Shown here one piece after another: positions 1 through 64,000 of a DNA stretch of 64,000 nucleotides. How positions within the stretch are numbered: position 1 is the first letter of the stretch; the number at the start of each line of letters is the position of its first letter. The translations under genes and the position numbers were made by a program. Under the pieces are notes generated by a model. It saw only the letters and a program-made list of their open reading frames with translations, searched no databases and was not told where the DNA came from. The stretch lies in assembly GCA_902765485.1 (NCBI GenBank), contig CACWZZ010000013.1, positions 51,759 to 115,758 of the forward strand, written 5' to 3'. Origin of the DNA: an uncultured Bacteroidales bacterium (lineage in GTDB: Bacteria > Bacteroidota > Bacteroidia > Bacteroidales > Paludibacteraceae).

Positions 1-2526
1 CAGGTTCGTTATATGTGTCTCCACCCATTTTTTCACTTTCTTCTCCGCCGAGACCTGACTGACAGAGCCGCGCAGGTCAGCTCCCACGGTGATAGTGCGC
101 ACGGCGTTGCGCCGCTCCAGCGAGGTATGATGCCAGTCCGGCACAAGCGTCGCTACCTGACGCAGCGGAACCCATACACCGGGAATCGCCGTCGGCACCT
201 GAATAGCTTTCAGCTCATCCGGCGTCAGAGCCGACGAATGCGCCGTATAAAGCACTACCGGCACTCCGTAACTGCCCTCATACAGCGTCGTGATCGTTGC
301 GCCTTGGGTGGTCTGACGGAGGTAAAGAGACAGCATCGTCTGGGTTATGCCGAGACGCGTTGCCTCATCCGGATCGAGCACAATGCGTGTGGACGAAGCT
401 AAGTTATTATAGTCGCAATGAACCCATTGCAGCTCCGGCAAAGAAGACATATATTGCAGAATCGAGTCGGCAAAGGACGCCATTTCTTCCCATCGTTCAC
501 CTTGTACGCGGACCTCCAGAGGGTTCTTAACGGCTTGATAATCAAGTTGTTTAAACCGCGCATAGGCATTCGGGAAATAGTTCTCGTACGTCCCTGTATA
601 TTCGCGCAATAGTTGCGCCGTAGCCTTGCCGGAAGTCGTGTTGACGATCAACTGCGCATAATTGGGCGCCGGCGTCTGAGGCGTGTACGTAGCATGGAAA
701 CGCGGAGAGGACTGGCCTATAAAAGCCGTCACACTTGTCACCCGCTCATCTTTGCGTAGAATAGAAGCCAGCGAATCCGCCACCGCGGCACTCTCTTTCT
801 CCGTGGCTCCGTCGCGCAAATGGATCTCTACGGCGAAGAACTCACGCTCCGCTTTCGGCAGCAACTGCAAGTTCAGACGCGTCAACAGCACGACACCGAT
901 CACGGTCGTAGTGATCAGAAGCGTCCACACAATAGTCGGATGGTCAAAACAGAGTTGCAGCATCTTTTTATACCCGTCTTGCAGCCACGTGAAGAACTTG
1001 TTTTGTACCCTCTCCACGAGAGTCAGTTCTTCGTCCTTGCGTTCGCGGATAAAACGGAACGCGAGGAAAGGCGTTACCCACGAAGCATAGAAAATACTGG
1101 CTACCAGCGCAAAGAGAACCGCCCAAGGGAAGAGTTGCACGAACTCGCCTAGCGGACCGGTAATGATTCGCGTCATGGGGAAGAACATACCGCTAATCGC
1201 CATCGTTGCCAACGACATCGGCACGAAAAGAAGAGAGGTGCTCATTACCGCCGAATACCAGCGCGAATGACGTCTCGCCAGTTGGTTGGTGTAGCCGTCA
1301 ATGACGATCACACTATCGTCCACAATCATGCCTAATACAAAGATCAGCGCCGCCAGCGTCACGGTGTTCAATTCTATGCCTGTCAAGTACATCAGTCCGA
1401 TACAGATCGCCGTACATACCGGCACTCCGGTAGAAGCCACCAGCGCCGTCCGAAGCGGGAAAAGCACCAACATGACTGCAATCACCACCAGAATGGAAAT
1501 AACAATATCTCGCAGGAACGAAATGACCGAATCGTTCACCACTTTCGGCTGGTCGGTGATGCGGTGGAAACGGATGTCCGGCGGCAGCAACGCAGCGGCT
1601 TGCGCCAGCTGACGGTCCACTTCTTCGCCGAAAGCCACAATATTATTGCCCGGTACCATCTCCATATTCAGGATCAGACACGCCGCACCGTCAAACTCGA
1701 CATATTGTTTGGGCGCCTGGTACCGCCGCACAATAGATGCGATATCTTTGAGCCGGATGACACCTCCTGTGACCGGATCGGACCACACGATCTGCTCCTG
1801 CATTTCGTATTCCGACTGATAGGGAATAACAACCTGCAGCGCGCCCTGCGCATCACTCTCCCCGCCTATTGTGCGAAGCCCCTGCAATGCCATCTGCGCC
1901 TGCAGAGCTGTCGGGTTGATGCCATACCGCGAGAGTTGCTCTACGTCAATCGTGATTGCGATCTCCTCGGTCTGCTTACCCATAATACGCAGTTTACCCA
2001 TCTCGGGGATCGTGCGCAGCGAAGAACATATCTGCTTGGCATATTCCTCTAATTCGCGCGGGCTACGTTCATCGCTCTCCACCGCAATCAGAATAGACGA
2101 GGTATTGCCGAAATCGTCTATCAGCGCTGTCTGGAGCACACCTGCCGGCATCTGGGTTTTCTGCAACAACGGCAGTCCGGCGCGGATCTTGGTCCACGCC
2201 GCCGCATCGTCCTCCACATCATTGCGCAGCATCACATAGACATAAACAATCCCGTCCTGGCTCTCCGAATAAGTCATCGATTTGTTTACCGTCTCAAACG
2301 AATTGATATAGTCCTCCAGCGGAATGGTCACTTGCTGCTCCACCTCGCTGGCAGTAGCGCCCGGATAGAGCGCCACGACAAGACCTTGACGGATGGTGAA
2401 CTGCGGAAACTCATCTTTGTTCATCCGCGGCAGAGACCAGATGCCGAAAGCCATCAGTCCCAAAAACAATGCCATCACAAGACCGTGATGCCGCATTGCT
2501 CCTTCTATGTGTTTGCTTGTCTTCAA
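1..2526 (-). CDS. RND efflux transporter, inner-membrane pump (partial)
   Basis: The frame stays open to the window edge, so only about the first 840 of the usual 1000-1050 residues are present. It encodes an inner-membrane proton/drug antiporter of the RND superfamily, which works with the adaptor encoded just upstream. The start of the protein has one membrane helix followed by SLPRMNKDEFPQF, like the MPR...DPEF motif of the family. A helix near residue 400 carries GMIVDDSVIV, whose paired Asp residues form the proton relay of TM4. The start is uncertain: a TTG at 2526 overlaps the adaptor stop codon by four bases (TTGA) and leaves the usual short N-terminal helix, while an ATG at 2496 has AGGAG in front but leaves almost nothing before the first membrane helix. 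Substrate cannot be inferred. Confidence 0.93.
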   Translation of the reverse strand, partial: MKTSKHIEGAMRHHGLVMALFLGLMAFGIWSLPRMNKDEFPQFTIRQGLVVALYPGATASEVEQQVTIPLEDYINSFETVNKSMTYSESQDGIVYVYVMLRNDVEDDAAAWTKIRAGLPLLQKTQMPAGVLQTALIDDFGNTSSILIAVESDERSPRELEEYAKQICSSLRTIPEMGKLRIMGKQTEEIAITIDVEQLSRYGINPTALQAQMALQGLRTIGGESDAQGALQVVIPYQSEYEMQEQIVWSDPVTGGVIRLKDIASIVRRYQAPKQYVEFDGAACLILNMEMVPGNNIVAFGEEVDRQLAQAAALLPPDIRFHRITDQPKVVNDSVISFLRDIVISILVVIAVMLVLFPLRTALVASTGVPVCTAICIGLMYLTGIELNTVTLAALIFVLGMIVDDSVIVIDGYTNQLARRHSRWYSAVMSTSLLFVPMSLATMAISGMFFPMTRIITGPLGEFVQLFPWAVLFALVASIFYASWVTPFLAFRFIRERKDEELTLVERVQNKFFTWLQDGYKKMLQLCFDHPTIVWTLLITTTVIGVVLLTRLNLQLLPKAEREFFAVEIHLRDGATEKESAAVADSLASILRKDERVTSVTAFIGQSSPRFHATYTPQTPAPNYAQLIVNTTSGKATAQLLREYTGTYENYFPNAYARFKQLDYQAVKNPLEVRVQGERWEEMASFADSILQYMSSLPELQWVHCDYNNLASSTRIVLDPDEATRLGITQTMLSLYLRQTTQGATITTLYEGSYGVPVVLYTAHSSALTPDELKAIQVPTAIPGVWVPLRQVATLVPDWHHTSLERRNAVRTITVGADLRGSVSQVSAEKKVKKWVETHITNL

Positions 2527-3554
2527 TTACAAACCACCTTACATCCTTTGTATAGTTTCTGGTAGCCCTCAACGATCAGGCTGTCACCCGGATTAAGACC
2601 CGAAGTAACCCGCACGCCGGAAGACAAATAGCCTCCGGTGGTGATTTCTCGCCGCACAGCCTCGCCTTGCTCTACCACCCATACAGTCGGTCCTTCGGGC
2701 TTCAGCAAAATGCACCCTGCGGGTACTACGATCTCTTCGCTCGACTGATGCTTTCCGCCATGAATCATTACTTTCGCCACCATACCGTTCATCAGGATCT
2801 CTTTTCCGCCTTTGATCTTCGCCACCACGTCATAGGTGTGCGTGACAGGGTTGGCGGTAACGCTTTTCTCCGTGATCTCAATCGGCAGCACGGTATCTAC
2901 TGCGGCACATTCCACTAATCCGCTGATCCGCTCTCCGGTCAGTCCTTTGATCTCTCCTTCCGGAACCGTGAAACGCACCGAGAATGAAGACACATCCAGG
3001 ATCGAACAAACCTTTGCGCCGGGGATCAACGTCTGACCCTTCTCCGCCTTCAGTCCGTCCATTATTCCGTCGCACGGAGCCTTGAGCGTACATTCCGCCA
3101 GCTGTTGTTTTGCCGCGGCGTAGAGCGATTTGGCTTGCGCTAACTGGCTCTCTATCTCCACCATTTTCTGGTCCGACACTACCCCTTTGGCATGCACCGA
3201 TTTCACACGGTTGTAGCCGTCCTGCGCGTGCTTGAGCGTAGCCTCCGCCGAACGAAGGGCATTCATCGCCTGGGTGTTATCAATGGTCAAAATCGTCTGT
3301 CCGGCTCGTACCTTCTGACCGTTCTTCACCTCGATCGTCACCACACGCCCTGCGCTCTGCATACTGAGCGGCGTCTCGCGCTCCGGCTCGATCGTACCCA
3401 CATAACGCGTAGCAGCACTACTATCGTGCGGCGCAACGACCAAGGTCTTCACGCGCAGAGGCGCTATCTCCTGCGGCGTCTTATCGCTGTGTGTACAAGC
3501 GAGTAAAGCCAACGCCACACATCCTAATATAATATATCTTCCTTTCACCTTCAT
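2523..3554 (-). CDS. RND efflux periplasmic adaptor lipoprotein (membrane fusion protein)
   Basis: This is the adaptor that links an RND pump to an outer-membrane channel. It begins with a lipoprotein signal ending in the lipobox LLAC (Cys about residue 20), so it should be anchored by lipid. A biotinyl-lipoyl-like domain (VKNGQKVRAGQTI), an alpha-helical hairpin at about 90-150 and a beta-barrel domain follow, and a C-terminal part ends in GLNPGDSLIVEG. At 343 residues it is normal for the family. It is upstream of and overlaps the pump gene, so the two are co-transcribed. The ATG at 3554 lies at the edge of a CTTTCAC tandem repeat; a GTG at 3569 inside the repeat is also in frame and would add MKGER. 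Confidence 0.93.
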   Translation of the reverse strand: MKVKGRYIILGCVALALLACTHSDKTPQEIAPLRVKTLVVAPHDSSAATRYVGTIEPERETPLSMQSAGRVVTIEVKNGQKVRAGQTILTIDNTQAMNALRSAEATLKHAQDGYNRVKSVHAKGVVSDQKMVEIESQLAQAKSLYAAAKQQLAECTLKAPCDGIMDGLKAEKGQTLIPGAKVCSILDVSSFSVRFTVPEGEIKGLTGERISGLVECAAVDTVLPIEITEKSVTANPVTHTYDVVAKIKGGKEILMNGMVAKVMIHGGKHQSSEEIVVPAGCILLKPEGPTVWVVEQGEAVRREITTGGYLSSGVRVTSGLNPGDSLIVEGYQKLYKGCKVVCN

Positions 3555-3592
3555 CCTTTCACCTTTCACCTTTCACCTTTCAATTTTCACCT
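3540..3592. repeat. short tandem repeat, CTTTCAC family
   Basis: Heptamer CTTTCAC in about six near-exact tandem copies, in the gap between the MATE gene and the efflux adaptor and reaching into the adaptor start codon region. A second locus of the family lies inside the oxidoreductase gene at 59188. Confidence 0.85.
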
Positions 3593-5009
3593 TCCTCCAT
3601 TCGATAGTAAGGTACGTCGCGCGCGCTATCAGGTGCGCGAAATAACCGATATAGAGTGCCTGCGCTCCAACGAAACGATAAGTGAGCGCATAGCCCAGCA
3701 CAAAACCCGCGGCAGCCCAGATCATGGAATTGCGAATCTGCACACCTGCCGTAGCGCCGACATACACACCGTCCCACATGAACGCCAGCGTGCTAATGAT
3801 CGGCATAGCAATCAACCAGCCGATGTATTTCGTGGAAGCCTCCAATACGGCTGCATCGCTCGTCAAAAGCGCAATAGATCCTTTTCCCCAGATGCCGTAT
3901 ATCGCAGTGAAGATCGCTCCGACTGCCAAAGCCCATAGGAACAGCGCACGTACTACGGCATTGACACCATTGTCCTTGGTAGTTGGTACTTGGTCACTTG
4001 GTACTTGGTCACTTGGTACTTGGTCACTTGGTACTTGGTCACTTAGTACTTGGTCACTTGGTACTTTCCCCCACGCTTTTCCCACCAGCGCTTCGCCCGC
4101 ATAGGCAAAACCGTCCACAAAGAAGGAGAAGAACATAAACAGCTTCATCATAATACTGCTCACCGCCAGCTCGGTGTCGCCGTAGAGGCTGGCGAGAGAA
4201 GTATAACCCACATAAACCACCATGAAACAGAGCGAACGAATAAACAGATTGCCGTTCAGACTCATCATTCGCTTGATCGCTTTCCATTGCATAGCTGCGC
4301 GCCACTCCTCGAAATTCCGGAATAGCGACTTGCCGAAATAGCGTGCAAACAAGATGATCAACGCCAGCAACAGACCGCTGTATTGCGCAATGAGCGTGCC
4401 CCATGCCACACCGACCACTCCCAGCGGCGTATAAACCGCCAGCGCGTAACTCGCCGCCATATTGACCACATTGACCAATATATCAATCGCCATCGGACTC
4501 TTGGTGTCCTGCATGCCGATGAACCAGCCTTTGAAAGTGAACAGACATAAAGTCGCCGGAGCTGCCCAGATACGCACATAGAAATACTTGCGCGCCACAG
4601 CCGCCACTTCTGCCGAACAAGGCACGATGGCTAACACCGCCGTCACGAACACCCATTGGATAGCCCATATCACCAGCGCAGCAATCAGCGCGATCGACAC
4701 ACTCTGGGTCAGTATCTTCCGACACTCGTCCGGCACCTTGGTACTTGGTCCTTTGTCACTTGGTACTTTGTCACTTTGTCCCTTTCCATAGGCTTGCGCC
4801 GTCAGACCGCTGGTGCCGATACGCAGAAAGCCAAAGTTCCAATAGAGCAAATCAAAGAGCATCGTACCGATCGCAATACCGCCGATCGCCGAAGCGTCAC
4901 TCAAGTGACCCACGATAGCAGTATCGACAATTCCCACCAAAGGAATCGTGATATTGGCTAAAATGCTCGGTATCGCCAGCCGTAATATGTCTTTGTTTAT
5001 TGCTTTCAT
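3573..5009 (-). CDS. MATE family efflux transporter with tandem-repeat insertions
   Basis: This is a 12-helix multidrug/toxic compound exporter of the inner membrane (DinF/NorM-like), with the N-terminal signature RLAIPSILANITIPLVGIVD and a repeated second half. At 478 residues it is about 30 longer than usual. The excess is two low-complexity stretches: about residues 77-92 (SDKVPSDKGPSTKVP) and about 316-348, where SDQVP is repeated four to five times. Both are translated from the GGTACTTGGTCACTT repeat family. They fall in predicted loops, and the 15-base unit (five codons) keeps the frame at any copy number. The gene runs in the same direction as the efflux pair. Confidence 0.93.
   Translation of the reverse strand: MKAINKDILRLAIPSILANITIPLVGIVDTAIVGHLSDASAIGGIAIGTMLFDLLYWNFGFLRIGTSGLTAQAYGKGQSDKVPSDKGPSTKVPDECRKILTQSVSIALIAALVIWAIQWVFVTAVLAIVPCSAEVAAVARKYFYVRIWAAPATLCLFTFKGWFIGMQDTKSPMAIDILVNVVNMAASYALAVYTPLGVVGVAWGTLIAQYSGLLLALIILFARYFGKSLFRNFEEWRAAMQWKAIKRMMSLNGNLFIRSLCFMVVYVGYTSLASLYGDTELAVSSIMMKLFMFFSFFVDGFAYAGEALVGKAWGKVPSDQVLSDQVPSDQVPSDQVPSDQVPTTKDNGVNAVVRALFLWALAVGAIFTAIYGIWGKGSIALLTSDAAVLEASTKYIGWLIAMPIISTLAFMWDGVYVGATAGVQIRNSMIWAAAGFVLGYALTYRFVGAQALYIGYFAHLIARATYLTIEWRKVKIER
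3972..4068. repeat. short tandem repeat, GGTACTTGGTCACTT family, in coding sequence
   Basis: About six copies of the 15-base unit GGTACTTGGTCACTT, nearly identical, translated on the minus strand as SDQVP units inside the MATE exporter. It is the longest array of the family in the window. Confidence 0.95.
4736..4784. repeat. short tandem repeat, GGTACTTGGTCACTT family, in coding sequence
   Basis: A more degenerate array (CTTGGTACTTGGTCC, TTTGTCACTTGGTAC) of the same family in the N-terminal third of the MATE gene, between two membrane helices. Confidence 0.85.
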
Positions 5010-5017
5010 CTTTCGAC

Positions 5018-5052
5018 TTCTCTCCCCTGCGGGGGGGAGCCGGAGGGGGCTA
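5018..5052. repeat. GC-rich palindrome, CTCCCC/GGGGAG family
   Basis: An imperfect hairpin (CTCTCCCCTGCGGGGGGGAG) between the AspT-type transporter and the MATE gene. Related palindromes occur at 6730, 13161, 30482, 38899 and 47207. Confidence 0.6.
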
Positions 5053-6714
5053 TAGGAATAGCAAAATCATCAGCTGTCCGGTCAGCACACGCAGGAACAT
5101 CGTCAGCGGATAAACCGTTGAGTAAGCCACCGCTGCGCGGTCGTTCGCCGAACTCTGCGCAGTAGCATAAGCCAGCGCAGGAGGATCGGTCGTCGATCCT
5201 GCAATCAGACCCATCAGCGTGAAATAATCCAGTTTCATCCAATACCGCGCCACAATACCGATCAGCAGCAGCGGCAGCAACGTAATGATCACGCCATAGC
5301 CGATCCATACATAACCTCCGCCAAGGAGGGTTGGAATAAAACTCTTACCGGCTCCGAAACCCACCGCAGCCAAGAAGAGCGAGATACCGATCTCGCGGAT
5401 CATGAGGTTCGCGGAAGTGGTCGTATAGGTCACCAGATGCCATTTGGTACCGAACGCGCCCATCAGGATAGCTACGATCAGCGAACCTCCGGCGATTCCT
5501 AATTTGAACGGCTGCGACAGACCCGGCAGCGCAAAAGGAATAGAACCCAATGTCACGCCTAAAATGATGCCGAAGAACAGCGACGCCAAGTTCGGCGCGT
5601 CCAGTTTCTTGGTGGAATTACCGAACGCCTTTGCGATCTTGTCCACCGCCTCTTTCTCGCCCACTACGGTCAGTCGGTCGCCTAATTGCAGCCGCAGATC
5701 CGGCGTCGCCAGCAGCTCGATTCCTGCGCGTCGCACGCGCGTAATAGTGATATGGAAAGCGTCGCGCACCTTCAGGTCACAGATCTGTTTGCCGTTTATC
5801 TTGTCCTTGGTGACCACAATATGCTGGTTCACCAGGTGAATATTCTTCTCTTTCTCTTCCCATTTGATCTCCGCTTTCTCGCCGAGCAGCAACACCGTCC
5901 GCTCGTTCTTCTTGTCCGTCACGAGCCGCACTTGGTCGCCCACATGCAGCAGCGTCTCCGCGTCGGGCATGAACTCATTGCCGTCTTTGTCCAGCACACG
6001 GCTGACTACGATCGTCACATGCGTCAGCAGACCCAAATCGCGTACATGCAGTCCGTCGATCTGCGGGTTCGTCAGCTTCATGTCATAATGTTCCACTTGC
6101 TGTACCTCGCCTTTCTCCGCTTTCACCTGCTCTTCCTCCTTTTCCATCTTGATGCGGAACACCCAGCGGATCACGAGCATGGAGAACAGGATGCCTACTA
6201 CGCCCAGCGGATAAGCCATCGCGTAGCCGGACGCAATATCCGGATTCGACACGCCCGTCAAATCCTGAAAAGTCTGTTGCGCGGCACCCAGACCCGGCGT
6301 GTTCGTCACCGCTCCGAAGAGCACACCCGTCATTGTTGCAATGTCCGTTCCGCTCAAGAGGTGAATGACGTACGCCGTTGCGCAGCCTAATACCACTATA
6401 CTTGCCGCCAGCATATTCAGACGCAAACCGCCTTTGCCGAACGACGAAAAGAAACCCGGTCCCACCTGTAAGCCTATCGAATAGACAAACAGGATGAGAC
6501 CCAGGTCTTTTGCAAACGATTCCACCAGCGGATCAAGCGTCATGCCGAAATGGCTGCACGCGATCGCGCAGAATAGAATCCAGGTGATGCCGAGGGTGAT
6601 TCCCTTGAACTTGAGTTTCGCGCCCAAGAAAATACCCACGGCGATCGCCAACGCTAGCACAAAAATCGAATGTGCTATGCCTGTACCAAAAAATAAACTA
6701 CTAAACCAATTCAC
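5050..6714 (-). CDS. AspT/YidE/YbjL-type transporter with two TrkA-C domains
   Basis: The 554 residues have the family architecture. About five N-terminal helices (residues 10-190, with GLILFVYSIGLQVGPGFF) are followed by two cytoplasmic regulatory TrkA-C domains at about 205-365 (NPQIDGLHVRDLG and INGKQICDLKVRD). A second set of membrane helices ends in GLIAGSTTDPPALAYA. Relatives include the aspartate:alanine antiporter AspT, but most members have no known substrate. The start follows a GC-rich palindrome region. It is transcribed in the direction of the MATE gene and may be in its operon. Confidence 0.9.
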   Translation of the reverse strand: MNWFSSLFFGTGIAHSIFVLALAIAVGIFLGAKLKFKGITLGITWILFCAIACSHFGMTLDPLVESFAKDLGLILFVYSIGLQVGPGFFSSFGKGGLRLNMLAASIVVLGCATAYVIHLLSGTDIATMTGVLFGAVTNTPGLGAAQQTFQDLTGVSNPDIASGYAMAYPLGVVGILFSMLVIRWVFRIKMEKEEEQVKAEKGEVQQVEHYDMKLTNPQIDGLHVRDLGLLTHVTIVVSRVLDKDGNEFMPDAETLLHVGDQVRLVTDKKNERTVLLLGEKAEIKWEEKEKNIHLVNQHIVVTKDKINGKQICDLKVRDAFHITITRVRRAGIELLATPDLRLQLGDRLTVVGEKEAVDKIAKAFGNSTKKLDAPNLASLFFGIILGVTLGSIPFALPGLSQPFKLGIAGGSLIVAILMGAFGTKWHLVTYTTTSANLMIREIGISLFLAAVGFGAGKSFIPTLLGGGYVWIGYGVIITLLPLLLIGIVARYWMKLDYFTLMGLIAGSTTDPPALAYATAQSSANDRAAVAYSTVYPLTMFLRVLTGQLMILLFL

Positions 6715-6729
6715 TTTTATAATAATTAT

Positions 6730-6776
6730 GTCCCCCCTTCCCCCTCCCCTCGTGGGGAGGGTCGGGGTGGGGTTTT
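6730..6776. repeat. GC-rich palindrome, CTCCCC/GGGGAG family
   Basis: CCCCTCCCCTCGTGGGGAGG hairpin followed by GGGTCGGGGTGGGG and a T run, filling the gap between the pectinesterase stop and the transporter start. It may also stop transcription. Confidence 0.65.
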
Positions 6777-6779
6777 TAT

Positions 6780-9554
6780 TTATAGCTCCGCACCGAGGGT
6801 ATTGAATTCACGTCCGTCGCGAACAATGATCACTTGTCCGTCGCGAACGATCTTCTCTACCTTGCAATTACAGGAAGAGGTATTGTCAATGCCTTCTTTC
6901 TGCTCCTCTCCGGCTTTCAAGCCGAAGCCGCCGCGACCGTTCGCCTTGCGTACGGTATAAGTCTTTCCGTCATAAATTGCGAAACGGTCCATGTACTCGC
7001 TGCCTTTGATAATAGCCTCGAACTTGCCATCCGCCTCTACAAGATAGAGACCGTCCGCTTCGAAATCTTTCGCTTCTTGTTCGGCGACAGCCTGTGTCGC
7101 CTCTGCCGCAGCCGTTGCAGCCCATGCGCCGAGGGTGTATTCCATCGTCAGCTCAGCTGCGCGCTCTGCGCTCAGTACGGTCTCGATATTCTGCGTCGCA
7201 TTGCCGCTCTTCGTATCAACGAAAGTAACCACGTTGCTCTCCGGCGTCAGAACCGTTCCGTCTGCCAGATGGGTGTTGTACTCGCCGAACTGAGGCCAAG
7301 CATTGGCGTTCATCAGCTCTTTGGTCCAACGAGCAATCTTGCCGTCCGCGCTCTCAAAGCCGAACTCGCCTGCGCTGTAGTCCACAAGGGTATTGAGGAA
7401 CGCAACGCTCGGTTTGTTGTTCCAAGCACGACCCATACTTACGGTCGGGCACTCGCTCTTGACAATACAGCCTTCGAACACATAACCCTTGTCCGTCGCA
7501 GGACCGTTGTTTGCGGTCAACGCATCGCTGCCGCCGCCGTTCGAGCTGCGTTTCTCGCAGTAAAGCAGGTTGTTCTTGAAATAAACGCTACCGTCGCCGC
7601 AGATGAAATCGACTGTTCCGTGGATCTCGCAATCCTCGAAGTACTTCACGGCTCCCTGCAGGTTGCTGTAATAGGTATCCTGATAACTCAACAGACGCAC
7701 GTTCTTGCAAACGGTCTGTGTTCCTTGATCCCACAATGCCACAGCGCGGCCGTTGTTGTTCTTGTAGTAATCCAGCGCATTCTGGAGCGTCAGATCCTGC
7801 AAGTACGTGTTCTTCACGTTCTTGTTGATCTTGATCGTTGCGGTCTTGTCGATCGACTCTTTCGCAGCGTCCGGAGCGTTCTTGATGATCACGCCTTCCA
7901 TCGACTGACCGATGAGAGCAATATTGTCCTTTGCGATCGTCGTCAGGCAGGTCTCGCCTAAGTCATACACACCGTTCGGCAGGAAGATCTTGTCGCCGCT
8001 CTCGGCTTGAACGAGTGCCAGCAGGAACGAAGCCACATCGCCTGCCGGAACCATGAAGTAACCCGTTGCTTCTTCTTTCTCCAGGAAATCCAATACATTG
8101 TAAACCACAATCTTATGGATATATTGCTTTGCCGTCCAGCTCAGCGTCAAGGTCGTAGCCTCGCCGGTATATTTGAACGAATACTCGGTTCCGTCTGCTG
8201 TCTCGCCTTCCGATCCTTTCTTCACAACGCTCGTGCGACCAACCTCACTCTCGCCGTTCATTAGAACTACGTCGCCGCTCTCCGAATAGGTGCAAAGCGT
8301 CACATTCACAATCGCATTGCCGGCTACCTGGATCTGGATGTTTCCGTCCTCATTGAAATACCAGCCGTGGTTGTTGTAATAACTACCGCCGTTCGCAGTT
8401 ACTGTCTCATGGTCCTCCGGATAGAAGATTGCCGAAGCGAAATCGTAGGTCTGTACGCTTCCGACAGTAGCGGTTTCAACAGGAGTAACCTTGGCTGTAA
8501 TAGTGGTGTTGCCGGTGATGGCGTCGCCAACAACGGCTTTCTTGCCGCTCGTGTAGAACCATCCGCGGAACACTTCGCCCTCAGGGATCGTCAGGTCGCT
8601 CTCGCCGTAAGGCAGCACGGTCAAGTTGGCTCCTTCGTACGTCTCAATCTTGCCCAGCGTAGTACCGTTCTGATCCTTGAAGATCACGTCGCAAGGAGTG
8701 ATCTCCGTTGCCTCTGCAAAGAAATAAGGCAGATAGGTCTGCGAGCCCAGTTCGAAAGTCAGCGTAGCTGCATCGCCCGTATAGACGTACAGCACGTTCT
8801 GTGCGAAATTACCTTCCGTCTCGCCGCAATCTGCTTTGTTGCTGATGGTCGCAAAATACACGCCGTCCTTCTTGATAGTTATGTCGTGTTTGCTGTGCTG
8901 GCATGCGCCCAGAGTGAATTTTACAGGACCGTCCACAGGAACGGTAATAGTACCGCCATAAACACCATGCTGACCGCCGTTGTAATTTGTTCCTTCTACG
9001 CTCACGCCCTCAGGCAATTCACCGCCTTCCGGCAGAAGTACCGTATATGGATTCTCGCGGAACTCGATCTTGAAATCCACGAACGTACGCGGAACGGTCT
9101 CCACAAACTGAATCTTGGTCAGACAGGTCTCCGTGTTCTGCAAACGCTTGATATAGATATTGTTCTGCGTCTCGCTCAACTCTACGATCACCGTCTGCAA
9201 CTCCGTTACCTCTGCGGTCTGCGCGATCGAAGTGGTAGCCGCTGCCGTCTCGCCTTCCCATGTGAAGATTTCCAACGAAACCTTGCTCTCACCGCTACGT
9301 GGACCGTAAGTCAGTTTCAACTTACCTGCTACGGCTGCTTTCGTGAAATAGCAATAACCGCTGGCGTTCAGCTTGATACCATACAGACCGTTGTTTTTGC
9401 CGGGACCGTCATTAATGACGCTTCCATAAGTCAACCCTCTGTCAGGGTTGGCAGTCGGAGCGCCCTCCGTGTAATCCCACAGCAGGTCATTCTCCCCTGC
9501 CCACATGGCGACGCTCATCAGAGCCGCCGCCATTATTGTAAAAATCTTTTTCAT
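6780..9554 (-). CDS. Secreted pectinesterase (CE8) with N-terminal beta-rich domains
   Basis: This is predicted to remove methyl esters from pectin outside the cell. A signal peptide (residues 1-19, MKKIFTIMAAALMSVAMWAG) is followed by about 490 residues of beta-rich modules. The right-handed beta-helix pectinesterase domain begins near residue 510 (GDKIFLPNGVYDLG). Family motifs are visible in order: the catalytic-region YQDTYY, then GTVDFICGDG with the acid/base Asp residues, then MGRAWNN. After the domain the protein ends with KIVRDGQVIIVRDGREFNTL, which resembles the short C-terminal tails of secreted Bacteroidales proteins and may be a sorting signal (inference). At 924 residues it is far longer than a single-domain enzyme because of the N-terminal modules. 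Confidence 0.88.
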   Translation of the reverse strand: MKKIFTIMAAALMSVAMWAGENDLLWDYTEGAPTANPDRGLTYGSVINDGPGKNNGLYGIKLNASGYCYFTKAAVAGKLKLTYGPRSGESKVSLEIFTWEGETAAATTSIAQTAEVTELQTVIVELSETQNNIYIKRLQNTETCLTKIQFVETVPRTFVDFKIEFRENPYTVLLPEGGELPEGVSVEGTNYNGGQHGVYGGTITVPVDGPVKFTLGACQHSKHDITIKKDGVYFATISNKADCGETEGNFAQNVLYVYTGDAATLTFELGSQTYLPYFFAEATEITPCDVIFKDQNGTTLGKIETYEGANLTVLPYGESDLTIPEGEVFRGWFYTSGKKAVVGDAITGNTTITAKVTPVETATVGSVQTYDFASAIFYPEDHETVTANGGSYYNNHGWYFNEDGNIQIQVAGNAIVNVTLCTYSESGDVVLMNGESEVGRTSVVKKGSEGETADGTEYSFKYTGEATTLTLSWTAKQYIHKIVVYNVLDFLEKEEATGYFMVPAGDVASFLLALVQAESGDKIFLPNGVYDLGETCLTTIAKDNIALIGQSMEGVIIKNAPDAAKESIDKTATIKINKNVKNTYLQDLTLQNALDYYKNNNGRAVALWDQGTQTVCKNVRLLSYQDTYYSNLQGAVKYFEDCEIHGTVDFICGDGSVYFKNNLLYCEKRSSNGGGSDALTANNGPATDKGYVFEGCIVKSECPTVSMGRAWNNKPSVAFLNTLVDYSAGEFGFESADGKIARWTKELMNANAWPQFGEYNTHLADGTVLTPESNVVTFVDTKSGNATQNIETVLSAERAAELTMEYTLGAWAATAAAEATQAVAEQEAKDFEADGLYLVEADGKFEAIIKGSEYMDRFAIYDGKTYTVRKANGRGGFGLKAGEEQKEGIDNTSSCNCKVEKIVRDGQVIIVRDGREFNTLGAEL

Positions 9555-9574
9555 GTTATTAATTTTCGATTTTA

Positions 9575-9973
9575 CTATTCGTTAAAAATAGTTTGCTTGA
9601 TTTCTGCGTTTTTCTTCTCGCCCGGTTTTACCGTCACAGCGGTCTGACCGTTCAGGTTTCCGTCCTTGTCGTACGTGCAGAAGATGAAGGTCTGCTGATC
9701 TTCATACCCCACTCCGCTCGGCACAAAATCACCCGGAGACTTGAGCTCGAAATGAGCCACACCCGCTGCATCGGTAGCCACGCTGCCGTTCGCATTCTCC
9801 TTGTAATTAACGCTAAAATCAGACCCGTTGAATTTATACACCAACTCGCCTGCGCCCACCGTCTTTCCCAGCGGGTTCTTGACGGTCACATCTACCGTCG
9901 CTTCTGTCTTGAACAGACAGGAACTCATCGTCATGGCTATTATAGCCATCAATACAATTTGAATTTTCTTCAT
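9575..9973 (-). CDS. Small lipoprotein of unknown function
   Basis: I do not recognise a family. The protein of about 132 residues starts with a lipoprotein signal (MKKIQIVLMAIIAMTMSSC, Cys near 19). The rest looks like a single beta-sandwich, with VDVTVKNPLGKTVGAGELVY reminiscent of a carboxypeptidase-regulatory/Ig-like fold. An in-frame ATG at 9982 would overlap the hpf stop by eight bases and add three residues. It lies between hpf and the pectinesterase gene on the same strand and is probably co-transcribed with hpf. Confidence 0.75.
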   Translation of the reverse strand: MKKIQIVLMAIIAMTMSSCLFKTEATVDVTVKNPLGKTVGAGELVYKFNGSDFSVNYKENANGSVATDAAGVAHFELKSPGDFVPSGVGYEDQQTFIFCTYDKDGNLNGQTAVTVKPGEKKNAEIKQTIFNE

Positions 9974-9974
9974 T

Positions 9975-10250
9975 TTAAGCATTTTTACGTTTCTCTAATT
10001 GTCCCTCCAGGGCAGCCAAGCAAGCGTCGATTCCCTCCTCAAACGAGTCGGCTGTCTTCTCCGCGAACATACCTGCGATACGGATTTTCACCTCTTTGTT
10101 GGCGTTGGTCTGCGGTTTGATCACGCTCATGCGGACCTCCACTTTGTCGTCGGCGTTCAAATGACGCTCAAAGCGATTCATTTTCTTCTCGATAAACTGT
10201 TCGAGTTTCTCTGCCATCTCGAAATTTACTGCATTAATTGTCAGATTCAT
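9975..10250 (-). CDS. hpf: Ribosome hibernation-promoting factor, short form (HPF/RaiA)
   Basis: The 91 residues match the short HPF/YfiA family that binds the 30S decoding region and silences ribosomes during starvation. The protein starts MNLTINAVNFEMAEKLEQFI and has the basic helix KKMNRFERHL and the second-strand motif NKEVKIRIAG. No long C-terminal dimerisation domain is present. A good promoter lies 70 bases upstream, giving a short leader. The lipoprotein gene follows directly. Confidence 0.93.
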   Translation of the reverse strand: MNLTINAVNFEMAEKLEQFIEKKMNRFERHLNADDKVEVRMSVIKPQTNANKEVKIRIAGMFAEKTADSFEEGIDACLAALEGQLEKRKNA

Positions 10251-10319
10251 AATACGATTTATTTTAAAGGTTAAACAAGATTTATTTTATACTTTCTACA
10301 AAAGTTTCAAAATCGGCTG

Positions 10320-10350
10320 CAAAGATACTACAAAAAATCGACATATGCAA
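10320..10350 (-). promoter_or_regulatory. Bacteroidales promoter of hpf
   Basis: On the minus strand TTGCATATGTC (-33 region) is followed 20 bases later by TATCTTTGC (-7 element TAnnTTTG). Confidence 0.8.
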
Positions 10351-10440
10351 GTGCATATGAAGAAAAATCTTTTTTCTGCAAGTTTTTAAGCGATAAATTT
10401 TAGCAAAAATAGAATTTATTCTATTGTTTCGTGATCGAAT

Positions 10441-10471
10441 TTGCATATATCAAATATTTTTTGTACCTTTG
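10441..10471 (+). promoter_or_regulatory. Bacteroidales promoter of the unknown gene at 10621
   Basis: TTGCATATATC is followed by TTGTACCTTTGCA with the standard spacing. Transcription should start near 10478. Confidence 0.8.
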
Positions 10472-10620
10472 CAGCGATTTTGAAATTCAATCTCGCTAAC
10501 TTGCTTGTAAGTTGCTGAAAATGTGGTATTTGTGCCGTATGTTTGCCGTATAAAGTCTAGAACTACAACGAAAGTACCATTACACGGAATTTATTTAGGG
10601 TCGAAAATGAAAGCAAAAAT

Positions 10621-11292
10621 ATGTCTATGCACTTGAAAACCATAGTGATTAACCGTTTGAAATGGGATGGATTCGATTTTGTCTCACTTCCGCGGACGGA
10701 CACGCCTCACAAACGTGGTGTGCACTATTTCCATACCCCTGTGGAAGTGAAATCTTTGTGGGGCGCCATGGACACACGAAAAGAAGGCCGGCACTACAAA
10801 AAGCGCATCGTCGTCCGCCCTTCTCGCTTCCGTTTGGGGCTCTTTGAACTCTACGCATACCACTTCCCGACCCACTGGTCCAAAGCCTGTGTAGCCAACC
10901 GTGAGTTGATCAAAGAAGCCCAAAAACAAGCTCACGCCATCGAGCACGACCATTCGCTGGAGGCGCTTACTTGGCGCGTGCGCTTCTTCAACCATTATTT
11001 TACGGTCGTCAAAGGCGGCGCAAAGCCCGAAGAAGGCATGAAGCGCTATACTCGTTTCTATCAATATACATACGTCTCCATCTACCGCCAACTGCAAGCG
11101 GAGCGCAAGAAAGCCGCCGAACCGGAACCCATCTCTTTTGAACCTGTCTCCGCGGACCACCCCTTCCGTCTCCAGCGCCATACCTTCCATACCGCCGCAA
11201 ACACGGTTCTGAACGCCTTTTCCAAGCCAAAAGACACTTTCGAACCCCAAAACGAAGCCATTTGGCACGCTAATTTACCCCCTCCGATATAA
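10621..11292 (+). CDS. Protein of unknown function (223 residues)
   Basis: I do not recognise the family. The protein is soluble, has no signal peptide or membrane helix, and is rich in aromatic and basic residues. Residues 1-60 look beta-rich (HLKTIVINRLKWDGFDFV, RGVHYFHTP). Residues 60-170 are helical with many His, Tyr, Phe and Arg residues (RVRFFNHYFTVVKGGAKP, RYTRFYQYTYVSIYRQL). The C-terminus is Pro-rich. Codon use is like its neighbours and it has its own promoter, so it is probably a real gene. It stands alone: a second promoter and the SAM riboswitch follow before metK. A nucleic-acid-binding role would fit the charge, but that is only a guess. Confidence 0.75.
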   Translation: MSMHLKTIVINRLKWDGFDFVSLPRTDTPHKRGVHYFHTPVEVKSLWGAMDTRKEGRHYKKRIVVRPSRFRLGLFELYAYHFPTHWSKACVANRELIKEAQKQAHAIEHDHSLEALTWRVRFFNHYFTVVKGGAKPEEGMKRYTRFYQYTYVSIYRQLQAERKKAAEPEPISFEPVSADHPFRLQRHTFHTAANTVLNAFSKPKDTFEPQNEAIWHANLPPPI

Positions 11293-11308
11293 AAATCGCT
11301 CTAAAAAT

Positions 11309-11339
11309 TTGCATATATCGAAAAAATGTACTATCTTTG
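11309..11339 (+). promoter_or_regulatory. Bacteroidales promoter of the metK transcript
   Basis: TTGCATATATCGAAAAAATG is followed by TACTATCTTTGCACC. The predicted start of transcription near 11346 is just upstream of the riboswitch. Confidence 0.85.
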
Positions 11340-11349
11340 CACCCGATTT

Positions 11350-11402
11350 TGATGTGAGGATGGATTTGACTGCTTGCAACCTCGTTAAAACAATGCTAAA
11401 AC
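11350..11402 (+). ncRNA. SAM-II riboswitch controlling metK
   Basis: The leader matches the SAM-II class by eye. A P1 stem, GAGG (11356-11359) with CCTC (11380-11383), closes a loop with GATTTGACTGCTTGCA. In the known SAM-II RNA the corresponding loop reads GATTTAACCGTATTGCA. The 3' part has GTTAAAACAATGCTAAAA, with the invariant GCTAAA at 11395-11400 that forms the pseudoknot and binds S-adenosylmethionine. The downstream gene makes that metabolite. Known SAM-II RNAs occur mainly in alphaproteobacteria and also in Bacteroidetes. A covariance-model search would settle the assignment. Confidence 0.82.
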
Positions 11403-11407
11403 TTGTG

Positions 11408-11442
11408 CCGCAAGACCAAACAGTCACTTGCGGTTTTATTTT
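11408..11442 (+). terminator. Intrinsic terminator, probable expression platform of the SAM-II riboswitch
   Basis: CCGCAAG (11408-11414) pairs with CTTGCGG (11427-11433) and is followed by TTTTATTTT. The element lies between the aptamer and the coding region. ACTTGT at 11401-11406, attached to the aptamer 3' end, can pair with ACAAGT at 11451-11456 and could take part in switching (inference). Confidence 0.7.
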
Positions 11443-11454
11443 AGTAAATTACAA

Positions 11455-12657
11455 GTGAGTGACCAGATATCCGACGCGATACTGGACAATATGTTGGCGC
11501 AAGATCCGCAGGCTCATGTGGCTTGCGAGACCCTGTGCACGACCGGGCAAGTGGTGATTGCCGGAGAAGTGAGTTGCAAGGGCTGGGTGGACATTCAGCA
11601 GATCGCCCGCAAGACCATTGCCGAGATCGGTTACACCAAAGCGGAATACAAATTTGAGGCGGAGAGTTGCGGTATTCTGACCGCGCTGCATGCCCAGAGC
11701 CTGGACATCAACATGGGCGTTTCGCGTGCGGAAGCGGACGAACAAGGAGCCGGTGACCAGGGAATGATGTTCGGTTATGCGACCGACGAAACGGACAACT
11801 ACATGCCTCTGACGCTCGACCTGGCGCACACCTTAGTCTATACGCTTGCGCGCATTCGCAAAGAAGGCAAACAGATGCTTTACCTTCGTCCGGACAGCAA
11901 GAGCCAAGTGACCATCGAATATGACGAGCAGAACCGTCCTGTGCGCATCGACACGATCGTATTGAGCACGCAACATGACGAGGGAGTTACTTCGGAGTTG
12001 ATCAAACAGGACGTCATCAACATCCTGTTGCCGCGCGTAGCAACGCGTGACAGCCGTTACGGACACCTGCTGCACGATTTTCTGGAGGACAAGAACGCCA
12101 AACTATTGGTGAACCCGACAGGCAATTTCGTCATCGGCGGTCCTCACGGCGACACGGGTCTGACCGGACGCAAGATCATCGTGGATACGTACGGCGGTCG
12201 CGGCGCACACGGCGGCGGCGCATTCAGCGGAAAGGATCCGTCCAAAGTGGACCGTTCGGCAGCTTATGCAGCACGTTGGATCGCCAAACATCTGGTAGCC
12301 GCCGGAGTGGCGCACGAAGCGCTCGTTCAGGTCAGTTACGCCATAGGCGTAGCCGAACCCGTCTCGCTCTATGTCAACACGTACGGGACCGCGCAAGTGC
12401 CGATGAGCGACGCAGAGATAGCCGCTAAAGTGAACGAGCTGTTCGACCTCCGTCCGGCAGCCATCATCCGCGACCTCAAACTGACGCAGCCGATGTACGA
12501 AGAGACCGCCAAATACGGTCACGTCGGACGCACGAACGAAGTGGTCACAAAGACCTTCTTCGATGCAGACGGCAAAGAATTTACCCGCCAAGTAGAATTA
12601 TTCACATGGGAGAAACTGAATCGATTAGAAGAAGTAAAAGCCAAGTTTGGCTTGTAA
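11455..12657 (+). CDS. metK: S-adenosylmethionine synthase lacking the N-terminal GHPDK segment
   Basis: The enzyme makes S-adenosylmethionine from methionine and ATP. Most of the family is intact: [10 protein letters not shown] at the very start, then [62 protein letters not shown]. Known MetK proteins begin with about 15 residues of the type LFTSESVSEGHPDK before this point, including the catalytic His and a Mg-binding Asp. Here they are missing in all frames. The frame can be extended to a TTG at 11428, which adds RFYFSKLQ, but that codon lies inside the terminator stem. The GTG at 11455 is taken as the first usable start; about 400 residues compare with about 430 in Bacteroides. Either a deletion, an assembly fault or an unusual start mechanism is involved. 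It overlaps lspA by 52 bases. Confidence 0.85.
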
Positions 12658-13160
12658 TAGCGATCGTAGTGCTGTCGCTGGTCATTGATCAGGCGATCAA
12701 ACTCTATATCGCTACGCATTTTGCACTGGGCGAGAGCCGCGAGGTCTTCTCGTGGTTCTGGCTGTGCTACGTGGAGAACAACGGCATGGCGTTCGGCATC
12801 GAATGGTTCAGCAAGTTAGCCCTGACCCTCTTCCGGCTCGTTGCGGTCGGGCTGCTGGGATGGTACGTACACACGCTGATCTACAAACAGCAGGCGAAAA
12901 CAGGCTATATAGCAACCATCGCGTTTATCATCGCCGGCGCATTGGGAAACATCATCGACTGCGTCTTCTACGGCAAACTCTTCGGCTACGCCGGATGGTT
13001 CTACGGACGCGTGGTGGACATGTTCTATTTTCCGCTGATCCATAATAGCGCCGGCGAAGTGATCTTCTTCCGCCCGGTGTTCAACTTCGCAGACAGCTGC
13101 ATCACGTGCGCCGTCGCGGTCATCCTGCTCTTCTATCTCAAAGAGCTGAATGGGAAATAA
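12606..13160 (+). CDS. lspA: Lipoprotein signal peptidase (signal peptidase II)
   Basis: This inner-membrane aspartyl protease removes the signal peptide of prolipoproteins at the lipid-modified Cys. The 184 residues contain four membrane helices. The conserved motifs are present: NNGMAFG near residue 58, [13 protein letters not shown] near 115 with one catalytic Asp, and FNFADSCI near 162 with the other. The start overlaps the metK 3' end by 52 bases, so the pair is co-transcribed under the SAM-II riboswitch. A lipoprotein gene, a likely substrate, follows. Confidence 0.95.
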
Positions 13161-13202
13161 GCCCCACCCAGCCTCCCCTAAAGGGGAGGAGACAGGGGGA
13201 AT
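13161..13202. repeat. GC-rich palindrome, CTCCCC/GGGGAG family
   Basis: CCTCCCCTAAAGGGGAGG hairpin with flanking CCCCACC and ACAGGGGGA, filling the gap between lspA and the DUF4296 gene. Confidence 0.75.
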
Positions 13203-13211
13203 GATGGATTG

Positions 13212-13718
13212 ATGAGAAACCAACTATACATAGTATTGCTTGTGCTAATGGTCCTTTTCTCCGGCTGCCGCCCTAAAGGGATTTTGAGTTCGCGGGAGAT
13301 GCGCCAAGTGCTGGTCGATCTGCATAAGACCGACGGCATGCTGCAGACACGCGGCGCGCGGGGCTTGGAATACGAAGACAGAGACCTGTACTACGCCCAA
13401 GTGCTGGCGAAACATCATGTGACGCAAGCGCAGTTTGACTCCTCGCTCGTCTGGTACACCGCACACCCGCAGTTTTTCAATAAGATCTATCCGAAAGTGC
13501 TCAAAGACCTCGAAGCGGAGGAAGAAGCCTTCAACGAGCTCTACGCCGAAGAGTTGGCAGGCATGAGCCGTCAGAAATCAGAAGTCAGCCCTCAGCATGC
13601 AACATTCAGCCGGACGGATCTGGACAGCGTGCTTTGGGTGATGCAGAACGGCTACGGAAACTCGTGGAGACGATGGGAAAGACCGCTCCCCACTCCTCCT
13701 TACAGAAGCGAAAAATAA
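13212..13718 (+). CDS. DUF4296 lipoprotein
   Basis: A lipoprotein signal (MRNQLYIVLLVLMVLFSGC, Cys near residue 19) is followed by a helical domain of the Bacteroidetes DUF4296 type: SREMRQVLVDLHKTDGMLQ, then LYYAQVLAKHHVTQAQFDSS and YPKVLKDLEAEE. The function of the family is not known. The C-terminal tail (SRQKSEVSPQHA) is encoded by a copy of the GCTGAT repeat family and is probably dispensable. It ends one base from the stop of convergent holA. Confidence 0.85.
   Translation: MRNQLYIVLLVLMVLFSGCRPKGILSSREMRQVLVDLHKTDGMLQTRGARGLEYEDRDLYYAQVLAKHHVTQAQFDSSLVWYTAHPQFFNKIYPKVLKDLEAEEEAFNELYAEELAGMSRQKSEVSPQHATFSRTDLDSVLWVMQNGYGNSWRRWERPLPTPPYRSEK
13568..13602. repeat. short tandem repeat, TCAGAAATCAG (GCTGAT) family, in coding sequence
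   Basis: CGTCAGAAATCAGAAGTCAG and CCTCAGCATGCAACATTCAG are translated near the C-terminus of the DUF4296 lipoprotein. Same family as 14762, 16807, 40365, 51184 and 61737. Confidence 0.7.
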
Positions 13719-14762
13719 TTAGTGCATGATCTTATAGATCAGCTCTTTCCATAGATCGGGATCTTTCGCGGAAGGGTTATTGATTCCTTTCAGCCGCGCA
13801 TCGGTCTCGCGCAAATACCCGATTATAAGAAATGTCTTACCCGCCGAATAGCGCCGGGCAGCCATCTCGTAATCCTTGACGAAATAAGGGTTGATACCCA
13901 ATTCCTTTGCCACCACCGCCTGGGTCTTATTCGGCAGATAGTGGTACATCAGCAGGTTAGAAAAGAAAGTGAACAGAGGTGCCATCTCGCGAATCATGGG
14001 ATGGTCCTTGCTGCCGCCGAAATACTGCGCGATGCGGTTCGCTTTCGCTACATCGCCGCGGATAAGCGCAGACTGAAGCTCCATGATATTATAGTCCTTC
14101 GAGATACCTATATTGCGCTCGACCAGCGCTGCGTCAATCGTGTTCACCCCTTCCGGACGACCCGCAATCAGTTTATCCAATGCACCAACAATCGCCGACA
14201 GGTCTGTTCCCAAATGGTCCGCCAGCAGCGGAGCGACCTTCGGATCGATAGTTAGTCCCCCTTCGTTTCTTCCGCGGGATGAGTTGTATTCGGCGATATA
14301 ATTAAGAATCCATTTCTCCACCTCGTAGTCTCGCAGCTTGTCGGACTGCAGCCAGACGACCTGCGGGTGTTCCGCCACTTTCTTCCAGAGGTTCTGCCGC
14401 TTGTCCGGCTTGCCGTTGTAGCAGATGACCAATACCGTCTGGGGCATAATGACATTCAAATACGCCTCCAATGCCTCCCATTTCTTGACCGCTTGCGCTT
14501 CGCGCACAATGACCACCTTGCGCCCTCCCATCATCGCATACCCGCGCGCGGCAGAGATCACCGGCGCTATGTCCGCTCCCTGCAGATCACGACCATAGAC
14601 GGTCTGCTGGTCAAACTCACGCGCCATCTCGTCCAAAGCGTGCGTGGCAATGAAATCATACACGCGGTCGATATAATACGGCTCCTCGCCGCACAGAACG
14701 TAGATCGGCGCGTACTTTTCGGCTCTCAAAGCCGCCATTATGTCGGAATATTTGGAGGTCAT
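13719..14762 (-). CDS. holA: DNA polymerase III delta subunit
   Basis: This subunit opens the sliding clamp within the clamp-loader complex. The 347 residues follow the family: N-terminal PIYVLCGEEPYYIDRVYDFI, the central GGRKVVIVREAQAVKKWEAL, then ADHLGTDLSAIVGALDKLIA and the C-terminal collar domain with MIREMAPLFTFFSNLLMYH. As usual for delta there is no ATPase P-loop. It reads toward the DUF4296 gene. An array of the GCTGAT repeats separates it from the gene upstream. Confidence 0.93.
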   Translation of the reverse strand: MTSKYSDIMAALRAEKYAPIYVLCGEEPYYIDRVYDFIATHALDEMAREFDQQTVYGRDLQGADIAPVISAARGYAMMGGRKVVIVREAQAVKKWEALEAYLNVIMPQTVLVICYNGKPDKRQNLWKKVAEHPQVVWLQSDKLRDYEVEKWILNYIAEYNSSRGRNEGGLTIDPKVAPLLADHLGTDLSAIVGALDKLIAGRPEGVNTIDAALVERNIGISKDYNIMELQSALIRGDVAKANRIAQYFGGSKDHPMIREMAPLFTFFSNLLMYHYLPNKTQAVVAKELGINPYFVKDYEMAARRYSAGKTFLIIGYLRETDARLKGINNPSAKDPDLWKELIYKIMH

Positions 14763-14813
14763 TTCTGATAGCTGATTTCTGATGGCTGATGGCTGATAGC
14801 TGACGGCTCATTC
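14762..14813. repeat. short tandem repeat, GCTGATN family
   Basis: About six heptamer units (TCTGATA, GCTGATT, TCTGATG, GCTGATG, GCTGATA, GCTGACG) fill the gap between holA and the nucleotidyltransferase-like gene. Confidence 0.92.
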
Positions 14814-15908
14814 CCAATGTCTGTCGGGCGCAAAGAGCCTTCGTGCCCCGTGCAACAAAGTGGTCCACACCAAATGGCGGGCGTAAGCAGGGCTGTATGG
14901 CGCTATTCGTTTGGCGTTCGCTATACGGGAACGCATCGTATAGATCTTGCGTGCGAGCCGCCCTTTCGGTGCCGGTTGCTCCTCTTTGGGCGTACGCATT
15001 CTGCCGGATAACAAATCCTCTGTCATTCGCTCCGCACGCACGGCTACTGCGTCGGTATAGAAAAGCGCTTCATCCTTCGGAAGCCCTAGATAAGCATGCA
15101 TCACATAGGCATAGAGTTGCCATGCGTCCATGAGCCGCAGCGAGCGCAGATACTTGCGCAGACGGGGCACATCGATCCGGTCCTTATAATGATGCAGAAG
15201 CAGCGTCAGATCGCATATCTGGCGCATGTTCGCTCCGGCAGAGAGCAAGTGCTCCCACGAATGAAGGAAGATCAGCAGCGCATTGAAGGTCGGCTCCGGC
15301 ACACGCACTTCGAATCCATTGAGCAGAAGCGGCTCTGCCTTCTGCATCCCTTCTCGCTCATAAGCGGCATAGAGCCGCTCGTCCCGCGGGTGTTGGAGGC
15401 TGACCGTCACGCGGTGCACCTCTATCGACACGCCGTCTGCAATGAGGTTATAGTGCTTGTAATGGTCCAACTCTTCGTCGAACTTAAGGGCATTAGGAAA
15501 AGTCTCCCTCATGACCGCACACGCCGGATGGTATTGCTCGGGCCCCACATAGAGGTCTATGTCCCCCCAAGCGCGGTAATGCGGCTCCGGATAGAGCGCC
15601 GCAAGTCCGGCTCCTTTCATCAGCACGGCATGAATACCTGCGTTCTGGAATGCCGTCCAAGCTTTTTCCAATGTGTATTGGAGCGCCACTTGATTCTGCA
15701 TCGTCGCCATACAGACACTCTTCATCTGCGCACGTACGGCAGCAGAGAGCGTCTCTTGGTTCAGAGCCGAAGGAAAGACCAGCGCACCTGTTCCTTGTTG
15801 GGCATAAAGCGCCAAAAGGAGCTGTGTCTGCTCCTCCTGCCAAACAACTTGTTCGCCCCACAACGCAGCGCGAACGAGCGATAGATATGTAGAAAATTCT
15901 CTTCGCAC
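14808..15908 (-). CDS. Nucleotidyltransferase-family protein (NTP_transf_5-like)
   Basis: The 366 residues carry the nucleotidyltransferase-fold pattern AVLMKGAGLAALYPEP followed by RAWGDIDLYV (near residues 115-138). The two Asp residues of GDIDLYV should bind metal. A later IEVHRVTV may hold the third acidic residue. This large family of putative nucleotidyltransferases is often found near polysaccharide genes, but its substrates are not known. It has no signal peptide. It is six bases downstream of era on the same strand and is probably co-transcribed with it. Confidence 0.8.
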   Translation of the reverse strand: MRREFSTYLSLVRAALWGEQVVWQEEQTQLLLALYAQQGTGALVFPSALNQETLSAAVRAQMKSVCMATMQNQVALQYTLEKAWTAFQNAGIHAVLMKGAGLAALYPEPHYRAWGDIDLYVGPEQYHPACAVMRETFPNALKFDEELDHYKHYNLIADGVSIEVHRVTVSLQHPRDERLYAAYEREGMQKAEPLLLNGFEVRVPEPTFNALLIFLHSWEHLLSAGANMRQICDLTLLLHHYKDRIDVPRLRKYLRSLRLMDAWQLYAYVMHAYLGLPKDEALFYTDAVAVRAERMTEDLLSGRMRTPKEEQPAPKGRLARKIYTMRSRIANAKRIAPYSPAYARHLVWTTLLHGARRLFAPDRHWE

Positions 15909-15914
15909 AGCAGA

Positions 15915-16853
15915 TTAAGTCAAATCATAGCCGTAATGACGCAAGCGCCCTGTGTTGGAACGCCAGTCGCGATCCACCTTCACGAAGAGCTGCAAGAACA
16001 CTTGTTTCTGGAAGAAATCCTCGATATCTTTGCGAGCCTGCGACCCGACGCGTTTGAGGGCTGCCCCGGCTTTGCCGATGATAATCCCCTTCTGGCTCTC
16101 CCGCTCACAATAGATCACCGCGGAGATGCGGATGAGGTGCTCTTCCTCTTGGAATGACTCCACCTCTACCTCCACCGAATAAGGAATCTCCTTGTCGTAA
16201 TTGAGCAGCACTTTCTCGCGGATGATCTCGTTCACAAAGAATCGCTCGGACTTGTCGGTCAGCTGATCTTTCGGGAAGAAAGGAGGTCCGACCGGAAGTG
16301 CCTCTTTGATCGCGTCGAAGAGCTGCGCTACGCCGAAACGCTCTTGCGCCGAAATAGGAAAGATCTCCGCTTCGGGCAGCTGGCTATGCCAGAACGCGAC
16401 AAGCGACTCAAGGGTCTCTTGGGTCGTCAGGTCAATCTTGTTAATGATGAGGAAAACTCTCATCCCCGCAGCCGCCATCCGCTTCACTTTCTCCAGAAAG
16501 TCGGGATTACGGTCGATGGTGTCCTGCGGCTCGGTCACATAGAGCAACACATCTGCGTCCACCAGCGCCGAACGGCTGAACTCCAGCATTTTCTCTTGCA
16601 GCCTGTAGTTAGGCGAAAGGACGCCCGGAGTGTCGGAATAGACCATCTGGAAATCCTCGCCGTTGACGATACCCATAATACGGTGGCGGGTGGTTTGCGC
16701 CTTCGATGTGATGATCGACAGACGCTCCCCCACCAGCGCGTTCATTAGCGTCGATTTACCCACATTGGGGTTACCAACAATGTTCACAAACCCACTGCGG
16801 TGGGCCTGTGAACATTGCTGATTGCTGATTGCTGATTTCTGATTGCTCATCAT
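15915..16853 (-). CDS. era: GTPase Era with a repeat-encoded N-terminus
   Basis: Era binds the 3' end of 16S rRNA and acts in 30S assembly. It has the G1 motif GNPNVGKS (residues 27-34), switch region TTRHRIMG, G3 DTPG, G4 NKID and G5 SAQ, then a C-terminal KH domain with GIIIGKAGAALKRVG. At 312 residues it is about ten longer than usual. The extra N-terminus (MMSNQKSAISNQQCSQAHR) is translated from heptamer repeats of the GCTGATT family. No other good start exists before the G1 motif, so translation must cross the array. The ATG overlaps the stop of the M16 gene by one base. Confidence 0.95.
   Translation of the reverse strand: MMSNQKSAISNQQCSQAHRSGFVNIVGNPNVGKSTLMNALVGERLSIITSKAQTTRHRIMGIVNGEDFQMVYSDTPGVLSPNYRLQEKMLEFSRSALVDADVLLYVTEPQDTIDRNPDFLEKVKRMAAAGMRVFLIINKIDLTTQETLESLVAFWHSQLPEAEIFPISAQERFGVAQLFDAIKEALPVGPPFFPKDQLTDKSERFFVNEIIREKVLLNYDKEIPYSVEVEVESFQEEEHLIRISAVIYCERESQKGIIIGKAGAALKRVGSQARKDIEDFFQKQVFLQLFVKVDRDWRSNTGRLRHYGYDLT
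16807..16850. repeat. short tandem repeat, GCTGATT family, in coding sequence
   Basis: Five near-exact heptamers (ATTGCTG units with one TTTCTG) form codons 2-15 of era. A change of one unit would shift the reading frame. Confidence 0.92.
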
Positions 16854-19762
16854 TACATTACTGCATCGTACAGTTCGTCAACCGAGTTGAACAGCTTAGC
16901 CGGCGAGAGTTTGGTAACCTTGCAGCCTAACTTCTTCTCGATAGCCTTCAGGTCAATCTTCTTCGGGTCACCCATCAGAACGATTGTTACCGGTTTGCCC
17001 TGTATGTTCTCTTTGTAGAACTTCTCGATGTCGTTGAAAGTCAGCGCGTCGATAGCCGCAGCATTGACTTTGGCAGGGTCGTCTTTGTAACCCAGACGCT
17101 GCCAGTGCTCATACGCTGCAGCTTTGGAACGCATGGACGGTTTAGCCGTCTGTGCAGCCTGTTTGAGAGCCGCCTTGAGGGCAACGAGATTCGTTGAGTC
17201 AGCCGGCATTTCGTTCAGGATGTCCATATAGACAGAGATTGCGTCGTTGACCTTGTCGCTCTGGGTCCCTACATATCCGATGAAGTAGCAGTCCTTACCC
17301 GGCAGTTCCGGCGTAGCGTCCACACCATAAGCGGAATAAGCCATGGAGCGTTTTACACGGATCTCATTGAGCACGATACCCGTGAAGCCACCGGACATAT
17401 ACTGGTTGAAGGCGTCAGATGCTACATCCGAAGCGATGTCATACGGACGACCGTTGATGTAGAAATAGAGGTCCGCCTGCTGTACGTTGCTGTTCGGCAA
17501 GAAGAGCACAGTCGGTTTGTCATATTTCTGACGGTCCTGTACGAACGGCGATTTGGACGGCTTCATACCTTCTGTCAGCGGCAGGTTAGCCACCAGTTGG
17601 TCCTGAGGCAGAGTACCGCAATAGAACACATCCAGCGCGTACTCACGAGCCTGAGCGATGAGCGACTGCACTTTCGGCAGACCCATTCCCCAGATGTCCG
17701 CGAACGGTACTTCGTCCAGATAAGAGGACTTCTTGCCGTACATAGCGTATTGCATCAAAGCGGATTTCTGAACGGCTGTCTGTTTCTGACGGATCAGTCG
17801 GGAAACGAACACACCACCCTTTACTGCATCCAGCTGTTTCTGCTCCAAATACGGCATGAGGAGCTGGCGGTTGACCAGATTCATGATCTTAGCCATGTTG
17901 CCGTCCTCACCGGTAATAGCGATATAGAAATAGGAGTCGTTGCTACCATATTCTACCGAAGCACCCAGTTCCGCCATCTGCTGTTTGAAATCCTTACCCT
18001 CGGTAGCCGGAGATCCCATGATACCGGCGTTGCTCATCAGCGCAGCAGCATAAGGCAGCAGCGGCATCTCATGCTCACCTACACCATAGCGGAGAATGAG
18101 CGAGAAGATATCATTCTTGTTGTTCGGGGTATAGCGCAGCGTCACGTTCTCGCCCAACGAGCTGACTTTCACATCATTGAAATCGTTGAAGGTCTGTTTG
18201 AGTTCGCCCTTCGGCAGTTTCTGGAAAGCCTCAGCATAGGCAGTCTTGGCATTCTTCACCGGATCAAGCGGTTTGATATTCGGCTTCGGCAGCGGTTTTG
18301 CCTTCATGCTCTTGGTATCCTCGTCAAAGGAGAGCGTCATATGATCCGCATCGAAGTATTTCTTCGCTACGCGTGCGATCTCCTCTTTGGTGAGGGACTG
18401 GATCTTCTCGTTAGCCGTGAAGATGTCATCTACGGGTTTCGCATATGTGAACGCATCTACGAGGACATTCATCTTGGTAGAAGGAGACTCATTGAAACTC
18501 TTGTAGCTCTGCGCGTACATGTGTTTTACGTTCGCTATCAGTTCATCGGATATCTCACCGCGTTTGATCTTGTCGATCTCCTTCATGATGATAGCCTCGG
18601 TAGCCTTGTCAGACTCATACATCTGCTGGTTGGCATCATAGTACGGAACAGCCATCACGAACACGCGTCCGTCATTACGGCGGGAATCCGAGAAGGCATA
18701 TGCCTGTCCTACGTCACCCTTGGTGTTCACTTGGTCCAGCAGACCGGTCTGGCCGTTATAGAGGAGGTTGCATACGAACTCCAATATATCCTGGTCCGGA
18801 TCACCTTCCTTCACTCCCTGGTAAACCCACGCTACTTGCGGAGTGTAACCCAAGTTGTAGTGTTTCTTGCCTGTCAGCTGAACAGACGGATAGCTCGGAC
18901 GGGCAGGCAACTCTTTCGGTTGCAGACGGCCGAAGGTCTCTGCAATCATAGGCTTGGTGCTCTCGGTATCGAAGTCACCCACAATGATGAGCGCCATGTT
19001 GTTAGGCACATACCATGTGTTGTAGAACTCGATCAAACGAGACAGACGCGGGTTCTTGAGGTGCTCCGGCAGACCGATTACGTCACGCTCGTACGGAGAA
19101 CCTTTGTACACATCCTCCATCAGTTTCTTCTGTGCCTGCGAAGACGGTTCGTTGGCGTACATGTTGTACTCCTCAAACACGTTCTCCAACTCAGCCTGGA
19201 ACGTACGGAACACCGGATCAATCAGACGGTCGGAGAAGATCGTCAGCCAGCGGTACATCTCTGCAGCCGGGAACGAGTTGTGGTACGCCGTGAGGTCATA
19301 GGACGTGTAAGCGTTCACTCCCTCGGCACCGATGAGGTCCAGCATGTTGAAGAAATCTTCGGTCGAAGAAATCTTCGCTTCACGCATGGAGCATTCGTTG
19401 ATCTGCGTAGCGAGTTGCTCACGTACTTTCGGATCGGTGGCATCGCTGTACTGGTCGTAGAGCGCGATGATCGAGTCATAGATCGGTTTCTCTTTCTCCC
19501 AGTCGAGGGCGCCGATACGCTGTGTGCCCTTGAAGAGCATATGCTCCAGATAGTGTGCCAAACCGGTGTACTCTGCCGGTTCGTCCACTGCTCCGGCGCG
19601 AACTACTACATAGCCCGTTACATCCGGCGCATCGTGGTCTTCCCACAAAAGCACAGTGAGACCGTTTTCCAACTTGTACTCTGTCAAACCCTCACGGGAT
19701 TGAGCGGAGAGAAATGCGATGCTGCATACCAGCAGCAGAGCGCTAAGTAAATACTTTCTCAT
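16853..19762 (-). CDS. M16 family zinc metallopeptidase (pitrilysin-like), secreted
   Basis: The 969 residues contain a signal peptide (1-21, ending FLSAQ) and two M16 repeats. The active-site motif HYLEH at 70-74 carries two zinc-binding His residues and the catalytic Glu, in the context GLAHYLEHMLFKGT. The downstream ENVFEEYNM supplies the distal Glu. The second half (PNNMALIIVGDFD and later regions) is the inactive M16_C type. It should degrade peptides in the periplasm or outside the cell. It lies upstream of era with a one-base overlap of stop and start. Confidence 0.93.
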   Translation of the reverse strand: MRKYLLSALLLVCSIAFLSAQSREGLTEYKLENGLTVLLWEDHDAPDVTGYVVVRAGAVDEPAEYTGLAHYLEHMLFKGTQRIGALDWEKEKPIYDSIIALYDQYSDATDPKVREQLATQINECSMREAKISSTEDFFNMLDLIGAEGVNAYTSYDLTAYHNSFPAAEMYRWLTIFSDRLIDPVFRTFQAELENVFEEYNMYANEPSSQAQKKLMEDVYKGSPYERDVIGLPEHLKNPRLSRLIEFYNTWYVPNNMALIIVGDFDTESTKPMIAETFGRLQPKELPARPSYPSVQLTGKKHYNLGYTPQVAWVYQGVKEGDPDQDILEFVCNLLYNGQTGLLDQVNTKGDVGQAYAFSDSRRNDGRVFVMAVPYYDANQQMYESDKATEAIIMKEIDKIKRGEISDELIANVKHMYAQSYKSFNESPSTKMNVLVDAFTYAKPVDDIFTANEKIQSLTKEEIARVAKKYFDADHMTLSFDEDTKSMKAKPLPKPNIKPLDPVKNAKTAYAEAFQKLPKGELKQTFNDFNDVKVSSLGENVTLRYTPNNKNDIFSLILRYGVGEHEMPLLPYAAALMSNAGIMGSPATEGKDFKQQMAELGASVEYGSNDSYFYIAITGEDGNMAKIMNLVNRQLLMPYLEQKQLDAVKGGVFVSRLIRQKQTAVQKSALMQYAMYGKKSSYLDEVPFADIWGMGLPKVQSLIAQAREYALDVFYCGTLPQDQLVANLPLTEGMKPSKSPFVQDRQKYDKPTVLFLPNSNVQQADLYFYINGRPYDIASDVASDAFNQYMSGGFTGIVLNEIRVKRSMAYSAYGVDATPELPGKDCYFIGYVGTQSDKVNDAISVYMDILNEMPADSTNLVALKAALKQAAQTAKPSMRSKAAAYEHWQRLGYKDDPAKVNAAAIDALTFNDIEKFYKENIQGKPVTIVLMGDPKKIDLKAIEKKLGCKVTKLSPAKLFNSVDELYDAVM

Positions 19763-19783
19763 TGTTGTTAATTATTTAGTTTT

Positions 19784-19834
19784 GTTCTAGTTTATCTAGT
19801 TTAACTAGTTGTTCTAGTTTTTCTAGTTTTTCTT
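19784..19834. repeat. short tandem repeat, TCTAGTTTA family
   Basis: About five units of 8-9 bases (TTCTAGTTTA, TCTAGTTTAA, CTAGTTGT, TCTAGTTT, TCTAGTTTT) between tdh and the M16 gene. Confidence 0.92.
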
Positions 19835-20858
19835 ACCATTCCAGCAATACTTTGCCGCATTGCCCGCTTACCATGACGTCGAAGCCCTTTTGGAAGTCCT
19901 CGAATTGGAACCGATGGGTGATGACCGGACTGAGGTCCAAGCCTCCGAGCAACATCTGCTCCATCTGGTACCATGTCTCCCACATGCGGCGTCCGGTGAT
20001 GCCTTTGATGGTCAAGGCATTGAAGATCACATCGGACCAATTGACCTTGGTGTCGCTCGGCAGGATTCCGAGTTGGGCAATGTTCGCACCTTTGTACATG
20101 TGTGCGATCATGTCGTTGAATGCCGCAGGCGCACCGCTCATCTCCAGTCCTACATCGAAACCTTTGATGCCTAATTGCTTCATCGCGCCTTCTACCGTCT
20201 CGCCCTTTGAGCCATCTACGGTCAGCGTCGCACCCATTTTCTTTGCGATCTCCAGCCGAAGCGGGTTGATGTCCGTCACCACGATATGTTTGGCTCCCGC
20301 GTAGCGGCAAATGCCTGCTGCCATCGTTCCGATGAGCCCTGCGCCCGTGATCAGCACATCTTCGCCCAAGAGCGGAAAAGCCAACGCTGTATGGGTGGCG
20401 TTACCGAAGGGATCCATGATCGCTGCGAAATCATCAGGTATCTCAGGACGCAACTTAACCACATTACTCTCCGGGATCGTCACGTACTCCGCGAAACAAC
20501 CGTCTTTGCCCATGATTCCGACCGAGATGGTGTTCTCGCACACATGTCCCATGCCTCTGCGGCAGTTGCGGCAGTGTCCGCAAACAATATGTCCCTCGGC
20601 AGTCACACGTTCGCCTACTTTGAAATTCCGCACACCGGGTCCCACTTCGGCTACGATACCCACAAACTCATGTCCCATCGTATAAGGCGGTTTGCAGTGG
20701 CTCTGCGACCATTCGTCCCATTTGTACATGTGCAGGTCTGTTCCGCAGATAGCGGCTTTGATGACCTTGATCAGCACGTCGTTCACGCCCACTTCCGGCA
20801 TCGGCACTTCTTCCATCCAAATGCCCGGCTCCGCATATTTCTTTACTAATGCTTTCAT
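19833..20858 (-). CDS. tdh: L-threonine 3-dehydrogenase, zinc-dependent
   Basis: It oxidises L-threonine with NAD to 2-amino-3-ketobutyrate, the substrate of Kbl encoded just upstream. The 341 residues equal the length of the E. coli enzyme. The medium-chain dehydrogenase pattern is complete: CGTDLHMYKWDEW with a catalytic-zinc Cys, GHEFVG, a structural zinc site in HCRNCRRGMGHVCEN, and the NAD site GAGLIGTMAAG. The frame is also open upstream through a TCTAGTTTA array, but the ATG at 20858 gives the normal N-terminus (MKALVKKYAEPGIWMEEVP). Confidence 0.96.
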   Translation of the reverse strand: MKALVKKYAEPGIWMEEVPMPEVGVNDVLIKVIKAAICGTDLHMYKWDEWSQSHCKPPYTMGHEFVGIVAEVGPGVRNFKVGERVTAEGHIVCGHCRNCRRGMGHVCENTISVGIMGKDGCFAEYVTIPESNVVKLRPEIPDDFAAIMDPFGNATHTALAFPLLGEDVLITGAGLIGTMAAGICRYAGAKHIVVTDINPLRLEIAKKMGATLTVDGSKGETVEGAMKQLGIKGFDVGLEMSGAPAAFNDMIAHMYKGANIAQLGILPSDTKVNWSDVIFNALTIKGITGRRMWETWYQMEQMLLGGLDLSPVITHRFQFEDFQKGFDVMVSGQCGKVLLEW

Positions 20859-20910
20859 TTTTTCTAGTTTATCTAGTTTAACTAGTTCTTCTAGTTTGAC
20901 TAATTCTTTT
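20857..20910. repeat. short tandem repeat, TCTAGTTTA family
   Basis: A near-copy of the array at 19784 (TTTTCTAGTTTATCTAGTTT, then AACTAGTTCTTCTAGTTTG), here between tdh and kbl. It overlaps the last codons of kbl, so tdh is bracketed by the same repeat on both sides. Confidence 0.92.
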
Positions 20911-22096
20911 TCAATACTGCAAGTTCCGTGCCAATTTTCGTAAAGGCGGCGATACATTTATCCAATTGTTCGCGCGTGTGAGCGGCAGAAACCTGCACGC
21001 GGATACGCGCCTGTCCTTTCGGAACGACTGGATAATAGAAGCCCGTGACGTATATTCCTTCTTTCTGGAGAGCCGCAGCAAACTCCTGACTCAGCCGTGC
21101 GTCATACAGCATAACTGCGCAGATAGCAGACTGCGTCGGTTTGATATCAAATCCTGCTGCTTTCATCTTCTCCACGAAATATGCCGTGTTCTCGTGCAGA
21201 CGGTCCTGCAACTCGTTGCTCCGTGTCAAGATCTCAAACGTCTTGATTCCTGCCGCAGCAATCATCGGCGGAATCGAGTTCGAGAAGAGATACGGACGGC
21301 TGCGCTGACGCAACAGGTCGATGATCTCTTTCTTACCCGTGGTGAAACCGCCTACCGAGCCGCCGAACGCTTTTCCAAGCGTGCCGGTGATGATCTCCAC
21401 TTTGCCGCGCATGTTGTACAGCTCGGTCACGCCGTGTCCGGTCTTGCCGACTACACCAGCCGAATGGCTCTCATCCACCATAACTAACGCGTTGTATTTC
21501 TGCGCCAGTTCGTAGATCTTATCCAGCGGACACACGTTTCCGTCCATGGAGAACACACCGTCCGTAGCAATAATTCGGAAACGCTGTGCTTGTGCTTTCT
21601 TCAGTTGCTCCTCCAAGTCCGCCATGTTGCCGTTCGCATAACGGTAACGGACTGCTTTGCAAAGCCGCACGCCGTCAATAATCGAAGCGTGGTTGAGGGC
21701 GTCGGAGATGATCGCATCTTCTTCGGTCAGCAGCGGCTCGAACAGACCGCCGTTCGCGTCAAAACAAGCCGCATAAAGGATTGTGTCTTCCGTTCCGAAG
21801 AAATCTGAAATCACGCGTTCCAGCTCTTTGTGCGTGTCCTGCGTGCCGCAGATAAAACGCACAGAAGCCATTCCGTAACCGCGTGCGTCCATACGCGCTT
21901 TCGCTGCCTCGATCAACTCTTTATTGTCCGCCAAACCGAGGTAATTGTTCGCGCAGAAGTTAATCACTTCCTGTCCGCCTTCTACTTTGATTCCGCTTGA
22001 CTGCGGGGTGATGATCACCCGCTCGTTCTTATATAGTCCTGCCTCCTTGATCTCCGCCAAGGTCTGCTGCAGATGTTTCTGAAAATCCTGATACAT
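20900..22096 (-). CDS. kbl: Glycine C-acetyltransferase (2-amino-3-ketobutyrate CoA ligase)
   Basis: This PLP enzyme cleaves 2-amino-3-ketobutyrate with CoA to glycine and acetyl-CoA. The 398 residues match the family length. DESHSAGVVG supplies the Asp that binds the PLP ring, and TLGKAFGGSVGG holds the Schiff-base Lys. The N-terminal INFCANNYLGLADN is typical. With tdh directly downstream it forms the two-step threonine degradation operon. Confidence 0.96.
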   Translation of the reverse strand: MYQDFQKHLQQTLAEIKEAGLYKNERVIITPQSSGIKVEGGQEVINFCANNYLGLADNKELIEAAKARMDARGYGMASVRFICGTQDTHKELERVISDFFGTEDTILYAACFDANGGLFEPLLTEEDAIISDALNHASIIDGVRLCKAVRYRYANGNMADLEEQLKKAQAQRFRIIATDGVFSMDGNVCPLDKIYELAQKYNALVMVDESHSAGVVGKTGHGVTELYNMRGKVEIITGTLGKAFGGSVGGFTTGKKEIIDLLRQRSRPYLFSNSIPPMIAAAGIKTFEILTRSNELQDRLHENTAYFVEKMKAAGFDIKPTQSAICAVMLYDARLSQEFAAALQKEGIYVTGFYYPVVPKGQARIRVQVSAAHTREQLDKCIAAFTKIGTELAVLKKN

Positions 22097-22100
22097 AGTT

Positions 22101-22128
22101 GCTTGTCACTTAGTACTTTGTCACTTTA
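22101..22128. repeat. short tandem repeat, GGTACTTGGTCACTT family
   Basis: CTTGTCACTTAGTACTTTGT followed by CACTTT fills the gap between gdhA and kbl. Confidence 0.8.
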
Positions 22129-23469
22129 AATGATTCCTTGCTCCAGCATAGCTGTCGCCACTTTCATGAATCCGGCGATGTTCGCGCCCTTCACGTAGTC
22201 GATCGTGCCGTCTTTCTGCGTGCCGTAACGAACACATTGTTCGTGAATCGACTCCATGATATGATGCAGACGCTCATCCACCTCTTTTCCTGTCCAACTC
22301 AGGTGCTCGGCGTTCTGCGTCATTTCCAGACCGCTTGTAGCCACACCGCCTGCGTTAACCGCCTTGCCCGGTGCAAAGAGCACTCCGTTGTGTTGGAAGA
22401 AATGAATTGCTCCCGGCTGGCAGCCCATGTTCGAAACCTCGCAGCAACACCAGCAGCCGTTCGCCTTCAGCTCTTTTGCGTCCTCTTCGCTCAACTCGTT
22501 CTGGAACGCACACGGAAGAGCGATGTCGCACGGTACCGACCACGCCTTCTTGCCTGCGGTAAACGCACAGAGCTCCGGGAACTTATCCGCCATGTCTTGC
22601 ACTTTATTGCGGTTCGAAGCACGCATAACAAGCATATAATCAATCATCTCTTTGGTAATACCATTCTTAATTACCACTACACCGTCCGGTCCGCTGATCG
22701 CTACTACTTGTGCACCCAACTCAACCGCTTTCGTCGCAGCTCCCCAAGCCACATTACCGAAGCCCGAAATAGCCACTTTCTTTCCCTTGATATCTTTGCC
22801 GGCTTTGTGCAGCAGGTGTTGCGTGAAATAGAGTGCACCGAAACCGGTCGCTTCCGGTCGCAGGATACTTCCGCCCCAAGTCATGCCTTTGCCAGTCAAA
22901 ACGCCTGTATGGTATTCGCGCGCGAGCTTCTGGTACATTCCGTTCAGGAATCCGATCTCGCGTCCGCCGACACCCACATCGCCTGCCGGAATATCCTGAT
23001 CCGGACCGATGCAACGCCATAACTCCAGCATAAACGCTTGGCAGAAACGCATAATCTCCGCATCACTCTTACCCACAGGATCAAAGTCCGAACCGCCTTT
23101 CGCGCCACCCATCGGTAACGTAGTTAACGCGTTTTTAAAAGTCTGCTCGAAGCCTAAGAACTTCAGCATCGATGGCGTCACGGCTCTGTGGAAACGCAAA
23201 CCGCCTTTGTACGGACCGATCGCGCTGTTGAACTGAACGCGGTAACCGAGGTTCGTCTGCACTTCGCCCTGATCATCAATCCATGTCACGCGGAACGTGA
23301 AGATTCGATCCGGCTCCACCATCCGCTCCACGATCTTCGCCTGCTCAAACTCCGGGTGTTGGTTGTACACCTCTTCGATCGACTCCAATACTTCCTGAAC
23401 CGCCTGCAGGTACTCTGCTTCCCCCGGGTGTTTCGCAGCCAAACGCTGCATAATGTCTTGTACTTTCAT
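22126..23469 (-). CDS. gdhA: NADP-type glutamate dehydrogenase
   Basis: It makes glutamate from 2-oxoglutarate and ammonium, the main nitrogen-assimilation step in gut Bacteroidales. The 447 residues are of the hexameric small-subunit type. The motifs GPYKGGLRFH, with the substrate-binding Lys, and LPMGGAKGGSDFDP are present, as is the dinucleotide site ISGFGNVAWGAA near residue 240. NADP rather than NAD use is inferred from overall similarity. No clear promoter was seen in the short gap to the Nudix gene, so they may share a transcript. Confidence 0.95.
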   Translation of the reverse strand: MKVQDIMQRLAAKHPGEAEYLQAVQEVLESIEEVYNQHPEFEQAKIVERMVEPDRIFTFRVTWIDDQGEVQTNLGYRVQFNSAIGPYKGGLRFHRAVTPSMLKFLGFEQTFKNALTTLPMGGAKGGSDFDPVGKSDAEIMRFCQAFMLELWRCIGPDQDIPAGDVGVGGREIGFLNGMYQKLAREYHTGVLTGKGMTWGGSILRPEATGFGALYFTQHLLHKAGKDIKGKKVAISGFGNVAWGAATKAVELGAQVVAISGPDGVVVIKNGITKEMIDYMLVMRASNRNKVQDMADKFPELCAFTAGKKAWSVPCDIALPCAFQNELSEEDAKELKANGCWCCCEVSNMGCQPGAIHFFQHNGVLFAPGKAVNAGGVATSGLEMTQNAEHLSWTGKEVDERLHHIMESIHEQCVRYGTQKDGTIDYVKGANIAGFMKVATAMLEQGII

Positions 23470-23502
23470 TATTTTGTGTTTTTTATGGTTAGAATTTTTT
23501 AT

Positions 23503-24060
23503 TTAATTATGTATCGCAAAGTATTTCCACAGCGGCGCGGCATGCAGCGCTTGGATAATCTCTCCGTCCTCCAGCATTTCTCGAACCTGCTCCTTCTCCA
23601 TGATATCCACATGAATGTCCTCTGTCGCCTCCTGGTGTTGTTCGCGACGTTTCTCCACGCCCGTTGCCAAAAACGTATAAGACAAGTTGTTATGATTCGT
23701 CGGATTCGGCGAAAGGGTCATGAATAAACTCCATTCCCCACCCTCGTATCCGGTTTCTTCGCTCAACTCACGTTTAGCTGCCTCCAGCGGCGTCTCACCC
23801 GGATCGATCACACCTGCCACCAGCTCATAATGGGTCTCACCCAGCGCGTGACGATATTGATCGACCATCACCATCTTGCCTTCTTTGGTAATGGCAATCA
23901 CGTTAACCCAGTTCGGAAACTCCAACACGAACCACGTCGGAATTTGTTTGCCCGAAGGCAACTCCACGCACTCCTGACGCACAGACAGCCACGGTCCCAA
24001 CCGCAGTATATTCTCGCTGTGCACTACACGCCATGGACGATTATCAATTTTCGGATACAT
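23503..24060 (-). CDS. Nudix hydrolase, ADP-ribose pyrophosphatase-like
   Basis: The 185 residues contain a full Nudix box, GVIDPGETPLEAAKRELSEE followed by TGY (about 85-107), which binds metal and cleaves nucleoside diphosphate bonds. The domain context (RVVHSENILRLGPWLSVRQE before, PNPTNHNNLSYTFLATGVE after) is close to ADP-ribose or sugar-nucleotide hydrolases. The exact substrate is not certain. It has its own promoter directly upstream. Confidence 0.88.
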   Translation of the reverse strand: MYPKIDNRPWRVVHSENILRLGPWLSVRQECVELPSGKQIPTWFVLEFPNWVNVIAITKEGKMVMVDQYRHALGETHYELVAGVIDPGETPLEAAKRELSEETGYEGGEWSLFMTLSPNPTNHNNLSYTFLATGVEKRREQHQEATEDIHVDIMEKEQVREMLEDGEIIQALHAAPLWKYFAIHN

Positions 24061-24083
24061 TGCTATTCTTCCAATTTTGCCTG

Positions 24084-24114
24084 CAAAATTACTACTTTTT
24101 TTTCATATATGCAA
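24084..24114 (-). promoter_or_regulatory. Bacteroidales promoter of the Nudix gene
   Basis: Minus strand: TTGCATATATG, spacer, TAATTTTGCAGGC. Confidence 0.8.
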
Positions 24115-24164
24115 GTGCGCGCGCGTTTTCCATAAAAAAAAATGCAATTTTACGAAGCCGGAAT

Positions 24165-24195
24165 TTGGATATATGGGATTTTTGTTGTATCTTTG
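24165..24195 (+). promoter_or_regulatory. Orphan plus-strand promoter
   Basis: TTGGATATATGGG is followed by TTGTATCTTTGTACC with the standard spacing, but it points at the 3' end of a minus-strand gene and no plus-strand ORF follows. Confidence 0.6.
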
Positions 24196-24202
24196 TACCA
24201 GA

Positions 24203-24335
24203 TTTGGGAGAAAGTTTTCTTTGCGCCCTTTTCTTGCGCTTTTCTCCCGGTCACGGCAGCCGAATCTCCCCCTAATCACCCCGTAATAACCCCCTAATCA
24301 CCCCCTTATCACCCCCTTTTGAGTGCTAAAAAAGA
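24203..24335 (+). ncRNA. Candidate small RNA downstream of an orphan promoter
   Basis: From the predicted start near 24202 the RNA would open with a stem GGGAGAAA (24207-24214) pairing with TTTCTCCC (24242-24249). The C-rich repeat follows, and CCCCTTTT near 24312 faces AAAAGAGGGG near 24330. No family is recognised. This is an inference from promoter and pairing only. Confidence 0.3.
24268..24319. repeat. short tandem repeat, CCCCCTAATCA family
   Basis: Four units of about 12-13 bases: CCCCCTAATCA, CCCCGTAATAA, CCCCCTAATCA, CCCCCTTATCA. Confidence 0.88.
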
Positions 24336-24365
24336 GGGGAAGAAAGGAGGAGCCGTTTTTCAGAT

Positions 24366-26885
24366 TTATTGTCCGATGGTGCCTCCGCCGCCGAGACGGG
24401 ACGATTCATCGAGATCACCCACTTTGCGGTTCTTGTGCTGCTGATACTGGCCGAACATCCATGTCACAGACAGCATCACACGCTGCTGGCGGACGGTATT
24501 CTTGTACCACGAACGGTAGCCCGGCTGCTGACCTAAATCGTCACTTTGGAAACTGAGCGAACGAAGCAGATCCTGCACATTGAGATTGAAAATCAGCCCT
24601 TTCTTCATCCACATCTTACGCACGCCGAAGCTTGCAAAATAAGTACTTCCCGAGCGGTTATAACCCGTGGTCATCGGCGAAGACCAGTTGCCGTCGATCG
24701 TCAGCGTCCAGTCCTGCGGCAAATAAGCAGAGAGCGTGCCTCCCACATAGCCGTAATGGCTCCTATTCTCATACACCGGCGTCCCATACGCATTCTTCTC
24801 GTACGACTTGTTGATGAAATGCAGCCATCCGGCATTGACCGTAAGCGCCAGCCATGCGCCCTGCATCGACTTGGAACCGTCCTCCGCCTTAACATACTTC
24901 GGCACCAGCGGCAACTCCGTCAGCGAGACATTCACGCCATGCGTGGTACATGTACCGAAATTCGACCATTGCGAAAGACCGATTCCGTTCGGCAGGATCG
25001 TCACTTTGGAAGAAAACATATCCTGCGTGTGCGCAAAATTGAAAGTCATATTGAGGTACTGCGTCCAGCTGAAATGCACCTCCACATCGTTGTTAAACTC
25101 CGGCGTCAAGTTGGTGTTTCCTTTCTGAATCGAATAGGCGTCCACGTACGAAGTAAACGGATTCAGCATCCAGTAATTCGGACGTTTGATGCGCCTTGTA
25201 TAACTTGCAGAAACGGCTATCGGCTGCTGCAACTTACCCAGCGGCTTCGTCGTATAGCCGATATAAGCGGTCGGGAACGGGTCAAAATAAGACTTGTTGA
25301 TGACCGAATCCAACCCGTCGTCTTTCCAGTCGCCGTGGGAGAACGTGTATTCGCCGCGCAGACCCAGTTTAACCGACCAATGTTCGCCGAACTGCTTGCC
25401 GACAGAGATATATGCCGCTGCCACGTGCTCGTCATAACGGAAGGCGTTATGATCCGTGGGACGCACTTCTCCATTCCGTGTCGAATCGGTCGTCATGTTA
25501 TTGTCCGTCGAAGATAGCGCATACTTGACACCGGCTTCAATCATGCCTGTTTTCCAGAACTTGGTCTGAAAATCCATCTTCGCAGAATAAATATTGACGA
25601 TCTGCTTGCTTTTAATATCTATCCCAAGCGCGCTAATACCATTAAAAGGCTTGTCGTAACGCGTCTCCTGGAAATTGGAAGAACCATTATTATACCTATT
25701 GTAATCGACATTAACGGTCAACTCGCGCTCCAAGTCCTCCGAGAACGTGTGCGTGTAGTTGAGGTTCGCCGTGTGCTGCGGAGCTTTCAGACGATTCTGC
25801 GAATTGGTCGTACTGTTCGTCGTGTCCCCGCCTTGGATCATATAAGCGGCATTGAGTCCCGGCACGATATGCTGGTCCACGTCCATGAACGGCACTTGGA
25901 GGATAAAACCAAGCGTGTTGAGCGAATCCACATACCAGTCGTTACCGACCTTCAGCATGTAGTACTGGAAATTGATGTTGTAATCCGAATAGGAGTAGTT
26001 CTTTAGCGTCGGCGTTTCGCGCGAAGACTCAAAATCTATATCGTTCTGCGCAAAGACCTGCGTAAACTGACCGAAAGTATAGGTTTTCTCTCCGCGGTAA
26101 TTGAGCATGAGCGAGAACATTTCCTGGTTCAGCCATCGTTTCACATCGCCGAAATACATACCGCCGTAAGCCGCAGAAAGCATTCCGTTCAGACCTTTCA
26201 TCATATTCCTTTTGGTCTTGATATTGATGATTCCGCCTTGACCCGAAGCGTCGTATTTGGCAGAAGGATTCGAGATAATTTCAATCTTCTCTATCGTGTT
26301 TCCGTCTGTTCCGTCCAACATGGCTTTGAGCTGCTGACCGCTGAGGTACGAAGGCTTGCCATCGACATAGATTTCCACCGACTTACCGTTCACGGTAATA
26401 TTTCCGTCCTTGTCGATCCGCACACCCGGCGAACGACGGAGAATATCATTTCCGTTAGAACCAGCAGCCAGCGGCGAAGCAGAGACGTTCACCACCAGCT
26501 TGTCCATCTGCCGCTCAATAAGCGGTTTCTTGGCTTTCACCTCCACCTCTTTGAGCCGTTCGGTCTCTTCCCGCAGCACAAAATCAGGTCCGCCAAACGC
26601 CGTCTGGTAACCGATATACGAAGCCTGGATAATTAGTCCCTTGGTACTTTGTCCCTTGGTACTTAGTCCCTTAGTCACTTCTACTTCGTACTTTCCCTCC
26701 TCATCGGTAATAGCACCGGTTACCAGACTGGAATCCTGCGCCAACACAGAAATCGTCACATACGGCATCGCCTCGCCGCGGCTGTCTACCACAGAGCCTT
26801 TGATCGTCTCTGCAGCACAATAAGAGGAAAAGATGAATGTCAACAACACCCATAACCCTAATTTAGTTGTACCATTTACTGTCAT
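24366..26885 (-). CDS. TonB-dependent outer-membrane receptor (OMP_b-brl_3 type)
   Basis: The 839 residues begin with a signal peptide (to about residue 25, SSYCAAETIKGSV). A carboxypeptidase-regulatory-like domain (GSVVDSRGEAMPYVTISVLA), a plug domain (SPGVRIDKDGNITVNGKSVE) and a beta-barrel that ends in LSVTWMFGQYQQHKN follow. It should import an unknown ligand using the TonB-ExbB-ExbD energy system. It lacks the SusC features and a SusD partner. Repeats of the GGTACTT family are translated as TKGLSTKGQSTKGL at about residues 75-90. The frame extends upstream of 26885, but the ATG there places the signal peptide correctly. Confidence 0.9.
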   Translation of the reverse strand: MTVNGTTKLGLWVLLTFIFSSYCAAETIKGSVVDSRGEAMPYVTISVLAQDSSLVTGAITDEEGKYEVEVTKGLSTKGQSTKGLIIQASYIGYQTAFGGPDFVLREETERLKEVEVKAKKPLIERQMDKLVVNVSASPLAAGSNGNDILRRSPGVRIDKDGNITVNGKSVEIYVDGKPSYLSGQQLKAMLDGTDGNTIEKIEIISNPSAKYDASGQGGIINIKTKRNMMKGLNGMLSAAYGGMYFGDVKRWLNQEMFSLMLNYRGEKTYTFGQFTQVFAQNDIDFESSRETPTLKNYSYSDYNINFQYYMLKVGNDWYVDSLNTLGFILQVPFMDVDQHIVPGLNAAYMIQGGDTTNSTTNSQNRLKAPQHTANLNYTHTFSEDLERELTVNVDYNRYNNGSSNFQETRYDKPFNGISALGIDIKSKQIVNIYSAKMDFQTKFWKTGMIEAGVKYALSSTDNNMTTDSTRNGEVRPTDHNAFRYDEHVAAAYISVGKQFGEHWSVKLGLRGEYTFSHGDWKDDGLDSVINKSYFDPFPTAYIGYTTKPLGKLQQPIAVSASYTRRIKRPNYWMLNPFTSYVDAYSIQKGNTNLTPEFNNDVEVHFSWTQYLNMTFNFAHTQDMFSSKVTILPNGIGLSQWSNFGTCTTHGVNVSLTELPLVPKYVKAEDGSKSMQGAWLALTVNAGWLHFINKSYEKNAYGTPVYENRSHYGYVGGTLSAYLPQDWTLTIDGNWSSPMTTGYNRSGSTYFASFGVRKMWMKKGLIFNLNVQDLLRSLSFQSDDLGQQPGYRSWYKNTVRQQRVMLSVTWMFGQYQQHKNRKVGDLDESSRLGGGGTIGQ
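26634..26694. repeat. short tandem repeat, GGTACTTGGTCACTT family, in coding sequence
   Basis: A degenerate array (CTTGGTACTTTGTCC, CTTGGTACTTAGTCC, CTTAGTCACTT) within the carboxypeptidase-like domain of the TonB-dependent receptor. Confidence 0.88.
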
Positions 26886-26911
26886 AATACTGATTATTTT
26901 ATAATTCGGTG

Positions 26912-26942
26912 CAAAAGTACTGCTTTTCTTGCACCCGGTATA
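26912..26942 (-). promoter_or_regulatory. Probable promoter of the TonB-dependent receptor
   Basis: Minus strand TACTTTTGCACC is a good -7 element. The -33 region reads TTCATATACC, weaker than at other promoters. Confidence 0.6.
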
Positions 26943-26966
26943 TGAAAAAACGGACATTATATGTTT

Positions 26967-27827
26967 TTATGCAAAAAAGACAGAAAAATCTTCCGTCAAA
27001 GGAATTCCGAGCATTCGGAACTGCCTGGGAGAGACACACCCCATCTGCTGAAACTCCAACGCAGCGTGACTCAAATCATAGTAACCATGCTCCAAAACCA
27101 TAGCCAGCAAATCAATCGGTTTGCCTTGCGCTGCCCGAATCTGCATGTCCTGTATGGTTCGGTGAAAACGCCTTAGGCGCACAAATTGCTTCGGCGGAAT
27201 ACCCACATAATTACGAAAAACCCGCAGAAACTGCCGCTCTCCCAGACAAGCCACAGAAGCCATTTCTGCCGCAGAGATATTTCCTTTCGCTTCATCGCAA
27301 GCAGCAATCACTTTCCTGATTCGCGCATAGTTGGCGTCTTCCTTTACGGGAATACGTCCCAAGAAAAAAGCGTCCAGCTGCGCCGCAATATCTTCCGCCT
27401 TGGGTGTTGATTTGAAGATCTGATCCAAGTAGCCCAAGCCTTCATCGCCGGACTCGCTTGCTTTCAGGACTTTGCCGGATAATTGCTGCAGGTCCGCTCC
27501 TATTAACCCATGCATGCCTCCGGGCTCAAAATCCACCATCATTCCTTCGAACCAGCCGCTGAGAGTTGTTAATCCCAACATAGTCTGATTTGCTCCGAGC
27601 AATAGTAGCTCGTCAGACTGCGTTCCACCAATCTCCACTACAACATTCCGGACAAAAATCAAACTGCCGTAGTTGGGTAACAGCGGCTGCACATGCTTCC
27701 CATTCACAAACCGCGGATCGTCCGCAGGAGGTGTCATCGTGTCCGTCGAACCCTCCGCGCGCACAAACACATAGCGAAATATATACGGTCGCAATGATTC
27801 GGAAGGAGAAAGAATCTTAAAAATCAT
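26967..27827 (-). CDS. AraC family transcriptional regulator
   Basis: The C-terminal third (about residues 170-275) has the two-helix-turn-helix AraC domain: ISAAEMASVACLGERQFLRV and FVRLRRFHRTIQDM, with the typical YDLSHAALEFQQMGCVSPRQ near the end. The N-terminal sensor domain begins PSESLRPYIFRYVFVR, as in many Bacteroidetes regulators of unknown ligand. Its ATG overlaps the stop of the sensor kinase gene (ATGA), so both come from one transcript. The receptor gene downstream is a possible target. Confidence 0.9.
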   Translation of the reverse strand: MIFKILSPSESLRPYIFRYVFVRAEGSTDTMTPPADDPRFVNGKHVQPLLPNYGSLIFVRNVVVEIGGTQSDELLLLGANQTMLGLTTLSGWFEGMMVDFEPGGMHGLIGADLQQLSGKVLKASESGDEGLGYLDQIFKSTPKAEDIAAQLDAFFLGRIPVKEDANYARIRKVIAACDEAKGNISAAEMASVACLGERQFLRVFRNYVGIPPKQFVRLRRFHRTIQDMQIRAAQGKPIDLLAMVLEHGYYDLSHAALEFQQMGCVSPRQFRMLGIPLTEDFSVFFA

Positions 27828-29263
27828 TTTTTGCGCAGATAGATAAAGAAAGTGGTGCCTTTGGACGAAGTGGCGAACTCGATCCGTCCGCCGGAACCTT
27901 CCACAATATGCTTCGAGATAGCCAAACCAAGTCCGTTTCCGTTGGACTTGGTGGTGAAGTTCGGCTGGAAAATACGCGCCTGAATATCCTTCGGTATTCC
28001 TGTTCCGTCGTCGGAAATGGAGATTTGCACTTCGCGATCCGAATAAGCGGCATTGAGCACCACGATGATATCCGTCGGCGAAGCCTGCAAGGCATTGCGG
28101 ATGATATTGACGAAAACCTGACTGATCTGCTCTCTGTCCGCACGTACCATGACGCCGGAGTCTGCCCCCACATACCGCACAGGGATCTGTTCGTCATTCG
28201 CGCGCTGGAGAGTAATGACATTCGACAGTTTCTCGGCGATATCCACCTCGGTAGTAATGACCTCCGGCTGTTTGGCAAAAGCCGAGAATGACTGCGCGAT
28301 ATGCGCCAGATTATCAATCTCTGCAATCAGCATCTTGGTCGTCTTGTCGAAATACTCGTCGAATCCCTCTTTGCCACGTTTGAGTTGCAGTTTCTGAACC
28401 GACAATTTCATCGGCGTCAGCGGGTTATTGATCTCATGCGCAATTTGGCGTGCCATCGTTCGCCAAGCTCCTTCGCGCTCCGCGCGAGCCAGCTGTTCCG
28501 CACTCTCTTCTACCCGATCGACCAGCATGTTATAGCGTTCAACAAGTGCACCCAACTCATCGTGATACGGATACTCGATATGATTGTCCCGTCCGCCGAT
28601 CTCAAACTGGCGCATTTTGTCCGTCAACATGGAGATCGGAGCGGTCATCGACCGCGTGGCGAAATAAGAGACCAGCAGCGAGAACAGAAGCGCTAACAGG
28701 AACGCCGGAATAAGGCGTTTGAGCAAGGATTGTACCTCCGCTTGGCGAGTCTGTTCGCTCAAAAAATAAGGAACCGCAATATACCCGATCGTCACAAAAG
28801 CACCATTATGAAACGGCAAATAGGCGATAAGATACGGTTCATCCTTGATCTGCTCATAGAATAGCGCGATATGGTCGTCGCTGAAGAAAGGCTTGCTGGG
28901 ATTCATGTTCCGCGACAGGATGCCGCCGTCGAAGAGTTGCGGAGAGGAAGAAGCCAATAATTCGCCATTCAGCGCATAGACATGAATATCCTGCTGCATA
29001 TCGATACTCAGATCGCGCAAGTCTATCGTTAAACCGTCCGCCTGCAACGGAGTCAGCGTCACATCCCAATAATAAAGCGACCGCAAATACGACTGGATAT
29101 ACTCCGCGCGAGTGATCAGATCACGACGCTGTTGCGCCTCAACGCTGGCATGAACATAGAGAATGGACATGACCAACATGAAGATGAAAATCACCGACAC
29201 GCAAGCCAACACCACCACCATGATTCGCGATGTGATCGGTATATTTCGCAAAGATTTTTTCAT
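27824..29263 (-). CDS. NtrY-like membrane sensor histidine kinase
   Basis: Residues 12-38 form a membrane helix, a periplasmic sensor of about 150 residues follows, and a second helix near 195-215 leads to a HAMP linker. The HisKA motif IAHEINNPLTPMKLS is of the NtrY type. The ATPase domain has NIIRNALQAS, DDGTGIP and GNGLGLAISKHIVEGSGG. No response regulator is encoded nearby; the gene is followed by an AraC regulator with a four-base overlap. The ATG at 29263 (MKKSLRNIPITSRI) is preferred over longer upstream starts because the promoter lies between. Confidence 0.9.
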   Translation of the reverse strand: MKKSLRNIPITSRIMVVVLACVSVIFIFMLVMSILYVHASVEAQQRRDLITRAEYIQSYLRSLYYWDVTLTPLQADGLTIDLRDLSIDMQQDIHVYALNGELLASSSPQLFDGGILSRNMNPSKPFFSDDHIALFYEQIKDEPYLIAYLPFHNGAFVTIGYIAVPYFLSEQTRQAEVQSLLKRLIPAFLLALLFSLLVSYFATRSMTAPISMLTDKMRQFEIGGRDNHIEYPYHDELGALVERYNMLVDRVEESAEQLARAEREGAWRTMARQIAHEINNPLTPMKLSVQKLQLKRGKEGFDEYFDKTTKMLIAEIDNLAHIAQSFSAFAKQPEVITTEVDIAEKLSNVITLQRANDEQIPVRYVGADSGVMVRADREQISQVFVNIIRNALQASPTDIIVVLNAAYSDREVQISISDDGTGIPKDIQARIFQPNFTTKSNGNGLGLAISKHIVEGSGGRIEFATSSKGTTFFIYLRKK

Positions 29264-29293
29264 CTGAACGAGCGAACAAACATTTTTCGCTTG

Positions 29294-29323
29294 CAAAATT
29301 ACAACATTTTTTGCACATGTCAA
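29294..29323 (-). promoter_or_regulatory. Promoter of the sensor kinase operon
   Basis: Minus strand TTGACATGTGC followed by TTGTAATTTTGC. It overlaps the divergent plus promoter at 29311, with both -33 elements sharing the ACATGT core. Confidence 0.75.
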
Positions 29324-29341
29324 AATTATTTTGTACCTTTG
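29311..29341 (+). promoter_or_regulatory. Promoter of the DsbD-like gene
   Basis: TTGCACATGTC followed by TTGTACCTTTGCACG, about 30 bases before the ATG at 29371. Confidence 0.82.
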
Positions 29342-29370
29342 CACGCTTTTTTAGCAAAAATACACACATT

Positions 29371-30102
29371 ATGGTACAAATTTTAACAGCTTTTGTATTA
29401 GGATTGCTCACAATATTGGACCCTTGCACGCTGGTGACAAGTATTACCGCCATCAGTTATATCGACAAGGAGATCAATAATAAACGCAAGGTATTGAGCA
29501 ACGGCGCGATGTTTGTGCTGGGCAAACTGGCGACGTACGTTCTGCTCAGTATTCCTTTCCTAATGGGTGCGCAGACCGATGGTATTCAGCATGTGCTGAG
29601 TCATTGGGGCGAACCGATCTTAGCGGGTTTCATGCTCGTCTGCGGTATTGTGCTGCTCTTCAGCGGACATCACCACCACACCCACGACCATGGTATCAGC
29701 AAATTCCTCCAAAACGCGGACTCCAATGCCAGCTGGCTATGGTCTTTCATCCTTGGTATCTTCTTCGCCATCGCTTTCTGTCCGCATCGTTTGGTCTATT
29801 TCCTGACCATGATAGATATCACTCTGACGCTGCCGAACACATGGAATTGGCTCATGCCGGTGATTTTCGGTCTCGGAACAGGTCTGCCAATCATGCTCAT
29901 CGCGTGGCTGGTCAGCTACAGCGCAGTCAGCATCGGCAATCTGACCCAGAAAATGACCCATTTTGAGAAATGGTTCCGACATATTTGCGCCGTCCTTTTC
30001 ATCGGAATAGGTATCTATCTGTGTATCCACTGCGTGATCGAAGCGCACGAACACGAACACGGAGACTGCTGCCACCATGAGCATACAGAATTGGTAAAAT
30101 AA
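29371..30102 (+). CDS. DsbD/CcdA-like membrane protein with His-rich ends (ArsG-type)
   Basis: About 243 residues with six membrane helices in the thiol-transport (cytochrome c biogenesis, DsbD-like) pattern. Conserved Cys residues are in LDPCTL (residue 19) and AFCPHR (137), the positions used for disulfide transfer in the superfamily. Bacteroidetes relatives are often named aromatic arsenical permease ArsG, but this is not proven. The loop HHHHTHDHG (100-108) and the tail HEHEHGDCCHHEH suggest binding of a metal ion. No thioredoxin-like partner is encoded next to it. Confidence 0.75.
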   Translation: MVQILTAFVLGLLTILDPCTLVTSITAISYIDKEINNKRKVLSNGAMFVLGKLATYVLLSIPFLMGAQTDGIQHVLSHWGEPILAGFMLVCGIVLLFSGHHHHTHDHGISKFLQNADSNASWLWSFILGIFFAIAFCPHRLVYFLTMIDITLTLPNTWNWLMPVIFGLGTGLPIMLIAWLVSYSAVSIGNLTQKMTHFEKWFRHICAVLFIGIGIYLCIHCVIEAHEHEHGDCCHHEHTELVK

Positions 30103-30137
30103 CCAAATCGCCCAATCGTAAATCGTCCAATCGTCAA
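30097..30137. repeat. short tandem repeat, CCAATCGTAAATCGT family
   Basis: CCAAATCGCCCAATCGTAAA and TCGTCCAATCGTCAATG fill the gap before trmN6. Confidence 0.75.
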
Positions 30138-30985
30138 TGAACTTGGGGTTTCAGTTCAAGCAATTCTTCGTCCGGCACGACCGTTGTGCAATGAAAGTGG
30201 GCACCGACGGGGTGTTGTTGGGCTGCTGGAGTGGCTATGATGCAGCCGCTGCCGGGTCGCCTACAATACCACATCGTTACCACTACGCAAGGTGCCTTGA
30301 CATTGGCTCCGGTTCCGGCTTAATCGCGCTCATGCTCGCTCAGCGTTTTCCCGACGCGCTTATTGACGCTATCGACATAGACAAAGCCGCCGTAGAGCAA
30401 GCCGCAGAGAATTTCGCCGCCTCACCTTGGTCCGACCGCCTGCATGCTTACTGCGCCAAACTGCAAGAGTGGCAAAGTCATTCAGTCCCCTCCCTTGAGC
30501 GGGTGAAGAGCTCTGCTCGATCGGACGCCCGGTGGTCGTCCGTAGAACAACCTAGGGAGGGGTTCTACTCCCTCATCGTCTCCAACCCGCCTTATTTCCA
30601 AAACAGTCTAAAAAATCCGGACAAAGGGCGGCAGACCGCACGCCACACAGACACATTGAGTTTCAGCGAGTTAATCCATCATAGCACACGCCTCTTATCC
30701 GAAAATGGTATTCTGGCACTTATCCTGCCTGCCGAAGCCGAATCGGAAGTGTGCGAATTAGCGCAGGCAGAAGGGCTGTCTCTCACGCGCATAACACGCG
30801 TATATAGTAAGGAGTCCAAACCCGCGCGGAGAGTTCTATTAGCCTTCGAGAAATCGAAATCTCGAAATACCGATATATCGACATCTCGAAATACCGCTCC
30901 CGTTGAAGACACCCTCGTCCTCGAAGACGAAAAAGGCGGCCGTTCAGCCGCCTATCGGGAATTAACAAAGGACTTCTACCTATAG
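30137..30985 (+). CDS. trmN6: tRNA1(Val) (adenine37-N6)-methyltransferase with two repeat insertions
   Basis: A class I SAM-dependent methyltransferase for A37 of valine tRNA (YfiC family). The start FQFKQFFVRHDRCAMKVGTD is typical, CLDIGSGSGLIALMLA (53-68) binds SAM, and NPPYF (150-154) is the catalytic motif. At 282 residues it is about 40 longer than relatives. The excess is at 117-142 (VPSLERVKSSARSDARWSSV, a copy of the GC-rich palindrome family) and at about 236-253 (KSRNTDISTSRNTAP, from the TCGAAAT repeat family). Both fall outside the core motifs. Confidence 0.88.
   Translation: MNLGFQFKQFFVRHDRCAMKVGTDGVLLGCWSGYDAAAAGSPTIPHRYHYARCLDIGSGSGLIALMLAQRFPDALIDAIDIDKAAVEQAAENFAASPWSDRLHAYCAKLQEWQSHSVPSLERVKSSARSDARWSSVEQPREGFYSLIVSNPPYFQNSLKNPDKGRQTARHTDTLSFSELIHHSTRLLSENGILALILPAEAESEVCELAQAEGLSLTRITRVYSKESKPARRVLLAFEKSKSRNTDISTSRNTAPVEDTLVLEDEKGGRSAAYRELTKDFYL
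30482..30573. repeat. GC-rich palindrome element, CCCTCC/GGAGGG family, in coding sequence
   Basis: CCCTCCCTTGAGCGGGTGAA at the left and CCTAGGGAGGGG at the right form an inverted repeat around a central part with its own GACGCCCGGTGGTCGTCC hairpin. It is translated as an extra 26-residue segment of TrmN6. Confidence 0.75.
30849..30898. repeat. short tandem repeat, TCGAAAT family, in coding sequence
   Basis: GAAATCGAAATCTCGAAATA, CCGATATATCGACATC and TCGAAATACCG are translated near the TrmN6 C-terminus. Confidence 0.85.
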
Positions 30986-30998
30986 GCGGAAGTCCTTT
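30967..30998 (+). terminator. Hairpin at the trmN6/rny convergent boundary
   Basis: AAAGGACTTC (30967-30976) pairs perfectly with GAAGTCCTTT (30989-30998) across the trmN6 stop codon. The AAA/TTT flanks let it work in both directions, though the T run is short. Confidence 0.65.
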
Positions 30999-31021
30999 CT
31001 GTATCAGCCATGCATGGCTGA

Positions 31022-32554
31022 TTATTTGGCTACATTGATCGCACGCACCTCGCGGATGACGGTCACTTTGATCTGACCCGGATACGTCATCTCGTCTTGG
31101 ATACGTTTCGCGAGATCGAACGACAGCAACTCCACATCCTTGTCGGACACTTTGTCGGCTCCCACGATCACGCGCAACTCACGACCGGCTTGCAGCGCAT
31201 ATGTTTTGACAACACCGGGGAACGACATAGCGAGGTTCTCCAGGTCATTCAGTCGCTTCACATAACTCTCGACGATCTCTCGACGAGCTCCCGGACGGGC
31301 ACCTGAGATCGCATCGCAAGCCTGTACGATCGGTGCAATCAGCGTCTTCATCTCGCACTCGTCATGGTGAGCACCTACCGCATTGCAGATATCCGGTTTC
31401 TCACCGTATTTCTCGCAAAGCTTCATACCCAACTCTGCGTGCGGCAGCTCGACATCGTCATCCGCCACTTTACCGATATCGTGCAATAATCCGGCGCGCT
31501 TAGCCGCCTTGACGTTCAGACCCAACTCACCAGCCATAGCGGCACAGAGATTCGCGGTCTCGCGGGCGTGCTGCAGCAAGTTCTGGCCATACGAAGAACG
31601 ATATTTCATCTTTCCTACCAAGCGGATCAATTCCGGATGCAGACCGTGGACACCAAGGTCGATCGTAGTACGTTTACCTGTCTCGACGATCTCTTCCTCC
31701 ACCTGCTTGGTCACTTTAGCTACCACTTCCTCGATACGCGCAGGATGGATACGTCCGTCCTGAACCAGCTGGTGCAACGACAGACGCGCGATCTCGCGAC
31801 GTACCGGGTCGAACGCAGAAAGGGTGATCGCCTCCGGCGTATCGTCCACAACGATCTCCACACCCGTAGCGGCCTCCAGCGCGCGGATATTACGTCCCTC
31901 ACGACCGATGATACGACCTTTCACTTCGTCGTTCTCGATATGGAAGACAGACACCGTGCTCTCGGCTGCGGTCTCCGAAGCCACACGCTGGATGGTCTGA
32001 ATAATGATTTTCTTTGCTTCTTTGTTTGCCTCCAGACGCGCATTGTCCATGATCTCGTTCACATAAGACATGGCTGCAGTCTTGGCTTCGTCTTTCAAAG
32101 CCTCTACCAACTGCACTTTCGCTTCCTCGGCACTCATGCCGCTCAGTTGCTCTAACTGACGTTGTGCCTCATGGTGCATTTTCTCGATCTCCTGCTGACG
32201 ATAATCCAACGCCTGCTGACGCTGCTCTATCACCTGCATCTTCTGATTCGTCTCATTGAGGGTCCGTTGAATCTCGCCTTGACGCTGGTTCAACTGCTGC
32301 TCGCGCTGCTGTAAACGTTGCTCTTGCTGTTGTATACGTTTCTCCTGCTCGCGCACGGCATTGTCGTGCTCCAGTTTCAGGGCGATAAATTTCTCCTTCG
32401 CCTCAACAATCTTGTTTTTCTTCACCACCTCTGCTTCTTCGGTCGCCTTCTTTATTATGTTGGCAGCCGCGACGCGGGAGATGAGGTAGTAGATCCCTGC
32501 TCCGAGAAGGAGTCCCACTACGGCACTAATAATAAGTAAGATTGCTGTATTCAT
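31022..32554 (-). CDS. rny: Ribonuclease Y
   Basis: An endoribonuclease that starts mRNA decay. The 510 residues have an N-terminal membrane helix ([20 protein letters not shown]), a long coiled coil rich in Gln, Glu and Arg (about 40-190), a KH domain with [15 protein letters not shown], and an HD domain with LLHDIGK and the metal-binding residues of GAHHDE. Length and order equal the family. It is the last gene of a minus-strand group with zapA and a coiled-coil protein. Confidence 0.96.
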
Positions 32555-32588
32555 GTAATGTATTTGTTGTTTTGTTATTAATTATAGT

Positions 32589-32900
32589 TCACTCGTTCAC
32601 TCCCTTTTCATGAGAAGTCAGGTAAGGTCTAATCTCTTCATTCAGTTTCTTCAATTCTCTCTCCACGGGTTCCAAACTTTTCTCCCGTGCGTCGGATTGT
32701 AACGCCACTGCTACTTCGAGCGCCGTGTACATCCATAATTGTTCCGCCGAAGCATTGGGACGCAATTTCAGATAGTACTGATACCGCCTGTTCAGCAACT
32801 CCGCCGCGTTGCGGTAGTTCGGCTCCGCCTCGCGTGGCACATCCAATCCCACCGTGTGGGCATCCAGATGCAGGTTGATATGTTGCTTGTCTGATAACAA
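32589..32900 (-). CDS. zapA: Cell division protein ZapA
   Basis: The 103 residues match the short Bacteroidetes ZapA family, which bundles FtsZ filaments at the division site. There is a beta-strand start (KQHINLHLDAHTVGLDVPRE), a helix with YRNAAELLNRRYQYY, and a second helix with QLWMYTALEVAVALQ followed by a C-terminal coiled coil. The start is a TTG at 32900; no ATG fits. The order coiled-coil protein, zapA, rny is common in Bacteroidales. Confidence 0.88.
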   Translation of the reverse strand: MLSDKQHINLHLDAHTVGLDVPREAEPNYRNAAELLNRRYQYYLKLRPNASAEQLWMYTALEVAVALQSDAREKSLEPVERELKKLNEEIRPYLTSHEKGVNE

Positions 32901-32930
32901 TTCTTCAAATCTTCAAATTATCCAATTAGC
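32901..32930. repeat. short tandem repeat, CTTCAAAT family
   Basis: AATTCTTCAAATCTTCAAAT followed by TATCCAATT, between zapA and the coiled-coil gene. Confidence 0.65.
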
Positions 32931-33201
32931 GCTTCAGCGCGCTTATTGCTCGGTCCACTTGCGCTATCAGCGCGTTTATTCGCTTCGTCGCTTCTTCAGT
33001 TCCCTCTGCCGCCGTCATGGCGTTCGCGGTGGCCAGCCGACGATTCTGTTGCTGCAACTCCAGCAACTCGCTGTGCGTGCGGATCAGTTCCCCCCGCTGC
33101 CGCTCTATGTCCTCGCGCAAACGTACATTCTCTTGCTGCAACGCCTGATAGCGCTCCAGCAACAGATGTACGTTTTGCGAAAGATCATTGAGAGCCTGCA
33201 T
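32926..33201 (-). CDS. Small coiled-coil protein, possibly ZapB-like
   Basis: The 91 residues are almost entirely coiled coil with heptad Leu and Gln residues (LSQNVHLLLERYQALQQENV, LREDIERQRGELIRTHSELL). The position directly upstream of zapA and the size suggest a division-ring accessory protein, but the sequence alone does not prove a ZapB relationship. Confidence 0.72.
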   Translation of the reverse strand: MQALNDLSQNVHLLLERYQALQQENVRLREDIERQRGELIRTHSELLELQQQNRRLATANAMTAAEGTEEATKRINALIAQVDRAISALKR

Positions 33202-33238
33202 GACTTGGTACTTGGTACTTAGTCCCTTAGTACTTAGA
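33202..33238. repeat. short tandem repeat, GGTACTTGGTCACTT family
   Basis: GACTTGGTACTTGGTACTTA and GTCCCTTAGTACTTAG fill the gap and touch the last codon of the DUF3078 gene. Confidence 0.85.
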
Positions 33239-34442
33239 AACTATATCCGACACCCAGACCGATCACGCCCTTAAACTGGCAGCGCTCAGAAAGAGCACCT
33301 TCTTTGTTCGCAATCAGCGCACCCGGATAGTACTTCAGACTCGTCTGGAGCGTTACTTGCAGGCATTTGAGGAATTGGTAACTCAGCGCGCAATCCCAAT
33401 CTACATCGAACATACCGAAGGAACGGTTCATGTTCGAATACTTGAAATAGTGGTCTGCCTCGTTATAACCGGGCAGTCCGCGGTTCACCTCGCGGGTAGC
33501 GGCATCTTCGTAAGAAGCCAACTCAACACCACGACCTGCGTACGGAGTGAAGAGGGCCAGCGTCGTGCTCAGTTTCAAATCTTTGTACGTATAAGCGATA
33601 CCTCCCTTGAAACTCAAACCGAACTCAGCACGTGCGTTACGGTCATACATCTTAACGCCCGTTGCGGGATCGAAATACGATACACCGTTGCGGTCCTTGA
33701 GGACAGACGACAAGTCGGTGTGTGCTGCCTGCTCAGCCTCATATACGGTCTGATTCCAATTGGCTTCGTCATTTCCGGCTGCTACCCATGCCTCTTTCGT
33801 GTAGCGCTCGTTCCACGTATTGCCGGTATAAGCCGTCGTGATACGACCTGCGATCGGAGACAGATAGATCGAGAAATCGGCGCCGTTATAACTCTTCTTC
33901 CAGTCAATACCGACCGAGATATCGGTGTACGAAGGAGCCAGCCATTTAGAGATCGCAGGGTTATATCCCGTCACATACTCGCGACCCAACGCATATTGGC
34001 TCTGGAAACCCGCCAAAACAGTCAGATACCAAGTCTCTTTGAACTCCCAACCGAACTTGGTTGCCAACTTGATATTATCGCTTGATTTCTGGAATGCATC
34101 CTCTTTCTGGTCAATCCAGGTCATACCGAAATCGGTGTCAAAGTTGGTCTCCCATGCAATCGCATTCTTATGGTACAGCAAGTGCAACTTGGCATACACA
34201 ATACCGTTCACATTGTTCTTACCACCGGCAGCCCAGTTAACCAATCCGGTTGCAGCAGCATTCAAACCCACTGTTCCGTCAAACTTCCAAGCCTTCTCCG
34301 CATTCTCCAGTTTCTGCAAATCCGCTCCGGCTTTCTCAGCAGCATCCGCATTGCCCGTTACGGTAGCCTTATCTACCGTCTGGGCAGAAACAGCAAACAT
34401 GGTCATCATGGCCATTACAACAGATAAAATAGTTTTTTTCAT
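33234..34442 (-). CDS. DUF3078 outer-membrane barrel protein
   Basis: A signal peptide (1-20, MFAVSAQ) is followed by a predicted outer-membrane beta-barrel of the DUF3078 family. The NWAAGGKNNVNGIVYAKLHL motif matches the NW(Y/A)xGG signature shared with the second DUF3078 protein at 51212. The last residue is Phe, as usual for barrel proteins (GVIGLGVGYSF). The function of the family is unknown. It has its own promoter and is followed by the coiled-coil, zapA, rny group. Confidence 0.87.
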   Translation of the reverse strand: MKKTILSVVMAMMTMFAVSAQTVDKATVTGNADAAEKAGADLQKLENAEKAWKFDGTVGLNAAATGLVNWAAGGKNNVNGIVYAKLHLLYHKNAIAWETNFDTDFGMTWIDQKEDAFQKSSDNIKLATKFGWEFKETWYLTVLAGFQSQYALGREYVTGYNPAISKWLAPSYTDISVGIDWKKSYNGADFSIYLSPIAGRITTAYTGNTWNERYTKEAWVAAGNDEANWNQTVYEAEQAAHTDLSSVLKDRNGVSYFDPATGVKMYDRNARAEFGLSFKGGIAYTYKDLKLSTTLALFTPYAGRGVELASYEDAATREVNRGLPGYNEADHYFKYSNMNRSFGMFDVDWDCALSYQFLKCLQVTLQTSLKYYPGALIANKEGALSERCQFKGVIGLGVGYSF

Positions 34443-34489
34443 ACCTTTATTCTAAATTGTTTGTTACGTTAATTTTTAAAAATCGGGCA

Positions 34490-34520
34490 CAAAATTACAA
34501 AAAAATTCTTATATACGCAA
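34490..34520 (-). promoter_or_regulatory. Bacteroidales promoter of the DUF3078 gene
   Basis: Minus strand TTGCGTATATAAG followed by TTGTAATTTTGTGCC. Confidence 0.8.
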
Positions 34521-34591
34521 ATAAATAATGTACGCGCGCGACTTTTTTTGATAAAAGTGTCAATTTTTACACATTTTTTTTTAATATGTGC

Positions 34592-34622
34592 ACATTTATA
34601 TGCAAAAAAAGCAGTAATTTTG
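34592..34622 (+). promoter_or_regulatory. Promoter of the large secreted protein and probably the que genes
   Basis: GCAGTAATTTTGCAGC is a good -7 element. The -33 region (ACATTTATATGC) lacks a clear TTG. Confidence 0.65.
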
Positions 34623-34667
34623 CAGCGTGAATTAATATCCGCCAATACGTGCATGCCGGTACGGCAA

Positions 34668-34704
34668 ATTTACGAGACGAATACGAGACACATACGGGAC
34701 GATA
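34668..34704. repeat. short tandem repeat, TACGAGACGAA family
   Basis: Three units of 11 bases: TACGAGACGAA, TACGAGACACA, TACGGGACGAT, in the leader of the secreted-protein gene. Confidence 0.8.
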
Positions 34705-34744
34705 GAATTAAAAAAAACAACAATAGAATAAAAAAAACAACAAT

Positions 34745-37700
34745 ATGAAAAACGTAGTTAAGATTCTACTAATTACCGTGATTTATTTGATCCCAAGCAG
34801 TTTGTTTGCGCAAACAACTAACACGGGCAATTACTCCACACAGGTCATTTCTGCAGATGGAAAAACGAGTACATGGACGTTTATCAAACCTTCATCTCAA
34901 GTCACCGTTCCTGCTAATGCAGAGACCGAAGATAACGGAATTATCTATGTTCCGTCGGGAGGTAGTAAGATGAAATTTTCCAGTAGCAACCAATTTTCCT
35001 GGCAAGGACAAAGTAGCGGATATATTCCCGTTCCGGCAGGCGGAGCAGGTACAATCAGCATGACTGTTGCCGGACAAAGTGATTCACGTCACTTACAATT
35101 GTATGTTAACGGGACGGCAGCCGGGGAAACAAAGCGTTTATACTCCAAAGCAAGTTCGGACGGAAACATCACATCGGACGGCAAGAGAGGTCCGCAATCG
35201 TTCCAGTTCACTTCTTCCGACTTAACCACTAAAGGCGGCAAGACGTATCTGCATTTTAAGGACAATAATTCAGAAATGAAGATAGCCACAATTACGGTTG
35301 CTTTGACAACCGGGTCATATACTGCAGCAGGGCCTGTTATCTCAACGGATGCTACTCTTTCGGCATTGACATACAACGGTACCTCTGTGCCTAATTTCTC
35401 TGCTACTACCACCAATTATGAGGTGGAATTACCGGCTGGCACGACAACTCCTCCGACTGTAGCAGCCACGAAAAATGACACAAAGGCTTCCGATCCTGTG
35501 ATCACACAGGCTACCTCTCTGCCGGGAAATGCAACCGTGACCGTAACGGCGGAAGATGGTACTACCACCAAGGTTTATACCATTACCTTCACCGTCGCAT
35601 CTTCGGCGCCGAAAGTAACGAGCGCTAACTGGAGCAATATCAAGGGCACAGCAGCTATCGACCAAGTTGCCAAAACGATTACCGGACAAGTGACGAATGG
35701 CTCTTCGCTTACAATCACGCCACAGTTCACAGGAGACAATATCGATTCTTGGACACCCAATACCGCACAAAACTTCGCAAACGGAGCGGTAACCTACACG
35801 TTCAAGAGCACAACAAACGAAACTACCGTCTATGCCGTAACGATCACAGAAGCACCCGCGGTGTCAACTGATGCCACTTTGAGTAGTTTAAAATACGGCA
35901 GCACATCTGTTCCTAATTTCTCGGCAAATACACTGACGTACAATATCGAATTAACGGCTGGCACCAAAACTCCGCCAACTATTTCGGCAACCGCAAACGA
36001 AAGCCATGCTACGGTAAACATCACCCAAGCTGCTTCTGTTCCCGGCGTGGGAAAAGTGGAAGTAACGGCTGAAGACGGCGAAACAAAACTGACTTACACG
36101 ATCAATTATACGGTAGCTCTTCCTTCCAGCGATCTCACTACCCACGTCCCTGAGATATACGAGGCAAAAGAACTCGCCGGAGGTTACAATGGTACACTCA
36201 GCATGTTCAATAGCCGAGAATACGAGGTTTATTATGCTACTTTTGATGCAAATAGCCATTACCGCGTAGCGGTTACTCCGGTCCAAAAAACGGATGGTTT
36301 TACCGTAGCCGGAAACTCCGACTATGAGTGCAAAGCAAAAGACGGATGGCTGGAGGTTAAAGGTGCCACCTCCAAATCGAACTATTCCGGAGCAAAAACG
36401 GACGAGTTCGAAGCCGGAGATTATGGCCAGCATAAAATCTACAATGACGGTTATTACAAACTGCGTATTAGCGGATACGACCAATTTTCCTTCTTTGCGC
36501 GCGACAACACTGCCGATGCCAGCAAAGGCAAATATTTCAAGGTGTTCATAGACGATGTTGAGCAGCCGACTAACCAACTTAGTACAAACGATAAGATTCG
36601 TCGCTACGATATCTCTACCGGCGAACATATAATCGAAGTGCGCGGCGTGGGTGGCAGCAACAACTATTTCTACGGTTTCTCCCTCCGTCTGGCGCAAGAG
36701 CCGCGAACGAAATGGGTCAAAGGAAATGACTCCACCCAGGTCGTTTATCAAACAGGCTCTATCAATCCGATCACGTACTCCACCAAGTACAACAACATTC
36801 CCAGAGCAAAAACGGATTTGGTATGGGATGGACCGGAAGCAACCGGTATTGGTTTGACCCAACATAATGGTACATTGAGCGACACGTTGATCCTGAGCGG
36901 TCAAGCCAACTGTCAGGTGGGCACGTATAAATACCATATCGTGGCTCATTACAACGGAGTACCAACCAACAGTGTATCCGGTAAGTTCATCGTTAAATCT
37001 TCTATCGCCGCCAGATCCGAATTGGATGCATTGGCATATACAGGTGAAGAGATGGATCAAATCATTTTCGCCTACTATGCGCTGTCTGCCGATGAAGTAC
37101 AGCTCACATGGCCCAATGGGCAGCCGGCGGGAATTAGCGGATCCGGAAACAACGGCAGATATATCATTGGAGGTACTCCTACTGCCACTTCCGGCACGTA
37201 CCCGTATTCGATCACTACTGCCGGCGGCGACACGACGTTCACCGGCACGATCTCTGTCATTACTCCGAACTACGGTCCTAAATCAGTCATGTACCTCTGC
37301 AAGAACGCCAAGGATTACAGCAAAGATGCGATATACCAAGCATTGAACGGAACCGGTTCCAACCAATGGGATCTCTTCCCTCGCAAACAGAGAGAAGACG
37401 GACCGCGGCCTACTGAACAATACGCCAACTATAAATGGATTCTGATCTCCGAGGACGCCGATGCAGACAACCTCGAAGTGCTTTCTATCATTCAAGGCGG
37501 CGCTAACCTGCCTGTTTTGAGCATGAAAGGCTTCACGTATGCGCAAGGACGTCTGAATTGGGGAGAACCGAACAACGGCGCGATCGATACCACTCTGAAT
37601 ACCAAGAACAAAGGTACCAAACTATACATCGAGCAACCCTCGCATCCGATCTTTGCACAACTGGGTAGTAGCCTGAAGAAAGGCGACTCTATCCAGATAC

Positions 37701-38410
37701 TGAGCAACTATGAGTTGAATGGGATCATGCCGGTTGACGTCAAATTACCGGGCACCTATTGCCTTGCTACCGCTTATACGCGCGACATCAACGACTACTA
37801 CAAAAACGGCGAACTACAAACAGCGCTGCACGAAGTGCCGGCTAACATGCGAGGCGGACAGAAATATATCTGTCTGCCGTTGGCTAAAGGTGTTACTTTC
37901 ACCCCGCAAGGAAAGAACCTGCTCAACGGAATTATCTCGTACCTGCTGAGTCCGGACCAAGCAACCGTTGAGACACCGGAGCTGCAGATCAACAGTTTCG
38001 AACTCTTGGGTGTGAAAGCCACCATTAACCAAAGCGAGAACACGATCTCGCTGGCACTCACGGAAGAGCAAAGTGCGCAACTGGAAGGAGCTGAACCCAC
38101 GATCAAGATAGCCGATGAAGCCAACACCCATGTCACCACTTCTGCGGTTCCGCTGCAATATGCGCTCTATACTCCGAAAATCTATGTGGTCACCGACTAC
38201 ATCAACCGCCGTGCGTACAGCTTGACCATCGATGTCTACGATCCGGAAGGAATTGAGAATGTATATGAAGCCGGCGAATGGGTGAATATCTATGATATTT
38301 ATGGTCGCAAGGTAGCTACGACGAACGAGAATATTTATACGATGGATCTGCCGAGAGGAATGTACATCATTGTGACCGAAAGCGGCGAGACCCTCAAAAT
38401 TATGCGTTAA
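34745..38410 (+). CDS. Large type IX-secreted protein with cadherin-like beta-sandwich repeats
   Basis: The 1221 residues start with a signal peptide (to about 23, SLFAQ). Two related beta-sandwich modules begin near residues 200 and 374 with [20 protein letters not shown] and [20 protein letters not shown], a pattern of the cadherin-like beta-sandwich family, each ending in a TVTAEDGxTTKVYTI-like strand. Further beta-rich domains follow, and a large unassigned domain spans about 840-1090. The C-terminus has a type A sorting tail: [11 protein letters not shown], then [13 protein letters not shown] and KIMR. It should be exported by the type IX system and attached at the surface. The stop is only seven bases before queF. 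Confidence 0.85.
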
Positions 38411-38417
38411 AACAGAA

Positions 38418-38894
38418 ATGCGAACAGAAAACGAATTAGAGGGGGTAACTCTCTTGGGAAACCAGCACGTGCAATATAGCGACAACTATAACCCCTCCGT
38501 GCTGGAGACGTTCCCGAACAAACACCCTGAGAACGAATACCTCGTTACCTTCAACTGTCCGGAGTTCACCACCCTTTGTCCCAAGACAGGGCAACCCGAT
38601 TTCGGACATCTGTACATCAGTTATATCCCGCGCGAGCGGATGGTGGAGAGCAAGAGCCTCAAGTTATACCTCTTCTCCTTCCGAAACCACGGCGATTTCC
38701 ATGAGGACTGCGTGAATATTATCATGAAAGATCTCGTCCGACTGATGGATCCCAAATATCTGGAGGTCATCGGCTATTTCATGCCCCGCGGCGGAATCAG
38801 CATCTATCCCTTTGCCAACTATGCCGACAAGGATCACGAGGAACTGAAGGCACAGCGCCTCCGCGAACAATTCATACTAAACACGAAACACTAA
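38418..38894 (+). CDS. queF: NADPH-dependent 7-cyano-7-deazaguanine reductase
   Basis: It reduces preQ0 to preQ1 in queuosine synthesis. The 158 residues belong to the short, YkvM-type QueF. The region [20 protein letters not shown] contains the nucleophilic Cys and the catalytic Asp, and the QueF signature follows as [20 protein letters not shown]. It is the first of four que genes in a row. Confidence 0.96.
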
Positions 38895-38898
38895 ACAA

Positions 38899-38939
38899 AA
38901 TCCCATCTCCCTCCCTTGAGGGGAGGGATGGGGAGAGGT
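38899..38939. repeat. GC-rich palindrome, CTCCC/GGGAG family
   Basis: CCCTCCCTTGAGGGGAGGG hairpin with outer CCATCT/ATGG flanks in the gap between queF and queC. Confidence 0.82.
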
Positions 38940-38943
38940 TATT

Positions 38944-39597
38944 ATGAAGGATACCCTTATCGTCCTTTCCGGTGGACTGGACTCCACCACAATGCTTTAT
39001 GAGTACCGCTTTCGCATCGGCATGGCGGTCTCGTTTCACTATGGCAGCAACCATAATGACCGCGAGTTAGAGTTTGCCAAACTCCATTGCGAACGGCTCG
39101 GAATACCGCATCTGGTCATTCGCCTGCCGTTTATCAAGCAGTTCTTTAAATCCTCGCTGCTCGAAGGAGCCGAAGCGATACCCGAAGGCAACTACGACGA
39201 AGAGAATATGAAATCAACCGTAGTACCTTTCCGCAATGGTATTATGCTCTCCATTGCCGCAGGCATAGCGGAGAACAACAAGATGCAATATGTGATGCTG
39301 GCGAATCATGCCGGAGACCACACGATCTATCCTGACTGTCGCCCTGAGTTCGTGGACGCGATGAACAAAGCTATCCATTTCGGCACATGGAATGGCGTTC
39401 AACTCCTCACGCCTTATACTAATCTCACCAAAGCGGAGATAGCGGCTAAAGGAAAAGAGTTGAATATCGACTACTCCGAGACGTGGAGCTGTTACAAGGG
39501 TGGCGAGCACCACTGCGGCGTCTGCGGTACCTGCCGTGAGCGCAAAGAAGCCCTCGCGCAAGCCGGCATTGAAGATAACACCATTTACGAGAATTGA
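38944..39597 (+). CDS. queC: 7-cyano-7-deazaguanine synthase
   Basis: It converts 7-carboxy-7-deazaguanine and ammonia to preQ0 using ATP. The 217 residues have the PP-loop SGGLDST at 9-15 and a zinc-binding Cys cluster near the end (CYKGGEHHCGVCGTCRERKE). Length and motifs fit the family. Confidence 0.96.
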   Translation: MKDTLIVLSGGLDSTTMLYEYRFRIGMAVSFHYGSNHNDRELEFAKLHCERLGIPHLVIRLPFIKQFFKSSLLEGAEAIPEGNYDEENMKSTVVPFRNGIMLSIAAGIAENNKMQYVMLANHAGDHTIYPDCRPEFVDAMNKAIHFGTWNGVQLLTPYTNLTKAEIAAKGKELNIDYSETWSCYKGGEHHCGVCGTCRERKEALAQAGIEDNTIYEN

Positions 39598-39598
39598 A

Positions 39599-39637
39599 CG
39601 ACTAGACAACTAGTCAACTAGTCAACTAGACAACTAT
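39599..39637. repeat. short tandem repeat, CTAGTCAA family
   Basis: ACTAGACAACTAGTCAACTA and GTCAACTAGACAACTA: four 9-base units in the queC-queD gap, related to the TCTAGTTTA arrays flanking tdh. Confidence 0.92.
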
Positions 39638-39641
39638 AAAA

Positions 39642-39974
39642 ATGTACTACGTAGAAAAAAGAGTAGAGATCTCGGCGGCGCATAATTTGATGCTGTCGTA
39701 CGAAAGCAAATGCGAGAACCTGCATGGCCATAACTGGATTATTGTGGTCTATTGCAAAGCCAAGGAGCTGAACCAAGACGGGATGGTGACTGACTTCACC
39801 CACATCAAAAAAGTGGTGAAGGACAGCTTTGACCATAAATATATCAACGAGATATTGGACGTCAACCCGTCCGCAGAGAACATCGCCCGCTGGATCTGCG
39901 ACCATGTAGAGAATTGCTACAAGGTCTCCGTCCAAGAATCCGAAGGCAACACCGCTATTTATGAGAGAGACTAG
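39642..39974 (+). CDS. queD: 6-carboxytetrahydropterin synthase
   Basis: It makes 6-carboxytetrahydropterin from dihydroneopterin triphosphate, the first pathway-specific step. The 110 residues show zinc-binding His residues in EISAAHNL and LHGHNW, the catalytic Cys just before (KCENLHGHNW), and the FTHIKKVVKDSFDHKYIN region with a further catalytic His. Confidence 0.95.
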   Translation: MYYVEKRVEISAAHNLMLSYESKCENLHGHNWIIVVYCKAKELNQDGMVTDFTHIKKVVKDSFDHKYINEILDVNPSAENIARWICDHVENCYKVSVQESEGNTAIYERD

Positions 39975-40007
39975 GATCCTAGGAAACTAGGGCCCTAGGA
40001 TACTAGT
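39972..40007. repeat. short tandem repeat, CTAGGAxxCTAGG family
   Basis: CTAGGATCCTAGGAAACTAG followed by GGCCCTAGGATACTAG in the queD-queE gap; a CTAG-based variant of the 39599 array. Confidence 0.85.
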
Positions 40008-40008
40008 A

Positions 40009-40662
40009 ATGTACCGAGTTAACGAAATATTCTTTACCTTGCAGGGCGAGGGCGCGCACAGCGGTATTCCCGCTGTGTTTGTTCGCTTTAGCGGCTGCAA
40101 TCTGCGCTGCCCTTGGTGCGACACCGACTTTGCGGAGTTTACCGAGATGAGTGCATCGGAGATCATTGAGGAGATGCGCGCACTCTACGACGCGCCCAAC
40201 GAGCGCCGTAAGATGTGCGTCCTCACCGGAGGCGAACCGAGTCTGCAGGTGGACAAACCGCTCATTGATGCGCTACACGAAGCGGGATTCTATATCTGCA
40301 TCGAGACCAACGGCACACGTCCGCTACCAGAAGGGATCGACTGGATCACTTGTTCTCCCAAAGAGTTCAGCCTTCAGCATTCGGCAATAAGCCATCAGCC
40401 GCCTTTGGCGCTCAAGAGAGTGAACGAAGTAAAAGTGGTCTTCACCGGCACGTACGACCCGGAGATCTGGCGCTCCCAGATAGAAGCAGAGCATTGGATG
40501 CTCCAGCCCCTGCGCTACAACGGCGACCTGCTCATGGAGAGCGGGATCGACGAATGGTCGGAGGACAACAACGATAACTTGGACGAAACGGTCCGCTATA
40601 TCCTCGCCCACCCTTTCTGGCGACTCAGCGTCCAACTCCATAAGATCATCGGCCTTCGATAA
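40009..40662 (+). CDS. queE: 7-carboxy-7-deazaguanine synthase (radical SAM)
   Basis: It rearranges 6-carboxytetrahydropterin to the 7-deazapurine. The 217 residues have the radical-SAM iron-sulfur motif with Cys at 30, 34 and 37 (FSGCNLRCPWCDTD) and the glycine-rich LTGGEPSLQ. About residues 120-135 (FSLQHSAISHQPPL) are an insertion encoded by the GCTGAT repeat family, placed after the conserved TCSPKE. The gene closes the queF-queC-queD-queE group. Confidence 0.94.
   Translation: MYRVNEIFFTLQGEGAHSGIPAVFVRFSGCNLRCPWCDTDFAEFTEMSASEIIEEMRALYDAPNERRKMCVLTGGEPSLQVDKPLIDALHEAGFYICIETNGTRPLPEGIDWITCSPKEFSLQHSAISHQPPLALKRVNEVKVVFTGTYDPEIWRSQIEAEHWMLQPLRYNGDLLMESGIDEWSEDNNDNLDETVRYILAHPFWRLSVQLHKIIGLR
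40365..40402. repeat. short tandem repeat, TTCAGC/CATCAGC family, in coding sequence
   Basis: GTTCAGCCTTCAGCATTCGG and CAATAAGCCATCAGCCGCC are translated in queE. Confidence 0.8.
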
Positions 40663-40694
40663 AAAAAACAGACGCCCGAAAGCGTCTGTTTTCT
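40661..40694. terminator. Bidirectional intrinsic terminator
   Basis: ACAGACGC (40668-40675), loop CCGAAA, GCGTCTGT (40682-40689), with an A run before and a T run after. It serves the convergent que genes (plus) and the TerB-like gene (minus). Confidence 0.93.
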
Positions 40695-40711
40695 TATTTC
40701 CGTGGTTCGTA

Positions 40712-41101
40712 TTAGAAATCAACACCTTCTACGAGCAGCGACGGATCTTTCTTCAGCTGTTGCAAGTACTTGATCGTTACGTACTGCGCACCCCAGCCGA
40801 AGTTATCGCAAGCGGTGTGAACGCGTTGCATCTCCTTGATAGCGATGCGGTTGTCAGCGATCGAAATACGTACCATACCGAAGATTGCCAGGTCTTTGTC
40901 ATCCTCGCTCATCAGCGGAGTAAGAGCAGCCAGGTTGGTCGGGTGATCTACCTCAGCAGCGCAAGCGCGGAGCACGGCACTACGGTCCAAACCGTTAGCG
41001 GCAGCCAAATCGCCGATACGCTCTACCTCAGAGTCATACAGATTGCCATCTACCAATGCGATGTTCGTGGCAAAAGCAGCAAAAATTTGTTCTCTTGTCA
41101 T
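40712..41101 (-). CDS. TerB-like small helical protein
   Basis: The 129 all-helical residues (FAAFATNIALVDGNLYDSEV, MSEDDKDLAIFGMVRISIAD) resemble the TerB fold: an acidic metal-binding first helix pair (VDGNLYDSE) and a second repeat-like pair (ADNRIAIKEM). No signal peptide or membrane helix. The relationship is by pattern only. Function unknown. Confidence 0.62.
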   Translation of the reverse strand: MTREQIFAAFATNIALVDGNLYDSEVERIGDLAAANGLDRSAVLRACAAEVDHPTNLAALTPLMSEDDKDLAIFGMVRISIADNRIAIKEMQRVHTACDNFGWGAQYVTIKYLQQLKKDPSLLVEGVDF

Positions 41102-41125
41102 AATAGTAAAAATTTGTGGTTAATA

Positions 41126-41653
41126 TTAATATTGAGCAGCGTCATATACGGCGTCCGCTGTCTCGGCGCCCGCAAGACGTTCTATGATGCAGAAGGCGAA
41201 ATCAGAACTCAGACCCGGTCCTTTGCCGGTGATAATATTCTTGCTTTCAACGACTAATCCGCCGACATAACTCTCACCCAGCGCGGCTTGCAGACCGGGA
41301 TAACAAGTAGCCTGTTTGCCCTCCAGAATGCCTAATTTAGCCAGCACAGTCGGAGCCGCACAAATCGCCGCGATCAGTTTGTCGGCTTTGTTATGCTCGA
41401 TGAGCAGCTCGCACAATGCGGAACATTCGCCCAACTTGGTCTGTCCGCCCGGAAGGATCAGCATCTCGGCGTCCGAGAAATCAATCTTCTCCATCAGTCC
41501 GTCTGCTTCCACGGCGATGTTATGCGCGCCGAGAACCATCGGATTGCCGGTTACAGACACTGTCGTCAATGCGATTTTTGCGCGACGCAGCAAATCAATC
41601 GTGGTAACTGCTTCGATCTCCTCGAAACCATTGTCAAGAAACAAGTAGTTCAT
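41126..41653 (-). CDS. DJ-1/PfpI family protein
   Basis: The 175 residues are a full DJ-1/ThiJ domain. The start is FLDNGFEEIEAVTTIDLLRR, with the conserved Glu of the active site. The nucleophile Cys is in AAICAAPTVL near residue 100, and GKGPGLSSDFAFCIIERL is at the end. Related proteins act as chaperones or glyoxalase/deglycase enzymes; which applies here is not clear. The gap to the tonB gene is filled by an array of AATTTACAATT repeats. Confidence 0.9.
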   Translation of the reverse strand: MNYLFLDNGFEEIEAVTTIDLLRRAKIALTTVSVTGNPMVLGAHNIAVEADGLMEKIDFSDAEMLILPGGQTKLGECSALCELLIEHNKADKLIAAICAAPTVLAKLGILEGKQATCYPGLQAALGESYVGGLVVESKNIITGKGPGLSSDFAFCIIERLAGAETADAVYDAAQY

Positions 41654-41702
41654 AACGTAATTTACAATTTAGTAATTTACAATTCAGTAATTTACAATTA
41701 GT
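41654..41702. repeat. short tandem repeat, AATTTACAATTTAGT family
   Basis: Three units of 15 bases (AATTTACAATTTAGT, AATTTACAATTCAGT, AATTTACAATTAG) between tonB and the DJ-1 gene, reaching the tonB stop codon. Confidence 0.93.
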
Positions 41703-42513
41703 TAAACTTGAAATTATAGGTAATTGTTCCGATCTGGTCATGGTCGCCCTCGGTAAACTTCGCCTTCTTGGCGGCGTCGAGAGCGAGTTGGATAGTTTGT
41801 TTATCCGATATATTGGTGCCCGTTGTTTCCCGCGCGTCCACTACTTGCCCTGCGGCATTCACGCGGATCTGGACTACTACTTTGCCTGCTTGGTTAAAGG
41901 TGTTGGACGGTTGCGGCAATGTACCTTTTATACTCCGTCCACCCAGCGACCAACTATTGCCGCCTTGCGAACCGTGTCCCACCGGATTGCCTTTCTGCCC
42001 GGCTCCTTGGCTGTTGCCCGATCCGGTCGTGTTACCGGATTGACCGAACAACGAACCCATCTGGTTGGCTTTGGCAATCGCTTCAGCCTGTTTGGCTTTC
42101 TCTGCCGCTTCGGCTGCTTCACGCGCTTTGCGTTCCGCTTCTAACCGCGCCTGCTCTTCGCGTTGACGCTGTTTCTCCGCAGCCTCTGCCTGCTTGCGCT
42201 CACGCTCTTTGCGTTCCTGCTCTTTCTGCAGCGCCAGCGACTCCTCGTCCTCCTGAGTCATCAGGTCGTTATTCGAAGGAGCGGAAGGCTGCTCTGGAGC
42301 GGCTGCAGACGGCTGCTCCAGAGGAACCGCCTCCGATTGCTCCGCCATGTATCCGCCGGCTTCCATCACTTCGCCGAACGCTACCTCCACGCCTTCTTCC
42401 TCTTCCGGCACTACGGCAGTCAAGCGAATGAACCAAAGCAGCAGAAACACCAGAAGCAGGAACAGGACCGTACCCGTCGTTGCTACAATATGTCGTTCTT
42501 GTTTTTTGGTCAT
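41698..42513 (-). CDS. tonB: Energy transducer TonB
   Basis: The 271 residues have an N-terminal membrane anchor (about 12-31), then an acidic and Pro/Gln-rich periplasmic part, then a long charged helix of Ala, Glu, Lys and Arg (about 88-150), a Gly/Asn/Gln-rich linker and a C-terminal TonB domain (GTLPQPSNTFNQAGKVVVQI, ending ITYNFKFN). It transfers energy from ExbB-ExbD to outer-membrane receptors. Its start overlaps the exbD stop by four bases. Confidence 0.88.
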   Translation of the reverse strand: MTKKQERHIVATTGTVLFLLLVFLLLWFIRLTAVVPEEEEGVEVAFGEVMEAGGYMAEQSEAVPLEQPSAAAPEQPSAPSNNDLMTQEDEESLALQKEQERKERERKQAEAAEKQRQREEQARLEAERKAREAAEAAEKAKQAEAIAKANQMGSLFGQSGNTTGSGNSQGAGQKGNPVGHGSQGGNSWSLGGRSIKGTLPQPSNTFNQAGKVVVQIRVNAAGQVVDARETTGTNISDKQTIQLALDAAKKAKFTEGDHDQIGTITYNFKFN

Positions 42514-42917
42514 TTCTTAGTCGCCACTACCAGCCGCATGTGGTGTTCGTTCGCTATGTCCAGCACGCGCACCACTTCCTTGTACGCCACATCCTCGTCG
42601 GCGTGCAGCGCAATATACATCGTGCTGTCCGAAGCCTGAATACCGCTCAGGTATCCCTCCAGACTCTCCGGGTCGATTGCGACTGGTTTGGCTTTGCCGA
42701 TCGCCACATAATAGTTGCCGAGGTTGTCAATCGACACTTTGGCTACCTGCGGACGGGTCGCTTTCTGCGAACGGGAAGTCGGCAGGTTGATCTTGATATC
42801 ATTGGGCGAAGACATCGTGGACGCCATGACGAAGAACAGCAGCAGCAGGAACACCAAGTCCGTCATGGAGCTCATCGCGAACGTCGCTTCTACCCTATTG
42901 CGTCTCTTTAGTGCCAT
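42510..42917 (-). CDS. exbD: Biopolymer transport protein ExbD
   Basis: The 135 residues have one N-terminal membrane helix (SMTDLVFLLLLFFVMASTM) with the proton-conducting Asp at its start, and a periplasmic domain containing VSIDNLGNYYVAIGK. Together with the neighbouring exbB-like gene it forms the proton channel that powers TonB. Confidence 0.93.
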   Translation of the reverse strand: MALKRRNRVEATFAMSSMTDLVFLLLLFFVMASTMSSPNDIKINLPTSRSQKATRPQVAKVSIDNLGNYYVAIGKAKPVAIDPESLEGYLSGIQASDSTMYIALHADEDVAYKEVVRVLDIANEHHMRLVVATKK

Positions 42918-42919
42918 AC

Positions 42920-43609
42920 TTATGCGGGCTCATTCAAAAGGTCCATAAACTCCAGCGTACGGCTCTCCAGCAGACGTACCACGCGGTCAATGCGCGCCAC
43001 CAAGTAGTTGTACGCAAACATCGCCAAAATACCGACGATCAAACCGCCGATCGTGGTCACCATCGCTTGGTACATACCGGTGGACAGCGCGCTCATCTCG
43101 ATCACGCCGCCGGAGGTCTGCGCCATGTTATAGAAGGTCTGAACCATACCGAGCACCGTTCCGAGGAATCCTAACATCGGAGCACCGGCGGCGATCGTCG
43201 CCATGATCACAAGTCCCTTCTCCAGACGTCCGACCTCCAGGTTTCCGACGTTCTCAACCGCCACCTGCACGTCCTGCATCGGACGGCCTATACGCGTGAT
43301 ACCTTTCTCTATCATGTGCGCGGACGGCGTGTCCGTCTGCTTGCAGAGGTTCAGCGCCGAATCGATCTTGCCTTCGTGGATATAATCGCGAATGCGGTCC
43401 ATGAACGATTTATCCTCCCGCGTGGCTTGCTTGATCACTACCAGACGAGCGATAAAAATATAACATGCAATCGCCAGCAGGATCGCCAGAATGACCATGA
43501 TCCAGCCGCCGTATTGCGCCATTTCCCATAAGTTGATGGATTCCTGCACAGCTTCTTCCTGTGCTACCATGTCCTCCGCGAGGGCAATTGTGTCAATTTG
43601 TAATAACAT
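42920..43609 (-). CDS. exbB: MotA/TolQ/ExbB proton channel protein
   Basis: About 229 residues with three membrane helices: GWIMVILAILLAIACYIFIA, then the conserved pair MATIAAGAPMLGFLGTVLGM and TTIGGLIVGILAMFAYNYL. GTVLGMVQTF is the family signature. The ATG at 43609 (MLLQIDTIALAED) is preferred over the TTG at 43621. It starts the exbB-exbD-tonB operon, with pdxJ upstream. Confidence 0.93.
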   Translation of the reverse strand: MLLQIDTIALAEDMVAQEEAVQESINLWEMAQYGGWIMVILAILLAIACYIFIARLVVIKQATREDKSFMDRIRDYIHEGKIDSALNLCKQTDTPSAHMIEKGITRIGRPMQDVQVAVENVGNLEVGRLEKGLVIMATIAAGAPMLGFLGTVLGMVQTFYNMAQTSGGVIEMSALSTGMYQAMVTTIGGLIVGILAMFAYNYLVARIDRVVRLLESRTLEFMDLLNEPA

Positions 43610-43615
43610 ATTAAT

Positions 43616-43654
43616 TTTCAAATATCAAATATCAAATCTTCAAATCCTCAAATG
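43616..43654. repeat. short tandem repeat, CAAATAT/CAAATCTT family
   Basis: Five units (CAAATAT twice, CAAATCTT, CAAATCCT, CAAATG) in the gap between exbB and pdxJ. Confidence 0.88.
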
Positions 43655-43656
43655 AC

Positions 43657-44370
43657 TTACTTTAGTAAGTCCAAATATTCCTGTATCGTCTCTTGGATGC
43701 CCAGATAGAGCGCGTCGCAGACGATGGCATGTCCGATTGACACCTCCGCGGTCCAAGGGAATGCCTGAATGAACGGCTTCAGGTTCTTCAGGTTCAAGTC
43801 GTGTCCGGCATTCATACCCAGACCCAGCTCGTGCGCTTTCTCCGCCGCCGGACGGTATTTCTCGATCGCCTTCTTCGGGTCCTCGTTAAAGAGCTCCGCG
43901 TAAGGTCCCGTATATAGCTCCACGCGGTCGGCTCCCGTGCGCAACGCATACTCCACCATCACCGGATCCGGGTCCACGAAAATGCTCACGCGGATACGAT
44001 GCGAGTGCAACTCATTCACCACGCCCTTCAGAAAATCCAGATGCCGCTTGGTGTCCCAACCATGATTAGAGGTCAGCTGATTCGGGTCGTCCGGCACCAG
44101 CGTCACTTGCGTCGGACGGATGTCCGTCACCAGCGCCATAAACTCCTCCGTCGGATTGCCCTCCACGTTCAGCTCCGTCTTCACCATCGATTTCAACTGA
44201 TAGACGTCCTCTTTGCGGATGTGCCGCTCGTCGGGACGCGGATGAACCGTAATCCCTTGCGCACCGAACAACTCGCAATCCACCGCAAAACGCTCCACGT
44301 CCGGCAAGTTACCTCCGCGCGCATTGCGAAGCGTAGCCACTTTGTTGATATTTACACTCAGTCTTGTCAT
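43657..44370 (-). CDS. pdxJ: Pyridoxine 5'-phosphate synthase
   Basis: It closes the ring of pyridoxine phosphate from 3-amino-2-oxopropyl phosphate and deoxyxylulose phosphate. The 237 residues match the family: [20 protein letters not shown] at the start, [12 protein letters not shown] with active-site His and Arg residues, [18 protein letters not shown] and [14 protein letters not shown] with the C-terminal His. It has a strong promoter directly upstream and leads the exbB operon. Confidence 0.96.
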
Positions 44371-44392
44371 AGCGAATAATCTAAATTTGCGG

Positions 44393-44423
44393 CAAAGTTA
44401 CAACTTTTTTTTTACATGTGCAA
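44393..44423 (-). promoter_or_regulatory. Bacteroidales promoter of pdxJ
   Basis: Minus strand TTTGCACATGTA, spacer, TTGTAACTTTGCCGC. Confidence 0.8.
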
Positions 44424-44644
44424 ATAAAAAGAGAAAAATCGCCCGCGATGAACACTTTTTCCATGTTTATCGCTTTGCCGTGGCGCGAGCCAATGCCAGA
44501 TAAGGTTTGCTGATTTGGGGGCAATTGAACCGACATTGAGCCGAGATGGGCAGGCAATAGGTTCGGTAATGGATAACAGATGACTAAGAATATACAAGAA
44601 TAACTAACGCCGAATTTTCGAACAAGGCGTTCGAAAAAATAATA

Positions 44645-44722
44645 AAATGACATGACCGAATTGACCGGATTGACCGTTTGGGGGGTGAAACGGTCAAAAA
44701 GGTCAAAACGGTCAGAACAAAA
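44645..44722. repeat. short repeat, GACCGAATT/GGTCAAAAC family with inverted halves
   Basis: GACATGACCGAATTGACCGG and ATTGACCG in the left half, AACGGTCAAAAAGGTCAAAA and CGGTCAGAAC in the right half. The two halves are inverted and can form a hairpin around GTTTGGGGGGTG. Confidence 0.8.
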
Positions 44723-44751
44723 AATCACATGACAAAGTTATGCGGAGAGCG

Positions 44752-44952
44752 AGGAGTAGCGAAGCCCATAAACTATGCAGATAGCGTATATACCCTTCGG
44801 AGCAAGCGCTCCCCTGCGCACATACTTTCGCGTACCCCTTCGCGAAAGAATGACTCCGAAAGGGTATATACTGTCTCCGCGCTTGCGCGGTGGGCTTCGA
44901 GTGTATGTATGAGCGAAAGGAAGAAAGAGAAATGCGAAATATGGCTACTCCT
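44752..44952. repeat. Nested multi-arm inverted repeat element
   Basis: From outside to inside: AGGAGTAGC (44752-44760) with GCTACTCCT (44944-44952); CGAAGCCCA (44760-44768) with TGGGCTTCG (44891-44899); GTATATACCCTTCGGAG (44786-44802) with CTCCGAAAGGGTATATAC (44854-44871); CTTTCGCG (44825-44832) with CGCGAAAG (44841-44848); and a side hairpin CCGCGCTTGCGCGG (44877-44890). Either a structured RNA or a small palindromic mobile element. The SGNH gene stop lies within the right end. Confidence 0.75.
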
Positions 44953-45943
44953 TCTTGTATATATCCTCAATTATTAGAAATCCCACTCGCAAGCCGAAAT
45001 GTCCGGGGTCGGAATAATTGTTGTAGTCCTCTGTCAATTCGTTCTTTCCCGTATAATTATGCACACGAGACGAGCCGAAGATTTCCTGCAATAATTTCAA
45101 ATCTTGTGGATTCACCTCCGGATTCGTGTAGCAGTAGCTGGGTGAAAGGATGATATGATAGTCTGTTTCATTCTCATTCAATATAGCTCGTATATGTCGT
45201 AGTTGTTTCTCAAATTGTTGGGTAATGACAGGCTTTGAGACCGATACTTTGTACCCTGAATGTTCTATTGTTGAAAAGAAAGTAGTGCGCGTCATCTCGG
45301 TACAATGTTTCAAACTATCTTGTGCCGGTAATTCCGTGTAATTCAAAGCGCAAGTATTATCCCAATCGTTTGTTATGGTATCAGAGCAACATGTTTCTTG
45401 CACATGATGTAATCTGTATTTAATACTTTTACGCCATAATGACGGTTTTTGTATAAAGTTAAAGAATTGATAAGCATTATATGTGAATTTTGTATGCCCT
45501 GTGAACATGTAATGTTTCATGGAAAGTGCCTTTTTAGGAAGTTGATTACAGCTAAATGCCCCAGGAATATCAAACATTATTAAAGCGTTGTTAATAGGAA
45601 TATCATGCTCGTTAAGATAATTGATCTTCAGTTCAATTCCTGTTAAACTCTCACTCCATGCTTGAAATAAAAAAGGCTGAGCACCTTCGGGCAAATAGGT
45701 TTTCCATTGATACGTATTCATACCGCCTCCACGTGAACTACTGAAAATGAAAGAATTGTAGTGATAAATTGGATTGTTGCGAAGAAATAATTCCGTGGAA
45801 AGATACTCACGATTTGTTACATCCACATCATTTATATCAAACGCATGGAGGCAACGGAACGGGTCAGTCCATAAGTATATGGCTAACAAAATTACTAATG
45901 GAATCGCAATGCCGATTGTTATTGTTATGATAAACCTTTTCAT
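44945..45943 (-). CDS. SGNH-like membrane-anchored protein, partner of the MBOAT acyltransferase
   Basis: The 332 residues begin with one membrane helix (IITITIGIAIPLVILLAIYL) and continue as a periplasmic domain. SFIFSSSRGGGMNTYQW is placed like the GDS block of SGNH hydrolases, and YSDPGHFGLRVG near the end is placed like the catalytic Asp-x-x-His. Proteins of this layout (AlgJ/AlgX-like or DltD-like) work with MBOAT acyltransferases to acetylate polysaccharides. The assignment rests on these motifs and the neighbour five bases upstream. The gene is clearly more AT-rich than its surroundings, suggesting transfer. Confidence 0.68.
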   Translation of the reverse strand: MKRFIITITIGIAIPLVILLAIYLWTDPFRCLHAFDINDVDVTNREYLSTELFLRNNPIYHYNSFIFSSSRGGGMNTYQWKTYLPEGAQPFLFQAWSESLTGIELKINYLNEHDIPINNALIMFDIPGAFSCNQLPKKALSMKHYMFTGHTKFTYNAYQFFNFIQKPSLWRKSIKYRLHHVQETCCSDTITNDWDNTCALNYTELPAQDSLKHCTEMTRTTFFSTIEHSGYKVSVSKPVITQQFEKQLRHIRAILNENETDYHIILSPSYCYTNPEVNPQDLKLLQEIFGSSRVHNYTGKNELTEDYNNYSDPGHFGLRVGFLIIEDIYKKE

Positions 45944-45948
45944 GCTAA

Positions 45949-47463
45949 TTAGAATTGAAAATAGATGAATGATTGACTGTTTCCAGCAAATTCAAGCATA
46001 CAGAGTACAAGTATATAAATAACGCAAATTCGTGCCCATTGTGGAATATTAAAAAGGCAGAAAGGATGTTCTTTGCCTCTGTCAAACCATTCTACAATAA
46101 GCATTATTGCAGTAAAGAAAAGTGTTCGTTTGAGACCACTAATAATCATTGGAATGGAAAATATTGATGTAGCGCCAAGTCCACATACATATTCCCATGC
46201 TTGTGTGATGGATTGAGCCCTGAAAATAATCCAACCCAACACTACAAATGCAAACGTCAGCAGTATTTGTCCGCACTCTTTCCATGTGGGGAAAAGACGT
46301 CCTTCGGCTACTTGGTTGGTGTATTTGCGGTTTTTGCCAAGGAGGATGAGAGGGAGGAAAAGGAGGACATGGTATGCGCCCCAAGCTATAAATGTCCAGT
46401 TCGCACCATGCCAGAAACCGGAGAGGAGGAAGATGACAAACGTGTTGCGGATGATGATTAGTTTCTTGTAACGGTCGGGATTTTGGATGTTAGCAGGTAT
46501 TTCCGGACGAGAACCGCCGAGAGGTATATAGACGTAATCGCGGAACCAAGTGGTCAAAGATATATGCCAGCGTCTCCAAAACTCCGCTATGTCACGGGAG
46601 AAATACGGATTGTTGAAGTTGCGCATCAGTTTGATTCCAAACAACTTAGCTGTGCCGATGGCAATATCCGAATAGCCAGAGAAATCGCCGTAGATCTGGA
46701 ACGTAAAGAGAATGGCTGCAAGCAATAATGTAGAACCGGTTTGGGTGTCGTATGTTGCCCAAACTTGGTCAACGTACGTCGCGCAGTTATCGGCTACCAC
46801 TATTTTCTTGAATAGCCCCCAGAGGATTTGGCGCATTCCGTCGGTCGCTTGGTCGTATGAGAATTTGCGGTTTTGCAGAAACTGCGGCAGAAGGTTTGTG
46901 GCGCGCTCAATAGGTCCTGCCACCAGTTGCGGGAAGAACGCTATAAACGCAAAGAAGGCAATAATGTCTTTGGTTGGTTCTATCTTTTGGCGATAGACAT
47001 CTATCGAGTAGCTGAGGGCTTGGAAGGTATAGAACGAGATTCCGACAGGGAGGATGATGCGTAATAACAGGCTGTCCGTGGAAATGCCAAATAGTTGACC
47101 GAACTCCGAGACAAAGAAATCGTAGTACTTGAAGACTGCCAATATTCCCAAATTAAGGACAATATTTGCTACCATCCAGAACTTAGGAGAAAGCATTCTC
47201 TGCTTGTTGGCTCCCTCTCTGTGGGAGAGGGCGGGGGGAGAGGCTATCAACAACCCGCTTCCCCATGAGCAGAAAGAGGTGAAAGCGATGAGCAGCAGAA
47301 ACCTCCAGTCCCACCAGCCGTAAAAGACATAGCTGGCGATGAGGACAAAGGCGTTTTGCAGCCTGAGTTTGGTATTTTCGTTTATGTGTGCGTACCCGAT
47401 TGCCCAATAAATCAGGAACACGATGGGCAAAAAGAACGCAAATTCGATTGAGTTAAAGAGCAT
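45949..47463 (-). CDS. MBOAT family O-acyltransferase (AlgI/DltB-like)
   Basis: The 504 residues form a multi-pass membrane protein that moves acyl groups to exported polysaccharide. Family signatures are RNFNNPYFSRDIAEFWRRWH, then TWFRDYVYIPLGGSR and SGFWHGANWTFIAWGAYHVL with the active-site His. Near residue 75 the segment IASPPALSHREGANKQ is an insertion from the GC-rich palindrome family, in a loop. It is the first gene of a two-gene unit with the SGNH-like gene. Confidence 0.92.
   Translation of the reverse strand: MLFNSIEFAFFLPIVFLIYWAIGYAHINENTKLRLQNAFVLIASYVFYGWWDWRFLLLIAFTSFCSWGSGLLIASPPALSHREGANKQRMLSPKFWMVANIVLNLGILAVFKYYDFFVSEFGQLFGISTDSLLLRIILPVGISFYTFQALSYSIDVYRQKIEPTKDIIAFFAFIAFFPQLVAGPIERATNLLPQFLQNRKFSYDQATDGMRQILWGLFKKIVVADNCATYVDQVWATYDTQTGSTLLLAAILFTFQIYGDFSGYSDIAIGTAKLFGIKLMRNFNNPYFSRDIAEFWRRWHISLTTWFRDYVYIPLGGSRPEIPANIQNPDRYKKLIIIRNTFVIFLLSGFWHGANWTFIAWGAYHVLLFLPLILLGKNRKYTNQVAEGRLFPTWKECGQILLTFAFVVLGWIIFRAQSITQAWEYVCGLGATSIFSIPMIISGLKRTLFFTAIMLIVEWFDRGKEHPFCLFNIPQWARICVIYILVLCMLEFAGNSQSFIYFQF
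47207..47248. repeat. GC-rich palindrome, CTCCCTC/GAGGG family, in coding sequence
   Basis: CTCCCTCTCTGTGGGAGAGG and GCGGGGGGAGAGG, translated as SPPALSHREGA in the MBOAT protein. Confidence 0.75.
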
Positions 47464-47496
47464 AAAAACGCGGATTTCTTTTCTTACTTATCCGCC

Positions 47497-47670
47497 ATTT
47501 GAGGTCCTGAGAAAACCCTTGAAACCGAATAAGCAATGCAGAAACCCACGCCGTGTATATACGCACACGCACGTACCTAATACTGATACGCGCGGGTATA
47601 AATACACCCATGGGCATCTACTACTGCCTTGTTTTCGAGTTTCAAATTTGAAGTTTCTCAGGTTTCAAAT
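47497..47670. repeat. Element with imperfect terminal inverted repeats
   Basis: The left end ATTTGAGGTCCTGAGAAAAC (from 47497) is matched in inverted form at the right end by GTTTCTCAGGTTTCAAAT (to 47670), with TTGAAAC/GTTTCAA next to them. The centre holds a weaker stem TGTATATAC with GTATAAATACA. Size and structure would suit a non-autonomous mobile element. Confidence 0.5.
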
Positions 47671-47762
47671 GGTCAAAAACAAGCGTTAGTAAACGCCATA
47701 AAATATGTCTGCTCCCTCACTCCGAAATATCGCGCAGACATTCCGACGCGAGTTTGCGGGTG

Positions 47763-47793
47763 CAAAGGTACTACAAAAAAACGAAATACGCAA
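47763..47793 (-). promoter_or_regulatory. Bacteroidales promoter of the MBOAT/SGNH genes
   Basis: Minus strand TTGCGTATTTCG followed by TGTAGTACCTTTGCACC. Confidence 0.75.
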
Positions 47794-47811
47794 ATAAAAG
47801 TACAATTTCTT

Positions 47812-47842
47812 TTGGTGGTTTCAAAAATTTGTAGTACCTTTG
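47812..47842 (+). promoter_or_regulatory. Bacteroidales promoter of nadK-lgt-fmt
   Basis: TTGGTGGTTTC followed by TGTAGTACCTTTGTGCC, about 25 bases before the nadK start. Confidence 0.75.
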
Positions 47843-47873
47843 TGCCCAAATTAGATTAGCGAGGAATCGCCTT

Positions 47874-48767
47874 ATGACAATAGCAATATTTGGAAATGCA
47901 ATGAAGTCGCAGACTTTGGTAGAGGTGCGACACATTTTGGAATTCATGACGGCGAATGGCGTGCATGTGTTGCTCTCGCAGGAATTACGGCAGGAATTAG
48001 ACTTGCGCGAGTACCCCGGATTTCCGGAAAACTGGGACAGCAACGAGCAGCCGGAGAACGTCTATGGCGAGCCGATTGATTTTGCTCTTTCGGTCGGCGG
48101 CGACGGCACGTTTTTGACTTCCGCTGCCGTGATCGGCAACAAGAACATTCCGATCCTTGGTGTCAACGTCGGACATTTGGGTTTTCTGGCAGACGTGCAA
48201 TCGCAAGACTTGGACGATATACTCCAAAAGTTAGTAGCCGGCGAATACACGATTGAGCGCCGTAGTCTGCTGAATGTCAAAGTGTTAGACAAAGAAGGAA
48301 TCTTGCGCAACGACCTCGTCATGGCGCCGAATGCGCTGAACGAAGTAGCGATCTTGAAGCAAGGTCTGACCAACATGCTGACCATTGAGACAAAGGTGAA
48401 CGGCGAGTTGCTGCACACGTACCATTCGGATGGTCTGGTCATCTCCACGCCGACCGGCAGTACGGCTTACAACCTCTCTATCGGCGGTCCGCTGGTCGTG
48501 CCGCAGAACAGGGTGATCATCCTGACTCCGATCGCGCCGCACAGTCTGACGGTCAAACCGATCGTGGTGCCGGACGACTGGACTTTCGACATCCGTGTCA
48601 ACAGCCGCTATGACACCTACATGGTCTCGGTCGATGGACGCAGCCAGAGTCTGAGTACCGACATGAGCCTGCATATCGAGCGCGCTAATTACACCGTCAA
48701 AGTAGTACAAATCGGCGATAACAGCTTCTTGAAATCACTACGGACAAAACTCAATTGGGGAAAATGA
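47874..48767 (+). CDS. nadK: NAD kinase
   Basis: It phosphorylates NAD to NADP. The 297 residues have the catalytic GGDGT at 75-79, NVGHLGFLAD, the NALNEVAI motif, and the glycine-rich STPTGSTAYNLSIGGPLV near residue 200. Length is normal. It starts a plus-strand operon, and its stop overlaps the lgt start (ATGA). Confidence 0.96.
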   Translation: MTIAIFGNAMKSQTLVEVRHILEFMTANGVHVLLSQELRQELDLREYPGFPENWDSNEQPENVYGEPIDFALSVGGDGTFLTSAAVIGNKNIPILGVNVGHLGFLADVQSQDLDDILQKLVAGEYTIERRSLLNVKVLDKEGILRNDLVMAPNALNEVAILKQGLTNMLTIETKVNGELLHTYHSDGLVISTPTGSTAYNLSIGGPLVVPQNRVIILTPIAPHSLTVKPIVVPDDWTFDIRVNSRYDTYMVSVDGRSQSLSTDMSLHIERANYTVKVVQIGDNSFLKSLRTKLNWGK

Positions 48768-49723
48768 TATTAGATTCTATAGTTTGGGATGTGGACCCGA
48801 TATTGATTCATTTCGGGGACGGAGGAATACGTTGGTATGGTCTGCTGTGGGCGATCGGTCTGTATATCTGCTGGAAAGTGAACGAACAGATGTACAAACG
48901 CGAAAACTGTCCGGCGGAATGGGCGGACCAGCTTTTCTTTTGGATGGCAGCCGGTGTGATCATTGGTGCGCGGCTGGGGCATTGCTGGTTCTACGAATGG
49001 CACGATGTGACGAACCCTGCGTTGGCGGGTTATTGCGAGTACATGCGTATCTCGACCAAGCCTTGGCATTTCTTCGCGTGGGAGTTCGTTTACCGCAATC
49101 CGTATATCGAGCACCCGCTGATGCTACTTAAGATATGGGAAGGCGGTCTGAGCAGTCACGGCGGCGCGATCGGACTCATCACAGCCGCTGTTTTGCTCAA
49201 TAAATACAAGTTCAGCCGCTATCCGCAGTTCGGGACAAGCTGGCTGTGGATCCTCGACCGTCTGTGCGTCGGCGTGTGCTTCACAGCGATGCTGATTCGT
49301 CTGGGCAATCTGATGAACAGCGAGATCTACGGCGGTCCGACCGACCTGCCGTGGGGATTCATCTTCGTTCGCGACGGACAGACCGTTCCTTGCCACCCGA
49401 CGCAGATCTACGAGATCCTCTATTGTTTTGCGGCGCTTTGCGTGACATGGCCGCTCTATTGGCACACCGACGCACGCAGACGCGAAGGACTGCTGCTGGG
49501 AATCTTTTTAGAGATTGTGTTTGTGACCCGTTTCCTGCTGGAGTTTATCAAGAACGACCAAGAGGCATTTGAGGCAGGGCATGTGCTGAACATGGGACAG
49601 CTGCTGAGTATTCCGTTCATCCTGTTGGGTATATACCTTATTATACGCGCGTACATGCGCCCGTTAAGCCCGGTGGTGGATGTGCGCCCGAAGAGTTTGG
49701 AGAAAAATTATCAAGACAAATGA
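48764..49723 (+). CDS. lgt: Prolipoprotein diacylglyceryl transferase
   Basis: It attaches diacylglycerol to the lipobox Cys of prolipoproteins, the step before LspA. The 319 residues have seven membrane helices, the Lgt signature region IWEGGLSSHGGAIGLI, the GRxGN-like LIRLGNLMNSEIYGGPTD and HPTQIYEIL. The ATG at 48764 overlaps the nadK stop; a TTG at 48755 is less likely. Confidence 0.96.
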   Translation: MILDSIVWDVDPILIHFGDGGIRWYGLLWAIGLYICWKVNEQMYKRENCPAEWADQLFFWMAAGVIIGARLGHCWFYEWHDVTNPALAGYCEYMRISTKPWHFFAWEFVYRNPYIEHPLMLLKIWEGGLSSHGGAIGLITAAVLLNKYKFSRYPQFGTSWLWILDRLCVGVCFTAMLIRLGNLMNSEIYGGPTDLPWGFIFVRDGQTVPCHPTQIYEILYCFAALCVTWPLYWHTDARRREGLLLGIFLEIVFVTRFLLEFIKNDQEAFEAGHVLNMGQLLSIPFILLGIYLIIRAYMRPLSPVVDVRPKSLEKNYQDK

Positions 49724-50652
49724 CAAAGAAAGATTTACGAATCATATTTCTCGGCACGCCGGAGTTTGCGGTAGCAAGTCTGCAAGCGTTGGTAGAAGGC
49801 GGTTATAATGTGGTCGCGGTGGTCACCATGCCGGACAAGCCTGCAGGCAGAGGACACCAGATGCAGTTCTCGGACGTGAAGAAATATGCGCTGTCGGTCG
49901 GTCTGCCGGTGTTACAGCCGGAGAAGCTGAAAGACGAAGCGTTCCTTGAAGAGCTGCGTTCGTACCATGCGGACCTGCAGATCGTAGTGGCATTCCGTAT
50001 GTTGCCGGAGGTCGTTTGGGCGATGCCTCGGCTCGGCACGTTCAACTTGCACGCGTCGCTTTTGCCCCAATACCGCGGCGCTGCGCCGATAAACTGGGCG
50101 GTCATCAACGGCGACAAAGAGACCGGAGCGACCACTTTCATGCTCAAACAAGAGATCGACACCGGTAACATGATCCTGCAAGAGAAGATCGCCATCGGCG
50201 AGGACGAGAACGTCGGTTCGGTGCACGACCGACTGATGGAGATGGGAACCGGATTAGTGACCCGCACGGTGGATCTGATCATTGAATGCGAGACCAACGG
50301 TACGCCGCTGCCGACCACGCCGCAGCCGGAGATAGCTGAGCTGCGCCCTGCGCCGAAGCTGTTCAAAGAGACCTGCGAGATCCGCTTCGACGAGATGAGT
50401 GCCGAACAAGTGCATAATTTCGTTCGCGGTCTCAGTCCATACCCTGCGGCTTGGGCGAACCTGACGATCCACGGACAGAGCTTCGAGAACGTCAAGATCT
50501 ATCAAGTCGAAATAGCGGAATCCCGACATACCGAGATATCGAAAAACGAAATTGTCATCCCTTGCCGCGAAGGGGCGGTGCGGATTCTGGAGCTGCAAGT
50601 GCCGGGCAAGAAACGAATGGACGCAAAAGCGTTTCTCAATGGACTACATTAA
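49720..50652 (+). CDS. fmt: Methionyl-tRNA formyltransferase
   Basis: It formylates initiator Met-tRNA. The 310 residues have the folate-binding formyltransferase core with LHASLLPQYRGAAPINWAVI, QEIDTGNMILQ and a C-terminal OB-like domain (VHNFVRGLSPYPAAWANL). A segment at about residues 266-280 (ESRHTEISKNEIV) is encoded by the TCGAAAT repeat family. The start overlaps the lgt stop by four bases. Confidence 0.95.
   Translation: MTKKDLRIIFLGTPEFAVASLQALVEGGYNVVAVVTMPDKPAGRGHQMQFSDVKKYALSVGLPVLQPEKLKDEAFLEELRSYHADLQIVVAFRMLPEVVWAMPRLGTFNLHASLLPQYRGAAPINWAVINGDKETGATTFMLKQEIDTGNMILQEKIAIGEDENVGSVHDRLMEMGTGLVTRTVDLIIECETNGTPLPTTPQPEIAELRPAPKLFKETCEIRFDEMSAEQVHNFVRGLSPYPAAWANLTIHGQSFENVKIYQVEIAESRHTEISKNEIVIPCREGAVRILELQVPGKKRMDAKAFLNGLH
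50514..50552. repeat. short tandem repeat, ATATCGAAA family, in coding sequence
   Basis: AATAGCGGAATCCCGACATA and CCGAGATATCGAAAAACGAA are translated in the C-terminal domain of Fmt. Confidence 0.72.
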
Positions 50653-51187
50653 ACTCATAGATAAGTACTACGGCGAGAGTCCGGAGTTGCGGCATGTGTT
50701 AGTGACGCACAGCAGGCAGGTGGCAGACCGTGCGCTGCGGATTGTGGACGCCCATCCGCAATGGGAGGCGGAAGGGCTGGTGGATCGCACGTTCATCGAA
50801 GAAGCCGCCATGCTGCACGACATCGGAATTATCTATTGCAACGCGCCGAAGATCTACTGCAACGGTCCGCACGCCTATATCGAGCACGGGTATTTAGGCG
50901 CAGAGTTGCTGCGCAAAGAAGGTCTGCCGAAGCATGCCTTGGTCGCCGAACGGCACACCGGAACAGGTATCACGATCGAGCAGATCGAGCGCGAAGAATT
51001 ACCGATCCCCGAACGCAATTATTGCCCGCAGAGCTTGGAAGAGAAAATCATCTGCTACGCCGACAAATTCTATTCGAAAAGCCACCTCGGCGAGGAAGTG
51101 TCTTTAGAGAAAATCAAATACAATATCTGGAAATACGGCCACGAAGCGTTCGTCAGGTGGCAGGAGCTGGAGGCTCTGTGCAACTGA
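50639..51187 (+). CDS. HD-domain hydrolase
   Basis: The 182 residues contain an HD phosphohydrolase domain: HVLVTHSRQVADRAL, the metal-binding pair in AAMLHDIGIIYCN, and later His residues in YIEHGYLGAEL and ERHTGTG. Relatives act on nucleotides; the substrate is not known. The ATG at 50639 overlaps the fmt 3' end by 14 bases, so it belongs to the nadK-lgt-fmt operon. Confidence 0.87.
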   Translation: MDYIKLIDKYYGESPELRHVLVTHSRQVADRALRIVDAHPQWEAEGLVDRTFIEEAAMLHDIGIIYCNAPKIYCNGPHAYIEHGYLGAELLRKEGLPKHALVAERHTGTGITIEQIEREELPIPERNYCPQSLEEKIICYADKFYSKSHLGEEVSLEKIKYNIWKYGHEAFVRWQELEALCN

Positions 51188-51214
51188 CAACTGATGGCTG
51201 ATAACTGACGGCTA
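51184..51214. repeat. short tandem repeat, CTGATGG family
   Basis: CTGACAACTGATGGCTGATA and ACTGACGGCT at the convergent boundary between the HD gene and the DUF3078 gene. Confidence 0.8.
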
Positions 51215-52378
51215 CCTGAACTTATGGGCGAAACCGACGGAGAGCAGTTCGCGGAACTGGATCTTGGCGTGCGTGTCGCTTTCCATAATGACCGATGTGT
51301 CGTAGCGCGGGTGCAGCATAAGCCGCGCTGACATGAAGCGGTTGATGATAAAATCGCAGTTAATCTCCAAGTCCAACTCTACATGGCGGTAGTTGGTGTA
51401 CATATAGAATTTAGACTCCAACGCCACCTCTCGCACCGGCTTCCATGTATATTCCACGCGGACGGACGAACCGATATTATGCTGGGTTCGCTGTCCGGCT
51501 TCCAGACCATATTCCGTTGCTTTCACCCGCGCCGTGTCCATGACGTGGATCACTTTGTATGAGATCGGCGAGACGGAGACCGAGAGCCCTTTCACGGGCT
51601 TGTAGTCAATACCGAACGCGGCATTGAAACGGAAGGGCGAGAAAGGACCCGATTTCAGCTCCATCGAGTTGGATTTATAGGTCGGCAGGAGGCGTGTCTC
51701 GAGTTCGGCGGAGAGAGAAGTAAAGAGTTTGGGCACGATCCGGAGGTTAGCTTTCGAATAGAGCCTCAGCAGATCGTCGGTCGTGTTGACCTTATGCAGG
51801 CTGTCGGCAGAGATCGTCGATCCGCCGATGCGCCATTCGCCCGTGTTCTCCCATGTAAACCGCTCGGTAATATAACTGATCTGCCCTTTGGCGATGCCGA
51901 GTCCGGCAAAAGAGGACGAACCGCCTTGATACCAGTTGGAAGTGACGTAGTTCTGGGTGACCTGGAGCATGATGGTCGCTTCTTTGCGCCAAGGCGAGCG
52001 CAAGTCGCGGATAGCGCGCAGCACGTCGTTGCGGTCCTCCACCTCATCCTTGATCCATGATTTCTCTATCACAATCTCCGGCGCTTTGGGGATCTTTTGC
52101 AGCTCCAGCGCGGCATTGACCGTCTTGAGCGAATCCACCTCCGCTATCTCACGTTGGATCGAGTCGAGACGCATGATCTCCGCGAGGGTCAGGGTGTCCA
52201 CCGTGTCCGAAGCATGAATCTGTTCGCTCTGGCGGGAGACCATGTCCAGCAAGAGCGCATCCATGTCGGCTGTGCTCGGCTGGTCGGATAGTTTGAAGGT
52301 GTCCGTATATAATTGTTGCGCCGTCATACTCATGGCGGCGCAAATCAATCCTACTATAATTGATACTCTAATTCTCAA
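51212..52378 (-). CDS. DUF3078 outer-membrane protein
   Basis: About 388 residues. The start region RIRVSIIVGLICAAMSMTAQ is a signal peptide and requires a TTG start at 52378, just inside the secA stop. A helical segment is followed by a beta-barrel with the DUF3078 signature NWYQGGSSSFAGLGIAKGQI. The barrel ends in LLSVGFAHKFR. It is the second member of the family in this window. Function unknown. It is five bases downstream of secA on the same strand. Confidence 0.82.
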   Translation of the reverse strand: MRIRVSIIVGLICAAMSMTAQQLYTDTFKLSDQPSTADMDALLLDMVSRQSEQIHASDTVDTLTLAEIMRLDSIQREIAEVDSLKTVNAALELQKIPKAPEIVIEKSWIKDEVEDRNDVLRAIRDLRSPWRKEATIMLQVTQNYVTSNWYQGGSSSFAGLGIAKGQISYITERFTWENTGEWRIGGSTISADSLHKVNTTDDLLRLYSKANLRIVPKLFTSLSAELETRLLPTYKSNSMELKSGPFSPFRFNAAFGIDYKPVKGLSVSVSPISYKVIHVMDTARVKATEYGLEAGQRTQHNIGSSVRVEYTWKPVREVALESKFYMYTNYRHVELDLEINCDFIINRFMSARLMLHPRYDTSVIMESDTHAKIQFRELLSVGFAHKFR

Positions 52379-52392
52379 ATTCTTAAATTCCC
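52368..52392. repeat. short repeat, CTCAAATTCTTAAATTC
   Basis: Two to three units (ATTCTCAAA, TTCTTAAA, TTCCC) across the secA stop codon; short and degenerate. Confidence 0.45.
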
Positions 52393-55300
52393 ACTGCTCC
52401 GGGGCGTCCGTGACATTGTTTGTATTTCTTGCCTGAACCGCAAGGACAGGGATCATTGGGTCTCGGTTTCTTATCCACGTGAATCGGTTCGGGTCGTTGT
52501 TGCTCGCGGGTGTCGCGTCCGGCAGCTTGCGACATACCGGAAGCCTGTGCGGCTTGCTGTACCGCATCTTTCTGGGTGCGATAGCGGCTGTAGTCCATCC
52601 GGCGTTGCTGTTGCGCCTGCTGCACCTTGTCCGGCTCCTGCACATGGATCTGACCACGCAGCAGGATCGCCAGCGCACGGCGGTTCAGGGTGTCCAGCAT
52701 TTCGCGGAAGATATTGAAGGACTCCAGTTTGTAGATCAACAGCGGATCTTTCTGCTCATACGAAGCATTCTGCACGCTCTGCTTGAGGTCGTCCAGCTGG
52801 CGAAGGTGCTCTTTCCACTCGTCGTCAATGACATAGAGCAGCATTCGTTTCTCGAACTCCTTGACTACTTCCTTACTGTGGCTCTCCGCCGCCGACTTGA
52901 GGTTCACGGCGATGTTATAGACCTTCTTGCCGTCGGTTATAGGAATCAGGATGTTCTCGTACATCTGTCCTTTGGTCTCGTAGACGTACTGGATCTGCGG
53001 GTCAGCGGTCTGGGTCAGTTTGTCCATACGGCGCTTGAAGCTCTCCAGCGCAGCCTCTGCGATCTGTTCGCTCAGTTCCTGACGCTTGCCGCGGGAGAAG
53101 GTCTCTTCGTCGAACGGCACCTCGATAGCGAAAGTCTGCATCACTTCGTATTGCAGCCCCTCGTAGTCGCCGGCTTGGCGCGCCTCGTTGAGGATGTTCT
53201 CGGCGGTCTCGTAGATCATATTGGTGATATCCACACCTATACGCTCACCCATCAGGGCATGGCGACGCTTGGCGTAGATGAGGTTTCGTTGCTGGTTCAT
53301 GACATCGTCGTACTCGATCAGACGTTTACGGATACCGAAGTTGTTCTCCTCCACTTTCTTCTGCGCCCGCTCGATGGAGCTGGAGATCATGGAGTGCTCG
53401 ATCATCTCGCCCTCTTGGAATCCCATTCGGTCCATGACGCCGGCTATACGCTCGGAGCCGAACATACGCATCAGGTCGTCCTCCAGCGAGACATAGAAGA
53501 CGGACGATCCCGGGTCACCTTGACGTCCGGCACGTCCGCGCAGCTGACGGTCCACACGACGGCTCTCATGGCGCTCCGTACCGATGATAGCCAGACCTCC
53601 TGCTTTCTTCACCTCCGGCGTCAGTTTGATATCGGTACCACGACCCGCCATGTTGGTTGCTATCGTCACGACGCCCGGTCTGCCCGCTTCGGCAACGACT
53701 TGCGCCTCCTGCTGGTGCAGCTTGGCGTTGAGGACATTATGCTTGATCTTACGGATATTGAGCATCTTGCTCAAGAGCTCGGATATCTCGACTGAAGTCG
53801 TACCAACAAGCACCGGACGGCCTTGGTTCACCATATTCACGATCTCGTCAATCACGGCGTTGTATTTCTCACGCTTGGTGCGATAAATACGATCGTTCAT
53901 GTCAATTCGGGCGATGGGTTTGTTGGTCGGGATGACCACTACGTCCAGTTTGTAAATATTCCAGAACTCACCTGCTTCGGTCTCGGCTGTACCGGTCATA
54001 CCTGCGAGTTTGTGGTACATACGGAAATAGTTTTGCAGCGTGATCGTAGCGAAAGTCTGTGTCGCGCCTTCTACCTTGACGTTCTCCTTGGCTTCCACGG
54101 CCTGGTGGAGTCCGTCGGACCAACGGCGTCCCTCCATAATACGTCCGGTCTGCTCATCCACGATCTTCACCTCGCCTCCGTCAATGATGTAGTCCACATC
54201 TTTCTCGAAGAGGGTGTATGCTTTGAGCAGCTGGTGTACGGTATGCACGCGCTCGGACTTAATAGAATAATTGGTCAGGATGTCGTCCTTCTTCTGCTGT
54301 TTCTCCTCGGCTGACATCTGGCTGCTGAGGGCTTCTTGCTCCAGCTCAGCCATCTCGCTTCCCACGTCGGGCAGGACGAAGAAATTCGGGTCGTCGGTCG
54401 TGCCGGTGAGGGCATCAATACCCTTGTCGGTCAACTCGATAGACTTGTTCTTCTCGTCAATGACGAAATATAGTTCGTCGGTCGCGATATGCATGTTCTT
54501 CTCGTTCTCCTGGAGGTAGAACTCCTCGGTTTTCTGGAGCCGCACTTTGATTCCCGGCTCGGAGAGGAACTTGATGAGCGCCTTCGATTTCGGCATACCT
54601 TTAAAGGAACGGAAGAGGGCTAACTCGCCTTCCTCACGCACTTTCTCGTCCTCGGAACTCATCTTGGCTTTCGCCTCTGCGAGAAGCTTGGTCGTGAGGG
54701 TCGTCTGGGTGCGCACGAGCGCCGCTACGCGGTCTTTATATTCGTCGAACATCTGATCCTCGCCGCGGGGCACAGGACCGGAGATAATAAGCGGCGTACG
54801 GGCGTCGTCAATCAGGACGGAGTCCACCTCATCCACGATCGCGTAGTTATGCCCGCGCTGCACGAGATCGAGCGGACTGATCGCCATGTTATCGCGCAGG
54901 TAGTCGAAACCGAACTCGTTGTTGGTTCCGAATGTGATATCGCACGCATAGGCTTTGCGGCGCTCGTCGGAGTTGGGTTTGTAGCGGTCGATACAATCCA
55001 CGGTCAGACCGAGGAACATATAGAGCGGACCGTTCCACTCGCAGTCACGTTTGGCAAGGTAGTCATTGACGGTGACCACATGCACGCCTTCGTGGGTGAG
55101 GGCGTTGAGGTACACCGGCAGCGTTGCGACGAGGGTCTTACCTTCACCGGTAGCCATCTCGGCGATTTTACCTTGGTGCAAAACGACACCGCCGAAGAGC
55201 TGGACGTCATAATGAATCATATCCCAAGTGATCTCATTGCCGCCTGCCATCCAATGGTTGTGATAGATCGCTTGGTCGCCCTCTATGTCGAGGAAATCAT

Positions 55301-55724
55301 GTTCCGCAGCCAAGTCGCGGTCAAGGTCGGTAGCTTTGACAGCTATCGTCTCGTTCTGCGCAAAACGGCGTGCTGCCGATTTGACGATCGCATATGCTTC
55401 CGGCAGAATCTCATTCATCACGCGCTCGTACTCATCCTTGATCTCTTTCTCCAGACGATCCACTTCATTGTAGATCTTCTCGCGTTTCTCGATCGGCGTG
55501 CCTTCGATAGAAGCTTTGAGTTCGGCGATACGGTTCTTGCGGTCAGCTACGGCTTCCTGCAACTTGTCCATCAGGGCGTGCGAGTGCGCACGGAGCTCGT
55601 CATGCGAGAGCGCGTCAATCTTCTCATACTGCTCCTTGATCTTGTCCACTATCGGCTGAATGGCGCGCATATCTTTCTGCGCCTTGTTACCGAATAGTTT
55701 GGTGATAATTTCTAAAAAATTCAT
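52383..55724 (-). CDS. secA: Preprotein translocase ATPase SecA
   Basis: It drives proteins through the SecYEG channel. The 1113 residues are normal for Bacteroidetes, which have an enlarged SecA. Motifs in order: Walker [13 protein letters not shown] near residue 190, [15 protein letters not shown], the DEAD-like [16 protein letters not shown], then [20 protein letters not shown] and the C-terminal zinc motif [17 protein letters not shown] that binds SecB or ribosomes. A strong promoter lies about 80 bases upstream. Confidence 0.97.
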
Positions 55725-55804
55725 ATATCGTTTCGTTATTTACATAAAATGCGGCTAATTAGCCGTTTTTCTCGTGCTTGACAGCACTCGATAAAAAAAC
55801 CGTG

Positions 55805-55835
55805 CAAAGGTACAACTTTTTTTCGATATATGCAA
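55805..55835 (-). promoter_or_regulatory. Bacteroidales promoter of secA
   Basis: Minus strand TTGCATATATCG followed by GTTGTACCTTTGCACG. Confidence 0.83.
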
Positions 55836-55880
55836 GTACAAAATGCATGCCGTGCGATTTTTAGTGCCAAAATGGCATAG

Positions 55881-55914
55881 AAAAAGCGCCCCGAGGGGTT
55901 TTCGGGACGCTTTT
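55881..55914 (-). terminator. Intrinsic terminator of the hyp operon
   Basis: On the minus strand AAAAGCGTCCCGAAAACCCC is followed by TCGGGGCGC and TTTTT; the stem GCGTCCCGA/TCGGGGCGC is closed by A and T runs. It lies 40 bases after the DUF5692 stop. Confidence 0.9.
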
Positions 55915-55956
55915 CTGAGATTTCTACATTCAGTTATCAGCCTTCGACGTTTAGCC

Positions 55957-57051
55957 TTAGCAGTTAACTTCTGCGCGAGCCATCGCGTCTTTGTAGTACT
56001 TCTGGTCAACGAAGACATCCTCCTTATACGGGTTGATGTTGCGTTTCTTAGCCTGGTACATGATGTAGCAGAAAGCTACGATGTTGGTGATCAGCGCGAG
56101 CGCGGAAATGCAGAGCATTGCGTTCGGGTTAGCAGCCACGGTATCCACCGTTGTGCCGGTAACAGCAGCCTCACCGCCGGCAACCTCGTACAGTTTCTCG
56201 ATGGTTGCAAAACCGTCCACGTATTGTGTCGGCAGCACAACCCAGCTGAACTTATGGAAACCGTCCTTGAAGATCTCTTGGAAGAGCGGGAAGACTTGCG
56301 CAAACATACACCAGATAGCGAGGGTGTTAGCACGGTTCTGAATCCAGCCACCGCGGTTCCAAAGGAGCGCAGCTACCGTCGGAGCCAGCAACAGCGCGAT
56401 ACCGCAATACCAGCTGTGAGTCGGCAGGCAGTTGTAGGTGTAAGCGAAGTTCCAGATGTCATACACGAGGATATACACCCAGGTCATGTCCGCCCAGATC
56501 ATATCCTTGCGGTCTTTGGACGGATAGACATTCCACCAAGCGGTCATACAGAAGATGTTGAACAGTCCGGCAACGCCGTTGAACACGTTGTGCCAGCCGC
56601 CATACAACCACACACCTTCGCTCGACAGCCACCATTTGTTCCAACCCATGATAGCGGACTCGAAATCAGAAGCCACAGCGATCAGAATGTTGATAGCCAC
56701 GATGATGAACGGGAAGGGCTTGAACCAGTGTTTTGCGCCGATACCCCATTCGTACTTGATCATCATGAAACCGATACAGCCGGTCAGGGCAGCATACAGC
56801 TTGGCATAATGGAACCAACCGTTCATGTAGAGGTGGGTCTGGTTCGTCAGTGCCCATTCAGCACCCATGCGGGCACCCACTGCGATGGCGATGAAATAGA
56901 TCGTCAGCGCCAGCGGAATAGCGAAGAACGTGATTGCACCGCCGAGTTTGGTGCGGCGTGCGAACTCATTCCACAAGATCAGTCCTGCGAGGACTGCAAA
57001 AAGCATTACCCATTGGATCAGGGCATGCTCTCCATACACTTGAAAAAACAT
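55957..57051 (-). CDS. DUF5692 family multi-pass membrane protein
   Basis: The 364 residues have nine or more predicted membrane helices and are very rich in Trp, Tyr and Phe (NKWWLSSEGVWLYGGWHNVF, ILVYDIWNFAYTYNCLPTHS). The sequence fits DUF5692, a family of unknown function. A less hydrophobic stretch at about 290-315 (EVAGGEAAVTGTTVDTVAAN) may be an extramembrane loop. It is the last gene of the operon with hypB, the Fe-S oxidoreductase and hypA, so a link to redox or nickel metabolism is possible but unproven. Confidence 0.72.
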   Translation of the reverse strand: MFFQVYGEHALIQWVMLFAVLAGLILWNEFARRTKLGGAITFFAIPLALTIYFIAIAVGARMGAEWALTNQTHLYMNGWFHYAKLYAALTGCIGFMMIKYEWGIGAKHWFKPFPFIIVAINILIAVASDFESAIMGWNKWWLSSEGVWLYGGWHNVFNGVAGLFNIFCMTAWWNVYPSKDRKDMIWADMTWVYILVYDIWNFAYTYNCLPTHSWYCGIALLLAPTVAALLWNRGGWIQNRANTLAIWCMFAQVFPLFQEIFKDGFHKFSWVVLPTQYVDGFATIEKLYEVAGGEAAVTGTTVDTVAANPNAMLCISALALITNIVAFCYIMYQAKKRNINPYKEDVFVDQKYYKDAMARAEVNC

Positions 57052-57088
57052 AGATTAGAATTTTTTTAATATTAAATGATAATTATTA

Positions 57089-57119
57089 TCGGTATATCGA
57101 CCTTTCGGTATATCGAGTT
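57089..57119. repeat. short tandem repeat, CGGTATATCGA family
   Basis: ATCGGTATATCGACCTTTCG and GTATATCGAG: two to three units in the gap upstream of DUF5692, the same family as the arrays at 30849 and 61344. Confidence 0.75.
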
Positions 57120-57138
57120 TTCAACTTTCAACTTTCAA
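57117..57138. repeat. short tandem repeat, TTTCAAC family
   Basis: Three TTTCAAC heptamers covering the last codons and stop (KLKVES) of the small membrane protein gene. Confidence 0.8.
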
Positions 57139-57408
57139 CTTCTTCCTTTCCCCTGCGTAGCACCAGATCGCCCACACCGCCGTGACGACGACGGACATTG
57201 GTACGCCGATCGTCAGCACTTCGCGTAAGTTCCATGCGAAAAGTTCGCCGTTGACCAAGTGGTCAATGAGCAACATAATAGACCCGCCCCAGAGCATTAA
57301 CTCCAGAGTCTTTAAGTTACGACCTACAAACGTGTCGGTCTGTTTCGTTACTTTGCGGTAAATTGTTGTCGCTACCGCCTGCGTTAATGGTACAATAAAA
57401 CAAGCCAT
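57121..57408 (-). CDS. Small membrane protein in the hyp operon
   Basis: The 95 residues have two to three membrane helices: IVPLTQAVATTIYRKV near the start, TLELMLWGGSIMLLIDHLVN, and LTIGVPMSVVVTAVWAIWCY. I do not recognise a family. It sits between hypA and DUF5692 on the same strand and could be a subunit of a membrane complex with DUF5692. The last codons are made from TTTCAAC repeats. Confidence 0.72.
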   Translation of the reverse strand: MACFIVPLTQAVATTIYRKVTKQTDTFVGRNLKTLELMLWGGSIMLLIDHLVNGELFAWNLREVLTIGVPMSVVVTAVWAIWCYAGERKKLKVES

Positions 57409-57420
57409 ATTATTTAGTTT

Positions 57421-57510
57421 ATGTTAGTTACTGCGTGTTGATGACGGCTCTGCCGTGTTTGGGACTGCGTGTTGGTTACTACGTGTTAACAGCGAAGCTC
57501 ATAAACACGC
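57421..57510. repeat. short tandem repeat, TTACTGCGTGTTGG family
   Basis: Units such as TTACTGCGTGTTGATG, GACTGCGTGTTGG, TTACTACGTGTTAA, followed by inverted AACACGCAGTC. They fill the gap between hypA and the small membrane protein gene. Confidence 0.9.
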
Positions 57511-57522
57511 AGTCATAAACAT

Positions 57523-57894
57523 TCACTTACCAACAGCCTCCGGCTCATCAACATTTACTCTTATCTCCTTTATCTCCACCTCGTTGCCGCGCAGGAGCCA
57601 TGTCTTCTCGCTCCCGCAATGAGGGCAGATCTTGCCGTGCGCCACAGTGGGATAATCCTTTCCGCACCCGTCGCAATGGGTCACAGCAGGTATGGGTTCG
57701 ATCTTCAGCTCGCAGCCCCGCAGCAAGTCCTCTTTATCCGCAGCCCACCGCCAGCAGTCGGTCAGGTATTCCGGAATGATCGTACTCACCTCGCCTATGT
57801 TCATCACAACAGTCGAGACGTGCTCCACCCCGTTCTCCTCCGCCGCTTTTTTCACGTCACGGATGATATAGAAAACGATCCCCAGTTCGTGCAT
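57523..57894 (-). CDS. hypA: Nickel metallochaperone HypA
   Basis: It delivers nickel for the assembly of [NiFe] hydrogenase and, in some bacteria, urease. The 123 residues start with MHELGI, whose His2 and Glu3 bind nickel. The zinc site has Cys at 74, 77, 90 and 93 (HCDGCGKDY and ICPHCGSEKT). Residue count and order fit the family. It shares a strand with hypB, but two other genes lie between them, and no hydrogenase subunits are encoded in the window. Confidence 0.94.
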   Translation of the reverse strand: MHELGIVFYIIRDVKKAAEENGVEHVSTVVMNIGEVSTIIPEYLTDCWRWAADKEDLLRGCELKIEPIPAVTHCDGCGKDYPTVAHGKICPHCGSEKTWLLRGNEVEIKEIRVNVDEPEAVGK

Positions 57895-57985
57895 TAGTTA
57901 CTAAGTGTTGGTAACGGCTTCGCCGTGTTTGTTACTACGTGTTGGTAACTGCGTGTTTGTTACTGCGTGTTAGTTACTACATGTT
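57893..57985. repeat. short tandem repeat, TTACTGCGTGTTGG family
   Basis: At least five units (TTACTAAGTGTTGG, TTACTACGTGTTGG, TAACTGCGTGTTTG, TTACTGCGTGTTAG, TTACTACATGTTG) on the hypA side of the four-helix-bundle gene. The array supplies the stop codon of that gene. Confidence 0.92.
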
Positions 57986-58356
57986 GAGGCGTCGTGTTGC
58001 CGAAGTGTCTCCATAAACGAGTTTAGCTTCAGGGAGAGATCTATGCAGCGGTTTCGGAATAGTTTTGCTTTTTCCTCATCTATATATCCTAAGTCTTCCG
58101 CTGCATAAAACATACTTCTTACTTCGCCACATGAACCAGCAGCTATATTCAAAAAGTTTAAAAATTGCTTATTATCCTTTGAATTATTACTTCTTTCAAA
58201 ACCCTCTGCAATATTGTTCATAATTGAAATTGCAGCTCTTTGGATCTGGTCATTAAACCCAAAATCTCTACAAGTCTTAAATGATGAGTATATATCTTTC
58301 ACAAGGGTTCTTGCCAACTGCCACACTACTAAATCCTCAAATTTATAAACTTTCAT
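57970..58356 (-). CDS. Four-helix-bundle protein (23S rRNA IVS-type, S23 family)
   Basis: The 128 residues match the family first seen in intervening sequences of 23S rRNA genes: KFEDLVVWQLARTLVKDIYS, the signature FNDQIQRAAISIMNNIAEGF, ERSNNSKDNKQFLNFLNIAA and a last helix with NSFMETL. Its molecular function is unknown. It is more AT-rich than the hyp genes around it and is enclosed on both sides by arrays of the TTACTGCGTGTT family. This suggests that it was inserted as a unit into the operon. Confidence 0.9.
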   Translation of the reverse strand: MKVYKFEDLVVWQLARTLVKDIYSSFKTCRDFGFNDQIQRAAISIMNNIAEGFERSNNSKDNKQFLNFLNIAAGSCGEVRSMFYAAEDLGYIDEEKAKLFRNRCIDLSLKLNSFMETLRQHDASTCSN

Positions 58357-58359
58357 TTT

Positions 58360-58478
58360 TTACTGCGTGTTAGTTACTGCGTGTTGGTAACTGCGTGTTA
58401 ATTACTGCGTATTAACAGCCGAAGGCTTACAAACATGAAATTATCAACACAAAGTTATCAACACGAAGTTATCAACAT
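58360..58478. repeat. short tandem repeat, TTACTGCGTGTTGG family
   Basis: TTACTGCGTGTTAG, TTACTGCGTGTTGG, TAACTGCGTGTTAA, TTACTGCGTATTAA, then a drifted group (TTATCAACACAAAG, TTATCAACACGAAG, TTATCAACATTTAC) in the other orientation that reaches the stop of the oxidoreductase gene. Confidence 0.9.
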
Positions 58479-61304
58479 TTACTTAAAAATAATCTTTCCT
58501 GCGCGTTTGATCATATACGGCAATATTCCGTCGAACTTGTTCTCCGAGGTGCGCATGACGCTTGCCTCCGGATGTTCGCGGTGCAGATGGATCGCGTCGA
58601 AGCCGCACTTGGTCGTACAAATACCGCAACCGATACAGCGGTTTTCATCTACTACCGACGCGCCGCAACTGAGGCACCGAGCCGTCTCTATCTTCACCTG
58701 CTCTTCGGTCAGCGTACCGTGGTATTCGGCGAAATTGCTCTTCGTCGGAATAACGCCCGGTTCCTGGCGGCTGCTGTTATCGTATTGCTCTACGCGGATG
58801 TCGCTCTTGTTCAGTTCGATGAAATCGCGTCTGTTGCGACCGATGGTCATGTGACCGTGCTGCACGAACCGGTGCAGACTCTCGGCAGCTTCCTTGCCTG
58901 CCGCGATAGCGTCGATAGCGAACTTAGGTCCGGTATAGACATCGCCGCCGACGAAAATATCTTCTTCGGCAGTCTGGTAAGTCAGCTTGTCGGCTACGGG
59001 GTACACGCCGCGAACAAACTCCACCTTGGTGTCCTTCAGCAAGTCTTTCAATACCACCGTCTGTCCGATCGCGAAGATCACGAGGTCAGCCTCCAGCGTA
59101 AGAGTCTCGTTCTCGTCGAACTTCGGTGCAAACTTATGCTGTTCGTCAAACACAGACACGCACTTCTTGAAGGTGATTCCTTTCACCTTTCCACTTTCAC
59201 CTTTCACTTCCATCGGTCCCCATCCCGGGTTAATGATCACGCCGTCCTCACGCGCCTCCATGCGCTCTTCGAGCGAAGCAGGCATGATATCTTCGGTCTC
59301 CAGCGACAGCATCGTCACTTCGCTTGCGCCGCTGCGTTTGGCTACACGCGCTGCGTCGATAGCTACGTTTCCGCCGCCGACCACAACTACTTTGCCGCTG
59401 ATCTTCTTGCCTCCGCAATTAGCGTCGTGCAGGAAATCAATCGCCGTCGTCGTGCCTTCGAGTTCCTGCCCGGGAATGCCCGGCAGACGACCGCCCTGGC
59501 AACCGATAGCTACATAGAAGCCCTTGTAACCCTCTTTGCGCAGGTCTGCGATGGTAACATCCTTTCCGACCTCTACGCCACAACGGATCTCCACACCTAT
59601 CTCACGCATGATATCGATCTCGGCTTTGATGACCTCTTTGTCCAGTTTGTAGGACGGAATACCGTATCGCAGCATACCGCCCGGCTCTTCGTTCTTCTCA
59701 AAGACCGTGGGCTTGTAACCCATCGTCGCCAGATAATAAGCACAACTCAGTCCGGCTGGACCGCCGCCAATGATAGCGATTTTCTCTTCCCAGCGCTCTT
59801 GCACATTGGAGCATATATTGACCTCCGGAATGAATCGTGTCTCGGCATGCAGGTCGCGGTCAGCAATAAATTTCTTGACTGCGTCGATAGCGATCGCGCG
59901 GTCTATCGTGCCGCGGGTACAAGCGTCCTCGCAACGGCGATTGCAGACCCTTCCGCATACTGCCGGGAACGGATTCTCGCGTTTGATCAGCTCCAACGCC
60001 TCGGTGTATTTGCCTTCCGCAGCTTTCCTGAGGTAACCCTGCACAGCGATATGTGCCGGACAAGCGGTCTTGCAAGGTGCCGTTCCGGTCGGATAACAAT
60101 TGACGCGGTTGTCGTCGCGGTAGTTCTCGTTCCATTTCTCCGGTCCCCATTTGGTCGCGTCCGGCAACTCCTGCTTCGGATAAGTCTGCGGTCCGTGCGC
60201 AGTGCATAGTTTCTGCCCCAACTTGACAGCACCCGCAGGGCAGTACTCCACGCACCGTCCGCAGGCGACACATTTCTTCGGATCGACCTCCGCCACGTAC
60301 GCGCTACGCGACATATTAGGAGTGTTGAACAACTGCGACGTACGCAGCGCGTTGCATATCTTGACGTTGCAGTTGCAGATCGCGAAGATCTTACCTTCGC
60401 CGTCGATATTGGTCACTTGGTGCACAAAACCGTGATCTTCGGCTTTCTTGAGGATCGCCATCGCCTCGTCGTATGTGATGTCGTGTCCTCGTCCGGTCTC
60501 GCGCAGGTAGTCCGCCATGTCGCCCACACCGATACACCAGTCGCGGTAGTCGTCCGCGCAGCCCTCGTCCAGTTTCTTGCGACCGTACCGGCAGGAACAG
60601 ATTCCCACACCTATATGCCCTTCGTATTTCTTGAGCCAGTAGCTGATATGCTCTATATCGACCGACTGGTTCTCCATCGAGATCGCTTTCTCCACAGGAA
60701 TAACGTGCATACCTATACCGCTACCGCCCATCGGCACCATTGGCGTGATCTTCTCCAGCGGCAGGAACGTCATGCGCTCGAAGAACATTGCCAACTCCGG
60801 ATGACGGTCCATCAGCTCGGTGTTCATATTGGTATATTCGGCGCTTCCGGGCACAAACATCGGCACCCAATAGATTCGGTCCTCGCGGTTGAAAGTCGTG
60901 CCTGCGTCCGGTCCCTGACCGTTGGTGTAATGGTCGCCGTAGTCGTACTCCAGCATGCCAAAATACGCCAATTTGTCCAGCAACTCGTCGAAACTCTTAT
61001 CGTCCGGCGTGTAGTGTTTCGTGGCGTTCATCTCGTGCAACTGCGCGTACGTGTGGTGCTTGCGTACCTTAAAGAAATTACCGGGCAGCATGTCCAGCAA
61101 CAGATCCAGCGACGCCTCACGCGTCACAGCATCCATCTCGTCCTCAAAGATACAGGCGAGACCCCAATACTCCGGGGCGTCAGTAGTCATCTTGATCTTT
61201 CCGGGAATACGGTCCGTCACGTGGCGGACAAACTTCAACAACTTCGGATTCGGGTTCTTGTCCCCTTTGTGCTTCGGGACAAACTTCTTTGACATTTCAG
61301 GCAT
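58479..61304 (-). CDS. Large Fe-S/FAD oxidoreductase of the GltD (glutamate synthase small chain) superfamily
   Basis: The 941 residues have several parts. The N-terminal domain (1-330) has a Cys-rich part (GVGICSCRYGRKKLDEGC, FAICNCNVKICNA). A 4Fe-4S ferredoxin motif follows near 350 (CVACGRCVEYCPAGAVKLG), then a GltD-type Fe-S helical domain near 420-490 (CKTACPAHIAVQGY, CGRVCNRRCEDACTRG). FAD and NAD(P) sites come next (IAIIGGGPAGLSCAYYLA near 520, VVVGGGNVAIDAARVAKRSG near 655), then a C-terminal ferredoxin motif (CIGCGICTTKCGFDAIHLH). It should move electrons between NAD(P)H and an iron-sulfur partner. VKGESGKVKG near 705 is a repeat-encoded insertion. Confidence 0.85.
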   Translation of the reverse strand: MPEMSKKFVPKHKGDKNPNPKLLKFVRHVTDRIPGKIKMTTDAPEYWGLACIFEDEMDAVTREASLDLLLDMLPGNFFKVRKHHTYAQLHEMNATKHYTPDDKSFDELLDKLAYFGMLEYDYGDHYTNGQGPDAGTTFNREDRIYWVPMFVPGSAEYTNMNTELMDRHPELAMFFERMTFLPLEKITPMVPMGGSGIGMHVIPVEKAISMENQSVDIEHISYWLKKYEGHIGVGICSCRYGRKKLDEGCADDYRDWCIGVGDMADYLRETGRGHDITYDEAMAILKKAEDHGFVHQVTNIDGEGKIFAICNCNVKICNALRTSQLFNTPNMSRSAYVAEVDPKKCVACGRCVEYCPAGAVKLGQKLCTAHGPQTYPKQELPDATKWGPEKWNENYRDDNRVNCYPTGTAPCKTACPAHIAVQGYLRKAAEGKYTEALELIKRENPFPAVCGRVCNRRCEDACTRGTIDRAIAIDAVKKFIADRDLHAETRFIPEVNICSNVQERWEEKIAIIGGGPAGLSCAYYLATMGYKPTVFEKNEEPGGMLRYGIPSYKLDKEVIKAEIDIMREIGVEIRCGVEVGKDVTIADLRKEGYKGFYVAIGCQGGRLPGIPGQELEGTTTAIDFLHDANCGGKKISGKVVVVGGGNVAIDAARVAKRSGASEVTMLSLETEDIMPASLEERMEAREDGVIINPGWGPMEVKGESGKVKGITFKKCVSVFDEQHKFAPKFDENETLTLEADLVIFAIGQTVVLKDLLKDTKVEFVRGVYPVADKLTYQTAEEDIFVGGDVYTGPKFAIDAIAAGKEAAESLHRFVQHGHMTIGRNRRDFIELNKSDIRVEQYDNSSRQEPGVIPTKSNFAEYHGTLTEEQVKIETARCLSCGASVVDENRCIGCGICTTKCGFDAIHLHREHPEASVMRTSENKFDGILPYMIKRAGKIIFK
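59188..59214. repeat. short tandem repeat, CTTTCAC family, in coding sequence
   Basis: CCTTTCACCTTTCCACTTTC and ACCTTTCACTT inside the oxidoreductase gene; the second CTTTCAC locus of the window. Confidence 0.88.
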
Positions 61305-61313
61305 GGTATTATT

Positions 61314-61408
61314 TACGATTTAATGATTTACGATTTATTTTCGATTCTTCGATTCTTCGATTCTTCGATTCTTCGATTTTTCGATATATCGATATTTCGG
61401 TATTCCGA
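61314..61408. repeat. short tandem repeat, TTCGATTC family with a TTTACGATTTA start
   Basis: TTACGATTTAATGATTTACG is followed by five exact TTCGATTC octamers from about 61346, then drifting units TTCGATTT, TTCGATAT, ATCGATAT, TTCGGTAT. It fills the gap between hypB and the oxidoreductase gene. Confidence 0.96.
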
Positions 61409-61409
61409 A

Positions 61410-62111
61410 TTATTCCTTCCAACGAGCAACTTCCTTCATCAGCCACTCGGCAAAAATATCGACTCCTTCGCCCGTCTTGGCGCAGATCGGAATAACGGTA
61501 GCTTTCGGGTTGCGCATGTGGATGTACTCCTTGCATTTCTCCATATCGAAATCGAAGTACGGCAACACATCAATCTTGTTGATCACTACCACGTCGCAGA
61601 TAGAGAACATAAGCGGATATTTGAGTGGTTTGTCATGCCCTTCGGGCACAGACAGGATCATAGCGTTCTTCACGGCGCCGGTATCGAACTCCGCCGGACA
61701 AACGAGGTTCCCCACGTTCTCCAAAATAACGAGGTCGAAGGCTGAAGGCTGAGAACTGACTTCTGACGGCTGCCCACCGATTACGGCATTCAGCCCTTGC
61801 TTCGTCATCTCTGCGTCCAGATGGCACATGCCGCCGGTATGCAGCTGGATCGACTCCACGCCGGTTGCCTCCTTGATCTTGATGGCATCCACGTCGCTGT
61901 CTATATCCGCCTCCATCACGGCAATACGGATCTTGTCCTTCAGACGGTTGATGGTCTGAATGAGCGTAGTGGTCTTGCCGCTGCCGGGCGAAGACATCAG
62001 ATTGAGGAGAAAGACGCCTTTCTTTTTCAGTTCTCCGCGCAAGGCGTCAGCAGCGCGATCGTTATTCTCGAAGACACTCTTCTTGATCTCGATGATTTTT
62101 ACGTTTTCCAT
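61410..62111 (-). CDS. hypB: Nickel-handling GTPase HypB
   Basis: It uses GTP to pass nickel, with HypA, to the apo-enzyme. The 233 residues have the P-loop SPGSGKTT near 41-48, the metal-site motif GGMCHLDA with Cys96 and His97, and the guanine-specificity motif NKID. There is no His-rich N-terminal nickel store. The segment at about 112-124 (GGQPSEVSSQPSA) is an insertion from the GCTGAT repeat family. It is the first gene of the operon and has a clear promoter. Confidence 0.94.
   Translation of the reverse strand: MENVKIIEIKKSVFENNDRAADALRGELKKKGVFLLNLMSSPGSGKTTTLIQTINRLKDKIRIAVMEADIDSDVDAIKIKEATGVESIQLHTGGMCHLDAEMTKQGLNAVIGGQPSEVSSQPSAFDLVILENVGNLVCPAEFDTGAVKNAMILSVPEGHDKPLKYPLMFSICDVVVINKIDVLPYFDFDMEKCKEYIHMRNPKATVIPICAKTGEGVDIFAEWLMKEVARWKE
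61737..61772. repeat. short tandem repeat, GGCTGAA family, in coding sequence
   Basis: AAGGCTGAAGGCTGAGAACT and GACTTCTGACGGCTG are translated in hypB. Confidence 0.88.
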
Positions 62112-62142
62112 GGTATTTGGGACCTTCCGTCCATTTCGGCTG

Positions 62143-62173
62143 CAAAATTACTGAAAATATTTGAAATACGCAA
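62143..62173 (-). promoter_or_regulatory. Bacteroidales promoter of the hyp operon
   Basis: Minus strand TTGCGTATTTC followed by CAGTAATTTTGCAGCC, about 30 bases before the hypB ATG. Confidence 0.78.
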
Positions 62174-62300
62174 GGATTTCAGCAGGAAAATGCAAATTTT
62201 GGGGCGATTTTCTTAAATTTGCGCCGGTTTGGATTTCCCCCAAGAGAAAGAAAAAAGAAAAAGAAAAGAACCAAAAGAATAAAAAAAAAAAAAAGAAAGC

Positions 62301-62400
62301 CCGACCGACCAGTCTACCACCTTTAATTAAAGGTGGTGGTCACGCGTACACGCGTGGAGACGCCGCTAAAGCGGCATGGCGGTCAGTCGGACTAATTTTT
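62301..62400. repeat. Four-way-junction palindromic element
   Basis: A closing stem CCGACCGACC (62301-62310) with GGTCAGTCGG (62381-62390, one mismatch) encloses three perfect hairpins: CCACCTTTAATTAAAGGTGG (62317-62336), CACGCGTACACGCGTG (62341-62356) and GCCGCTAAAGCGGC (62362-62375). A T run follows on each strand (ATTTTTTT on plus, a long T run on minus). It may be a structured RNA, an elaborate terminator or a palindromic mobile element. Confidence 0.7.
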
Positions 62401-62416
62401 TTAAAAAGATTTTTAG

Positions 62417-62499
62417 GATGTCCTTCGGACTTCAGCGGGTCGTTCCCGGGACATGATCCCGTGATGGTCATGTGCTTCCATCCGCCTTACCATCACGGG
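62417..62499. repeat. Hairpin pair next to the four-way junction
   Basis: GTCCTTCGGAC forms a small hairpin near 62420, and CCCGTGATGG (62458-62467) pairs with CCATCACGGG (62490-62499). Confidence 0.6.
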
Positions 62500-62528
62500 A
62501 CCATCTTCCGAGGAAAGGCTAATCAAAA

Positions 62529-62552
62529 GCGACTCACATCGCTGTGAGCCGC
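62529..62552 (-). terminator. Intrinsic terminator of the HdeD-like gene
   Basis: On the minus strand GCGGCTCACA, loop GCGA, TGTGAGTCGC, then TTTT. It lies about 30 bases after the stop. Confidence 0.82.
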
Positions 62553-62578
62553 TTACTTGTACATTGTACCTTTGTACT

Positions 62579-63178
62579 TTATTTCACTTCCTCAACATCC
62601 TCTACGTCAAGGACTTGCTGGATGCGGTCAGAGATCTTGTGGAGGCGTTTCTCCACACGGTTAACAGCAGCCACTTTGAGCCAGCTACCCACACCGTCCA
62701 GAATGATTCCGAGACCTACCAGCCAAGCCAGCGTTGCTGCCGAAGCAGCCGGGTTGCAGAACAAACCGTAGCAGCCTGCGCAGATGATGAGTACAGACAG
62801 CAGGCAGAGCACCCACCATTTGTCCCAACCGAGACGCTTGTAGTTGAACGAATCTACCATGAGACCGATACCTTCATACATCACCCAGAAAGCGAAGATG
62901 AACGGCAGTGCCACAGCCAGCGGAGCCGGATTGATAATCAGCACTATACCGAGGAAAACCTGCATCAGTGCAGCAAGGAAAGTGAGACCGTTGAACGGGT
63001 TGACGTGACGGAGTGTTGCCCATGCGCCGAATGTAGAACAACCGGTAACAATCAGCATCAGACCGAAAGCCCAAGCCAACGAAAGAAGAGTGCTGCCCGG
63101 ATACATGATACAGAGCACACCCAGTACCACGAGGGCAATACCCGCGAGGCACATCCAGATTTTAGTACTTGTTTGCAT
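62579..63178 (-). CDS. HdeD-like DUF308 membrane protein
   Basis: About 199 residues with six membrane helices in three pairs, the DUF308 pattern (WMCLAGIALVVLGVLCIMYP, LTFLAALMQVFLGIVLIINP, WWVLCLLSVLIICAGCYGLF). HdeD of E. coli is linked to acid resistance, but the family function is otherwise unknown. A coiled C-terminus (NRVEKRLHKISDRIQQVL) follows the last helix. The frame is open upstream of 63178, but the ATG there (MQTSTKIWM) follows the promoter at a normal distance. Confidence 0.87.
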   Translation of the reverse strand: MQTSTKIWMCLAGIALVVLGVLCIMYPGSTLLSLAWAFGLMLIVTGCSTFGAWATLRHVNPFNGLTFLAALMQVFLGIVLIINPAPLAVALPFIFAFWVMYEGIGLMVDSFNYKRLGWDKWWVLCLLSVLIICAGCYGLFCNPAASAATLAWLVGLGIILDGVGSWLKVAAVNRVEKRLHKISDRIQQVLDVEDVEEVK

Positions 63179-63222
63179 AATAATAATGAATGTTAATATT
63201 AGACATTTAATTATTTTGAGTG

Positions 63223-63253
63223 CAAAGATACAATATTTTTTTGACATGTGCAA
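63223..63253 (-). promoter_or_regulatory. Bacteroidales promoter of the HdeD-like gene
   Basis: Minus strand TTGCACATGTC followed by ATTGTATCTTTGCACTC. Confidence 0.82.
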
Positions 63254-63332
63254 ATTTTAGAACAAAAAAGCAACTCAGTTCCGCATTGTTGCACAATACC
63301 GCAGCCCTTCCAATCCCTAACGCGGGATTAGC

Positions 63333-63698
63333 TTATTCCTCGAACTGCTGGCGATGTTTCATAATCGTCGGCAGGTTCTTAGATGCCCATGCCGTCAGTT
63401 CCTGCACAATAGGCACCAGTTCCTTGCCCATCGGCGAGAGGCTGTACTCCACGCGAGGCGGAATCTCCGGATAAACTTTGCGGACGATGAGGTCATCCGC
63501 TTCGAGCGTGCGCAACGTACTACTTAATACGCGCGTGCTGATATCAGGAATGACGCGATGTAGTTCATTGAAACGGATCGTGCCGTGCTCATTGATATCC
63601 AACAGCACAAGGAATCCCCATTTGTTACCAAACCGTGCGATGACATTTCGCACCGGGCACATCTCAAACATTGAGTTCTTGTTGTCTTTCTTTTGCAT
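63333..63698 (-). CDS. HxlR family transcriptional regulator
   Basis: The 121 residues form the winged-helix HxlR domain: MCPVRNVIARFGNKWGFLVL with the conserved Cys that senses oxidants or electrophiles in several relatives, then RFNELHRVIPDISTRVLSST (recognition helix) and VEYSLSPMGKELVPIVQEL. It has its own promoter with a leader of about 120 bases. Its target is unknown; the gene diverges from the transcript starting at 63962. Confidence 0.92.
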   Translation of the reverse strand: MQKKDNKNSMFEMCPVRNVIARFGNKWGFLVLLDINEHGTIRFNELHRVIPDISTRVLSSTLRTLEADDLIVRKVYPEIPPRVEYSLSPMGKELVPIVQELTAWASKNLPTIMKHRQQFEE

Positions 63699-63826
63699 AA
63701 TATATTTTCGTTATTTTTTGGGGTCCCCGACAGACGTTAACGTAGCGCGCCTGGTGGGGAGAGGAGGAAACGTGGCAATTATACGAGTTATGAAATAACG
63801 ATGTCATTGACCACCGTTTCCGACGA

Positions 63827-63857
63827 CAAAGGTACTATAAAATACTGATATACGCAA
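63827..63857 (-). promoter_or_regulatory. Bacteroidales promoter of the HxlR gene
   Basis: Minus strand TTGCGTATATCAG followed by TATAGTACCTTTGTCG. Confidence 0.78.
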
Positions 63858-63961
63858 TAGTATCAAAAAAAAAGTAAGTTTTTTATAAAAATTTATTTTC
63901 CTAATGTGCTGTATTTGCAAAAATAGACAAAAAGGTTACTATGTCACCTATTTGTAACCTC

Positions 63962-63992
63962 TTGCACATGTCGAAAAAATGTAGTACCTTTG
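63962..63992 (+). promoter_or_regulatory. Bacteroidales promoter at the window edge
   Basis: TTGCACATGTCGAAAAAATG followed by TAGTACCTTTGCACTC, the best match to the consensus of this genome. Confidence 0.85.
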
Positions 63993-64000
63993 CACTCGAT

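Follow-up and report, generated by a model that had tools for sequence, protein, structure and literature searches.

Short tandem arrays built from about ten families of repeat unit turn up repeatedly, at unlinked places, in the genome of an uncultured Bacteroidales bacterium and across its genus, whose members are uncultured bacteria of the rumen and gut represented by Paludibacteraceae metagenome-assembled genomes (MAGs), and we consider it probable that they are interchangeable fillers of permissive sites. Such sites would be stop-to-start operon spacers, protein loops (in a MATE transporter, for example) and the N-terminal edge of Era. The repeats would then belong to a common set rather than being private, one-site satellites, and species appear to have them in common with next to no flanking sequence, the adjoining genes remaining conserved. 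Two questions thereby become open to sequence-based tests: by what route heptamer-type repeats spread in bacteria, and how small the tracts that bacteria exchange in nature can be. The sites also amount to a natural experiment on the limits of tolerance in operon spacers and protein loops, and carry a warning: start-codon calls and phylogenies near them can mislead.

Abundance, units and recurrence of the arrays

The window, that is, the whole 64-kb stretch analysed, gave 50 rows with TRF, which merged into 36 arrays of 20–92 nt (Table 1). A 464-kb sample, comprising the window and 20 sampled 20-kb stretches of the genome, contained 227 merged arrays, whereas three dinucleotide-shuffled versions gave 18, 11 and 5; for arrays scoring at least 60 the counts were 100 against 1, 0 and 0. 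The arrays are thus confirmed as genuine and exceed chance expectation by a wide margin. Although ~84% of bases in this sample lie in called genes, called intergenic sequence holds 131 of the 227 arrays and called genes hold 88, which bears out the placement of arrays at gene boundaries in the first-pass annotation. Its further statement that they fill almost every same-strand gap of 20–60 nt was correct as to gap filling and overstated as to extent: periodicity reaches p<0.05 in 13 of the 23 same-strand window gaps of 20–75 nt, with one borderline case among the 13. Across the 464-kb sample, 37 of 83 gaps of 24–80 nt are periodic.

Units of 7 nt are common, and 8-, 9-, 11- and 15-mers also occur. 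Reading the sequence at the places named earlier recovered the stated units of all seven named families: the CCAAGT/TTGGTAC family, with the 15-mer unit TTGGTAC+TTGGTCAC; GCTGATN; CTAG 8-, 9- and 16-mers; TTACTGCGTGTTGG; TCGA 8-mers; CTTTCAC; and CAAATCTT. Some long arrays consist of an invariant core with variable linkers. That many families each recur at unlinked places, as had been claimed, is supported by 557 array pairs linked by unit, compared with a mean of 64 (maximum 72) in 20 unit-permuted decoy sets. Likeness of arrays within a locus was also elevated (63 pairs versus 17.5 permuted, maximum 35; 500 permutations). Unlinked arrays had a 20-mer in common in 113 pairs, versus 82.5 (maximum 102) in unit-order decoys, and for common 22- and 25-nt words the real counts fell within the decoy range. 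Array order beyond unit identity is weakly shared, so some recurrence could be convergent.

The nearest records to the window are Bacteroidales MAGs, consistent with the original assignment. Periodic short gaps number 160 of 378 in three samples from the genus, versus 3 of 42 outside it, and an alternating 7+8 unit occurs in 22 of 178 genus genomes and in none of 197 genomes sampled from the rest of the order. Array richness is a property of the genus and not of one genome, which the first-pass annotation had not foreseen.

Table 1. Positions, strand and context of repeat arrays in the 64-kb window, with the state in the sister species where compared
Feature	Position	Strand	Context
GGTGAAA-family array	3541..3602	.	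stop/start junction between - strand genes 2523-3554 and 3573-5009; 62 nt, sister 28 nt
CCAAGTA/CCAAGTGA 15-mer array	3975..4066	-	translated, MATE transporter loop aa 313-350; 92 nt, sister 32 nt
CCAAGT-family array	4737..4785	-	translated, second MATE loop aa 75-95; 49 nt, sister 34 nt
TCAGNNN (CTGAN) family units	13560..13600	.	within called gene 13299-13718 (+); from sequence and gene call
TCAGNNN-family array	14761..14808	-	fills spacer upstream of holA, stop to start
TCAGNNN-family array	16814..16847	-	M16-protease|era junction; open in frame, N-terminal Era extension (MMSNQKSAISNQQCSQAH-)
CTAG 9-mer array	19785..19833	-	tdh|M16 spacer
CTAG 9-mer array	20859..20908	-	fills kbl|tdh spacer; provides kbl stop codon
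CCAAGT-family array	22097..22125	-	fills spacer upstream of kbl
CCAAGT-family array	26633..26680	-	translated, TonB-receptor-like protein (weak NCBIfam match); sister has in-frame GC-rich hairpin module instead
TCGA/CCGA 8-mer array	30853..30893	.	inside ORF 30137-30985 (+), which has no gene call; sister unchanged
TTTGAAGA (CAAATCTT) spacer array	32901..32925	-	
CCAAGT-family spacer array	33202..33237	-	sister has CCCTCCCTTGAGGGGAGGG hairpin at same place
CTAG 8-mer array	39598..39641	+	fills spacer after queC; sister has AATTGA array there
CCTAGG 16-mer array	39970..40008	+	fills spacer before queE; identical in sister
TCAGNNN-family units	40365..40400	.	inside queE
TTGTAAATTACTAAA 15-mer spacer array	41654..41697	-	sister 14 nt shorter
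ATTTGA(T/AGG) 7-8-mer spacer array	43610..43656	-	downstream of pdxJ, upstream of 233-aa ORF
TCGA/CCGA units	50505..50545	.	inside fmt
CTGAN array	51184..51213	.	convergent boundary of 50639-51187 (+) and 51212 (-)
TTACTGCGTGTTGG units at three places	57415..58490	.	arranged about GGCTTCGCC-type centres; inverted arms at two or more of the places (palindromic elements)
CTTTCAC array	59179..59209	-	inside called gene 58479-61295
TCGATTC 8-mer array	61339..61408	.	70 nt; sister 23 nt at same place

Replacement at orthologous sites and arrays read in frame

A sister species (93.8% nucleotide identity) could be compared over one 64-kb syntenic stretch, in which 27 of the 36 window arrays were comparable: three were swapped in place, eight differed in length and 16 were of equal length. 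The shifts of the MATE arrays at 3975 and 4737 (60 and 15 nt) correspond to whole 15-mer units; other length changes, such as that at 41654..41697, are not exact unit multiples. Many orthologous sites in relatives carry a different family, an array of another length or no array, and in some species a GC-rich hairpin. Across this syntenic stretch and these orthologous sites, the relatives' arrays are not simply diverged versions of those in the window at matching positions. A main event, likewise not foreseen in the first-pass annotation, is the exchange of one filler for another at an unchanged position. Since even closely related species often have different blocks at the same spot, these sites change far faster than the adjoining genes.

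Arrays are present in frame in conserved genes, namely those for the MATE transporter, the receptor-like protein and Era. The earlier claim that some arrays are translated is supported for both MATE arrays and for the ones in the receptor and Era, all of which have open frames in relatives, including the N-terminal extensions of Era; for the remaining arrays in genes, the basis for translation is a called gene or ORF. Among 29 other MATE orthologs examined, 15 have an insert in loop 1 and 14 a short loop. With the array at 20859..20908, kbl encodes two more residues than in species without an array.

The kbl|tdh junction across species

The kbl|tdh junction was compared in 72 species, of which 29 have an ATGA overlap or a spacer of at most 5 nt and 40 a spacer of at least 20 nt. 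Among spacers of at least 24 nt, 31 of 38 are periodic, with unrelated families. Alleles differ in 20 of 27 sister pairs and follow the gene tree scarcely more closely than shuffled labels do: on a tree of two genes that may themselves recombine, the Fitch length was 40 steps (possible minimum 26), compared with a mean of 42.2 and a minimum of 39 for shuffled labels, and 43 of 1000 shuffles were no longer than the observed length. Spacers of 41 and 131 nt are identical or nearly so between species whose kbl and tdh differ by ~13–20%. L070, whose sister is empty at this junction, has a donor-like spacer together with roughly the final 15 nt of kbl, and L030 has a donor-like spacer with the start of tdh. 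Same-allele pairs exceeded different-allele pairs in similarity by 0.111 in the first 30 nt of tdh only (0 of 2000 permutations), with no similarity excess on the kbl side; selection on initiation, instead of transfer, could account for this excess. Some units look locally derived, as with the AAATCAT unit of L038 and L042, which repeats the GAAAT/AAATG ends of the junction.

Origin and exchange of the arrays

Location, family recurrence, in-frame reading, length change against the sister and same-site replacement are documented at the level of sequence, and copying of arrays between sites within one genome is supported. Under the filler interpretation, slippage would cause arrays to grow and shrink, and new array types would arrive when short tracts are replaced using foreign or ectopic array DNA as the template; such tracts would be exchanged between species and anchored by short homology, in a manner resembling short-patch illegitimate recombination. 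Selection would purge frame-breaking events, so that arrays survive where the frame stays intact, and may also act in favour of hairpins or of A-rich, unstructured sequence before the next start codon. The arrays would mostly be non-adaptive passengers; against this, the invariant cores of some long arrays, and the four or five cores and better-than-shuffle folding of most of the palindromic class, are features that pure passengers would not require. The sister data partly run counter to the interpretation, as more than half of the comparable arrays are equal in length. Alternatively, and rather unlikely in our view, the genus may possess a dedicated exchange process, in which modules of array or hairpin type, taken from a repertoire common to the genus, are written into stop/start junctions and loops by a putative enzyme or a putative ssDNA-templated pathway; intercistronic RNA and loop peptides would thereby diversify quickly through horizontal shuffling.

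Ordinary simple-sequence satellites, each born alone by slippage from a local seed and then decaying, would owe their family likeness to the likeness of junction sequences (AAATGA, TGAAAGG, TAAAT). This origin is unlikely though by no means negligible: it accords with the length changes against the sister and the 15-nt steps in the MATE loops, with unit-order decoys almost as similar as the real arrays, with the match of some units to junction ends, and with the description of bacterial heptamer satellites as locally arisen in the available part of PMC6749651. However, family recurrence and shared alleles counter an independent local origin, as do the in-place swaps, the near-identical 41- and 131-nt kbl|tdh spacers and the restriction of the alternating 7+8 unit to the genus in our samples, and the units CTAGTTAAA, CCAAGTGA and CCCTAGGAA are, by eye, unlike empty junctions. 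An assembly or binning artefact of MAGs is extremely improbable as a source, even though the relatives are MAG-type records and repeats are hard to assemble, since the arrays are mostly 20–100 nt, the same alleles recur across assemblies from separate projects (RUG, UBA, RGIG and others), and frames stay open. Arrays of this size are no longer than the usual short reads.

Functional RNA cassettes, in which spacer arrays and hairpins would serve as protein-binding sites or adjust how the following gene is translated, with selection acting on their exchange, are quite unlikely. Several families are oriented with the gene in same-strand gaps (GTGAAA 13:1, AAATG 18:2, CCAAG 13:3; TCAAAT and TTTAAC, at 4:4, show no bias; directions were named after inspection), palindromic-core families, mostly with four or five cores, fold better than shuffles (mean z −2.5 to −3.1), some long arrays have invariant cores, and translational regulation was suggested for TAACTGA repeats (MacGregor 2015, PMC4679880, in the part available). 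Against this, the same families are translated within protein loops, unrelated families replace each other, and the kbl|tdh spacer is absent or nearly so in the 29 species noted above. Non-autonomous mobile elements of the MITE, ERIC or REPIN type, with a transposase moving palindromic array-armed elements and single-arm arrays as remnants, are very unlikely to be the explanation. A dispersed 131-nt palindromic element, with complementary arms that fold as one long hairpin, has matches in 111 of 178 genus genomes, at least 13 of which hold two or more near-full-length copies by hand count, and several copies among the matches listed lie directly after TAA. However, no target duplication was seen by eye among the copies listed, no common ends were noticed among families, and several families are single-arm, with no excess folding in GTGAAA, CCAAGT, AATCGT and TCAAAT spacers. 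The transposase search covered PF01797 (Y1/RAYT), which has no match in the window genome (82.8% complete) and exceeds the cut-off in 24 of 101 genus genomes; a Y1 transposase was rejected as the cause on this basis. Loss of mutS1 was likewise rejected, as mutS1 is present.

Relation to known repeat systems

Cyanobacterial short tandemly repeated repetitive (STRR) sequences consist of degenerate heptamer units in tandem, mainly in non-coding DNA. The host here is a Bacteroidales bacterium, and the likeness is judged by the description of the units; even so, the heptamer repeats of other bacteria, proposed earlier as a parallel, proved apt. The arrays are close to STRR, long simple sequence repeats (LSSR) and Rickettsia palindromic elements, but with many interchangeable families. 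In the Nostoc trnL intron P6b region, as far as the account in PMC4476775 extends, one repeat class has taken the place of another at a single site on several independent occasions; short degenerate units, non-coding places and same-site class replacement are common to both systems. However, that case concerns two classes in one intron, compared with about ten families at operon junctions and in proteins here, where alleles are also common to distant species.

TAACTGA direct repeats are described from Beggiatoaceae, cyanobacteria and five Bacteroidetes including Paludibacter, with two TAACTGA-type sets reported in Paludibacter propionicigenes, in the accessible portion of PMC4679880. Those heptamer arrays, like ours, often lie just before start codons; here arrays occupy stop-to-start spacers and some families show an orientation bias, but others of the arrays lie in protein loops. 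That system favours one heptamer, with related heptamers rarely repeated according to the same portion, unlike the many families, swapping and protein-loop arrays seen here. Rickettsia palindromic elements (PMC10969869, in part) likewise comprise several families inserted in frame in unrelated genes, but are ~150 bp long, whereas the arrays here are mostly 20–100-nt tandem arrays swapped at fixed sites, several classes lack excess folding, and the 131-nt element alone is similar. Borg tandem repeats, as described in the portion of PMC9879509 available, share intergenic and in-frame placement and fast evolution with these arrays, but their units are perfect and independently arisen, whereas ours are imperfect and come from recurring families. 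Finally, Mrazek's LSSR have units of 5–11 nt and resemble the present tandem 7–9-nt units; the part of their description given in PMC4679880 is without family recurrence, replacement or precise stop-to-start filling, all three of which occur here, and the whole-unit copy-number shifts of the two MATE arrays are a trait held in common with LSSR.

Abundance and distribution of the arrays

The window derives from contig 13 of a 41-contig, 2.12-Mb genome (82.8% complete), whose nearest named records are MAGs, mostly from ruminants, labelled Paludibacteraceae or Bacteroidales. TRF returned 50 rows for the window, and the sequence was inspected at named places. A 464-kb sample of the genome, comprising the window and 20 sampled stretches of 20 kb, contained 227 merged arrays, compared with 18, 11, and 5 in three dinucleotide shuffles; at scores of at least 60, there were 100 arrays versus 1, 0, and 0. 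The 227 arrays include 131 in intergenic positions, 8 at edges, and 88 within called genes, which occupy approximately 84% of bases; gene starts, taken from our own gene calls, are uncertain throughout. Searching with a 38-nt CCAAGT-family pattern, allowing up to three mismatches, gave 11 matches on contigs 1, 12, 13, and 20, and the reversed control gave none.

Unit families are shared among loci and species. Common 8-mers linked 557 pairs among 213 arrays of this genome versus a mean of 64 (maximum 72) for unit-permuted decoys, and 1809 pairs among 520 arrays of relatives versus 380 (maximum 406). The resulting clusters extend over many genomes, for example 26 for CTAG and 28 for GGTGAAA. 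Periodicity exceeded that of all 20 shuffles in 148 of 340 same-strand gaps of 24–80 nt, where about 16 were expected. The array phenomenon is concentrated in the genus: among sequences of at least 3 kb, such gaps were periodic in 37/83, 14/36, and 109/259 cases in three genus samples, versus 2/18 in two further genera of its family and 1/24 in families beyond it (pooled, 160/378 versus 3/42; Fisher p = 2.7e-6). Strong TRF arrays are fewer outside the genus, not absent: 80 kb contained 0 and 205 kb contained 10, compared with 100 in the 464 kb sampled from the genome studied here. Searched with at most one mismatch, a CCAAGT 24-mer was present in 22 of 178 genomes of the genus; a sample of the order supplied 197 further genomes, none of which had it.

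Fillers at orthologous gene junctions

The spacer between kbl and tdh was compared in the window and 71 relatives (72 species in all), after 9 of 80 loci without an adjacent tdh had been dropped. Spacers were ended at the conserved tdh start; our gene caller places the tdh start too far downstream in some loci, and its spacers gave 22 of 27 sister pairs differing, a Fitch count of 43, and a first-30-nt excess (see below) of +0.113. The genes overlap or lie within 5 nt of each other in 29 species (12 with a 4-nt overlap), with spacers of 6–19 nt in 3, 20–60 nt in 30, and more than 60 nt in 10. Spacers of at least 24 nt were periodic in 31 of 38 cases, with units as different as CTAG 9-mers (in the window), CCCTAGGAA, GACAAAGT, AATCGTCA, TTATTCA, AACAGTTT, and AAATG, and they extend from the stop codon to the start codon; other spacers are either GC-rich sequence with no tandem units or a 131-nt palindrome. 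The window's array itself provides the kbl stop codon and two extra residues.

Treating the filler at a junction as an allele, sister species on the kbl+tdh tree differed in 20 of 27 pairs. The 27 alleles, for which 26 steps would be the minimum, required 40 under parsimony, compared with a shuffled mean of 42.2 (minimum 39; 43 of 1000 shuffles as low). A step count this near the shuffled values, together with the differing sister pairs, indicates little phylogenetic signal. Three further junctions were scored on gene-caller spacers, which for M16–era are partly Era coding sequence. Periodic spacers were present before kbl in 40 of 71 species, between tdh and the M16 protease in 31 of 64, and between M16 and era in 15 of 59; these junctions hold more signal, at 48, 44, and 34 steps versus shuffled means of 53.2, 53.6, and 39.8.

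Two species (L033 and L061), each with a sister whose kbl–tdh junction is empty, have in common a GC-rich spacer of 130 nt that lacks tandem units. The contig of locus L015 terminates in similar sequence, which suggests that this spacer may be a multicopy element. At M16–era in the window, an inverted repeat (AATGTTCACAGGCCCACCG / CAGTGGGTTTGTGAACATT) adjoins the array and extends into the Era coding sequence; by eye, its two sides seem to co-vary in L026, L029, and L065.

Comparison with a sister species and arrays within proteins

Contig 9 (88,287 nt) of G081, the genome of a sister species, aligned with the window over 58 kb at 93.8% identity. The comparison covers 27 of 36 arrays, 7 lacking anchors and 2 a usable interval. 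Sixteen arrays were of equal length, eight had changed in length (one of these being an A-rich run), and three had been replaced. Length changes from the window to G081 include 92 to 32 nt and 49 to 34 nt in two loops of a MATE protein, and 62 to 28, 70 to 23, and 43 to 29 nt, among others, elsewhere. At the replaced sites, a CCCTCCC-type hairpin stands in for two of the arrays, and an AATTGA array for the third, a CTAG array. Substitutions cluster on one flank at two of these three sites (by eye), a pattern that would fit a replaced tract. Sites of the kind that arrays fill are also occupied by a hairpin repeat rich in GC (CCCTCCCTTGAGGGGAGGG and its variants). Separately, the sister species carries about 3.3 kb of extra DNA at one interval (3523 versus 180 nt).

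Positions of repeat features and associated intervals
Feature	Window	Elsewhere
GC-rich hairpin repeat	38895–38943	G081 at the sites of window 26633 and 33203; before kbl in L017, L022, L044, L068
11-bp-unit arrays	24263–24317, 34671–34702	L123:10561, L130:10812, L133:347, L140:11183
Serial 9-mer arrays	44653–44718	L122:5215–5315; L123:2384–2559
Interval with extra DNA in sister species	24200–24380	G081 C9
M16–era inverted repeat	16788–16852	
Two-copy 20-mer repeat	34702–34745	
Large ORF, start	34745	

Fillers also vary within coding sequence. Both array-bearing loops of the MATE gene were compared in 30 loci from among the 54 matches listed, one being the present genome. Of the 29 other-genome orthologs, 14 have a short loop 1 and 15 a longer one, and many of the longer loops hold tandem units, such as GGTGAAAGGTTAAAG, GTGAACGAGTTAACG, and GGTGAGCGGTTACCG; loop 2, which carries TCAG-type repeats in L181 and L201, was equally varied. 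Array-free Era begins with MH(K/R)SGFVN in several species (for example, L030, L039, L044, and L090), and in array-bearing species Era is extended in frame by open sequence of at least seven kinds, some of which partly resemble one another. A receptor-like protein carries VTKGLSTKGQSTKGL in the window and SAPSLEGRAGEGF at the same place in the sister species.

Short, putatively exchanged tracts

Some species that share about 80–87% identity in kbl and tdh have the same or nearly the same spacer (kbl identities of L049, L061, L064, and L068, artefacts of a shifted start, were not used). Species pairs of 0.80–0.90 overall identity were compared in bins flanking the junction, leaving out spacer identities of 0.60–0.85 and spacers shorter than 15 nt. 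Over the first 30 nt of tdh, the 29 same-allele pairs exceeded the 522 different-allele pairs by +0.111 (0 of 2000 permutations; the pairs are non-independent), and in all other bins up to 600 nt on either side the excess was below 0.02. In L070, whose sister L072 is empty, the spacer and approximately the last 15 nt of kbl are like those of L025 and L048, with its own sequence resuming from the tdh start; in L030, whose sister L039 is empty, the 131-nt spacer and tdh start resemble L016.

Origin of the array alleles

We consider it somewhat probable that the arrays are interchangeable, slippage-grown fillers exchanged by short replacement tracts under frame-preserving selection. Selection would set the sites of survival: loops tolerate open frames, and spacers separating a stop from the following start are free to vary in length. 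Slippage would account for the 15-nt steps, and an alternative, which we regard as unlikely, extends this process to the whole phenomenon, taking the arrays as ordinary repeats born locally by slippage. Where an unrelated family replaces an array at a fixed site, a donor would be required. The shortness of the shared flanks suggests that the replacement tracts would be very short, and their source could be other species or other sites. Short-patch illegitimate recombination is a mechanism of this kind; the molecular machinery of replacement is one that we infer.

Sites within the same genome were also compared as sources. Within one 20-kb locus, 63 of 884 pairs of arrays more than 1 kb apart were similar, versus 884 of 58,044 pairs drawn from different loci whose context is non-orthologous. 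Permutation gave 17.5 expected (sd 4.2; maximum of 500, 35). This test was run without L071, a near copy of L069. The 131-nt element is dispersed across the genus. Sequence comparison weakly supports the copying of whole arrays, including unit order.

Three other causes were rejected. For loss of mutS1, the gene scored over cut-off in this genome and in 29 of 30 others, the exception being 54% complete. For RAYT/REPIN, PF01797 had no match in this genome and was patchy in the genus, so a Y1 transposase is not general. For phage carriage, a single 27-mer, from the CCAAGT family alone, had no exact match among viral contigs.

Judging from excerpts of the published accounts, the closest known systems are the cyanobacterial heptamer repeats with the repeat-class replacements in Nostoc trnL (PMC4476775), TAACTGA repeats (PMC4679880), Rickettsia palindromic elements (PMC10969869), Borg repeats (PMC9879509), and bacterial satellites (PMC6749651). 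Relative to these excerpts, the swapping of many interchangeable families at orthologous junctions and loops appears new. Our literature search found no description of such arrays in Paludibacteraceae, which is no proof of absence.

Internal structure of the arrays

Spacers with palindromic cores folded better than shuffles, with mean z values of −3.05 for CTAG (n = 43), −2.61 for TACG (n = 12), and −2.47 for TCGA (n = 17); GTGAAA, CCAAGT, AATCGT, and TCAAAT spacers (4–7 each) showed no excess. A count of RNA hairpins in gaps of 60–400 nt was uninformative, 246 of 574 passing versus 184 once shuffled. CTAG runs with at least three cores mostly have four or five (49 of 60). Array direction tracks gene direction in several families and not in two, the directions having been named after looking. 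Some long arrays, such as TCAG arrays of 14 and 15 units, combine an invariant core with free linkers; 16 of 192 arrays reached p < 0.05 versus 9.6 expected, and the pattern is thus limited to some long arrays.

Arrays of 11-bp units form a second class, with 2–6 copies, mostly in longer gaps, and a unit that often varies by place; they are possibly protein-binding sites spaced one helical turn apart. Serial 9-mer arrays run from GACCGTTTT-type to CGGTCAATT-type and then further units; two of them are the same at three genome places, complementary to each other, and resemble a hairpin element. Finally, a two-copy 20-mer repeat (ATAGAATTAAAAAAAACAACA) immediately precedes the start of a large ORF, which has a weak T9SS-tail match.
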